Shown piece by piece: positions 1 to 36,970 of a DNA stretch of 36,970 nucleotides. This DNA comes from Nocardiopsis prasina DSM 43845 (lineage in GTDB: Bacteria > Actinomycetota > Actinomycetes > Streptosporangiales > Streptosporangiaceae): positions 1-36,970 of the forward strand of contig NZ_ANAE01000006.1 in NCBI RefSeq assembly GCF_000341265.1. The letters are read 5' to 3'. Below the pieces are notes generated by a model that ran no database searches, had not been told where the DNA came from, and was given only the letters and a program-made list of their open reading frames with translations. Every line of letters starts with the position of its first letter. The stretch's first letter is position 1. Made by a program: the position numbers and the translations under genes.

Positions 1-836
1 GCCTCCTCCAGGCCCAGGCCCTCGGTGTTGGGGATCATGCCGACGGTCATCAGGCAGTGGCTACCGTCCACCGTCCGGCCGTCGGAGAGGGTCACCCGGA
101 CGCCGTCCTCGGTGCGCACGACCGACTCGGCGCGGGTCTGGCTGAGGACCGTCATGCCGCGTCGCATGAAGACCTCCTCCAGCACCTCGGCGGCGTCGGA
201 GTCCTGCGTGGGCATGACCAGTTCGCGCGAGGACACGAGGGTGACGTCGGATCCCAGGGCCTGGTAGGCGCTGGCGAACTCGGCGCCGGTGACACCGGAG
301 CCGACGACGATCAGCTTCTCCGGCAGCTCCTCCAGGTCGTAGATGTGGCGCCAGGTCAGGATGCGCTCGCCGTCCGGTTTGGCGGTGGGCAGCTCGCGGG
401 GGTGGGCGCCGGTGGCGATGAGGACGACGTCCGCGCGGATGCGGCGGTCGCCGACGGCCACGATGTGCGGGTCGACCAGCCGGGCCTCCCCGATGACCAC
501 CTCCACGCCCTCCTTGACCAGGCGGGCGCGGGTGTCGTCGGACTGGGCCCGGGCCAGGCGCTTGATCCGCGCGTTGATCTGGTCGATGTCGACCTCGACG
601 GGCTCCTTGTGCTCCTCGGCCGCCGGGATGTGGATGCCCAGGCTGGCCGACTCGCGCACGTACGTGGTGCGGGTGGACGTGGCGATCAGGCTCTTGGAGG
701 GGACGCAGTCGGTGAGGACGCAGGAACCGCCGATGCCGTCGCGTTCCACCACGGTCACGTCCGCGCCCAACTGCGCGGCGACCAACGCCGGCTCATAGCC
801 CCCGGGCCCGCCACCGATGATCACGACCTTCGTCAC
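1..836 (-). CDS. lpdA: NAD(P)H-quinone dehydrogenase / LpdA-like flavoprotein (3' end outside window)
   Basis: This is a class I pyridine-nucleotide disulfide oxidoreductase, related to dihydrolipoamide dehydrogenase and to the actinobacterial quinone reductase LpdA. It transfers electrons from NAD(P)H through FAD. The translation from the GTG at 836 shows the FAD-binding GGGPGG loop at residues 8-13, the redox-active pair Cys39/Cys44 in GGSCVLTDCVPSK, and a second NAD-binding motif VVGSGVTGAEFA in the middle. About 278 of an expected 460-470 residues are present; the dimerisation domain lies beyond base 1. An AGGGA-like ribosome site precedes the GTG. It is divergent from the PNP gene. In Mycobacterium tuberculosis lpdA also lies near deoD, an M20 amidohydrolase and add, so this looks like an ancestral neighbourhood. 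The exact electron acceptor is not shown by sequence. Confidence 0.88.
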   Translation of the reverse strand, partial: MTKVVIIGGGPGGYEPALVAAQLGADVTVVERDGIGGSCVLTDCVPSKSLIATSTRTTYVRESASLGIHIPAAEEHKEPVEVDIDQINARIKRLARAQSDDTRARLVKEGVEVVIGEARLVDPHIVAVGDRRIRADVVLIATGAHPRELPTAKPDGERILTWRHIYDLEELPEKLIVVGSGVTGAEFASAYQALGSDVTLVSSRELVMPTQDSDAAEVLEEVFMRRGMTVLSQTRAESVVRTEDGVRVTLSDGRTVDGSHCLMTVGMIPNTEGLGLEE

Positions 837-1159
837 GCTGCTTCACTCCCTCTGCGGGTGGTGCGGCCTACCCGTTCCCGGTCCGGGGCGATGTTCGGGC
901 ATGGCAGGGCACCACCTGGTTGTCTCGCTTACCTCCATTGTCGGCCATGCCGGGTGTCGATGACCGCAGCCACCCCCGGTCAACGGGCGGCCGGGGTCGG
1001 GGAGTGGCCCGTCGGACCCCCTCGCAAGCTCGGAGAATGCGACGAAGGACACGTGGATCGGGTACCGGGTTCACTCGAGGCGACATGTACATTCCGCCCT
1101 TCGGACACCCTGCGTTGCGCTCCGGGGCCAACTGACTACAGAGCGGTAGTATCCGACTT
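837..1159. promoter_or_regulatory. Divergent intergenic region lpdA / PNP with a candidate leaderless promoter
   Basis: This 323-bp stretch separates two divergent genes and holds no convincing ORF. Towards the PNP gene a -10-like hexamer TAGTAT sits at 1147-1152. That places the likely transcription start at or next to the GTG at 1160. There is no Shine-Dalgarno sequence in the preceding 20 bases, which fits a leaderless mRNA, a common arrangement in actinobacteria. I could not assign a good -35 element. The rest is GC-rich with short runs of C and G and no clear operator. Confidence 0.45.
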
Positions 1160-1984
1160 GTGAGCGAATCAGAGCAGCCGCCCCGAACCACGGGCGAGGC
1201 GAAGCAACTGGCGGACTCCGCGGCGAAGGAGCTGTTGGCCCGGGCCGGTGCCGACAGTTTCGACGCCCTGATGGTGCTCGGCTCCGGCTGGGCGGGCGTG
1301 GTGGACACGCTGGGCACGGCCGACATCGAAATCGACGCGAGCGAACTGCCCGGATTCGTGCGGCCCACCGCGGAGGGGCACAGCGACAAGGTCCGCAGCA
1401 TGTGGGTGGGCGAGAAACGCGTCCTCGTGTTCATGGGACGCGTCCACCTCTACGAGGGCTTCGGCCCGATGGTGGCCACGCACGCCGTGCGGACGGGGAT
1501 CGCCGCGGGCGCGCGGGTCGCGGTACTGACCGGTTCCGCCGGTTCCCTGCGCACCGACTTCCAGCCCGGACAGCCGGTGGTCGTGCGGGACCACATCAAC
1601 CTCACCGCGAGTTCGCCGTTGGCCGGGCCCGACTTCGTCGACCTGAGCCATGCGTACAGCGAGCGGCTGAGGGGGATCATCCACGACGTGGACGTCACCC
1701 TCGCGGAGGGTGTGTACGTGGCGACGACGGGCCCGCAGCTCCAGACACCGACCGAACTGAAGGTGCTGCGGCAGGCGGGGGCCGACGTGGTGGGGCGCTC
1801 GATCGCCCTGGAGACCATCGCGGCCGTCGAGATGGGGGCCGAGGTCCTGGGCCTGTCGATCGTCAGCAACGACGCGCTGGGGGCGGTGCTGGAGCCGTTC
1901 GAGCAGGAGCGCGCCCTGGAGGTCGTGACCCAGCGGGCACGTCGGCTGGGTGAACTGCTCAACCGGGTGGTCACGGCGGCCTGA
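1160..1984 (+). CDS. Purine nucleoside phosphorylase, trimeric family, with altered base-binding site
   Basis: The enzyme cleaves purine (deoxy)ribonucleosides with phosphate to give the free base and (deoxy)ribose-1-phosphate in the cytoplasmic salvage pathway. It has 274 residues, the usual length. Phosphate-site motifs are intact: GSGW at 41-44 and GRVHLYEG at 93-100. Asn237 in SIVSN matches the base-binding Asn. Other base-site positions differ from the family: GPSYETPAE is GPQLQTPTE (191-199), so the Glu that reads N1/N2 of 6-oxopurines is Gln195 and the stacking Phe/Tyr is Leu194. VGMS is VGRS (211-214), and TNAAGG is TGSAGS. The fold is secure, the substrate is not: it may prefer unusual nucleosides. 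The GTG start is set by a -10 box 7 bases upstream and no ribosome site. A hairpin terminator follows. Confidence 0.88.
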   Translation: MSESEQPPRTTGEAKQLADSAAKELLARAGADSFDALMVLGSGWAGVVDTLGTADIEIDASELPGFVRPTAEGHSDKVRSMWVGEKRVLVFMGRVHLYEGFGPMVATHAVRTGIAAGARVAVLTGSAGSLRTDFQPGQPVVVRDHINLTASSPLAGPDFVDLSHAYSERLRGIIHDVDVTLAEGVYVATTGPQLQTPTELKVLRQAGADVVGRSIALETIAAVEMGAEVLGLSIVSNDALGAVLEPFEQERALEVVTQRARRLGELLNRVVTAA

Positions 1985-2021
1985 GCAGCGCGTCGGTTCC
2001 TTCAGAAGGGACCGCGGGAAC

Positions 2022-2058
2022 AGCACGAAGCCCGGCCGAGGCCGGGCTTCGTCGTGCT
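2022..2058 (+). terminator. Rho-independent terminator after PNP
   Basis: A 15-bp GC-rich stem (AGCACGAAGCCCGGC, loop CGAG, near-perfect complement with a three-base bulge) begins 38 bases after the PNP stop. It lacks a long T run, as is common for actinomycete terminators. Confidence 0.7.
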
Positions 2059-2100
2059 GGGTGTCGGCGGCCCTGGGGCCGCGTTCGGTAGTGGCTGGGG

Positions 2101-2196
2101 CGCCTTCGACCGGACCCGGTGCCGGTACCGGCGTGGCGAGCGTACATCCCGAGGCCGTGGGATGGACGGTACCGACCGTGGGCCCGGTCGAAGGCG
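2101..2196. repeat. Nested inverted repeat (structured element)
   Basis: Perfect 13-bp outer arms CGCCTTCGACCGG (2101-2113) and its complement (2184-2196) enclose CGGTACCG-type palindromes (2122-2131 and 2167-2174). Inside these are CATCCC (2145-2150) and GGGATG (2159-2164). All arms are in register for one long branched hairpin of 96 bases. No reading frame here looks like a protein. Function is unknown; it may be a structured RNA segment or a palindromic DNA element. Confidence 0.6.
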
Positions 2197-2306
2197 GTGC
2201 TTTCCCCGGTGCCGCTCCGCGCCCGGGATCCCCGCAGACCCCGTTGGACTGGCGCTGGCAGCACCTTCTCTTCCCGATATTCAGTTGAACCGCGCGCGTT
2301 GCCCTG

Positions 2307-2365
2307 GGAGAAGGTCCGGGTGGGTGGCCATCCGCGCGAAGCCCGCCCACCCGGAACGTTCTCCC
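2307..2365. repeat. Large imperfect hairpin abutting the iron box
   Basis: GGGAGAAGGTCCGGGTGGGTGGCC at the left (written here only as a label for positions 2307-2330) pairs with 2341-2365 over about 22 positions with few mismatches, around an 11-base loop. On the minus strand it would be the first structure transcribed from a promoter at the iron box; on the plus strand it resembles a terminator. Which strand is used is not known. Confidence 0.5.
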
Positions 2366-2384
2366 TTAGGCATGCCTAACCTAA
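2366..2384. promoter_or_regulatory. Iron box (DmdR/IdeR/DtxR-type operator)
   Basis: TTAGGCATGCCTAACCTAA matches the 19-bp iron-box consensus TTAGGTTAGGCTAACCTAA at 15 of 19 positions, including both outer half sites TTAGG and CTAACCTAA. Such boxes bind iron-dependent DtxR-family repressors. It is odd here because it lies between the 3' ends of two convergent genes, with no evident protein gene starting nearby in either direction. Confidence 0.65.
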
Positions 2385-2481
2385 CCAGAACTCCGGGGGG
2401 TGCGTCAACCCCGCGTCCGGTGTGCCCGCCCGGCGCCCGGGCCGGGCCCCGCCCGTTCGTTCGCGGTCCCGGCAGACGACG

Positions 2482-2516
2482 GACCCGGCCTCTCGCACCT
2501 CGCGAGGGACCGGGTC
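2482..2516 (-). terminator. Terminator of the add / PH-domain operon
   Basis: GACCCGGCCTCTCGC and GCGAGGGACCGGGTC form a 15-bp near-perfect stem with a four-base loop, 20 bases beyond the stop of the minus-strand PH-domain gene. Confidence 0.65.
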
Positions 2517-2536
2517 GGATCCGGGGAAACAGCTGG

Positions 2537-3172
2537 TCAGGCGATCAGCAGCACGGCCGCCAGGAGCACCAGCGGCACGGCGAGGACGACGATGACCTCG
2601 ACCGGGACCATCGTCTGCGGGCGGTCCTCGGCGCCCAGGGCGGCCGGGCCCGCCTCGTCGATCTCCTTGATGGGGCCGCGCAGCGGACGCGCACGGTGCC
2701 TCTCCGCGTCACGGCGCAGCTCACGGGCGACCAGGTCCATCGGACGCATCGTGGTCGGGTCCCTGTCGTCGTCGTGGTCCAGGTAGCCGGACTCACGGCG
2801 CATGTTCTCCCGCACCTTGGTCCGCTTGGTCTCACGCAGGGGCCAGGACCGGTAGACCCGCTCCGGGGTGTGCACCCGCAGGACGTCCACCACGTCCACC
2901 CACACCACGGCCGCCCACGGCACGAAGGTCTCGCGCAGCGGGTTCACCATCCGGATGCCGCGCTCGGTGGAGACCACGCGGGGACGCAGCCACGCCGCGT
3001 AGACGATGGCGACGCTGAGCACCAGGACGGCCCCGGCGATCCAGGCCGCGCGGTCCTGACCGCGCACCACCAGGTCCAACAGCAGCAGGACCGCGACCAC
3101 CACCCACACGATCGCCATCACCCGGGAGGACGTCGAGTAGTGCGTGGTGACCCCCTCGGCGGATCCGGCCAT
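2537..3172 (-). CDS. PH domain-containing membrane protein (CFP2/antigen 6 type)
   Basis: A 211-residue protein, probably anchored in the cytoplasmic membrane. Two hydrophobic segments lie near residues 16-34 and 39-55. A bacterial PH-like beta domain of the 'low molecular weight antigen 6' type follows (VVSTERGIRMVNPLRE onwards), then an acidic, Arg-rich cytoplasmic stretch. The C-terminal helix is VEVIVVLAVPLVLLAAVLL. Its ATG overlaps the TGA of the adenosine deaminase gene by one base, so the two are translationally coupled and share the terminator downstream. No enzymatic role is evident. The same domain is found in actinobacterial membrane proteins of unknown function. The longer frame starting at 3601 is a shadow of add and is not used. 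Confidence 0.8.
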   Translation of the reverse strand: MAGSAEGVTTHYSTSSRVMAIVWVVVAVLLLLDLVVRGQDRAAWIAGAVLVLSVAIVYAAWLRPRVVSTERGIRMVNPLRETFVPWAAVVWVDVVDVLRVHTPERVYRSWPLRETKRTKVRENMRRESGYLDHDDDRDPTTMRPMDLVARELRRDAERHRARPLRGPIKEIDEAGPAALGAEDRPQTMVPVEVIVVLAVPLVLLAAVLLIA

Positions 3173-4269
3173 CAGTGCGTCGCCCACTTCAGCTGGGCGA
3201 AGCCCGGCTTGATGGTGCCGTTGATCAGCGCCAGCCGCTCGTCGAACGGCAGGAAGGCCGACTTCATGGCGTTGACGGTGAACCACTGGAGGTCGTCCCA
3301 GTCGTACCCGAAGGCCTCGCTCAGCTTGGCGAACTCCTCCGACAGGGTGACCCCGCTCTGGAGGCGGTTGTCGGTGTTGACCGTGACCCTGAAGCGCAGG
3401 TCGCGCAGGAGGCCGATCGGGTGCCCGGCGATGGACTCGGCGGCCCCCGTCTGGATGTTGGAGCTGGGGCACATCTCCAGCGGGACGCGCTTGTCCCGCA
3501 CGTACTGGGCCAGACGCCCCAGCACCGGCACGCCGTTCTCGTTGGTGGTGATGTCGTCGATGATGCGCACGCCGTGCCCGAGCCGGTCGCAGCCGCACCA
3601 CTGGAGCGCCTCCCAGATGGAGGGCAGCCCGAAGGCCTCACCCGCGTGGATAGTGAAGTGGAAGTTCTCCCGGCGCAGGTACTCGAAGGCGTCCAGGTGA
3701 CGGGTGGGCGGGTTGCCCGCCTCCGCGCCGGCGATGTCGAAACCGCTGACGCCGGCGTCGCGGTACCGGACCGCCAGCTCGGCGATCTCCGACGAGCGCG
3801 CCGCGTGGCGCATGGCCGTGACCAGCTGCCCCGTGCGGATGCTCCGCCCCGCGTCGGCGGCGCGCTTCTCGCCCAGTTCGAGCCCCTCCTGGACGGCCTC
3901 GACGACCTCCTCCAGGGTGAGCCCGCCCTCCAGGTGCTGCTCGGGGGCGTAGCGCTGCTCCGCGTAGACCACGCCGTCGGCGGCCAGGTCCTCCGCGGCC
4001 TCGGCCGCCACCCGCACGAGGGCGTCGCGGCTCTGCATGACCGCGGTGGTGTGGGCGAAGGTCTCCAGGTAGCGCTCCAGCGACCCGGAGTCCGACGCGT
4101 CGCGGAACCAACGCCCCAGCTCGGCCGGGTCGTAGGTGGGCAGGTCGCGGTAGCCCGCCTCCTGCGCGAGCTCCACCACCGTGGACGGGCGCAACCCGCC
4201 GTCGAGGTGGTCGTGCAGGAGCACCTTGGGCGCCCGGCGGATCTGTTCGACTGTGAGTGGCTGGTTCAT
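3172..4269 (-). CDS. add: Adenosine deaminase
   Basis: Deaminates (deoxy)adenosine to (deoxy)inosine in purine salvage, feeding a nucleoside phosphorylase such as the one at 1160. It has 365 residues, the normal length. Zinc and catalytic motifs are visible: HDHLDGG near residue 19, HAGE with its following Glu in the middle, GHGVRI, EMCPSSN, and NTDNRL containing the catalytic Asp. I chose the ATG at 4269 ([15 protein letters not shown]) because actinobacterial homologues begin there; the in-frame ATG at 4308 adds an unrelated 13-residue extension. No strong ribosome site precedes either. It is the first gene of a two-gene operon with the PH-domain protein. Confidence 0.93.
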
Positions 4270-4371
4270 CCATTCAGGATGCCACCAGGCGGTGCGGGCA
4301 CCCGACACGGCGACACGAAGTTACCGACGATCCGGCAGAAGCCGCCCGGTCGCACCGGTGGGGCCGGTCGG

Positions 4372-4397
4372 GGGCCGCCCGTGGGGGACGGTGGCCC
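4372..4397 (-). terminator. Probable terminator of the M20 amidohydrolase gene
   Basis: GGGCCACCG and CGGGCGGCCC (minus strand) form a GC-rich stem with a seven-base loop just beyond the stop codon at 4407. There is no T run, so confidence is moderate. Confidence 0.45.
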
Positions 4398-4406
4398 GGA
4401 GGGCGG

Positions 4407-5642
4407 TCAGGCCAGGGCCTGGGTGTCCACGCGGGCGCCCTCGGGCGCGTCCTCCCACAGCGAGGTGAGCGCCGTCGTCACCATGAGGCGGGTGCCGACG
4501 CCGATCGCGCGCTCGTCGGCGTCGAACGTGCCCCGGTGCAGGTCCAGCATGTCGCCGCTCCAGTCCGGGGAGTGGGTGCCCAGACGTGCCAGCGCGCCCG
4601 GCGCGTGCTCCAGGTACCAGGCGAAGTCCTCCCCGCCCAGGCTCTGCGGGGTCGGCGTGACCGCGTCGGCGCCCAGGGCCAGGGTGGTGGCCTCGCGCAT
4701 GATCTCCACGCTGCGGGCCTCGTTGATGGTGGGCGGGACACCCCTGCGGTAGGTGACCTCGGCGTCGGCGCCGTAGGCAGAGGCGACCGACTCCACCAGG
4801 CCCTTGAGGATGTCGGGGGCGGCGTGCCAGGCCTCGTCCTCAAGGCAGCGCACGGTGCCCTCGGCGACGGCGTCGTCGGGGATGACGTTGGGCGCCGAAC
4901 CCGCGCTGATCCGACCCCACACCAGGCTGAACCCGGCCCGGGGGTCGATCCGGCGGGACAGCGCGGCGGGCAGCTCCGTGACGATCTTGCCGAGGGCGTA
5001 GACGAGGTCGGAGGTCAGGTGCGGCCGCGCGGTGTGCCCGCCCGGCCCGGACAGGCGCACCATGATCTGGTCGCAGGCGGCGGTGATCCCGCCGGTGCGC
5101 AGTCCCACCTTGCCGACCATCTGGCGGGGGTCGCAGTGCAGGGCGAAGACCCGGTCCACGCCCTCCATGCCACCGGCCCTGACGACCTCGACCGCGCCGC
5201 CGGGGAGCTCCTCGGCGGGCTGGAAGAGGAGGCGGACGCGGCCGGGCAGCGCGCCCGCCCGGTCCTGCTGGGCGAGGAAGATCCCCGTGGCCAGCAGGAC
5301 CGTGGTGTGCACGTCGTGTCCGCAGGCGTGGGCGACGCCGGGGACCGTGGAACGGTAGGGGACGTCCTTCTCGTCGGTGAGGGGAAGCGCGTCGATGTCG
5401 GCGCGAAGGGCGACCATGGGGCCGGGGCCGTCGCCGATGTCACAGATCAGGCCGGTGCCCCGGGGCAGGGTTCGGGGGGCGAGCCCCGCCTGCCGCAGGC
5501 GCTCGGCCAGTCGGCCCGTGGTGCGGTGTTCGGCGAAGGCCAGCTCCGGGTGCATGTGCAGGTCCTGGCGGAATCCCGTGAGCTCCCGCTCATGGCGCGC
5601 CAGAAAAGCCGTCAACTGCTCCGGCAGGTCACGTCCCTGCAT
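4407..5642 (-). CDS. M20-family amidohydrolase / peptidase
   Basis: A cytoplasmic metal-dependent hydrolase of the N-acyl amino acid amidohydrolase group (AmiA/HipO/IAA-amino acid hydrolase type). It removes an acyl group from an amino acid or small peptide. It has 411 residues. Motifs in order: DLHMHPELAF near 28-37, the metal ligand sites ACGHDVHTT near 109-117 and PAEELPGGA near 142-150, LHCDPRQ, the lid domain motif GPGGHTARP, and GGEDFAWYL near the C-terminus. It reads in the same direction as add and the GCS2 gene, with a 24-base gap to the latter. The natural substrate cannot be read from sequence; a salvage or peptidoglycan-peptide role is possible. Confidence 0.87.
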   Translation of the reverse strand: MQGRDLPEQLTAFLARHERELTGFRQDLHMHPELAFAEHRTTGRLAERLRQAGLAPRTLPRGTGLICDIGDGPGPMVALRADIDALPLTDEKDVPYRSTVPGVAHACGHDVHTTVLLATGIFLAQQDRAGALPGRVRLLFQPAEELPGGAVEVVRAGGMEGVDRVFALHCDPRQMVGKVGLRTGGITAACDQIMVRLSGPGGHTARPHLTSDLVYALGKIVTELPAALSRRIDPRAGFSLVWGRISAGSAPNVIPDDAVAEGTVRCLEDEAWHAAPDILKGLVESVASAYGADAEVTYRRGVPPTINEARSVEIMREATTLALGADAVTPTPQSLGGEDFAWYLEHAPGALARLGTHSPDWSGDMLDLHRGTFDADERAIGVGTRLMVTTALTSLWEDAPEGARVDTQALA

Positions 5643-5666
5643 GCGAGGGTCCCCATTTCGTTACTT

Positions 5667-6824
5667 CTATCGCGCGCCGACAAATGCCGCGCGGGCGGTG
5701 TCCCCCTCGAACTCGGCGGAGAGCAGGTCCACGACGTCTTCGAGCGAACCGCCTTCGGCGACCACCGCCCGCTGACGCTCGTAGGAGGCGCCCTTGTCCA
5801 GGATCTCGGAGATCAGGTCCAGGTCCTCCGCGCAGCCCAGGCGGGCGGCGACCGGCGCCAGTTCGCGGACCAGCTCGTAGAGGTCGTCACGGATCGGAAC
5901 CGTGGTTCCGTGTCCGTCCGTGATGACACGAGCGTCGAGTCCGTAGCGGGTGGCCCGCCACTTGTTGTCCTTCACCACCCAGGACGGCGGGCTGGGCAAG
6001 CTGTACCCGCGGTCGAGCTGGTGATCGAACAGCTCCACCAGACACTGGGAGAGAGCGGCGGCCATTCCCACCTCGCGCAAGGTGGGAATCCCGTCGAACA
6101 TCCGGATCTCGATGGTGCCGAAATCCGGGTGCGGACGGATGTCCCACCAGACTTCCTTGATAGAGGCGATGGTACCCGCATTGAGAAGGGTTTCGAGGTA
6201 ATCCTCGAAAGCGGGCCACCCGGGGAGGTTCGGCGGAGGCCCCGAGGTGGGGAGCGCGCCGAAAACAATCGAGCGCGCGGAGGCCAACCCCGTGTCGTGA
6301 CCACCCCAAAACGGGCTAGAAGCACTCAAAGCCAGAAAATGTGGGAGATACTTCGCAAGTGCGTTCACAATGGGAATGGCCTTCTCCTGGCCGCGCACCC
6401 CCACGTGGACGTGCACACCGCAGGTCAGGATCCTGCGGGCCAGCCACTGCATCTGGTCGACCAGCTCCCCGTACCGCTTGCCGGGGCTCAGCTGTTGGTC
6501 CCGCCAGTGGTCGATCGGGTGGGTACCGGAACACGTCAGCGTGGCACCACGGGGTTCCAGCACCTCCCGCATGCGCGCCACGTTGCGACCGAGGTCGCGC
6601 TTGGCCTCCTCGACCGTCTCGCAGATTCCCGTGACGACCTCCACCTGTGACTGCATCAGTTCGTGCCGCAGCGGGGGGACCGCGGCCTCACTACTGAGGT
6701 CCGGGAGTTCGGCGAGGAGCTGCCCCGCCTCCTGCCGCAGATGGCGACTGTTCCGGTCGACGAGTTGGAGTTCCCACTCGACCCCGAGTGTCGCGCGCTC
6801 GGACGATTTGAATGCGATTCCCAT
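5667..6824 (-). CDS. Carboxylate-amine ligase, GCS2/YbdK family (glutamate-cysteine ligase-like)
   Basis: An ATP-dependent ligase of the glutamate-cysteine ligase type 2 family, 385 residues. It opens with the family signature TLGVEWELQLVD (residues 12-23). HVHVGV near 138-143 and the segment WWDIRPHPDFGTIEIRMFD carry metal and nucleotide-binding residues. The family joins an amino group to the gamma-carboxylate of glutamate or similar acids. Members include weak gamma-glutamylcysteine synthetases and EgtA-like enzymes, so the product here is unknown. A strong ribosome site AGGAGGT precedes the ATG at 6824. Its closest neighbour downstream is the M20 hydrolase, 24 bases away, and the pair may act on related amide bonds. 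Confidence 0.85.
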   Translation of the reverse strand: MGIAFKSSERATLGVEWELQLVDRNSRHLRQEAGQLLAELPDLSSEAAVPPLRHELMQSQVEVVTGICETVEEAKRDLGRNVARMREVLEPRGATLTCSGTHPIDHWRDQQLSPGKRYGELVDQMQWLARRILTCGVHVHVGVRGQEKAIPIVNALAKYLPHFLALSASSPFWGGHDTGLASARSIVFGALPTSGPPPNLPGWPAFEDYLETLLNAGTIASIKEVWWDIRPHPDFGTIEIRMFDGIPTLREVGMAAALSQCLVELFDHQLDRGYSLPSPPSWVVKDNKWRATRYGLDARVITDGHGTTVPIRDDLYELVRELAPVAARLGCAEDLDLISEILDKGASYERQRAVVAEGGSLEDVVDLLSAEFEGDTARAAFVGAR

Positions 6825-6934
6825 CTGACCTCCTGGTGTGGGACAGCCCTTGTGACCGACGCACCGTTGGTCCCGGAGAACCGGTCATCCGGGACAGAGG
6901 AGGACTACCCGTCTCACACCGCGCGCATACGGAA

Positions 6935-8089
6935 TCAACCCACAGTAAAAAACGACTTCTTTCCGATCGTTTTCCGTTTCCGTGGCGAGGCACCCCGTAC
7001 CCTCAACGCCACCGCCGCGACACCCGCCGTGAACGCCGCCACGACCAGCGACAACCCCAGGGCGAGCAGCCGCTGGGCGAGTCGGCGCTCGGCCAGGTCC
7101 TCCGGACTCGGCCGCAGCACCGGGCGCGGACGCGTCCAATCCATGCCGTTCTCCTCGGGCAGCGGGAAGGACCCGGTGTAGGGCGGCTGCATCGGCAGCC
7201 AGGTGGCCGTCCAGGCCGCGCTGAACATGATCACGCGCATCACCAGGTTGATCCACACCAGCAGACCGACCAGGACGGCGAAGGACGCGTACACGGGATT
7301 GCCGAGCGTCCCGGCCAGCAACTGCGTCGCGACGTTCTTGAGGATCTCGAACCCCACGGCGCCCAACAGGGCTCCGCGCCACATCTGGGCTGTGGGCCGC
7401 CCCGCCCCCGACAACAGGGCGAAGGCCAGCACGAACAGGCACATGTTCACGCCGATCGCGATGACCAGCGCCAGGGCCCGCAGGGACAGGTTGGCCACCA
7501 GCGACCCGTCCAGCCCCACCAGGGAGAGCATCCACACCGTGGCGGTCTGCATGAAACTGGTGAAGGCGACCGTGAAGAGCAGCGCCGTGCCCAACGCGAT
7601 CATGACCAGCAGGTCGACCAGCTTGCGCACCAGGAAGTTGGGGCCCTGCCGGAGGCTGTTCAGCCAGATGGTGTGCAGAGCCTCCCGCAGCGCCGACACC
7701 GAGTTCAGCCCCGCGTACAACAGGCCCAGCAGACCGATCACACTCGCACCCACCCGGGCCTTGGCGATCTGCTCCATGGGCAGCTGGTCGGACAGCCCGG
7801 GCAGCACCTCGTCCAGCGCCCGCTCAAGGTAGGAGGTGAGCTCCACCTGCTGGGAGGCGAGGAAACCCACCACGGCGAAGGCCAGCGCCAGCAACGGGAA
7901 GAAGGACAGGAAGGCGAAGTAGGTGACCGCCCCGGCCAACTGGGTGCCGTTGCGGTCCGAGTAGCGCCCGTAGGCCCGCACCAAGTGGTCGACCGACGGG
8001 TACCGGCGTCTCAGCGTCCAGTAACCGTCCATCGCCGCGTTCTGGTAACGCTGGGCCGTGTCCTTGGCACGGTCCGCCGCTGGTGACAT
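6935..8089 (-). CDS. YihY/BrkB family inner-membrane protein
   Basis: A 384-residue polytopic membrane protein of the YihY/virulence factor BrkB (formerly 'RNase BN') family. Six hydrophobic segments can be seen, beginning with AVTYFAFLSFFPLLALAFAV at about residues 54-73. The family signature GTQLAGAVTYFAFLSFFPL is present. A C-terminal seventh hydrophobic stretch (LLALGLSLVVAAFTAGV) precedes a basic tail. Members have been proposed to be transporters or envelope proteins; no activity is firmly established and the RNase assignment was withdrawn. AAGGGACC upstream of the ATG at 8089 acts as ribosome site. The 134-bp repeat array starts immediately upstream of this gene and could lie within its promoter region. 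Confidence 0.85.
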   Translation of the reverse strand: MSPAADRAKDTAQRYQNAAMDGYWTLRRRYPSVDHLVRAYGRYSDRNGTQLAGAVTYFAFLSFFPLLALAFAVVGFLASQQVELTSYLERALDEVLPGLSDQLPMEQIAKARVGASVIGLLGLLYAGLNSVSALREALHTIWLNSLRQGPNFLVRKLVDLLVMIALGTALLFTVAFTSFMQTATVWMLSLVGLDGSLVANLSLRALALVIAIGVNMCLFVLAFALLSGAGRPTAQMWRGALLGAVGFEILKNVATQLLAGTLGNPVYASFAVLVGLLVWINLVMRVIMFSAAWTATWLPMQPPYTGSFPLPEENGMDWTRPRPVLRPSPEDLAERRLAQRLLALGLSLVVAAFTAGVAAVALRVRGASPRKRKTIGKKSFFTVG

Positions 8090-8096
8090 GGGGTCC

Positions 8097-9036
8097 CTTC
8101 TGTTTTGGGTTTCCGCTTCGCTTCAACCCGTGTTCAGCGCCTTTGCAGAGGAACCTTCGGCGCCTGCGGTGCGATGGCTCGTTCCTCGCAATCCCACCTC
8201 CACCACCTCCAGAACCCTCTCCGGCACCCTCACCTTCTTGGGCCTCCGCTTCGCTTCGGCCCGTGTTCAGCGCCTTTGCAGAGGGATTTGGGTTCAAGGC
8301 AACAGCCTGGCTCGTTCCTCGCTGGCGGCTTGACTCGTCTTGCAGACCCCTCTCCGGCGCTCTCACCTTCTTGGGGCCTCCGCTTCGCTTCGGCCCGTGT
8401 TCAGCGCCTTTGCAGAGGGATTCTTCATCCTCGTCTACGCCTGGCTCGTTCCTCGCTGGCGGCTTGACTCGTCTTGCAGACCCCTCTCCGGCGCTCTCAC
8501 CTTCTTGGGGCCTCCGCTTCGCTTCGGCCCGTGTTCAGCGCCTTTGCAGAGGGATTCTTCATCCTCGTCTACGCCTGGCTCGTTCCTCGCTGGCGGCTTG
8601 ACTCGTCTTGCAGACCCCTCTCCGGCGCTCTCACCTTCTTGGGGCCTCCGCTTCGCTTCGGCCCGTGTTCAGCGCCTTTGCAGAGGGATTCTTCATCCTC
8701 GTCTACGCCTGGCTCGTTCCTCGCTGGCGGCTTGACTCGTCTTGCAGACCCCTCTCCGGCGCTCTCACCTTCTTGGGGCCTCCGCTTCGCTTCGGCCCGT
8801 GTTCAGCGCCTTTGCAGAGGGATTCTTCATCCTCGTCTACGCCTGGCTCGTTCCTCGCTGGCGGCTTGACTCGTCTTGCAGACCCCTCTCCGGCGCTCTC
8901 ACCTTCTTGGGGCCTCCGCTTCGCTTCGGCCCGTGTTCAGCGCCTTTGCAGAGGGATTCTTCATCCTCGTCTACGCCTGGCTCGTTCCTCGCTGGCGGCT
9001 TGACTCGTCTTGCAGAACCCTCTCCGGCACCGAACG
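8097..9036. repeat. Seven-copy tandem repeat, 134-bp unit, non-coding
   Basis: Copies begin at 8097, 8234, 8367, 8501, 8635, 8769 and 8903. Those from 8367 to 8769 look identical, the 8903 copy diverges only near its right end, and the 8234 copy differs in its middle. The 8097 copy is clearly degenerate. Each unit starts with CTTCTTGGGGCCTCCGCTTC and contains GTTCAGCGCCTTTGCAGAGG and GGCTCGTTCCTCGCTGGCGG. Because 134 is not a multiple of three, every frame drifts through the unit, so the 131-residue ORFs here are artefacts. An 18-base core, CTTGGGCCTCCGCTTCGC, also occurs on the minus strand between cysD and cysN (35571-35590 region). The near-identity of internal copies points to recent expansion by unequal recombination or slippage. 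Confidence 0.93.
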
Positions 9037-9050
9037 AAAGCACCCCCCTT

Positions 9051-9290
9051 GTGGCTGGGGTGCTCGGGCGGGACTCACGTCCGTGGTTGAGGTGGTCGGT
9101 CAGACTTCCAACCGTGACTGAGGTGGGCGAGTGAGCATCCCCCACGGCTGAGACACCCCATTGGCTCTCCCCGTAGCTGCGGTGGTCGGTCAGGCCTCCT
9201 TCCAGGGCTGAGGGGTGTCCGTCGGCTCCGTGTCCGAGGTGGTCGGGCGGCTCTCACCTCGTGGCTGAGGTGAGTGTCAGGACTCTTCGG
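9051..9290. repeat. Degenerate tandem repeat, about eight 30-bp units
   Basis: A core GGCTGAGGTG, usually preceded by CGT and followed by GTCGGTCAGG, recurs at 9053, 9085, 9116, 9146, 9175, 9206, 9233 and 9263. Spacing is 27 to 32 bases. Copies are diverged by several bases each. The segment fills the gap between the 134-bp array and the galactokinase-like gene, and no frame through it looks like a protein. Confidence 0.75.
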
Positions 9291-9401
9291 GTCCGTAACC
9301 CTAGCCCTGCGGACCTCTCGGGAGGAAAGCCCCACGCCATTCCGGTACCGATGTGGGGGCAGACTTGGGACCGGGGATCACCTAGAGAGCGGGGGCGGGA
9401 C

Positions 9402-10520
9402 GTGGGGGTCACCGGGGCGCGGGTGCGCGCGGTGTTGGGAGCGCGGACTCCGGGGCCGGTCGGGGACTGGCCCGAGGGCCCGGGCGACGACGTCCTGCGG
9501 GCCGAGTATGCGCGGCGCTTCGGGGCGGAGCCCGAGGGTCTGTGGCACGCGCCGGGGCGGCTCGCCCTGATGGGTGAGCACACGGCGGCCAGCGGCGGGG
9601 CCGCCCTCTTCGTGGCATTGCCCTGGGGGGTGACGGTCGCGATCGGCACCGCCCCGGAGGGTTCCACGCACGTCGCAACCCCCAGCGCCCCCCTGAGCGG
9701 TCGGCACCCCTCCACCCGGGCCGTGGCCCGCTCCGTGGCCGACGCGCGCGAGAGCGGGCTTCTGGGCGCCGACAGGGGCATACGGGTACTGATCGGCTCA
9801 GACCTGCCCGAACACGCCTCCTTGGGACACTCGGCGGCGGTCGGCGCGGCGGTGTCACTGGCGCTCGCCGACCTCATGGGGGCCGACCGACCCACCGGCG
9901 CCACCGTGGACGAGGGCGTGATCCTGGCGGCGCGCGCGGGGCACGCGGTGCGCGCGAACCTGGCCAGCGCCCGGACCACGGTGCTCCCGTTCGACCTGAC
10001 CGGGGCCGGGTTGCGCCTGGTGGTGCTGGAGACCGGGCAGCTGCCGAGGCGGGACCCGCGCCCGGTGCGCGCCGCCGAACTGGCCCGCGCCCAGGACTCC
10101 ATAGGCCCGCTTCGGGCCGTCCAGGACCTGCCCGGGACACTGCGGCGGCTCCAGAACCCCGTGCTGCGCCACCGGGTGGAGTACGCCGTCACCGAGGTGC
10201 ACCGGCTCAACGCGGCGGTCGGTCTGCTGCGCGCGGGCCGCGCGGCGGAGACCGGGCCGATCCTGTCCGCCTCGCACCTGTCCCTGCGCCGGTTCGACCT
10301 GCCCCTGCCCGCCGTGGAACTGGCGGTCGAGACCGCCGCGAGGGCCGGTGCCCGGGGCGCCCGGATGTCCGGATGGGCGGGGACCGCGTTCGCGCTGGTC
10401 GCCGAGGAGCGGGTGGCCGGGCTGGAGGCGGAGGTCCGGGAGGCGTTCCGGGCGAGGGGTTGGCCCCCTCCGCGCGTCCGGTCCGCGCTGCCCTCGGCGG
10501 GGGCCGGGCGCAGGACCTGA
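9402..10520 (+). CDS. Galactokinase-like GHMP protein with degraded catalytic motifs
   Basis: A 372-residue member of the galactokinase branch of the GHMP kinases. It can be aligned along its whole length. The N-terminal galactokinase signature is APGRLALMGEHT (50-61), with Arg53 kept but the family's DYNGG replaced by AASGG. The glycine-rich ATP motif GLGSSAA is SLGHSAA (140-146). The segment that should read CGIMDQ with the catalytic Asp is VRANLAS (183-189). The third motif GGGFGG is GWAG (324-327). Galactose phosphorylation is therefore doubtful; it may be a pseudo-enzyme or act on another sugar. No frameshift is present and the frame is under coding constraint. I chose the GTG at 9402, after GGGGGCGGGA; upstream GTG or ATG codons (9261, 9351) would read into the repeats. 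No other galactose genes are nearby. Confidence 0.75.
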   Translation: MGVTGARVRAVLGARTPGPVGDWPEGPGDDVLRAEYARRFGAEPEGLWHAPGRLALMGEHTAASGGAALFVALPWGVTVAIGTAPEGSTHVATPSAPLSGRHPSTRAVARSVADARESGLLGADRGIRVLIGSDLPEHASLGHSAAVGAAVSLALADLMGADRPTGATVDEGVILAARAGHAVRANLASARTTVLPFDLTGAGLRLVVLETGQLPRRDPRPVRAAELARAQDSIGPLRAVQDLPGTLRRLQNPVLRHRVEYAVTEVHRLNAAVGLLRAGRAAETGPILSASHLSLRRFDLPLPAVELAVETAARAGARGARMSGWAGTAFALVAEERVAGLEAEVREAFRARGWPPPRVRSALPSAGAGRRT

Positions 10521-10661
10521 CGGCCCCGGCACCGTGGGCGGTCCTGACGGGGGCCACGGGCGCCGGAGGAGATCGGATCGAACCCGACTACTCTGTCAGC
10601 GATCACAAGGGACGTACGACACACCCGAGCGGCACATGGCGCGGAGCAGATAGGCGAATCG

Positions 10662-11915
10662 ATGGCTGACCGACGGCACGGGGAAGGGGCCGGCTCGACC
10701 GGTGGACACGACGACGCGGGCGTGTTCCGGCGCGGCGGCGACCCTGAGAAGCCGGACGAGTTCGAGAGGCTGTACCGCCCCCGCGAGTCCGAACAGCGCG
10801 TGGTGGGCGACACCCGGCGGCTTCCCCCTGCCGACCAGGTCCCTCCGCACCGTCCCAGGAAGCGCCGGACGCACAGCGCCGGGCGCGAGTACGACGGGCG
10901 CGGGCACCAGCGCCGCGCGCGGGAGCGCCGCAAGAGGACCGCGCGGAACACGGTGATCCTGATCCTGGTCCTGCTGCTGGTGGTCCCCGGGGCGTTCTAC
11001 CTCTGGGCGGACTCCCGGTTGCAGCGGGTGGACGCCCTCCAGGACTACGAGGGCCGCCCGGACCGACAGCCCGGAACCACGTACCTGATCGTCGGGTCCG
11101 ACAGCCGGGACGGTCTGGACGACGACCAGATCCGGGACCTGGCCACCGGGCGAGCCGAGGGGCGCCGCACGGACACGATCATGGTGCTCTACATGCCGCG
11201 CGACGGCGATCCGACGATCGTCAGCGTGCCGCGTGACTCCTACGTCCCCATGGCCGTTCCGGGCTACGCGGACAACAAGATCAACACCGCCTTCGCGGAC
11301 TCCGTGTGCGGCACCGGCGAGGACGGCGAGGAGGTCTGCGGCGGCCCGGCCCCGCTGGTGCAGAGCTTCGAGCAGGCCTCAGGAGTGCGGATCGACCACT
11401 ACGTGGAGATCGGCATGGGCGGCTTCGTGGACCTGGTCGACGCGGTCGGCGGCGTGGAGCTGTGCCCCGAGGAGCCGATGGCGGACCCGAAGGCGGGCCT
11501 GGACATCGAGGCGGGCTGTCAGGAGATGGACGGCGGCACCGCGCTGGGCTACGTGCGCACCCGCGCCACACCGCGCGCCGACCTGGACCGCATCCAGCGG
11601 CAGCGCGAGTTCTTCTCCGCGCTGATCCAGGAGGCCAGCGCGCCCTCCACGCTCTTCAACCCGTTCAAGTCGGTGCCGCTGGTGCTGGCGGGCACCGACA
11701 CGTTCATGGTCGACGAGGGCGACAAGCTGCGTCACCTGGCGAGCATGCTGCTGGCGATGCGCGGTGGCACCCAGACCACGGCGGTTCCGGTGGGCGACAC
11801 CCCCACTCTGGACGGTGTGGGCTCGGTGGTGCTCTGGGACGAGGTGCGGTCCGAGCAGATGTTCGAGGCCATGCGTACCGGGGAGGCGATCCCCGAGGAG
11901 GCCATGGAGGACTGA
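10662..11915 (+). CDS. LytR-CpsA-Psr (LCP) family glycopolymer transferase
   Basis: LCP proteins move lipid-linked glycopolymers (teichoic acids, arabinogalactan, capsules) onto peptidoglycan on the outer face of the membrane. This one has 417 residues: a long charged, disordered N-terminal cytoplasmic region (1-95), one transmembrane helix NTVILILVLLLVVPGAFYLW near 96-115, then the extracellular LCP domain. The domain shows LIVGSDSRDG, RTDTIMVLYM, VPRDSYVP, NKINTAF and YVRTRATPRADLDRIQRQRE, which contain the conserved Asp and Arg residues that hold the pyrophosphate. Four cysteines in the domain may form disulfides. It stands alone between a galactokinase-like gene and a convergent icd, and is followed by a strong terminator. 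It could attach the polymer made by the cluster at 20132, but only inference links them. Confidence 0.92.
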   Translation: MADRRHGEGAGSTGGHDDAGVFRRGGDPEKPDEFERLYRPRESEQRVVGDTRRLPPADQVPPHRPRKRRTHSAGREYDGRGHQRRARERRKRTARNTVILILVLLLVVPGAFYLWADSRLQRVDALQDYEGRPDRQPGTTYLIVGSDSRDGLDDDQIRDLATGRAEGRRTDTIMVLYMPRDGDPTIVSVPRDSYVPMAVPGYADNKINTAFADSVCGTGEDGEEVCGGPAPLVQSFEQASGVRIDHYVEIGMGGFVDLVDAVGGVELCPEEPMADPKAGLDIEAGCQEMDGGTALGYVRTRATPRADLDRIQRQREFFSALIQEASAPSTLFNPFKSVPLVLAGTDTFMVDEGDKLRHLASMLLAMRGGTQTTAVPVGDTPTLDGVGSVVLWDEVRSEQMFEAMRTGEAIPEEAMED

Positions 11916-11935
11916 GGTCCCCCCCTGGAACGAGC

Positions 11936-11967
11936 GAAGGGCCCGTCACCGGAGTGACGGGCCCTTC
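11936..11967 (+). terminator. Terminator after the LCP gene
   Basis: A perfect 14-bp stem GAAGGGCCCGTCAC / GTGACGGGCCCTTC with loop CGGA, followed by TTCGT, 21 bases after the LCP stop codon. Confidence 0.85.
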
Positions 11968-12319
11968 TTCGTGACGTTCCGTACTGTGCGCGCCTACCCC
12001 CCAGCGGGCGCACGGCCGGCACGTCGGCTCGTGGTGGCCTGAGGGGCGAAAACCCCCTCTGGCCTGCCGGTTCTCACCGGCGTGTCTCCACAATAGGTCA
12101 AAGTTCTCGAAAGGGGCGAATCGCGCTCACGTGTCCTACGTCGCACCCGACGCCGGAGGACCCCCTCCTACCCCGTCATCCTCCCACCACCGACGTCCGG
12201 ATGTGGGCCGAACACGGGAAACACACCGGGGAACTTCTGCGTTCCGCGCGCCCCGAACCCCCGCGAACAACGCGTTTCGTGCTTCTCGACCCGCCGCGGC
12301 GCCCCCCGGAGACGACGAA
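11968..12319. other. Gene-free convergent region between LCP and icd
   Basis: Both flanking genes end here. It holds small hairpins GAGGGG-CGAAAA-CCCCTC (about 12041-12059) and GCCGG-TTCTCA-CCGGC (12066-12081), then a less GC-rich patch around 12090-12115. ORFs of 60-70 residues on either strand are Arg/Pro-rich and show no family features. I see no gene. Confidence 0.5.
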
Positions 12320-12352
12320 GCCCGGGCGCCCCCTCACGGGGACGCCCGGGCG
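12320..12352 (-). terminator. Terminator of icd
   Basis: GCCCGGGCGTCCCC and the complementary GGGGGCGCCCGGGC (minus strand) form a long GC stem with a short loop, 55 bases beyond the icd stop. Confidence 0.7.
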
Positions 12353-12406
12353 TGGTCAAGGTCTCACCGCGCCGGTCGGCTCAGGACCGTCGCGCCGAGT
12401 CAGGAC

Positions 12407-13624
12407 CTAGGCGAGGCGCTTGCTCAGGTTCTCGTCCAGAGCGGCGAGGAACTGCTCGGTGGTCAGCCACTCCTGCTCGGAGCCGACCAGCAGGGCCAGG
12501 TCCTTCGTCATCTGGCCGCCCTCGACGGTCTTGATGACGACGTCCTCGAGGGTGTTCGCGAACTCGACGACCTTCGGGGTGTTGTCCAGCTTGCCCCGGT
12601 GCTCCAGACCGCGGGTCCACGCGAAGATGGACGCGATCGGGTTGGTCGAGGTGGGCTTGCCCTGCTGGTGCTGGCGGAAGTGACGGGTCACGGTGCCGTG
12701 GGCGGCCTCGGCCTCGACGGTGCGGCCGTCGGCGGTGCGCAGGACCGAGGTCATGAGGCCGAGCGAGCCGTAGCCCTGCGCGACGGTGTCGGACTGGACG
12801 TCACCGTCGTAGTTCTTGCAGGCCCAGACGTAGCCGCCGTCCCACTTGAGCGCGGCGGCGACCATGTCGTCGATGAGGCGGTGCTCGTAGGTCAGGCCCG
12901 CAGCGGCGAACTTGTCCTTGAACTCGGCCTCGAAGATCTCCTCGAACACGTCCTTGAACATGCCGTCGTAGGCCTTGAGGATGGTGTTCTTGGTGGACAT
13001 GTAGACCGGGAAGTTCCGGTCCAGGCCGTAGTTCAGGCTGGCCCGCGCGAAGTCCTCGATGGACTTGCGGTAGTTGTACATGCCCATCGCGACGCCGCCA
13101 CCCTCGGGGAAGTTCGCGACGTCGAACTCGACCGGCTGACTGCCGTCGGCCGGGGTGTAGGTCATGGTGACCGAGCCGGGGCCGGGGACCTTGAAGTCGG
13201 TGGCCTTGTACTGGTCGCCGTGGGCGTGACGGCCGATGATGACCGGCTTGGTCCAGCCCGGCACCAGACGCGGCACGTTCTCACAGATGATGGGCTCGCG
13301 GAAGACGACGCCACCGAGGATGTTGCGGATGGTGCCGTTGGGCGACCGCCACATCTTCTTGAGGCCGAACTCCTCGACGCGGTCCTCGTCGGGGGTGATG
13401 GTGGCGCACTTGACGCCGACGCCGTGCTCCTTGATGGCGTTGGCGGCGTCGATGGTGATCTGGTCGTCGGTGCGGTCACGCTCCTCGATGCCGAGGTCGT
13501 AGTACTTCAGGTCGACGTCGAGGTACGGCAGGATCAGGCGGTCCTTGATGAAGGACCAGATGATCCGGGTCATCTCGTCGCCGTCGAGCTCGACTACGGG
13601 GTTTTCGACCTTGATCTTGGCCAT
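12407..13624 (-). CDS. icd: NADP-dependent isocitrate dehydrogenase, type II
   Basis: Oxidatively decarboxylates isocitrate to 2-oxoglutarate in the TCA cycle and supplies NADPH. At 405 residues it belongs to the homodimeric, eukaryote-like subfamily. Visible motifs: [16 protein letters not shown] at the N-terminus, the substrate-binding [18 protein letters not shown] (near 93-110), the metal-binding [24 protein letters not shown], and [12 protein letters not shown] at the nucleotide site. It is monocistronic in this window, 180 bases downstream of the DUF3017 gene on the same strand, with its own terminator. The ATG at 13624 matches the family's start. Confidence 0.95.
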
Positions 13625-13804
13625 GGCTGTGTGGCTGTCCCTTCAGTCCTCGCTACCGCCTCGTGCGGCGGAGAGCCGGGGCCGGTTCGTGGCCGGTCCC
13701 GTGTCCGCGCGCGCGGCAATCCCTGATCCCGCCCGGTGTCCGTGCTGCCCGGGAGGCGGCGCTTGTCAGTGTCGCGGTATCTCGACATCAAGCTTATTCG
13801 ACGC

Positions 13805-14164
13805 CTAGGAGGAGAGTTGCGGCGCCACCCAGGCCAACACGATCAGAAGGACCGCGAGCGTCACCAGAGTGAGCAGATCGACCCATCTCCGGCGTACCGC
13901 GAGCAGCCCGATCCAGTCCTTGGGCAGCAGCAGCCGGAAGGTCGCCGCGAGCAGCAGCGCCGTCGCGATGATCGCCGGACCGCGCTTGAAGTAGGCGGCC
14001 GCCACCACGACGATCCCGGCCGCCAGCGCGGACAGGACCAGGGCGTAGGGCACCTGGGAGAGCCAGTACGGCACCTTGGGGCGGCCACCGCCCGCCCCAC
14101 CGGACCCGCCGTCGGGGGTCCCCCCGTCCGACCGGACCACCTCAGTCTGCTCAGCGTCGTCCAC
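13805..14164 (-). CDS. DUF3017 domain-containing membrane protein
   Basis: A 119-residue protein with an Asp/Gly-rich N-terminus and three hydrophobic segments (PYALVLSALAAGIVVVAAAY, AIIATALLLAATFRLLL and LLTLVTLAVLLIVLAWVA). The pattern PYWLSQVPYALVL, a central LPKDWIGLLAVRRRW and the short length are typical of the actinobacterial DUF3017 family. Its function is unknown. In Streptomyces this gene usually follows folD directly. Here about 2 kb carrying the CRISPR array, an unknown gene and an FHA gene separates them. I chose the GTG at 14164 because it begins the family-like part; the longer frame from 14350 adds an Arg/Pro-rich extension. Confidence 0.82.
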   Translation of the reverse strand: MDDAEQTEVVRSDGGTPDGGSGGAGGGRPKVPYWLSQVPYALVLSALAAGIVVVAAAYFKRGPAIIATALLLAATFRLLLPKDWIGLLAVRRRWVDLLTLVTLAVLLIVLAWVAPQLSS

Positions 14165-14691
14165 CGCGTCCCGACCCGTTCGCCTCGGAGTTGCTTGGCC
14201 GCCGTGCGGCCCGTACCCACGGCCCCTCCCCGGTCGGCTGGCACAGACCGGCCACACGTCGAGGAGGAGCTGTCCGAACCGAACAGCATTCCAGTGTGGC
14301 TCGTGTTCCTGGCGGCTCCGGCCGCCCCGCACGAACAGGGGCGCCGTCATCCTGGAGGGGCCGCGTTCATTCTAGTGAACCCCAGAGCCGAAGCCCCAGG
14401 GCTCACGGAAACGGACTGGTCTCCCGCGGGGTCCTCTGATGACCGTTTCCCGCTTCCGGTTCGGTCACAGAGGCGTATTTCCACGCCTTATCCGCCTAAC
14501 TCCGAAGTAAGCGCGTAGAACCCGTACCAGCCGGGTAACCCAGGTGGAGATGAGCGCACCGGTGAGCGAGGACCACCCCCATGAAGCCCACTCGACGTGT
14601 AGACCGATCGGCCACCCCCCGACAGCCACCCCTCCACCACCGTAGGCCGCACCCCCACCGACCGCGCCCCAGCAGCCCGGGAGGAGTCACC
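14165..14691. promoter_or_regulatory. Divergent intergenic region DUF3017 / FHA regulator
   Basis: No credible gene is seen in this 527-bp stretch. It contains two short inverted repeats that could be operators: GTTCA-TTCTAG-TGAAC at 14365-14380, which includes a minus-strand TAGAAT, and AGGCGT-ATTTCC-ACGCCT at 14471-14488. The part around 14465-14515 is less GC-rich than its surroundings and is the likeliest promoter region for the FHA gene. Assignment is by pattern only. Confidence 0.35.
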
Positions 14692-15297
14692 GTGGACGGT
14701 CCCTACCTTCGGTTGGAGGAGACCGGGGACATCCGCCCCCTCCCCCACGAGGTCACCACGATCGGCCGTGGCGAGGGCGCCGACATCCGGCTGACCGACC
14801 CCAGCGTGTCCCAGCTCCACGCCGAACTGGTCCGGCGCGGCCCCTACGTCTACGTCGTCGACCTCGGCCTGTCCCGCAACGGGACACGGGTCAACGGACG
14901 TCCCATCGCCCGCCGCGTGCTGGAGGAGGGCGACGTGGTGAGCTTCGGCAGCGCCCGCTGCCGGATCGGCGGCCTGCCCAGCGAACAGCTCAGCCCCGAC
15001 ATCGAACTCCGCAGGGGCGCCGCCCCCGAACTCACCCGCCGCGAACTGGACGTGCTGACCGCCCTGTGCCAGCCCGCCCTGTCCGAGGAGGCCTTCGTGG
15101 CCCCCGCCACCGCCCGCGACATAGCGGAGGCCCTGGTGGTGACCGAGGCGGCGGTGAAACAGCACCTGCTGCGGCTCTACCAGAAGTTCCGCATCCCGGA
15201 GGGGCAGAACCGGCGCACGCGGTTGGCGAACGAAGTGGTCGCCCTGGGCCTGGTCCGCCCGATGCCCGTGGGAGGACGCACCCGCCGAGCCAGCTGA
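14692..15297 (+). CDS. FHA domain protein with C-terminal winged-helix domain
   Basis: A 201-residue cytoplasmic protein. Residues 1-95 form a forkhead-associated domain that binds phosphothreonine: TTIGRGEGADIRL with the conserved Gly-Arg (25-26), SVSQLHAEL with Ser and His at the phosphate site (38-43), and SRNGTRVNGR (61-70). Residues 115-190 look like a winged helix or LuxR-like DNA-binding region, with ARDIAEALVVTEAAVKQHLL as the helix-turn-helix. It may link Ser/Thr kinase signalling to transcription, though no kinase gene is in this window. The GTG at 14692 is chosen because GGGAGGAG lies six bases upstream; the ATG at 14581 adds a His/Pro-rich stretch unlike protein. Related FHA proteins of this length are common in actinobacteria. 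Confidence 0.82.
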   Translation: MDGPYLRLEETGDIRPLPHEVTTIGRGEGADIRLTDPSVSQLHAELVRRGPYVYVVDLGLSRNGTRVNGRPIARRVLEEGDVVSFGSARCRIGGLPSEQLSPDIELRRGAAPELTRRELDVLTALCQPALSEEAFVAPATARDIAEALVVTEAAVKQHLLRLYQKFRIPEGQNRRTRLANEVVALGLVRPMPVGGRTRRAS

Positions 15298-15346
15298 TCA
15301 CGGTCGCTTCCCGACGTGGAACGGGTCTCACCCACGAGCCCGGGAC

Positions 15347-15631
15347 TCACCGGCGGGCGGCCCGCACGGTTTCAGCCAGGGCGCTGAACTCAGCACGCAC
15401 CCGCGCGATGTCGGTCGCGTTCACGGGGTCGAGAGCCTCACGGCGGCGGACGCATGCGCGTCGGCCTTCGCTCGCCTTCGCGATCACTCCCTCGTCGGGG
15501 GCGTCCTTGGCCTCTTCGTGAGCGATCAGGGCACTGTAGGCGCCCATAGCGCCGTGGATCGCCTCCAGCGCGGCCTCGTAGCGGGCCAGTTCGCTGCCGG
15601 ACCATGACTCGTTCGGGGAGTTCTCACTCAT
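15347..15631 (-). CDS. Small acidic hypothetical protein beside the CRISPR array
   Basis: A 94-residue protein I do not recognise. It is mostly helical in prediction by eye: SGSELARYEAALEAIHGAMG, then a central EEAKDAPDEG stretch, then ATDIARVRAEFSALAETVRA. There is no signal peptide or membrane segment. AAGGTGG lies about six bases before the ATG at 15631, which supports real translation, and base composition at third positions is high in G/C as in true genes. It ends close to the convergent FHA gene and starts 131 bases from the CRISPR array. No cas similarity is seen. It may be a passenger gene of the interval inserted between folD and DUF3017. Confidence 0.6.
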   Translation of the reverse strand: MSENSPNESWSGSELARYEAALEAIHGAMGAYSALIAHEEAKDAPDEGVIAKASEGRRACVRRREALDPVNATDIARVRAEFSALAETVRAARR

Positions 15632-15762
15632 GACGTCCACCTTGCCTTGGGGGGGCGGGTACCGGGGTCGCGCCGTTGTGCGTCGCGAGTTCGCCGGTCG
15701 GGGTGAGGATACGCCGTCGGCCACGAAGGAGCCGGTCCCGAGCACGCCCGTAGGACCGGCAA

Positions 15763-15912
15763 GGTCCATCCCCGCACGCGCGGGGAGCAGTTCGGGGTCC
15801 AGGGTGGGCAGGAGGGCTTCCAGGGTCCATCCCCGCGTGCGCGGGGAGCAGCAGCTCTGCGGTCATCTCAGAGCCGCCGGTGACGGTCCATCCCCGCGTG
15901 CGCGGGGAGCAG
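15763..15912 (-). CRISPR. Short type I-E CRISPR array, three repeats and two spacers
   Basis: Three 28-bp repeats lie at 15763-15790, 15824-15851 and 15885-15912, separated by two 33-bp spacers (15791-15823 and 15852-15884), giving the 61-bp period of type I-E systems. The repeat contains the palindromic CCCCGCGTGCGCGGGG. The leftmost copy has two changes (CGCACGCG for CGCGTGCG), typical of the trailer end. By comparison with I-E repeats elsewhere (stem CTCCCCGCG...CGGGGAT), transcription should run on the minus strand. That puts the leader on the right, where an AT-richer segment indeed follows. No cas gene is in the window, so the array is orphan locally. Confidence 0.93.
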
Positions 15913-16040
15913 ACTCTTTGACCTGGCAACTCACCAGTGGCAAGCAGCCATTTTTCCAACTTCTCGAAATACGGACACTGGGAACATTCCTCCCGTAGTC
16001 GCCATAAGGCTCAATGCTCTCCCAGGCCGCGTCGTTCGGA
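15913..16040 (-). promoter_or_regulatory. Probable CRISPR leader
   Basis: This segment borders the undegenerate end of the array. It contains A/T runs (CAGCCATTTTTCCAACTT, CTCGAAATACGG) that are rare in this genome, as expected of a leader with promoter. Extent to the right is uncertain. Confidence 0.5.
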
Positions 16041-16072
16041 TTGCCTCGCTCCAGCCAGCGCGCGTCCGTCAG

Positions 16073-16108
16073 CTGAGGGGGCGGCCCCGTCCGGGACCGC
16101 CCCCTCAG
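16073..16108 (-). terminator. Terminator of the purN-purH-folD operon
   Basis: CTGAGGGGGCGG and CCGCCCCCTCAG form a perfect 12-bp stem around a 12-base loop, 15 bases beyond the folD stop. Confidence 0.85.
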
Positions 16109-16122
16109 AAATCAACCTGGAA

Positions 16123-16980
16123 CTAGAGTCCGGCGGCCTGGCGTTCGGCGGCCTCGACCACGTTGACCAGGAGCATCGCCCGGGTCATCGGGCCCACGCC
16201 ACCGGGGTTGGGCGACACGTGCCCCGCTACCTCGGGAACGTCGAGCGCGACATCCCCGACCAGACCCTCCTCGGTGCGCGAGACACCCACGTCCAGCACG
16301 GCGGCACCCGGCTTGACCATGTCCTTGGTGATGATCCCCGGAACACCCGCACCGGCCACGACGATGTCCGCCCGGCGCGTGTGCTCGGCCAGGTCACGGG
16401 TACCCGTGTGGCACAGGGTGACGGTGGCGTTCTCCGACCGACGCGTGAGCAGCAGCCCCAGAGGACGGCCCACGGTCACCCCCCGCCCCACCACGACGAC
16501 CTCGGCGCCCTTGATCGGCACCTCGTAGCGGTTGAGCAGCTCCACGATGCCGCGCGGGGTGCACGGCAGCGGCGCCTTCTCCATGAGGACCAGCTTGCCC
16601 AGGTTGACCGGCTGGAGGCCGTCCGCGTCCTTGGCCGGGTCGATCAGCCCGAGCACCCGGTTCTCGTCCAGCCCCCGGGGCAGGGGCAGCTGCACGATGT
16701 AGCCGGTGCAGGCCGGGTCCTCGTTGAGCTCGTGGACGGCCTGCTCCACCTGCTCCTGGGTGGCGTCGGCGGGCAGGTCGCGGCGGATGCTCGCGATACC
16801 CACCTGGGCGCAGTCGCGGTGCTTGCCGCGCACGTAGGAGTGGCTGCCCGGGTCGTCACCGACCAGGACGGTGCCCAGACCGGGGACGACGCCCTTGGCG
16901 TGCAGCTTGGCCACCCGCTCCGCCAGTTCCTCCCTGATGGCCTTGGCCGTGGCCTTGCCGTCCAGGACGATCGCGCTCAT
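16123..16980 (-). CDS. folD: Bifunctional methylenetetrahydrofolate dehydrogenase / cyclohydrolase
   Basis: Interconverts 5,10-methylene-, 5,10-methenyl- and 10-formyl-tetrahydrofolate, supplying the formyl donor used by PurN and PurH just upstream. It has 285 residues. YVRGKHRDC (49-57) holds the catalytic Lys, [11 protein letters not shown] and DGLQPVNLG are family signatures, PCTPRGI begins the NADP domain, and [10 protein letters not shown] is the dinucleotide loop. GAGGAG stands before the ATG at 16980. A 21-base gap to purH, the same strand and the terminator after it define a purN-purH-folD operon. Confidence 0.95.
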
Positions 16981-17001
16981 GCGTAGCTCCTCGCTGACTG
17001 G

Positions 17002-18564
17002 TTAGTGGAAGAAGTGGCGGGTGCCGGTGAGGTACATGGTGACCCCGGCCGCCTCGGCGGCGGCGACCACCTCGGCGTCGCGGACCGACCCTCCGGGCTG
17101 GACCACCGCGCGAACGCCCGCCTTGGTGAGGATCTCCAGGCCGTCCGCGAACGGGAAGAAGGCGTCGCTCGCGGCCACGGAGCCCCGGACACGCTCCCCG
17201 GCGCGGGAGACCGCGAGACCGGCGGAGTCGACCCGGTTCACCTGGCCCATCCCGACGCCCACCGTGGCGCCGTCGGAGGCGAGCAGGATCGCGTTGGACT
17301 TGACCGCGCGGACGGCCTTCCAGGCGAAGGCGAGGTCGGCGAGGAGCGCCTCGTCCGCGGGCGCCCCGGTGGCCAGCGTCCAGGTGGCCGGGTCGTCGCC
17401 CTCGGCGTCGATGACGTCGGTGTCCTGGACCAGCAGGCCGCCGCTGATCTGGCGGGTCTCCACACGCGGACCCCGGGCGGGGTCGGAGACCACCAGCAGG
17501 CGGATGTTCTTCTTTCGGGAGAGCGTCTCGACGGCCTCGGCGGTGAAGCCGGGGGCGACGACCACCTCGGTGAAGATCTCGAAGATCTGCGTGGCCAGCT
17601 CGGCGCCGACCTCGCGGTTGGTGGCGATCACGCCGCCGAACGCCGAGACCGGGTCGCTGGCGTGCGCCTTGCGGTGCGCCTCGGCATTGTCGGCGCCCAC
17701 GGCGATGCCGCACGGGTTCGCGTGCTTGATGACGGCCACGCACGGTTCGTCGAAGTCGTAGGCGGCGCGCAGGGCGGCGTCGGCGTCGACGTAGTTGTTG
17801 TACGACATGGCCTTGCCGTGCAGCTGCTCGGCCCCGGCCAGGCCGCTGGCCGTGCCGTCGGTGTACAGCGCCGCCCTCTGGTGCGGGTTCTCGCCGTAGC
17901 GCAGGGCCGCCTGGCGGGTGTGCGCCGAGGCGCGGAAGGCGGGCCAGCCGGTGCTCTCGGCCTCGGCGTCGGGGGCGTAGGTGCCCGCGAACCAGTCGGC
18001 GACGGCGGCGTCGTAGGAGGCGGTGTGCTGGAACGCCAGCCCGGCCAGGTGCTTGCGCTGGTCCAGGGTGAACCCGCCCTCGCGGACCGCTTCGAGGGTC
18101 GTGCCGTAGCTGGCGGGGTCGACCACGATCGCCACGCTGCCGTGGTTCTTGGCCGAGGCCCGCACCATGGCGGGACCGCCGATGTCGATCTTCTCGATGC
18201 AGTCGGCCTCGGAGGCGCCGGAGGCGACGGTGTCGGAGAAGGGGTAGAGGTTGACCACGACCAGGTCGAAGGGGGCGATGCCCAGTTCCCTGATCTTCGC
18301 GACGTGGTCGGGGTTGTTCTGGTCGGCGAGGAGACCGCCGTGCACGGAGGGGTGCAGAGTCTTGACCCGGCCCTCCATGATCTCCGGGAAGCCCGTGACG
18401 TCCTCGACGGGGGTGACGGGGACGCCTGCCTGGGTGAGGCGGGCCGCGGTGGAGCCTGTGGAGACGATCTCCACCCCGGCCGCGGCCAGGCCGACGCCCA
18501 GCTCCTCCAGGCCGGTCTTGTCGTAGACGCTGATCAACGCACGCCTGATGGCCTGCTGGGTCAC
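17002..18564 (-). CDS. purH: Bifunctional AICAR formyltransferase / IMP cyclohydrolase
   Basis: Catalyses the last two steps of de novo IMP synthesis: formylation of AICAR and ring closure. It has 520 residues, the usual length. The N-terminal MGS-like cyclohydrolase domain (1-200) opens with [17 protein letters not shown] and includes STGSTAARL and [15 protein letters not shown]. The C-terminal transformylase domain contains [20 protein letters not shown] with the catalytic Lys-His, [12 protein letters not shown], and [11 protein letters not shown] near the end. Its GTG start overlaps the purN stop in GTGA, so the two are translationally coupled. Confidence 0.96.
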
Positions 18565-19202
18565 CGGGACTCCTTCGTGTCGGTGCGGCCGAACCGCACG
18601 TGCCTGCCGTCGATGCTCCAGCCCTCACGGGCGAGGCGGCCGACCGTGTCGACCAGCATGCGCCGTTCCACGACCTTGATCCGCTCGTGGAGGCTGGACT
18701 CGTCGTCGCCGTCCTCGACGGGCACCGCGACCTGGTCGATGATCGGACCGGAGTCGACGCCCTCGTCGAGGAAGTGGATGGTGGTGCCGGTGACGCGGAC
18801 ACCGTGGGCGAGCGCGTCACGCACGGCGTGCGCGCCGGGGAAGGAGGGCAGCAGCGCCGGGTGGATGTTGACGGCCTGGTGGCGGCCGATCACGGCGGGT
18901 CCGAGGATGCGCATGAACCCGGCGGAGACCACGAGGTCGGGTTCGTGCTCGGCGATCCGGTCGGACATGGCCGCGTCCCAGGCGGACCGGTCGGAGAAGG
19001 AGCGGAAGGGGACGACGAACGCGGGAATCCCGGCCGCCTCGGCGACCTCCACGCCCCGTGTTCCCTCACGGTCCGTTCCCACTGCGACGATCTCGGCCCC
19101 GTACTCGGGGTCCTTCGCGGCTTCCATCAGGGCGGCCATGTTGCTGCCCGTCCCCGATATGAGAACCACCACTCGCGCGGACAAAGCGTGCGTCTCCCTC
19201 AT
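18561..19202 (-). CDS. purN: Phosphoribosylglycinamide formyltransferase
   Basis: Transfers the formyl group of 10-formyl-THF to GAR in purine synthesis. It has 213 residues. [10 protein letters not shown] marks the nucleotide loop, [15 protein letters not shown] carries the catalytic Asn-His pair, and [10 protein letters not shown] the catalytic Asp. The start is uncertain: ATG at 19202 has no ribosome site, whereas a TTG at 19184 (giving [11 protein letters not shown], closer to homologues) is preceded eight bases earlier by GAGGGAG. It is the first gene of the operon; the promoter should lie in the roughly 300 bases upstream, where I see no clear operator. Confidence 0.93.
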
Positions 19203-19501
19203 GTGTAGAAGAACGGTGCGGGGACCGGGCCCCCACTCCCGGGGGCGCCGGGGGACGGCACAGCATCCGGGATGCGCGTACGCCTGGTACTGACGCCAGG
19301 CCTGGGCCTGATCGGCCCGTCCGCGTTCACACCCTATCGGGCCGGGTAGCGTCTACCTCACGCGGACCGGGCCGTCTCCGCCTCCGGTGGAGGCCTCGGA
19401 GGGGGCGTGCGGTCCCGTGCCACCAACACCACGCGATCCGCTCGGGCCCGAGCGGACCACGGCGCCCCACGGTGCGGGGGCGTCCCCGAAGGAGTGAACC
19501 T
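19203..19501. other. Divergent intergenic region purN / small membrane protein
   Basis: About 300 bases with no credible gene. The promoter of the purine operon must be in it, but I find no PurR-like or other clear operator. GAAGGA at 19489-19494 is the ribosome site of the plus-strand gene. Confidence 0.4.
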
Positions 19502-19894
19502 GTGACCGACAACAGCCCGGAGCCCCGTGCCGACGGCCAGCCGCCCAGGGTCGAGCGAGGAGGCCTGTGGGGGCTGTTCCTTGGTCTGGCGGGTCTGTTG
19601 TTCCCGCCCTACGGCGCGGTGCTGTCCGTGTTCGGTGTGGTGCAGGGGTTCCGCGCGCGGCGCGCGGCGCGGTCGAACGGGACCCAGGCTCCGGGTGCGC
19701 TGATGAGCGTGGGTCTGGGCGTGGTCGGGATCGTCGTCTCCGCCGCCATGGTCTCGGTCCTGTTCGTGTACCAGGAGCAGGCCTCGGAGTACCGCGACTG
19801 CTCCGCGAGATCCCACACGGTGTCCACTCAGAAGGCCTGCGACGAGGCGTGGGAGTCGGGGACCGGCCTGCCTCCGGTGATCGTCGGCGACTAG
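19502..19894 (+). CDS. Small two-helix membrane protein, DUF4190-like
   Basis: A 130-residue protein with a polar N-terminus, two hydrophobic segments (WGLFLGLAGLLFPPYGAVLSV and ALMSVGLGVVGIVVSAAMVS) joined by a basic loop QGFRARRAARSNG, and a polar C-terminus with two cysteines. The layout and the loop pattern resemble DUF4190 membrane proteins; the function is unknown. The GTG at 19502 is preceded by GAAGGA at a good distance; the upstream start at 19472 lacks one. It has its own terminator and stands between the purine operon and the exopolysaccharide operon. Confidence 0.75.
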   Translation: MTDNSPEPRADGQPPRVERGGLWGLFLGLAGLLFPPYGAVLSVFGVVQGFRARRAARSNGTQAPGALMSVGLGVVGIVVSAAMVSVLFVYQEQASEYRDCSARSHTVSTQKACDEAWESGTGLPPVIVGD

Positions 19895-19917
19895 GGCCGC
19901 ATCGGTTGCGCTCCGTG

Positions 19918-19950
19918 AGGGGGCGGTGGGGTCACTCCCCATCGCCCCCT
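19918..19950 (+). terminator. Terminator after the small membrane protein gene
   Basis: AGGGGGCGGTGGGG pairs with CCCCATCGCCCCCT (one G-T pair) around a five-base loop, 24 bases after the stop codon. Confidence 0.8.
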
Positions 19951-20026
19951 CCGTCGTTTCGGACGTGTTCGTCCGCTTAGGGGATGGATCGACCCACGTC
20001 ACCACCGGTTTGAGGACATCCTGCCC

Positions 20027-20084
20027 TGGGAAAAGAGCGGTTTCCCAAACCACCAGACACAGCCAAAGGGATTACACTTAGTAT
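20027..20084 (+). promoter_or_regulatory. Candidate promoter and operator of the exopolysaccharide operon
   Basis: TGGGAAA (20027-20033) and TTTCCCA (20041-20047) form an inverted repeat. Downstream are a -35-like CAGACA (20054-20059) and a -10-like TAGTAT (20079-20084), 19 bases apart. The predicted start would leave a leader of about 40 bases before the ATG at 20132. The segment is the least GC-rich part of the area. Confidence 0.4.
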
Positions 20085-20131
20085 GCAATCGTTCACTAAA
20101 AGTGGCGCCATGTCTGCGTGGAGAGGACCCG

Positions 20132-21997
20132 ATGGACAGCGACGTCCCAGGCCCGTCCGGACCGGAACTGAAGGAGTACACCGCGCTGCTGAGGCGCCGC
20201 TGGCGCCTGGTGGGAGCCGGAGTGCTCGGCGGGCTGGTCCTGGCCACCGCCGCACTGTTCGCGGTTCCGGCGACCTACACCTCCGTGGCGGCCGTGCAGG
20301 TCCACCCGACGGGAATGGCCGAGTTCACAGGGGAGAGGTCCGGCCGCCTGACCGGCGACGTCAACCTCGACAGTGAGGCCCAGGTGGCGGTCTCCGACCA
20401 GGTCACGCGGGGCATGGCCGAGGAGCTGCCGGGCACGCCCTCCCCCGCCGACCTGCGGGAGCGGATCGACGTCACCGTCCCCTCCAACAGCAACATCCTC
20501 GAACTCCACTACTCGGCCCGATCCCCCGCAGCGGCCCGGGACGGGGCCGACGCCCTCGCCGCCGCCTATCTGGACCACCGCAGCGAGCAGGCCCGCGCGC
20601 TGATCAACGGGCGGCTGGACGCCCTGCGCGAGGAGCAGGAGGGCCTGTACGGGCGGCTCTCCGAGCTGGCCTCGGAGGGTTCCGAATCCGCACAGGTCAG
20701 CGCGGAAGCCCAGGCGGACGCGCTGCGCCAGGAGATCAGCGACCTCGGCAACGGCATCAGCCCGCTGAGCGCCCTGCTGGAGACGGTCTCGCCCGGCCAG
20801 GTGATCTCCCCGGCCGAACTGCCGGAGTCCCCCTCCTCCCCCGTGCCGCTGCTGTGGCTGGTCGCCGGTGCCGCCCTCGGTCTGATCGCCGGACTGCTCG
20901 CCGCGGTGGTCCGGGACCGCCTCGACCCGCGCGTCCACGACACGGAGGACACCGCCCGTATCGGCGCCGTCCCCGTCCTGCTGGACCTGTCCGCCGCCAG
21001 GGCCGACCGCTCCGCGCCCTCCCCCGGGCTACTCACGGACGCGGACCCCGTCGGCCAGCGCGCCAACGAGTTCGCGCACCTGGTCCGCGCCCGTCTGACC
21101 GATCCCGTGGCCACCGCCGCAACCGTTGACGACACCGACGACCGGCCCGCACCCGGGCGCGTACTCGTGGTCGCCGGGACCACCCCGGGGCGCGCGGGCA
21201 CCGCCGCCGCCGTGAACCTGGCCTCCGCCCTGGCCCGGACCGGCTCCGAGACCCTGCTGGTCTGCGCCGACCCGCGGGCAGGCACCGCCGAGGAACTCCT
21301 CGACCTGCCGGAGGGCCCCGGCCTGGCCGAGGTCCTGGTGGACGGGGAGGACCCCGCCGACCTGGAGGCTCGCCCCACCGCCGTGCCGCGCCTGCGGGTG
21401 CTCCGGCACGGCCGCCCGGGAGCGGTCGCCCCGGTCCAGGGCGGCGCCGCCGAACTGGTGGAGCTGCTGCGCCCGCGCGCCGCGTTCGTGGTGGTCGTCA
21501 CCGCGTCCGTGGTCGAGAGCGCCGACGCCCACGCCCTGGCCGCCTCCGCCGACCTCCTGCTGCCCGTGGTCGAGCTGGGTCGCACCCGGCGCGCCGACCT
21601 CACCGGCCTGGTCGCCGCCGGGGCGAGGTTCGGGGTGACCGTTCCTGGCGCCGTGACCGTGCCGCGCCAGCCGAACCCGGCCGCCGCGTCCACGTCCCGG
21701 AAGTCCGACGAGGCTCCCACCGACCCTGGGACCGCCGGAGTAGCGGAGTCCACCGAGGCCGCAAAGACCGCCGAAACCACCGGGGTCGCCGAGGCCACCG
21801 AGTTCGCCGGGGCCACCGAGGGCACCGAGGCCACCGAGGCCACCGAGGGCACCGAGGGCACCGAGGGCAGCGAGACTGACGGCTCCACCGAGGTTCCGGC
21901 GGGGTCCAACGGCACCAAGCCCGCCAAGGGCAAGTCCACGCCCGCGAAGAAGAAGTCGATCAAGCACAAGCCCGCACCCGCGGGGTCGCGGCCTTGA
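20132..21997 (+). CDS. Wzz-like polysaccharide co-polymerase with degenerate tyrosine-kinase domain
   Basis: A 621-residue membrane protein that should set chain length or assist export of the surface polymer. A Wzz domain has two transmembrane helices (27-45 and 238-260) and a helical extracellular part between them. Residues 343-500 resemble the BY-kinase/ParA-like ATPase domain, but its sites are broken. The P-loop reads GTTPGRAGT (349-357) without the essential Lys, Walker A' is LLVCADPR (375-382) without its first Asp, and Walker B lacks the Asp. The tail (540-590) is a Thr/Glu/Gly-rich low-complexity run, followed by a Lys-rich end; the usual tyrosine cluster is absent. GAGAGGA precedes the ATG at 20132. 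First gene of the operon. Confidence 0.82.
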   Translation: MDSDVPGPSGPELKEYTALLRRRWRLVGAGVLGGLVLATAALFAVPATYTSVAAVQVHPTGMAEFTGERSGRLTGDVNLDSEAQVAVSDQVTRGMAEELPGTPSPADLRERIDVTVPSNSNILELHYSARSPAAARDGADALAAAYLDHRSEQARALINGRLDALREEQEGLYGRLSELASEGSESAQVSAEAQADALRQEISDLGNGISPLSALLETVSPGQVISPAELPESPSSPVPLLWLVAGAALGLIAGLLAAVVRDRLDPRVHDTEDTARIGAVPVLLDLSAARADRSAPSPGLLTDADPVGQRANEFAHLVRARLTDPVATAATVDDTDDRPAPGRVLVVAGTTPGRAGTAAAVNLASALARTGSETLLVCADPRAGTAEELLDLPEGPGLAEVLVDGEDPADLEARPTAVPRLRVLRHGRPGAVAPVQGGAAELVELLRPRAAFVVVVTASVVESADAHALAASADLLLPVVELGRTRRADLTGLVAAGARFGVTVPGAVTVPRQPNPAAASTSRKSDEAPTDPGTAGVAESTEAAKTAETTGVAEATEFAGATEGTEATEATEGTEGTEGSETDGSTEVPAGSNGTKPAKGKSTPAKKKSIKHKPAPAGSRP

Positions 21998-23406
21998 CGG
22001 GCCGGGGCGCCGCCGTCGGCGGCCGATACGTGCCCGGTACGGCCTGGGAGGTCGCACCGCGACGCGGGGGCGCCCCGGTCACCGGGTCCCCGCTGGTGTG
22101 GTTGCTGGCCGGGTATCCGTTGTGGTGGGCGCTGGGGATGGGCCAGTTCGCCTACTGGCTGTTCGCCGTGCCCATGCTGGCCGAGCTGGTGCGCCGCCAC
22201 CGGACGGTGGGGCTGCGGGTCCCGTCCGGTTTCTGGCTGTGGGGGCTGTTCCTGCTGTGGACGGTCCTGGGCCTGGCGCTGGTCCCGTTGGAGATGCCGG
22301 GGACGGTGCCGGAGAGCGGGGGCTACCCCGGCGCCCTGCTGCGGGTGATCAACTACCTGGTGCTCACCGTGCTGCTGCTCTACGTGGGCAACCTGACCGA
22401 GCGCGAACTACCGGTCCGCGTGGTGGTGTGGGCCCTGGCGGTGCTGTGCGTGGTGACCGTCGTCGGCGGTTACCTCGGAATGCTCGCGCCCCGGTTCGAG
22501 TTCACCGCTCCCCTGGAGTACCTGGTGCCGGGCTCCCTGTCCCAGGACCCCTACATGCAGACCCTGATCCATCCGGCGTCCGCACAGATCATGGACGTGT
22601 TCGGCGGGATCGAGTCGGCCCGGCCCAAGGCTCCCTGGGAGTACACCAACGTGTGGGGCTACATGCTGTCCCTGCTGCTGGTGTGGGTCGTGGTGGGCTG
22701 GTTCGTCCAGGGTTCGGGGTGGGCCCGGCTGGGCGCCCTGGCCGTGCTCGCCGTGTCCGTGGCCCCCGTCGTGCACTCCCTGAACCGGGCCCTGTGGGCC
22801 GGGCTGGCGCTCTCGTTGGCGTTCGGCGCGGTGCAGGCGGTGCGCCGGGGCCGCGTGGTGCTGGTCGGCGCCGGGGCGGTGGCCGTGGTCGCGGTGCTGA
22901 TCGCCCTGGCCCTGTCCCCGCTCGCGGACGTCGTGCGGGCCCGCGCGGACAACCCGCACAGCGACGGCGGCCGGGCGGCGACCAACGCCGCCTCCGTCGA
23001 GGCCGCCAACCTGTCCCCGGTCAACGGGTGGGGCACCACCAGGGAGTCCCTGGGCAGCTCCGACTCCATCGCGATCGGCCCCACGGCCGAGTGTCCGGGC
23101 TGCGGCCAGCACGTGATCGGCAACGCCGGTCAGCTGTGGATCACCCTGATCTCCAGCGGCTGGGTGGGCACCGCACTGCTCTTCGGCTTCTTCGCCTGGG
23201 TGGCCTGGCGCCACCGGGCCGCGTCAACTCCGGTCGGCCAGGGAGCGCTCCTGACCGTCCTGCTTCTGTTCTGGTACATGTTCTTCTACGTCGCGCTCAT
23301 GTCCCCGCTCGCCGTCACCATGATCGCCGTCGCCCTGCTCTGGCGCGGCGAGGAACCGGTGGTCCGACGCGGCGGGGCGGCGCGCACCGGCGGGGGTGCC
23401 TGGTGA
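21994..23406 (+). CDS. O-antigen polymerase/ligase family membrane protein (Wzy-like)
   Basis: A 470-residue protein with roughly ten hydrophobic segments. A large extracellular loop (about 300-370) holds NRALWAGL before it and GWGTTRESL and CPGCGQHVIGNAGQLW within it. This layout is that of the Wzy_C/O-antigen ligase superfamily, which polymerises or transfers lipid-linked repeat units outside the membrane. The TTG at 21994 overlaps the preceding TGA (TTGA), implying coupling; a GTG at 22030 is an alternative start. Together with the Wzz-like protein before it and the flippase after it, it forms a Wzx/Wzy-type assembly route. Confidence 0.82.
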   Translation: MTGRGAAVGGRYVPGTAWEVAPRRGGAPVTGSPLVWLLAGYPLWWALGMGQFAYWLFAVPMLAELVRRHRTVGLRVPSGFWLWGLFLLWTVLGLALVPLEMPGTVPESGGYPGALLRVINYLVLTVLLLYVGNLTERELPVRVVVWALAVLCVVTVVGGYLGMLAPRFEFTAPLEYLVPGSLSQDPYMQTLIHPASAQIMDVFGGIESARPKAPWEYTNVWGYMLSLLLVWVVVGWFVQGSGWARLGALAVLAVSVAPVVHSLNRALWAGLALSLAFGAVQAVRRGRVVLVGAGAVAVVAVLIALALSPLADVVRARADNPHSDGGRAATNAASVEAANLSPVNGWGTTRESLGSSDSIAIGPTAECPGCGQHVIGNAGQLWITLISSGWVGTALLFGFFAWVAWRHRAASTPVGQGALLTVLLLFWYMFFYVALMSPLAVTMIAVALLWRGEEPVVRRGGAARTGGGAW

Positions 23407-24626
23407 ACAGCGAGACCACCTATCTGACCGACCTCGCGGCGGTGCTGTGGCCCTGCGGTGGCCTGCTCGGCACCGGGGACGGAGCGGTGCGCCGCATGGC
23501 GTACCGCAACCGGGGCAACCAGTACCTCCCGGTGCCCAACGCGCACAATCCCCGGGTGATCCTGCCCGCGCACAACCGCTCAGCGGCCACGAGGGGGATC
23601 ACCTCCTTCGCGCAGGGGCACTCTCTCGGCGAGCGGCTGCGGACCCTGCTGCTGACCGGCGCCTTCGCCACGGGGGTGGCGCCGCTGCTCCTGCGCGACC
23701 GACTGTTCGTGGGCGCGGGTCCGGGGATCGAGCACGCGCTCACCACGGCCCTGGACCGCGAACTGGCCATCGCGATCCACGTGGGCCCGCCGCGCGCCAA
23801 CCGCAAACCGGTCCTGCTCCTGCTCACTCCGGGCGGGCGCACCATCGGCTACGCCAAGGTGGCCGTCAACGAACTCACCACGCGACTGGTGCGCGCCGAG
23901 ACCGAGGCCCTGCGCCACCTCGGACAGGCGCGACTCCGGGACGTCACCGTGCCCCGTCTGCTCTACGACGGCGAGTGGAACGGGCACCCGCTGATGGTGC
24001 AGGAGGCGCTGCCCGTCGGCCATCAAACGGACCGACCCACCCGTTACCAACTACTGCGCTGCGTCACGCAGATCGTGGGGATGGACAAGGTGCGCGAGCG
24101 CCAACTCTCGGAGAGCCCGTACCTGAGGACCCTGGACGATCGCATCGCCCGGCTCGGGACCCGGCCCGAGGCCGCTCCCCTGCGCGCCGCTCTGCACCGG
24201 CTCCCCGACGTGTCCCTGCCCTTCGGGGCCTGGCACGGCGACCTGACCCGGTGGAACATCGCCAGCACCGCGCGCCGGGCCTTCGTGTGGGACTGGGAGC
24301 GACTCACCATGGACGCGCCAGCCGGTTTCGACGCCCTGCACTTCGACCTCAACGAGTGCGTGCAGGCCGGGGTGCACCCGGGGGTCCACCGGTGGCTGGA
24401 CAGCGGCACCCGGCTGCTCCGCGACCCGCTGATGGCGACGTGCGGCCTACGCGAGCACGCGGTGTCCACCGTGATGGCGCTGTACCTGATCGACCTCGCC
24501 ACGCGTTACCTGCACGACCGTCAGGCGGAGTCCGGCAGCGGCATGGCCGCCGTCGACGACTGGCTGCTGCCCGCGCTGGACGGACTCCAGGAGAGAGCGG
24601 CCCACGAGGCCGCCCACCCCGTCTGA
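23403..24626 (+). CDS. Phosphotransferase of the aminoglycoside/choline kinase fold in a polysaccharide operon
   Basis: A 407-residue cytoplasmic protein. The C-terminal half has the kinase signature: a possible ATP-binding Lys152 in GYAKVAV, the catalytic loop WHGDLTRWNI (277-286) and the metal-binding VWDWER (295-300). The N-terminal 120 residues match no family I know. Its GTG overlaps the preceding stop (GTGA), so it is a coupled member of the operon. In this setting it more likely phosphorylates a sugar, a polyprenyl-linked intermediate or a small alcohol than an antibiotic; that is inference from context. Resistance to an aminoglycoside cannot be claimed. Confidence 0.75.
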   Translation: MNSETTYLTDLAAVLWPCGGLLGTGDGAVRRMAYRNRGNQYLPVPNAHNPRVILPAHNRSAATRGITSFAQGHSLGERLRTLLLTGAFATGVAPLLLRDRLFVGAGPGIEHALTTALDRELAIAIHVGPPRANRKPVLLLLTPGGRTIGYAKVAVNELTTRLVRAETEALRHLGQARLRDVTVPRLLYDGEWNGHPLMVQEALPVGHQTDRPTRYQLLRCVTQIVGMDKVRERQLSESPYLRTLDDRIARLGTRPEAAPLRAALHRLPDVSLPFGAWHGDLTRWNIASTARRAFVWDWERLTMDAPAGFDALHFDLNECVQAGVHPGVHRWLDSGTRLLRDPLMATCGLREHAVSTVMALYLIDLATRYLHDRQAESGSGMAAVDDWLLPALDGLQERAAHEAAHPV

Positions 24627-24703
24627 CGGCCGCACCGGTCCGCGCCGATCCAAGCCACGAAGAAGCAGGCCGCGCCGCCCCGCGGCTGACCGACATCAGC
24701 CCG

Positions 24704-24726
24704 GCCCCCGTCCCCGGACGGGGGCC
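24704..24726 (+). promoter_or_regulatory. Intra-operon hairpin before the sulfotransferase gene
   Basis: GGCCCCCGTCC and GGACGGGGCC form a stem with a two-base loop, in the 122-base gap between the kinase and sulfotransferase genes, 12 bases before the ribosome site AAGGAG. It may act as an attenuator, a terminator or an RNA-processing site. Confidence 0.4.
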
Positions 24727-24748
24727 GCCCACACCCAAGGAGCTCGCG

Positions 24749-25624
24749 ATGACCCGGGCCACCTCGCCCCTGAACCGCCTGGCCGTACCGGCACGGCGGG
24801 CCCTGCTCCCGCTCGCGGACGGACTGGGCGGCGTCACCAGCGCCGCCCGGGCCGTACCCGACTTCCTCATCTGCGGGGCCCAGCGCTCGGGCACCACCTC
24901 GCTCTTCAAGGCCCTGTCCCAGCACCCGGCCGCGACCGGACCGGTCCTGCGCAAGGGCGTGCACTACTTCGACACCGGCCACCACCACGGGCCGGACTGG
25001 TACCGCTCGCACTTCCCGCTGCGCGCGTCCCTACGGCCGTGGTGGGGGCGGCCCCGGGTCCGGGTGTTCGAGTCCAGCCCCTACTACCTGTTCCACCCGC
25101 TGTCCGCCGAGCGGATCGCCAAGGAGCTGCCGGACGCGCGGATCGTGGTGATCCTGCGCGACCCCGTCGAGCGGGCCTACTCGGCGCACGCCCACGAGAC
25201 CGCGCGGGGGTTCGAGACCGAGTCGTTCGCGCGCGCCCTCGAACTGGAGGAGAAGCGGCTGGACGGAGCCGAGGAACGGCTCGTGGAGGACCCCGGCCAC
25301 CACTCGCACTCGCACCAGCACCACGGTTACGTGGCCCGGGGCCGCTACGCGGACCAGCTGGAGCGCATGGAGCGTGCCGTGGGGCGCGAACGCATGCACG
25401 TGGTGGACTACGCCGATCTGTTCGACGGCGGCCCCTTCGCCCTCGGCGGGATCCTGGAGTTCCTGGGCCTGCCGCCGGGGCCGGGGATCTCCCTGGGCAG
25501 GCACAACGCGCGCAAGCGCGCGGTGATGCCCGAGTCCCTGCGCGCCGACCTCACCTCGCGCTTCGCGGACAGTGACGCCCGGTTGACCGCCTGGTGGGGG
25601 CGCACCCCCTCGTGGTGCGCGTGA
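24749..25624 (+). CDS. PAPS-dependent sulfotransferase
   Basis: Transfers a sulfo group from PAPS to an acceptor, here probably a sugar of the polymer or its lipid-linked precursor. It has 291 residues. The 5'-phosphosulfate loop is CGAQRSGTTSLFKAL (42-56), and the 3'-phosphate site lies in VILRDPVERAYSAH (about 131-144). FESSPYYLFHP and the C-terminal FLGLPPG segment match bacterial and heparan-type sulfotransferases. There is a His-rich insert HHSHSHQHHG in the middle. AAGGAG precedes the ATG. The stop overlaps the start of the flippase gene (GTGA). Confidence 0.85.
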   Translation: MTRATSPLNRLAVPARRALLPLADGLGGVTSAARAVPDFLICGAQRSGTTSLFKALSQHPAATGPVLRKGVHYFDTGHHHGPDWYRSHFPLRASLRPWWGRPRVRVFESSPYYLFHPLSAERIAKELPDARIVVILRDPVERAYSAHAHETARGFETESFARALELEEKRLDGAEERLVEDPGHHSHSHQHHGYVARGRYADQLERMERAVGRERMHVVDYADLFDGGPFALGGILEFLGLPPGPGISLGRHNARKRAVMPESLRADLTSRFADSDARLTAWWGRTPSWCA

Positions 25625-27183
25625 CTCCCACCGGGACGCGTCCCGGGAACGGCCTGCGCCGGGTACTGCGCGGCGGCGCGGTGAACATGGCCGGCGCGGT
25701 GGTGAGCGCCGCGCTCAACCTGGCGCTGATCGTGGCGATCACGCGGGCGTTCTCGCAGGAGACGGCCGGGCTGCTGTTCTCGGCGACCTCCGTGTTCCTG
25801 ATCATGGCGGCGGTGGCCAACGCGGGCGCCCCGGACGGGCTGGTGTACTTCATCGCGCGGATGCGGGTGTTCGGCCGCCCCGAGGCCGTGCCCGTGCTGT
25901 TGCGGCTGGCGCTGGGACCAGCGGTGTCGGCCTCCTGCGTGGTCGGGGCCGCGCTGGTGGTCTTCGCGGGGCCGCTGGCCGAGGCGCTGGGGTCGGAGGA
26001 GGCCACGGCGTACCTGTGGATGCTGGCGCTCTTCCTGCCGTTCGCCGTGCTCACGGACTCCGCGCTGGCGGCCACCCGAGCCCACCACGACATGTCCGCG
26101 ACCGTCCTGGTGGACAAGGTGGGCCGCCCGCTGGCCCAGCTGGGTCTGGTGGGGATGATCGCGCTCTCCGGTTCGGCCGGGCTGCTCGCCCTGGCGTGGG
26201 CCGGTCCGTATCTCCCGGCGGCGGTGCTGGCCTGGTTCTGGCTGGGGCGGATCGTGCGCCGGGCCGCGGCGCCGGACGAGCTCCCGTCACCCGAAGCGCA
26301 GGCCCGGGACGACCGGGAGGCGCGTGACGAGCGTGACGACCGGACGGACCGGAGCGAGCGGGAGGAGCGGGACGAGCGGGTCACCCCGGCGGTGTTCTGG
26401 GCGTTCGCTCTGCCCCGCGCCCTGGGCGGGGTCGCCCAGATGGGGGTGCAGCGCGGCGGGGTGGTGATGGTGGCGCTGCTGAACGGGCTCAGCGGCGCGG
26501 CGGTCTTCACGGCCGCCACGCGGATCATGGTCGTCGGCCAGTTCGGTACCCAGGCCGTGTTGAACGCGGCCCAGCCGCGCTTCGCCGAGCTCCTGGCCTC
26601 GCGCGACCACAACGCGGTACGCGCGCTGTACCAGGCGGGGACGGCCTGGCTGGTGTGCCTGAACTGGCCGCTGTACCTGTCCGCCCTGGTGTTCGCGCCC
26701 GAGGTCATGCGGCTGTTCGGGGACGAGTACGCGGCCGGGATGGTGGCGCTGGTGATCGTGTGCGCGGGCCAGATGACCGCTCAGGTGCTGGGGATGGGCG
26801 ACCTCGTCCTGACGATGACCGGGCGCACCGGTCTGAACCTGCTCAACAACGTGATGTCACTGCTGGCCAACGTGGCCGTGTGCGTGCTCCTGGTCCCCGC
26901 GTACGGGGCCGCGGGGGCGGCGGTCGCACTGGTGGCCTCCGCCATGGTCCGCAAGCTCCTGCCGCTGTGGCAGCTGCGCTCCCTGGTGGTGTTGCACCCG
27001 TTCAGCCGACCGGTGGCGGCCGCCACGTGCAGCGCGCTGGTGTGGTTCGGCGCCCTGCCGATGACGATGGACGCGGCGACCGGCGGCGGGGTTCCGGTCC
27101 TGGTCGCGGCCCTGCTGGTGGGGGCGATCGGCCACCTCGGCACGGTCTGGTGGCTGCGCGAGTCCCTCGAACCCCGGAGGTGA
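25621..27183 (+). CDS. Polysaccharide flippase (Wzx / MOP superfamily)
   Basis: A 520-residue membrane protein with about 12-14 hydrophobic segments. It starts with the family-like NMAGAVVSAALNLALIVAI and has GQFGTQAVLNAAQPRFAEL in the middle and paired helices to the end. Such proteins flip lipid-linked repeat units across the membrane. A charged loop at residues 217-254, rich in Asp, Arg and Glu, interrupts the protein between its two halves; it should be cytoplasmic. The GTG at 25621 overlaps the sulfotransferase stop. Genes before and after it are coupled members of the same operon. Confidence 0.85.
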   Translation: MTPTGTRPGNGLRRVLRGGAVNMAGAVVSAALNLALIVAITRAFSQETAGLLFSATSVFLIMAAVANAGAPDGLVYFIARMRVFGRPEAVPVLLRLALGPAVSASCVVGAALVVFAGPLAEALGSEEATAYLWMLALFLPFAVLTDSALAATRAHHDMSATVLVDKVGRPLAQLGLVGMIALSGSAGLLALAWAGPYLPAAVLAWFWLGRIVRRAAAPDELPSPEAQARDDREARDERDDRTDRSEREERDERVTPAVFWAFALPRALGGVAQMGVQRGGVVMVALLNGLSGAAVFTAATRIMVVGQFGTQAVLNAAQPRFAELLASRDHNAVRALYQAGTAWLVCLNWPLYLSALVFAPEVMRLFGDEYAAGMVALVIVCAGQMTAQVLGMGDLVLTMTGRTGLNLLNNVMSLLANVAVCVLLVPAYGAAGAAVALVASAMVRKLLPLWQLRSLVVLHPFSRPVAAATCSALVWFGALPMTMDAATGGGVPVLVAALLVGAIGHLGTVWWLRESLEPRR

Positions 27184-27254
27184 ACCCGGTACGCCCGTCC
27201 ACCGTGCCCACGACGCCCACACGCCAACACCCAGAGCAAGGGACTGATTACCGA

Positions 27255-27713
27255 ATGTCAGAACGACCGGTTCTCCTGGTGGCCTCAAGCGGCGGCCACC
27301 TCACCCAGTTGCGGTCCCTGCGTCCCTGGTGGCGTGGGCGGGAACGAGTCTGGGTCACCTTCCGCACTCCCGACGCCGAGACCTCGCTCACCGACGAGTC
27401 CGTGTACTGGGCGCACCACCCCACCACACGTGACGTCGGCAACCTGCTGCGCAACACCCTCCTGGCGCTCCGAGTGATGCGCGCGCGGCGCCCCGCCGCC
27501 GTGGTCAGCACCGGCGCCGGGGTCGCTCTTCCGTTCTTCGTCCTGGCCTGGCTGATGCGGGTCCCCACCGTCTACATCGAGGTGTACGACCGCATCGACA
27601 CCCCCACACTCACCGCCCGGCTCTGCAAGCCGTTCACCCGGCTGTACCTCGCCCAGTGGGAGGAACAGCGCTCGTTCATGCCGACCGCCATCACCGTAGG
27701 ACCGCTCCTGTGA
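27255..27713 (+). CDS. Alg14-like membrane-anchoring subunit of a glycosyltransferase (PssD/EpsE type)
   Basis: A 152-residue protein homologous to Alg14, which anchors and activates the catalytic Alg13 partner at the membrane. It shows VASSGGHLTQLRSL at the N-terminus, the hydrophobic ALPFFVLAWLMRVPTVYIE with the family's internal membrane-associated segment, and the C-terminal LYLAQWEEQ and VGPLL. It overlaps the next gene in GTGA, and that gene begins with the Alg13-like half, so the two products very likely form one enzyme. It probably adds a sugar from a UDP donor to a polyprenyl-linked acceptor; the sugar is not known. Confidence 0.85.
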   Translation: MSERPVLLVASSGGHLTQLRSLRPWWRGRERVWVTFRTPDAETSLTDESVYWAHHPTTRDVGNLLRNTLLALRVMRARRPAAVVSTGAGVALPFFVLAWLMRVPTVYIEVYDRIDTPTLTARLCKPFTRLYLAQWEEQRSFMPTAITVGPLL

Positions 27714-29242
27714 CCGAACAGACCACCCGACCCACCCAGAGCCCCGAGGGCAGCGACCACCCGGACGTGGTCGTCAGCCTCGGCACCGACCACCACTCCT
27801 TCGACCGCCTGGTGCGGTGGATCGACGACTACGCCCGCCGCAACCCCGACCTGTCCGTCCTGGTCCAGCACGGACACAGCCGGGCCCCGGAGAGGGCCTC
27901 GGGCACCCCGTTCCTGTCCGGAGAGGAGTTGTCCGAGACGATGCGCTCGGCCTCCGTCGTCGTCACGCACGGCGGCCCCGGCACCATCACCCAGGCGCGG
28001 ACCGCTGGCCACCTGCCTGTGGTGGTGGCCCGGGACCCCGAACTGGACGAGCACGTGGACGAGCACCAGTTGCTGTTCGTCCGCCGGGTCGAGGACGCGG
28101 GCCGGGTGCGCGCCTGCTCCACCGCCCAGCAGCTGCACGCGTTCATCGACAAGGCGCTGGAGTCCCCCGAGGACTTCCGGGTCGACCCCGCGGCCGACGA
28201 CGGCCCCGACCGCGCCGCCCTGCGCGCGGGCGAGCTCATCGACCTGCTCACCGACGAGGACCGGCCCACGGACGAAGGGACGGACACGCGGCGGGGTACC
28301 GGTACCGGGGTGACGACCGAGGTGCCCGGCGACACCTGGCCCGCAGTGACCGTGGTCGTGCCCACCCGGGACCGGCCCGAACTGCTGCGCCGCACCCTGC
28401 GATCGATCGTCGAGCAGGACTACCCGGGCCGGATCACCACGATCGTGGTGTTCGACAACGACCAGCCGGACCCCTCGCTCACGCACAGCGAGGGGGACCG
28501 CCCGGTCCGCGTGGTGACCAACACGCTCACCCCGGGGCTGGCCGGGGCGCGCAACACCGGTGTGCTGGGCGCCGACACCGATCTCGTGGCCTTCTGCGAC
28601 GACGACGACACCTGGATGTCCGACAAACTGCGCGCGCAGGTGCGGATCATGCGCGACGAGCCGGACACCGACATGGTGTGCTGCGGCATCCGGGTGGTCT
28701 ACGACCGGGTCGAGTCCGAGCGGACCCTGGACCGGACCAGCGTCACCTTCGCCGACCTGCTGCGCTCGCGCCTGACCGAACTGCACCCGTCCACGTTCCT
28801 GATCCGGCGCCGGGCCATGATCGACGGCTGCGGCACAGTGAGCGAGGAGATCCCCGGCAGCTACGCGGAGGACTACGAACTCCTGCTGCGGCTGGCCCGG
28901 CGGGCACCGATCCGCAACATCCCCGAGCCCGGCGTGCGGGTGCTGTGGCACCGCAAGTCGTTCTTCTCGGAGCGCTGGCAGACCATCTCCACGGCGTTGC
29001 GCTGGCTGCTGGAGCGCTATCCGGAGTTCGCCCTGGTGCCGCGCGGGTACGCGCGGATCGCGGGGCAGATCGCGTTCGCCGAGGCCGCGGCCAAACGGCG
29101 CGGACAGGCGCTGGTGTGGATCGGCCGGACCCTGCGCCACCGACCGGTCGAGGCCCGCGCCCTCCTGGCGTTCCTGGTGGTGTGCGGGGTCCCGCCCGCG
29201 TGGATCCTGCGGCTGCTCCACCTGCGCGGCAAGGGGGTCTGA
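27710..29242 (+). CDS. Fusion glycosyltransferase: Alg13-like domain plus GT2 domain
   Basis: A single frame of 510 residues with two catalytic modules. Residues 18-180 resemble Alg13/PssE (C-terminal half of a GT-B fold), with VVSLGTDHHSFDRLVRW near the start and the UDP-sugar loop THGGPGT at 86-92. A polar linker (181-208) leads to a GT-A family 2 domain at 209-430: VVVPTRDRPELLRRTL, the metal-binding FCDDDDTW (295-302), and SYAEDYELLLRLA as the catalytic-base region. The C-terminal 80 residues are helical and basic. The Alg13 partner Alg14 is the upstream gene, in GTGA overlap. The enzyme could perform two successive sugar additions. No frameshift or stop lies in the linker, so it is not a sequencing fusion by appearance. 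Confidence 0.85.
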   Translation: MTEQTTRPTQSPEGSDHPDVVVSLGTDHHSFDRLVRWIDDYARRNPDLSVLVQHGHSRAPERASGTPFLSGEELSETMRSASVVVTHGGPGTITQARTAGHLPVVVARDPELDEHVDEHQLLFVRRVEDAGRVRACSTAQQLHAFIDKALESPEDFRVDPAADDGPDRAALRAGELIDLLTDEDRPTDEGTDTRRGTGTGVTTEVPGDTWPAVTVVVPTRDRPELLRRTLRSIVEQDYPGRITTIVVFDNDQPDPSLTHSEGDRPVRVVTNTLTPGLAGARNTGVLGADTDLVAFCDDDDTWMSDKLRAQVRIMRDEPDTDMVCCGIRVVYDRVESERTLDRTSVTFADLLRSRLTELHPSTFLIRRRAMIDGCGTVSEEIPGSYAEDYELLLRLARRAPIRNIPEPGVRVLWHRKSFFSERWQTISTALRWLLERYPEFALVPRGYARIAGQIAFAEAAAKRRGQALVWIGRTLRHRPVEARALLAFLVVCGVPPAWILRLLHLRGKGV

Positions 29243-29251
29243 GGCGTGGCC

Positions 29252-29293
29252 CCCGGGTCGTTCCCCCGCCTCCGTATGGGGGGACGACCCGGG
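29252..29293 (+). terminator. Terminator of the exopolysaccharide operon
   Basis: CCCGGGTCGTTCCCC and GGGGGACGACCCGGG pair around a ten-base loop, ten bases after the stop of the fusion glycosyltransferase. Confidence 0.8.
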
Positions 29294-29642
29294 AGGGGCA
29301 GGCCCGGCGGAGGAAGCGGCGCCAGCGGCCCCAGCAGCCCGACGGTCCCACCAGCACCAGCAGGTGCCGGAGTCCCGGGGGTGGCCCCCAGGGTGTGGCC
29401 AGGGTGATGCTCAGCTGCGAACCGGCCAGCAGCGACGACCGGGTGCGCTCTTGCGCGCCGCGTGCGCCGACGAGCTGGTGTGCGCGGCCCTCCGCTGACG
29501 GTGGTGGCAAGGCCCCCTGGTGTCCAGGCCGTGACCCGACACAGCCGATAACCTCTCCCAAGTGCCCCGCACGGGGGCGGGGCACGCACACGACGACACG
29601 CTGGGGGACGCCATCTTCGAAGAGCACACGAACGGGGAGCAC
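29294..29642. other. Gene-free stretch before the acetyltransferase
   Basis: About 350 bases between the terminator and the GNAT start. Plus-strand frames are rich in Arg, Ser and Pro, and the minus-strand frame at 29411-29689 shows no family features. There may be remnants of a decayed gene, but none can be recognised. The promoter of the GNAT gene should lie near 29540-29630. Confidence 0.4.
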
Positions 29643-30227
29643 GTGATCAGGGAAGCCGACGTCGAGGACGTGGCCGGAGCCGCCGACACCCTCGCCGAGG
29701 CCTTCCGGGACTACCCCTTCACCCGACACACGATCTCCGCGGACGACCACCTCGCGCGGCTCCGCGAGTTCCAGCGGCTCTTCCTCGCCGAGGTGGGGCT
29801 TCCGCACGGCCGGGTGTGGGTGAGCGAGGACCTGGACGCCGTGGCCGTCTGGTCCACCCCGGACTCGGGCGGGGCCGAGGAGGTCATGGCCGAGATGCTG
29901 CCCACACTGGTCAACCTCGCGGGCGACCGGGCCGACTCCTACGCCTCGGCGGAGGCGGCCATGGAGGTCCACCGGCCGAAGGAACCGGTCTGGTTCCTGG
30001 GCACGGTGGGGGTGCGGACCCGGGCGCGGGGCCGGGGGCTGGGCCGGGCCGTGCTCCGCGCCGGACTGCGCGAGGCGGACGCGGCGGGCGTGCCCGCCTT
30101 CCTGGAGACCTCGACGCCGGAGAACGTCCGACTGTACGAGTCACTGGGCTTCTCCGTCACCGCCGAGTACGACCTGCCCGACGGCGGCCCGCACACATGG
30201 TCGATGTCCAGGCCCGTGGGTGGCTGA
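29643..30227 (+). CDS. GNAT family N-acetyltransferase
   Basis: A 194-residue cytoplasmic acetyl-CoA-dependent transferase. The acetyl-CoA loop is VRTRARGRGLGRAVL in the middle, preceded by the strand WFLGTVGV, and ENVRLYESLGFSV is the typical C-terminal motif. The N-terminus IREADVEDVAGAADTLAEAF is also typical. The acceptor is unknown. GGGGAG precedes the GTG at 29643, which I prefer to the longer frame from 29562. It converges on the GH26-like gene with a shared hairpin between them. A part in modifying the polysaccharide is possible but the gene lies outside the operon. Confidence 0.85.
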   Translation: MIREADVEDVAGAADTLAEAFRDYPFTRHTISADDHLARLREFQRLFLAEVGLPHGRVWVSEDLDAVAVWSTPDSGGAEEVMAEMLPTLVNLAGDRADSYASAEAAMEVHRPKEPVWFLGTVGVRTRARGRGLGRAVLRAGLREADAAGVPAFLETSTPENVRLYESLGFSVTAEYDLPDGGPHTWSMSRPVGG

Positions 30228-30231
30228 GCGC

Positions 30232-30268
30232 GTCGGGGCCGCCCCGGTGGTACCGGAGCGGCCCCGAC
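30232..30268. terminator. Bidirectional terminator between convergent genes
   Basis: GTCGGGGCCGC and GCGGCCCCGAC form a long stem, with CCGG and CCGG continuing it, around TGGTA. It sits between the stops of the GNAT and GH26-like genes. Confidence 0.75.
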
Positions 30269-30278
30269 CCGACCGGAC

Positions 30279-31406
30279 TCAGTCGCGGGTCACCGCGTAC
30301 TCCGCCAGGCGGCGGACACGGTCGGGCAGGTACACGTAGGGGTCCTTGCCCGCCTGCTCGAACCCGCGCCGGGCGTGCTCGTTGGCCAGGATCCGGAAGT
30401 CGCAGTCGTCTCCGACCTGGCTGTCCCAGAGCTTGACGGCGCGCACCCGCTCGTAGCGCCTGAGGACGTCCGGAACGTCCGTGTACCACTTCGTGGTCGC
30501 GCTGGGGCCGATGTCGGTGGTGCCCATCTCGCCGATCATGACCGGTTTCCCGGGGTCGATGCCGTGCTTGGGCCCCTCCTGCTGGATCCACTCGTAGGTG
30601 GGCGCCAGGGCGTCCTCGAAGGAGTCGACGTGGTCCCAGTTGTTCATCTTCTCGCAGCCGGTCATGTTGTACGCCTCCCAGCTGATCCAGTCGACGTAGT
30701 CGTTGCCGGGCCACAGGCCGGGGAGGCGGTCCAGGTTGCCGGGCCAGCCGGTCACGTTCCAGACCCAGATGACGTTGTCCGCGCCCTCCGACCGGTAGAG
30801 GTCGACGATGTGCCGCCAGGAGCTCACGAACTCCTCCGGTGTGCCCCGGTTGTTGTAGCGGGCCTTGCCGTCGGCCTCGTGGTCGAAGGTGACGAAGTAG
30901 GGCACGTCCAGTTCGGCGATGGACCGCGCCTGGGACCGCAGCGAGGAGTCGTAGCGCCCGGCGATGATGTCGCGGTAGGCGAGGTTGGGACGCCCTGGCT
31001 GGGTGAAGCCGCGGGCCTCGATGTTGGTGTGCACGAACCGGCCCTCGGCGATCATGCGCAGCTCGCGGTCACCGGGAACGTCGGGCTGGTCGATGCCGCG
31101 CCACGTGTAGACGATGTCCATCTTCCGGTCGGCCGCGGCCTCCAGCGCCTTCACGTCGTCTCCGTCGGGGCTGGCGCCCCACCAGACGCCGCAGGAGGGC
31201 TCGAGGATGTCCGAGACCGTGCAGTGGGTCTCCCGGGTGGAGGGCAGTCCGAGGAAGGACGCCGAGTTGGGGACCGGGCGGCTCTCCGGCGGCCGGTTCT
31301 CCGCCGGTTTCGCGGCGGCGGGGGGTTCGTCGCCCAGCCCCGCCAGCCCCAGCGCGAGCAGTGCCGCCCCCGCCGCCGCCCAAACTCGAACCGGTCCGCC
31401 CACCAT
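30279..31406 (-). CDS. Secreted glycoside hydrolase, GH26-like endo-glycanase
   Basis: A 375-residue exported enzyme. The N-terminus VRVWAAAGAALLALGLAGLG is a signal peptide or anchor, followed by a Pro/Ala/Glu-rich linker. The catalytic (beta/alpha)8 domain shows FVTFDHEADG with the probable acid/base Glu, VIWVWNVTGWPGN, YVDWISWEAYN, and PVMIGEMGTT with the probable nucleophile Glu. These are the landmarks of GH26 beta-mannanases and relatives, though HEADG replaces the common HEMNG. It may cut the polymer made by the neighbouring operon or act on plant mannan. I chose the ATG at 31406, with a G-rich ribosome site, over the ATG at 31463, which would put an odd extension before the signal peptide. 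Confidence 0.8.
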   Translation of the reverse strand: MVGGPVRVWAAAGAALLALGLAGLGDEPPAAAKPAENRPPESRPVPNSASFLGLPSTRETHCTVSDILEPSCGVWWGASPDGDDVKALEAAADRKMDIVYTWRGIDQPDVPGDRELRMIAEGRFVHTNIEARGFTQPGRPNLAYRDIIAGRYDSSLRSQARSIAELDVPYFVTFDHEADGKARYNNRGTPEEFVSSWRHIVDLYRSEGADNVIWVWNVTGWPGNLDRLPGLWPGNDYVDWISWEAYNMTGCEKMNNWDHVDSFEDALAPTYEWIQQEGPKHGIDPGKPVMIGEMGTTDIGPSATTKWYTDVPDVLRRYERVRAVKLWDSQVGDDCDFRILANEHARRGFEQAGKDPYVYLPDRVRRLAEYAVTRD

Positions 31407-31436
31407 GGTCAACCGCCCCCCAGCTATCCCGATGAC

Positions 31437-31492
31437 AACACAGAGTGTTCGCGTAATGACCATACGTTATCTTTTGTCGACGCAACACTCTG
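31437..31492 (-). promoter_or_regulatory. Inverted-repeat operator candidate upstream of the GH26-like gene
   Basis: Arms CAGAGTGTTCGCG (31441-31453) and CGCAACACTCTG (31481-31492) match except for one extra base. They enclose a 27-base AT-rich segment suited to promoter elements. The left arm is also half of a smaller palindrome, AACAC-AGA-GTGTT (31437-31449), so the word AACACTCTG or its complement occurs three times. A transcription factor may bind it; which one is unknown. Confidence 0.5.
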
Positions 31493-31510
31493 GGAACCAG
31501 GTAGCGGACA

Positions 31511-32437
31511 TCAGTACCCATAGCGTCCGCGTGTGGGAGCGGTGACCGCCTCCACCAGACACCGGCGCCACGGGGCCAACCCCCGCCGCCATCCGTGGTC
31601 GGCCCGAACCCCCACGGGGCCCGCCTGGAAGCGCATCGGGTTGCCGGAGACGGCGTGCCCCTCGGAGAGCTCCACCCCGCCCTCACCCAGCCGGAGCGGG
31701 GCGCCCGCGTGGCCCGCGAACGCGGCGACGCGCCCGAACTCGGCCTCGGGGTCGGCCACGAAGTCCTCGTAGCGCACCCTGAGCGTCGGGAGTCCCTGCC
31801 GGGCCAGCTCGTCCAGCGTGGAGTTCTGGGTCATCCACTGCACCGCCGATCGCCCCGCCGAGTACCGGGCCATCTCCGGTTCGGAGCTGTCCGGCGCGGC
31901 GTCCGGGCGGGCCACCCTCTTGCTCCAGGAGTGCGCCACCGCCCTGGGGTCGCGCACCACATGCAGGAGGCGCATCCTGGAGCCGTACCGCCAGCGCAGG
32001 CAGGCGGCCAGGGAGGCGTGCTTGCTGGCGTCCACGATCACCCGGGCGCCGCTGACCTCGGCGACGGCGGAGTAGAGCCGGTGGTAGAGCTCGGTGTAGC
32101 GCCCGCTCCGGGCCGCGAGGGCGCCCTCCCCCTCCGACCCCTGGAGGAGCCCCGGCAGGAACCGGGTCCGGTCGACACTGTCCTTGAGCCGCAGCACCGC
32201 ATCCACGTCCAGGCGCTCCCAGCCACCGAACGCCCGCTTGCCCACGTCGCCCCAGAAACCGCAGTCGGCGAAGGGCAGCCCGCACCCGCAGCGCTCGTTC
32301 TCCACCAGCCCCCGGCGCCACAGGTGCACGATCTCACCGACGGAGCAGAACCCGGGCAGCTCACCAAGGAGGCGTTCGATCAGCGTGGACCCGGAACGGC
32401 CCATCCCGCCGACGAACACCAGACGATATCCATCCAC
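31511..32437 (-). CDS. Sulfotransferase family protein (second copy)
   Basis: A 308-residue PAPS-dependent sulfotransferase unlike the one at 24749. The phosphosulfate loop is GGMGRSGSTLIERLL (10-24), and the 3'-phosphate motif is VVRDPRAVAHSWSKR. RYEDFVADPEAEF and a cysteine-rich piece CGCGLPFADCGFW near 50-62 match the family of bacterial proteins with a conserved CGC motif, often linked to polysaccharide or lipid sulfation. The G-rich GGGGTCG before the ATG is a weak ribosome site. It lies upstream of the GH26-like gene on the same strand, about 100 bases apart, with a candidate operator between. Confidence 0.82.
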   Translation of the reverse strand: MDGYRLVFVGGMGRSGSTLIERLLGELPGFCSVGEIVHLWRRGLVENERCGCGLPFADCGFWGDVGKRAFGGWERLDVDAVLRLKDSVDRTRFLPGLLQGSEGEGALAARSGRYTELYHRLYSAVAEVSGARVIVDASKHASLAACLRWRYGSRMRLLHVVRDPRAVAHSWSKRVARPDAAPDSSEPEMARYSAGRSAVQWMTQNSTLDELARQGLPTLRVRYEDFVADPEAEFGRVAAFAGHAGAPLRLGEGGVELSEGHAVSGNPMRFQAGPVGVRADHGWRRGLAPWRRCLVEAVTAPTRGRYGY

Positions 32438-32507
32438 GACCCCAGGCTATTACCTTTGGTCATGAACCCTGAACGCACAGTGACGGACTGATTCCCGCGC
32501 ACGGCAA

Positions 32508-32546
32508 CGGCCCCGGGTCGGGAGGTGTGCTCCCGGCCCGGGGCCG
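32508..32546 (-). terminator. Terminator of the subtilase gene
   Basis: CGGCCCCGGG-CCGGGAG and CTCCCG-CCCGGGGCCG pair with a single bulge around a five-base loop, 60 bases after the protease stop. Confidence 0.75.
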
Positions 32547-32608
32547 CGGTGTCGCCAGTCAGTTCCGGTGGGTGTGGACGCGCGGGGTCTCCACAGTCCG
32601 GTGGGTTC

Positions 32609-33766
32609 CTACAGACCCTCGACGTTCAGCAGCAGGTTCACGGTGCTGCTGGGAACGCCACTGAGCTTGTCCGCACCGGCGTTCTCGACGAGCCAGTCCA
32701 GGATGACGCCCTGGTCGTCGTCGCCGAGGGAGCTCTTGTACAGAGCGGCGGCGCCGGCCACGTGCGGGCTGGCCATGGAGGTGCCGGAGTAGCTGTCCGT
32801 GCCGCCACCGGGGATGGTGGACTCGACGTCGACGCCGGGGGCGTAGATGTCGACGGACGGACCGTGGTTGGAGAAGGAGGCGGTGGCGTCGGAGTCGTCG
32901 GAGGCACCGACGCTGACCACGCCCTCGGCGCCGCCCGGGGAGACGTTGCCCGCGTCCTGGCCCTCGTTGCCCGCGGCGACCGCAACGAACACGCCGGAGT
33001 CGGCCAGGGCGTTGACGGCGTCGTCGACGGCCTGTGAGGCCGGGCCGCCCAGGGACAGGTTGGCGACCGCGTTGGCGTCGGCGTTCTCGGCCACCCACTC
33101 GATGCCCGCGATGACGTCGTCGTAGGTGCCCGAACCGTCGTCGCCGAGGACCTTCACGCCGTAGAGCGAGGCGCCCGGCGCCACGCCGTAGCCGTCGGCG
33201 CCCACGGTGCCCGCGACGTGCGTGCCGTGGCCCTGACGGTCGCCGCCGTCGCCGCCGGTGGCGTCGAACCCGACCTCGGCGCGACCGCCGAAGTCCGGGT
33301 GGGAGTCGTCGATGCCGGTGTCGATGATGTAGACGGAGGTGCCGCTGCCGTCCGACTCCGTGGTGTAGGAGCCGTCCAGGGGCAGGTCCTCCTGGTCGAT
33401 GCGGTCCAGGCCCCACGGGACCATGGTGGTGGCTTCACCGACCTGCTCGATGTAGGCGACGCCGTCCTGGGCGCGCAGCTCCTCGACCTCGGCGGCGCTC
33501 AGCTCGGCCGAGTAACCGTTGATGGTCTCCTCGTAGGTGTGGTTGACCTGGCTCTCCGAGATGCCGAGGGAGGCCGGGGAGACGGAGCTCGTGGTGATGG
33601 TGTCCTCAAGGACCACGAACCAGTCGCCGCTGGAGGCGGACGAGTTCGTGTACACCGGCGCGAGGTCCGAGGCGCCGGCGGTGGCGCCGCTCAGCGCCAG
33701 GGGAATGGTGAGTGCACTGACCGCGACAGCGCTGAACGCGACCCTGCGAGTGGGGTGCTTCTTCAC
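32609..33766 (-). CDS. Secreted subtilisin-like serine protease (S8) with I9 propeptide
   Basis: A 385-residue extracellular protease. Residues 1-31 are a signal peptide (MKKHPTRR, then a hydrophobic core ending in ATAGA). Residues 48-110 form an inhibitor I9 propeptide (DWFVVLED to GVAYIEQ). In the catalytic domain the triad is Asp149 in YIIDTGID, His180 in GHGTHVAG and Ser330 in SGTSMASPHVAG; Asn267 in AAGN is the oxyanion residue. The mature enzyme would be about 270 residues with no extra C-terminal domain. AAGGAG lies eight bases before the GTG at 33766. The frame continues upstream to an ATG at 33913, but that part does not look like a protein. Confidence 0.94.
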   Translation of the reverse strand: MKKHPTRRVAFSAVAVSALTIPLALSGATAGASDLAPVYTNSSASSGDWFVVLEDTITTSSVSPASLGISESQVNHTYEETINGYSAELSAAEVEELRAQDGVAYIEQVGEATTMVPWGLDRIDQEDLPLDGSYTTESDGSGTSVYIIDTGIDDSHPDFGGRAEVGFDATGGDGGDRQGHGTHVAGTVGADGYGVAPGASLYGVKVLGDDGSGTYDDVIAGIEWVAENADANAVANLSLGGPASQAVDDAVNALADSGVFVAVAAGNEGQDAGNVSPGGAEGVVSVGASDDSDATASFSNHGPSVDIYAPGVDVESTIPGGGTDSYSGTSMASPHVAGAAALYKSSLGDDDQGVILDWLVENAGADKLSGVPSSTVNLLLNVEGL

Positions 33767-34222
33767 GCGTTTCTCCTTGTGGGGGTTTCCATAGTGGGAG
33801 CACGCGCCAGGCCATAACCGTCCGTATTGGATCGATTGCGACCCTGTACGCGATTCGCACACTTTAGGCAGACTTGACCCCGGATTGCCAGAGGCTGAGA
33901 GAATTTTTCTCAAAGATCACCCTCCGCACTCCTATCCGATAGGTCAGGATCACTCCGTTCGAGGTGACACTCTGGTTGGTTCTCACACCTGGACACGGCC
34001 CTAACGCCGGGTAACTTGGACTCCTCCGGGCACACCATTGACCCTGACCCGATCGGCACCGAGGACCAGAAAAAGTACTCCCAGGATTCACACTCGGAAA
34101 TGTCCGCTTAAGAAACCGGCGCACGAGGGACCCGACTCGGACCCTCCACGAGCACCACTCGGAACACGCGAAACGGGGCCGCCGAAAGGCGTGAGGAATG
34201 TTTGGCCATTCAGCGGGTACGT
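33767..34222. promoter_or_regulatory. Gene-free region upstream of the protease, with two palindromes
   Basis: About 456 bases separate the cysN stop from the protease start. CCTATC-C-GATAGG (33931-33943) and TGAGAGAA-T-TTTTCTCA (33896-33912, one G-T pair) are palindromes suitable for regulator binding. Both lie 130-180 bases upstream of the protease start. The area is less GC-rich than the genes. No clear cysN terminator is seen, and no small ORF is convincing. Confidence 0.4.
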
Positions 34223-35491
34223 CTAGTCAGCTTTGACGACCATTCCGGCGCCCACCGTGGTGTTGGTGGCCTCGTCGATGAGGATGAACCCGCCGGTCTG
34301 CCGGTTCTTGGCGTACTCGTCCACGAACAGGGGCTGGGTGGAGCGCAGCCGCACCCGCCCGATCTCGTTGAGCGACAGGTGGTCCGCGCCCTCGTCGCGG
34401 TGCAGCGAGTTCACGTCCAGCCGGTACCGCAGGTCCTTGACCACCACCTTCGCGGTCCTGGTCGTGTGCTTGACGATGAGCTTGGAGCGCGGCGTGAGCT
34501 TGCGCGCGTCCGTCATCCAGCACACCATCGCCTCGATGTCCTGGGACACCGTGGGCGTGTTGTTGGGGCGGCAGATCATGTCGCCCCGGGAGATGTCGAT
34601 CTCGTCCTCCAGCAGCAGGGTGACCGACATGGGCGAGAACGCCTCGGCCACCTCCCCGTCCGCCGTGCGGATCTTCGCGATCCGCGTGGACAGCCCTGAG
34701 GGCAGGTGGGTGACCTCGTCACCGGGCTTGAGGACGCCGCCCGCGAGCTGGCCCGCGTAGCCCCGGTAGTCGTGCAGTTCGGGGTCGTCCGAGCGGTGCG
34801 GCCTGATCACGTACTGCACGGGGAAGCGCGCGTCGATCAGGTTGCGGTCCGAGGCGATGTGCACGTTCTCCAGGTGGTGCAGCAGGGAACCGCCCGTGTA
34901 CCAGGGCGTGTTCTCGGACTGGCTGACCACGTTGTCGCCGTGCAGCGCGGAGATCGGCACGAACGTGAGGTCGCGCGCGTCCAGCTTGGCCGCGAACTCG
35001 GAGAACTCGGACTTGATCTCCTCGAAGCGGTCCTGGGAGTAGTCGACCAGGTCCATCTTGTTCACCGCCAGCACCAGGTGCGGCACCTGGAGCAGGGTGG
35101 TGAGGAAGGCGTGGCGGCGGCTCTGCTCCTGGAGGCCCTTGCGGGCGTCCACCAGGATGATCGCGAGGTCGGCCGTGGAGGCGCCCGTGACCATGTTCCG
35201 GGTGTACTGGATGTGCCCGGGGGTGTCCGCGATGATGAAGGTGCGCTTGGGCGTGGCGAAGTAGCGGTACGCCACGTCGATGGTGATGCCCTGCTCGCGT
35301 TCGGCGCGCAGACCGTCCGTGAGCAGCGCCAGGTTGGTCTGTTCCTCGCCGCGCGCGGCGCTGGTGCGCTCCACGGCGTCGAGCTGGTCCTCGAAGATGG
35401 ACTTGGAGTCGTACAGCAGGCGCCCGATCAGGGTGCTCTTGCCGTCGTCGACGGAGCCCGCCGTGGCGAACCGCAGGATGTCGTTGCTCAT
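34223..35491 (-). CDS. cysN: Sulfate adenylyltransferase subunit 1 (GTPase)
   Basis: The GTPase subunit that drives ATP sulfurylase (CysD) to make adenosine 5'-phosphosulfate from sulfate and ATP. It has 422 residues. GTPase motifs are AGSVDDGKSTLIGRL (11-25), GITIDVAYRYF, DTPGH (near 89-93) and NKMD. EF-Tu-like domains 2 and 3 follow. There is no C-terminal APS kinase domain, unlike the mycobacterial CysNC fusion. So APS, not PAPS, is the product here, and a separate cysC must exist if the sulfotransferases nearby are to work. AGAGGACC precedes the ATG. The cysD-cysN gap of 106 bases contains a copy of the core of the 134-bp repeat. Confidence 0.95.
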   Translation of the reverse strand: MSNDILRFATAGSVDDGKSTLIGRLLYDSKSIFEDQLDAVERTSAARGEEQTNLALLTDGLRAEREQGITIDVAYRYFATPKRTFIIADTPGHIQYTRNMVTGASTADLAIILVDARKGLQEQSRRHAFLTTLLQVPHLVLAVNKMDLVDYSQDRFEEIKSEFSEFAAKLDARDLTFVPISALHGDNVVSQSENTPWYTGGSLLHHLENVHIASDRNLIDARFPVQYVIRPHRSDDPELHDYRGYAGQLAGGVLKPGDEVTHLPSGLSTRIAKIRTADGEVAEAFSPMSVTLLLEDEIDISRGDMICRPNNTPTVSQDIEAMVCWMTDARKLTPRSKLIVKHTTRTAKVVVKDLRYRLDVNSLHRDEGADHLSLNEIGRVRLRSTQPLFVDEYAKNRQTGGFILIDEATNTTVGAGMVVKAD

Positions 35492-35570
35492 GGTGACTGG
35501 TCCTCTGCGCGAAGTGTGGGGCGGTCAACAACCGTGGGGACGGGAGGTACGGAGGGAATCGCTGGCCTCG

Positions 35571-35590
35571 GCGAAGCGGAGGCCCAAGAG
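35571..35590 (-). repeat. Dispersed copy of the 134-bp repeat core
   Basis: The minus strand here reads CTTGGGCCTCCGCTTCGC, identical over 18 bases to the copy at 8237-8254, and continues with CGAGGCCAGCG, loosely similar to the array. It lies between cysD and cysN, on the opposite strand relative to the array at 8097. Confidence 0.6.
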
Positions 35591-35597
35591 GACGTGG

Positions 35598-36530
35598 CTA
35601 GAAGTAGCCCTCGCGCTTGCGGTCCTCCATGGCGGCCTCGCTGGCCCGGTCGTCGGCGCGGGTTTGGCCGCGCTCGGTGATCCGGGTGGCGGCGATCTCC
35701 GCGATGATGTCGTCCAGCTCCACGGCCGAGGACTTGACCGCTCCGGTGCAGGTGAGGTCGCCGACGGTGCGGTAGCGCACGGTCTCGGTGAACGGGACCT
35801 CGGTCTCGTCCCGCTGGATGAGCGGCGAGTCCGCGAGCAGGATGCCGTCGCGCTCGAACACGCTCCGCTGGTGGGCGAAGTAGATCGAGGGCAGCTCCAG
35901 CTCCTCGCGCTGGATGTACCCCCACACGTCGAGCTCGGTCCAGTTGGAGATCGGGAAGACCCGGATGTGCTCGTCCCGGTTGATCCGGGTGTTGAACACG
36001 TTCCAGAGCTCGGGGCGCTGGTTCTTGGGGTCCCACTGGCCGAACTCGTCACGGAAGGAGAAGACCCGTTCCTTGGCCCGGGCCTTCTCCTCGTCACGGC
36101 GGGCGCCCCCGAAGGCGGCCGTGAAACTGTGCTCCTCGATGGCCTCCAGCAGCGCCGAGGTCTGGAGGCGGTTGCGGCTGGCCCAGCGGCCGGTGGGCTC
36201 GGTGACCTTGCCCGCGTCGATCTGCTCCTGGACCGAGGCCACCACCAGGCGGACCCCGGCCTGGGCGACGCGCCGGTCCCGGAACTCGATGACCTCTTCG
36301 AAGTTGTGCCCGGTGTCCACGTGCATCACCGGGAAGGGCACCGGGGCGGGCCAGAAGGCCTTCTCCGCCAGGCGCAGCATCACGATGGAGTCCTTGCCGC
36401 CGGAGAAGAGCAGCACGGGCCGCTCGAACTCCGCCGCCACCTCGCGCATGATGAAGATCGCCTCGGCTTCGAGGACGTCCAGCTGGGAGAGCTGGTAGCG
36501 CCCGAGCGCCTGCTGACTCGCCTGACCCAT
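35598..36530 (-). CDS. cysD: Sulfate adenylyltransferase subunit 2
   Basis: The catalytic subunit of the CysDN ATP sulfurylase, 310 residues. The PP-loop SGGKDSIVMLRLA (about 43-55) binds ATP. VMHVDTGHNFEEV, AFGGARRDEEKARAKER and the C-terminal DRASEAAMEDRKREGYF tail are typical of the family. The ATG at 36530 has AAGGCGG as ribosome site; the ATG at 36560 is not needed. It lies 60 bases after cysQ and 106 before cysN, all on the minus strand, forming a cysQ-cysD-cysN operon without cysC between. Confidence 0.96.
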   Translation of the reverse strand: MGQASQQALGRYQLSQLDVLEAEAIFIMREVAAEFERPVLLFSGGKDSIVMLRLAEKAFWPAPVPFPVMHVDTGHNFEEVIEFRDRRVAQAGVRLVVASVQEQIDAGKVTEPTGRWASRNRLQTSALLEAIEEHSFTAAFGGARRDEEKARAKERVFSFRDEFGQWDPKNQRPELWNVFNTRINRDEHIRVFPISNWTELDVWGYIQREELELPSIYFAHQRSVFERDGILLADSPLIQRDETEVPFTETVRYRTVGDLTCTGAVKSSAVELDDIIAEIAATRITERGQTRADDRASEAAMEDRKREGYF

Positions 36531-36590
36531 GGAATCCGCCTTAGAAATACCGACACCCAAGTCCGGTTCCGCGGCGGTGGGTGCTGCGGT

Positions 36591-36970
36591 TCAGCCCCCC
36601 GCGTGCGGACCGGCGCTGTCAAGGTCCGCGCCGTCGCGGATGCTTGCCAACAACATACCCGACAATTCCGATCGGCATACAAGGATATCGGGGAGTAGCG
36701 GGTCGGACACGTTGTAGCGCAGCTGCGAGCCGTCGATCCTGGACGTGTGCAGTCCGGCGGCGCGCGCGACGGCGACCGGCGCGGCGCTGTCCCACTCGTA
36801 CTGGCCGCCCGCGTGCACGTAGATGTCGGCGATCCCGAGCAGCACGGCGCAGATCTTGGCCCCCGCCGATCCCATGGGGATCACTTCGGCGCCCATCTGG
36901 GTCGCCATGCGCTGGACGAACGCCGGAGGCCGGGTCCGGCTGGCGGGGATGCGCAGCCGCTGCCCCCCCG
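36591..36970 (-). CDS. cysQ: 3'(2'),5'-bisphosphate nucleotidase CysQ (5' end outside window)
   Basis: Removes the 3'-phosphate from PAP, the by-product of PAPS-dependent sulfotransfer, and from PAPS itself. The C-terminal 126 residues are present. MGSAGAKICAVLLG and HAGGQYEWDSAAPVAVARA are the metal- and substrate-binding signatures of this inositol monophosphatase-superfamily enzyme, and the end LPDILVCRSE also matches actinobacterial CysQ. The frame continues open to the right edge (GGQRLRIPASRTRPPAF). It is the upstream gene of the cysQDN operon. Confidence 0.9.
   Translation of the reverse strand, partial: GGQRLRIPASRTRPPAFVQRMATQMGAEVIPMGSAGAKICAVLLGIADIYVHAGGQYEWDSAAPVAVARAAGLHTSRIDGSQLRYNVSDPLLPDILVCRSELSGMLLASIRDGADLDSAGPHAGG

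Follow-up and report, generated by a model that had tools for sequence, protein, structure and literature searches.

A Wzx/Wzy-type polysaccharide locus of Nocardiopsis, linked to sulfate-activation genes, that probably makes a sulfated surface polymer

As read from its genes, a locus in a Nocardiopsis-type genome very probably directs synthesis of a sulfated polysaccharide, extracellular or on the cell surface, through a Wzx/Wzy pathway. Gene content, adjacency, co-occurrence, largely joint loss and the fold class of its first sulfotransferase (ST1) all point to this reading, which agrees with the first-pass annotation's proposal that the region makes a sulfated exopolymer and fits the comparative evidence best.

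Gene content of the locus

The window, meaning the whole stretch of DNA analysed, is an entire contig (C6, 36,970 bp) whose end cuts cysQ. Open frames and scans with Pfam and NCBIfam confirmed the genes named in the first-pass annotation at their coordinates. The features of the locus are as follows.

20132..21997, + strand: Wzz-type co-polymerase with a C-terminal BY-kinase-like domain (PF02706, 26.9 bits, cut-off 25.5; NCBIfam EPS families below their cut-offs)
21994..23406, + strand: Wzy polymerase / O-antigen-ligase-like protein (PF04932, 5.6e-05, below cut-off; relatives in 68 of 100 family genomes)
23403..24626, + strand: APH-fold kinase (PF01636, 34.5 bits)
24749..25624, + strand: ST1, predicted PAPS-dependent sulfotransferase, heparan-sulfate type (PF13469/PF00685)
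25594..27183, + strand: Wzx flippase-like protein, MATE-like (PF01554, 22.4 bits, below cut-off; NF041503 weak; position conserved in relatives)
27255..27713, + strand: PssD-like half of a two-part glycosyltransferase (open frame, conserved in relatives, named by its position beside the PssE domain)
27656..29242, + strand: PssE (GT28 C-terminal) domain fused to a GT2 glycosyltransferase (PF04101, PF00535; PssE NF041548, 73.5 bits, below the cut-off of 120)
30279..31463 (internal start 31406), - strand: GH26-family glycanase (PF02156)
31511..32437, - strand: ST2, second PAPS-type sulfotransferase (PF13469)
34223..35491, - strand: cysN, ATP sulfurylase GTPase subunit (TIGR02034, 571 bits; NF003478 above cut-off)
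35598..36560, - strand: cysD, ATP sulfurylase subunit (PF01507)
36591..36968, - strand: cysQ, PAP phosphatase, C-terminal part (PF00459 above cut-off; TIGR01331 below its full-length cut-off)
contig C7, L011 1-519 and 523-2046: cysQ N-terminal part and priming transferase, continuing the cut cysQ

Flippase, polymerase, co-polymerase and glycosyltransferases thus lie together in one locus, as expected of a Wzx/Wzy system. The Pfam scores of Wzx and Wzy fall below the curated cut-offs, and both proteins are conserved in position among relatives. The Wzx open frame begins 31 bp before ST1 ends, and its true start may be later. In the BY-kinase-like domain of Wzz the P-loop looks degenerate, with GRAGTA in place of G-x-GKST, and the last 130 residues contain no tyrosine. 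Starting the GH26 glycanase at 31406 gives an N-terminus that, judged by eye, resembles a signal peptide; its nearest solved relatives are endoglucanase H (GH26) and beta-1,3-xylanases. The APH-fold kinase was absent from the first-pass gene list; it is 81-92% identical in 15 of 16 Nocardiopsis-type loci, the 15 being those whose stretch reaches that gene.

Two genes in the window were not assigned to the module: a subtilisin-like protease between cysN and ST2 (32609-33766), which 7 of the 16 Nocardiopsis-type loci contain, and a GNAT protein (29562-30227), present in 10 of them. A third sulfotransferase gene of the genome lies on contig C128, among genes that look unrelated as judged from their N-terminal letters.

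The next contig, C7, overlaps the end of C6 by 103 bp, with 102 of the 103 bases identical between the C6 end and the C7 start. It supplies the missing part of cysQ and, just upstream of cysQ, the priming phosphoglycosyl transferase that had been listed as missing from view. This gene is the only PF02397 match found in the genome, and it provides the priming enzyme of a Wzx/Wzy locus; the same adjacency of priming gene and cysQ is found in N. terrae (locus L021). Neighbouring genes in this genome and in the relatives' loci were called with a simple codon-usage predictor whose start sites are unreliable.

Sulfotransferases

ST1, which sits between the kinase and Wzx genes, resembles heparan sulfate sulfotransferases in sequence and predicted fold, its closest solved structures being heparan sulfate 3-O- and N-sulfotransferases and a bacterial sulfotransferase. 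Heparan sulfate enzymes account for 13 of its 14 sequence matches and for 20 of its first 21 fold matches (several chains per enzyme), and in both lists the remaining match, which is also the top one, is the bacterial structure 3rnl. In 3-O-sulfotransferase the glutamate before the HFF motif is catalytic. The aligned position in ST1 is a glycine (K-G-V-H-Y-F), as in at least 90% of 30 aligned sequences, and ST1 was therefore not classed as a 3-O-sulfotransferase.

The nearest folds of ST2 are a mixture of tyrosylprotein, polyketide and small-molecule sulfotransferases and indicate no clear substrate class. Of the 65 genomes with this gene, 57 have it less than 20 kb from cysD, and in 43 it follows cysDN directly, on the same strand and less than 2.1 kb downstream of cysD.

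Sulfate activation genes

The cys genes of the locus are core genes shared with assimilation, because the order cysQ-cysD-cysN is kept in all 40 family loci fetched, with or without Wzy, cysD is present in 99 of 100 family genomes, and APS kinase lies less than 30 kb from cysD in 14 of 32 Wzy-negative genomes. These positions therefore need not serve the polymer. A dedicated second cysD was rejected, since PF01507 has two matches in the genome: cysD, the only CysD-type match, and cysH.

The APS kinase, which the first-pass annotation had also missed from view, was found as a single copy on contig C162. Among solved structures its best match is PDB 3cr8, a two-domain APS kinase from Thiobacillus denitrificans. 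The active-site motif of sulfurylases is Q-x-R-N-P-x-H, present as QTRNPMH in PDB 1m8p; in the C162 protein (locus L001) the ATP-sulfurylase-like N-terminal domain has an altered motif and the kinase P-loop is intact; 12 of 12 aligned proteins show both features. The protein is thus unlikely to be an ATP sulfurylase and does not have the signature of a bifunctional ATP sulfurylase/APS kinase. In many related genera the APS kinase gene occupies the distal end of this locus: it is on the contig of Wzy in 53 of 68 Wzy-positive genomes, and in all 53 less than 20 kb away. In about 40 genomes the APS-kinase match is confined to the kinase domain.

Co-occurrence in related genomes

We searched 100 genomes of the family at E thresholds of 1e-10 (ST1), 1e-15 (Wzy), 1e-20 (ST2, GH26) and 1e-60 (cysD, the priming gene, APS kinase). 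ST1 rows below 100 bits were dropped, which reduced ST1 from 81 to 71 of the 100 genomes, as were rows for the N-terminal half of ST2 genes already counted. Genomes of one family share ancestry and are non-independent, so that Fisher values are descriptive.

ST1 above 100 bits was found in 67 of 68 Wzy-positive genomes versus 4 of 32 Wzy-negative ones; uncut, at E 1e-10, an ST1-like match occurs in all 68 and also in 13 of the 32, which counts against the association. The synteny check that had been proposed linked the sulfotransferase, the polymer genes and the priming gene to cysQDN: Wzy and ST1 are less than 10 kb apart in 66 of 66 genomes that have both on one contig, Wzy is less than 25 kb from cysD in 57 of 58 genomes where these two share a contig, and the priming gene is less than 3 kb from cysD on the same strand in 62 of 68 Wzy-positive versus 7 of 32 Wzy-negative genomes. 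Among the six misses in the 68 is this genome itself (G000), where the contig break separates the priming gene from cysD; the other five are G002, G005, G014, G057 and G094. These counts place the grouping of the genes far from chance. Among 12 loci from polymer-poor genomes, 6 have decayed fragments of the priming gene next to cysQ.

Also in favour of the sulfated-polymer reading, the neighbour of cysQDN in G075, G091 and G098 is instead a diverged form of the cluster (ST1 36-38%, Wzy 30-32% identity). Five genomes (G004, G044, G062, G070, G095) have Wzy-ST1 pairs of similar score, as judged by score rather than by a tree, as second copies that lie on a different contig or at a distance of 1.2 Mb. 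In G048 and G089 the priming gene and cysQDN are retained alongside other sugar genes, and searches at E 1e-10 and 1e-20 gave no ST1 or ST2 match in either, which counts against a sulfated polymer. Also on that side, neither cysD nor cysN was found within stretches of 6.6-19.9 kb at 20 loci from other families. The count of 54/296 is a lower bound, with 8 candidates scored per genome.

Alternative explanations

The first-pass annotation had allowed that the cys genes might lie here only by general conservation, and this was right in one part: cysQDN is core and is kept without the polymer. The polymer and priming genes, however, come and go there largely together. In its fuller form this explanation holds that the polymer may be sulfated and that cysQDN merely occupies its ancestral site, the polymer genes filling a neighbouring slot, so that the linkage has no functional meaning. 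We consider this unlikely. The conserved cysQ-cysD-cysN order (40/40 loci, polymer or not) and near-universal cysD (99/100) agree with it, as does the arrangement typical of polymer-poor genomes, namely rplY-pth-cysQ-cysD-cysN, remnants, then mfd and APS kinase in either order (rplY, pth and mfd Pfam-checked in L058 and L037 only); at least 6 of 20 polymer loci from other families, judged by eye from N-terminal letters, have rplY/pth/prs/glmU or mfd-like neighbours without cysDN. However, the priming gene shares its strand with cysQDN and is mostly missing from genomes without the polymer (7 of 32 Wzy-negative genomes have it next to cysD), ST2 adjoins the end of cysN in 43 of 65 genomes, the diverged cluster of G075, G091 and G098 adjoins cysQDN too, and in locus L069 a TauE-type transporter and APS kinase cap the other end.

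The remaining alternatives concern the product. A sulfated glycan linked to wall or protein (teichuronic-type or glycoprotein), with Wzy acting as a ligase, is improbable as a replacement for a released exopolysaccharide. PF04932, the O-antigen-ligase family that the Wzy-like protein matches, includes both polymerases and ligases, and a cell with one membrane needs no outer-membrane exporter; yet the presence of a Wzz-type co-polymerase as a separate protein, and of a glycanase whose start resembles a signal peptide, accords with a polymer, and in the published passages available the matching Actinoplanes missouriensis cluster affects the sporangium. That ST1, ST2 or both sulfate a small metabolite or glycolipid, as mere neighbours of a plain exopolysaccharide operon, we judge very unlikely. 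The mixed nearest folds of ST2 would permit it, but ST1, encoded between the kinase and Wzx genes, accompanies Wzy in 67 of 68 genomes and has its nearest matches among heparan sulfate enzymes, and the same passages report that deletion of the A. missouriensis counterparts, wpsH and to a lesser degree wpsB, affects sporangia or spore release.

Proposed pathway and its implications

For a sulfated polymer made by the Wzx/Wzy route, the priming transferase would place the first sugar phosphate on undecaprenyl phosphate and the PssD/PssE-GT2 enzymes would extend this to a short repeat. While still in the cytoplasm, the repeat would be sulfated by ST1, and probably by ST2 as well, with PAPS as donor; Wzx would then flip it, Wzy polymerise it and Wzz set the length, and outside the cell GH26 would trim or release the polymer. 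CysDN would supply APS, for cysteine synthesis too, a CysC-type kinase would convert APS to PAPS, and CysQ would clear the PAP released by the sulfotransferases.

We offer a wider reading tentatively, as a possibility rather than an expectation: in a large actinomycete family, and also outside it, the polymer could be a developmental matrix glycan with its sulfate supply built into its own locus. The APS kinase would have lost its sulfurylase function, assimilation would proceed from APS through an iron-sulfur-type CysH, and PAPS would serve mainly polymer sulfation, with CysQ removing the by-product. Spore-forming actinomycetes would then routinely make glycosaminoglycan-like sulfated matrices in development.

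If the locus does as it looks, many soil actinomycete genera carry genes for a sulfated polysaccharide with much of the sulfate-donor cycle linked to them. The question would be directly testable in cultured strains, and the locus would offer new heparan-type bacterial sulfotransferases as well as a candidate explanation for the published phenotype of an Actinoplanes mutant, AMIS_7390.

Comparison with known systems

In the published passages available, bacterial sulfated polysaccharides are treated as limited to cyanobacteria, although marine Gram-negative capsules are described too. Searches of the open-licence literature found no work judged, from titles listed, to be on point for Nocardiopsis or Streptosporangi-, and none joining sulfotransferase, exopolysaccharide, Wzx and actinobacteria. 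The first-pass statement that such a system is little described in actinomycetes holds to that extent, but a matching Actinoplanes cluster was published in June 2026 (PMC13390465).

The Synechan xss cluster of Synechocystis, whose product was shown to be sulfated, shares Wzx, Wzy, a co-polymerase and two sulfotransferases of different subfamilies; it differs in being cyanobacterial, and the passages available name no sulfate-activation gene, GH26 or APH-type kinase (PMC8205485). NMR-solved sulfated capsules with PAPS genes and sulfotransferases in the cluster are described, in the parts available, for Vibrio sp. KMM 8419 (PMC11641403) and Cobetia marina KMM 1449 (PMC11766843). These clusters share sulfotransferases, cysN and cysD with ours and also have cysC, Cobetia in addition cysQ and a sulfate permease, but their hosts are Gram-negative and export is by ABC transporter (PMC11766843, PMC11641403). 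Whereas the Vibrio PAPS genes are second copies (PMC11641403), one cysD was found in this genome. The window holds cysDN, cysQ, ST1 and ST2; the APS kinase gene, which is adjacent in wps-1 as described and linked in many of the window's relatives, lies on a separate contig in this genome.

The closest counterpart is wps-1 of A. missouriensis (AMIS_7280-7380 with AMIS_7390), published with mutants and, in the passages available, without a sulfate assay (PMC13390465). According to these passages its genes encode Wzx, Wzy and Wzz, two sulfotransferases of which one is of heparan type, GH26 and a kinase-like protein, with a SAT/APS-kinase gene next to them; normal sporangia require most of these genes (PMC13390465). 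Matched by description and not by alignment, the two clusters share the order Wzz-Wzy-kinase-heparan-type sulfotransferase-Wzx together with GT2, GH26 and the second sulfotransferase, and the APH-fold kinase corresponds to the kinase-like WpsI. Pfam and NCBIfam scans of the window genes found no WecG-type enzyme, methyltransferase or DUF4262, which are features of wps-1. By analogy, loss of the sulfate donor PAPS may explain the unexpected sporangium defect of the mutant in AMIS_7390, an APS-kinase-type gene. With cysN-cysD-cysQ, a priming transferase and PssD/PssE beyond what is described for wps-1, the Nocardiopsis locus is, by description, an extended version of that cluster.

Gene layout and the contig break

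The window is the whole of contig C6, one of 240 contigs in an assembly of 5,998,803 bases, and judged by the operon sulfotransferase ST1 the best named relative of its source is Nocardiopsis eucommiae (93%). The first-pass annotation had read the region as a possible sulfated Wzx/Wzy-type exopolymer locus with a cysQ-cysD-cysN unit, and the genes it listed are all present. The plus strand carries Wzz, Wzy, an APH-fold kinase, ST1, Wzx, a PssD-like protein and PssE-GT2, and facing this run the minus strand carries GH26, a second sulfotransferase (ST2), a protease, cysN, cysD and cysQ. The following genes are discussed by position:

Window 24749-25624, plus strand: ST1
Window 31511-32437, minus strand: ST2
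Window 32609-33766, minus strand: subtilisin-like protease with I9 propeptide
C7:544-1107: priming transferase
C162:116373-116828: APS kinase

The protease, between cysN and ST2, is found in 7 of 16 Nocardiopsis-type loci. Contig comparison showed that the end of C6 and the start of C7 overlap with 102 of 103 bases identical (one mismatch), so that the assembly break falls inside cysQ and the N-terminal part of cysQ opens C7.

A priming transferase and an APS kinase, both missing from view in the window, were recovered from the genome, each as a single match. The only PF02397 match is the gene on C7, and the sequence across C7 places its end three bases ahead of the cysQ start on the same strand. 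In N. terrae the priming gene and cysQ adjoin in the same way on uninterrupted sequence, and the final 42 residues are identical. The APS kinase is embedded in a protein that also has PUA-like and ATP-sulfurylase-like domains. Its best solved match is 3cr8, which we take to be the two-domain APS kinase of Thiobacillus denitrificans; among 12 aligned family proteins of this type the sulfurylase motif is altered in all 12 and the kinase P-loop is intact in all 12. The CysH gene lies separately on C156, adjoining a sulfite/nitrite reductase gene, and the paired cysteines of CysH line up with those of 7lhr, a structure deposited as a phosphoadenosine phosphosulfate reductase. Reductases with such paired cysteines act on APS, not PAPS; if this rule holds here, CysH would use APS, and PAPS would therefore be made mainly for sulfation.

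Enzyme class of the encoded proteins

Alignments of both ST1 and ST2 contain glycine-rich loops and RDP segments of the PAPS-site type. By sequence and by predicted fold (pLDDT 88.7) ST1 is closest to a bacterial sulfotransferase and to heparan sulfate 3-O- and N-sulfotransferases, with the glutamate of the heparan sulfate sulfotransferase family replaced by glycine. The ST2 model (pLDDT 92.0) gave weak and mixed structural matches. From its sequence, the kinase-like domain of Wzz looks inactive. The GH26 protein aligns along the domain with GH26 endoglucanase H, including the HE and GE/AE segments that we assume hold the catalytic residues. A GH26 match in another genome of the genus (G046:C91:26462-27634) contains three in-frame TGA codons and is possibly a pseudogene or the result of sequencing errors. 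The genome has a third sulfotransferase gene (PF13469; 9145-10026 of fetched locus L012, contig C128), whose neighbours look unlike a polysaccharide cluster.

Conservation and linkage

Sixteen Nocardiopsis and Streptomonospora loci, counting one "Glycomyces" record, were compared out of 21 fetched. Within flanks of about 10 kb, GH26 was present in 15, ST2 in 14 and cysN in 12 of these, counts affected by two loci that end at contig edges (L016, L025) and three in which extra DNA moves genes beyond the flanks (L015, L024, L026). The sequence NYMS01000004.1, recorded under the name Glycomyces fuscus TRM 49117, corresponds to the Nocardiopsis/Streptomonospora locus in every gene but the protease, at 61-93% identity, and its name or assembly may therefore be wrong.

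We then surveyed 100 genomes of the family, from 68 genera. Matches were present for APS kinase in 100, cysD in 99, the priming gene in 84, Wzy in 68, ST2 in 65 and GH26 in 43; ST1 was present in 81 at E 1e-10 and in 71 after a 100-bit cut. Linkage to Wzy is summarized below.

Presence and spacing of locus genes among 100 family genomes
ST1, 100-bit cut: 67/68 Wzy-positive, 4/32 Wzy-negative
ST1, E 1e-10 without the cut: 68/68 Wzy-positive, 13/32 Wzy-negative
ST2: 61/68 Wzy-positive, 4/32 Wzy-negative
Priming gene within 3 kb of cysD, same strand: 62/68 Wzy-positive, 7/32 Wzy-negative
Wzy within 10 kb of ST1: 66/66 with both on one contig
Wzy and cysD on one contig: 58/68; within 25 kb: 57/58 (exception G081, 31 kb)
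APS kinase on the contig of Wzy: 53/68; within 20 kb of Wzy: 53/53
APS kinase within 30 kb of cysD: also 14/32 Wzy-negative
ST2 3' of cysD, same strand, gap under 2.1 kb (cysN would fit): 43/65

GH26 is the weakest link of the locus. In 29 genomes a GH26 match falls no more than 20 kb from ST2; in the closer genera these matches are near relatives, and in other genera they are remote homologues. The full form, in G038 (L069), runs priming gene-cysQ-cysD-cysN-ST2-GT2-WecG-type GT-third sulfotransferase-Wzx-ST1-APH-Wzy-Wzz-GH26-TauE/SafE transporter-APS kinase, with the WecG, third sulfotransferase and TauE assignments backed by Pfam.

ST1 tracks Wzy, and Wzy lies near cysD where the two share a contig; cysQDN also persists in genomes without the polymer. 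The typical polymer-poor site reads rplY-pth-cysQ-cysD-cysN, remnants, an mfd-type gene and APS kinase, in somewhat varying order (Pfam backs rplY and pth in L058 and mfd in L037). The remnants are APH and PssE-GT2, with ST1 in two loci; six of the 12 loci also retain priming-gene fragments next to cysQ. In three genomes (G075, G091, G098) a diverged version of the cluster adjoins cysQDN, and five others (G004, G044, G062, G070, G095) carry, as second copies away from cysD, Wzy-ST1 pairs with scores similar to that version. Together these arrangements indicate that polymer and sulfotransferase genes can exist without a nearby cysD, and cysQDN without the polymer. In G048 and G089, priming gene-cysQ-cysD-cysN adjoins another sugar cluster that includes rml-like genes, and neither genome has a match to ST1 (E 1e-10) or ST2 (E 1e-20); the explanation would be either a different polymer next to this cys unit or a sulfotransferase that escaped recognition.

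In a scan of 296 genomes from the class, the ST1 profile found strong relatives in at least 54, at least 30 of them outside the family. We took one locus each from 20 of those 30. In every one of the 20, one or more relatives of Wzx, Wzy or Wzz are present. A cysQ relative and an APS kinase each occur in one locus, and neither cysD nor cysN was found in the fetched stretches of 6.6-19.9 kb, so the cysDN linkage is, as far as sampled, particular to this family.

Comparison with known systems

Comparative genomics supports reading the locus as one predicted to make a sulfated polymer. Clustering of PAPS genes with sulfotransferases is called a hallmark of sulfated polysaccharide synthesis in a Vibrio paper (PMC11641403), and a Cobetia cluster likewise has both (PMC11766843). 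The closest described system, likened by description, is wps-1 of Actinoplanes missouriensis (PMC13390465). The authors of that study expect its product to be a sulfated polysaccharide and state that the sulfate is still to be verified. Most wps-1 deletions disturbed sporangia; deletion of wpsD had no effect and of wpsE a mild one, while loss of wpsB left normal-looking sporangia with reduced spore release (PMC13390465). Three flanking genes were also deleted, AMIS_7260 and AMIS_7270 without effect and AMIS_7390 with a phenotype termed unexpected (PMC13390465). Our family survey points to proteins of the AMIS_7390 type as probable producers of PAPS linked to this locus. The comparisons support the Nocardiopsis locus as a new, extended version of an already described kind of cluster, with a predicted sulfated product.
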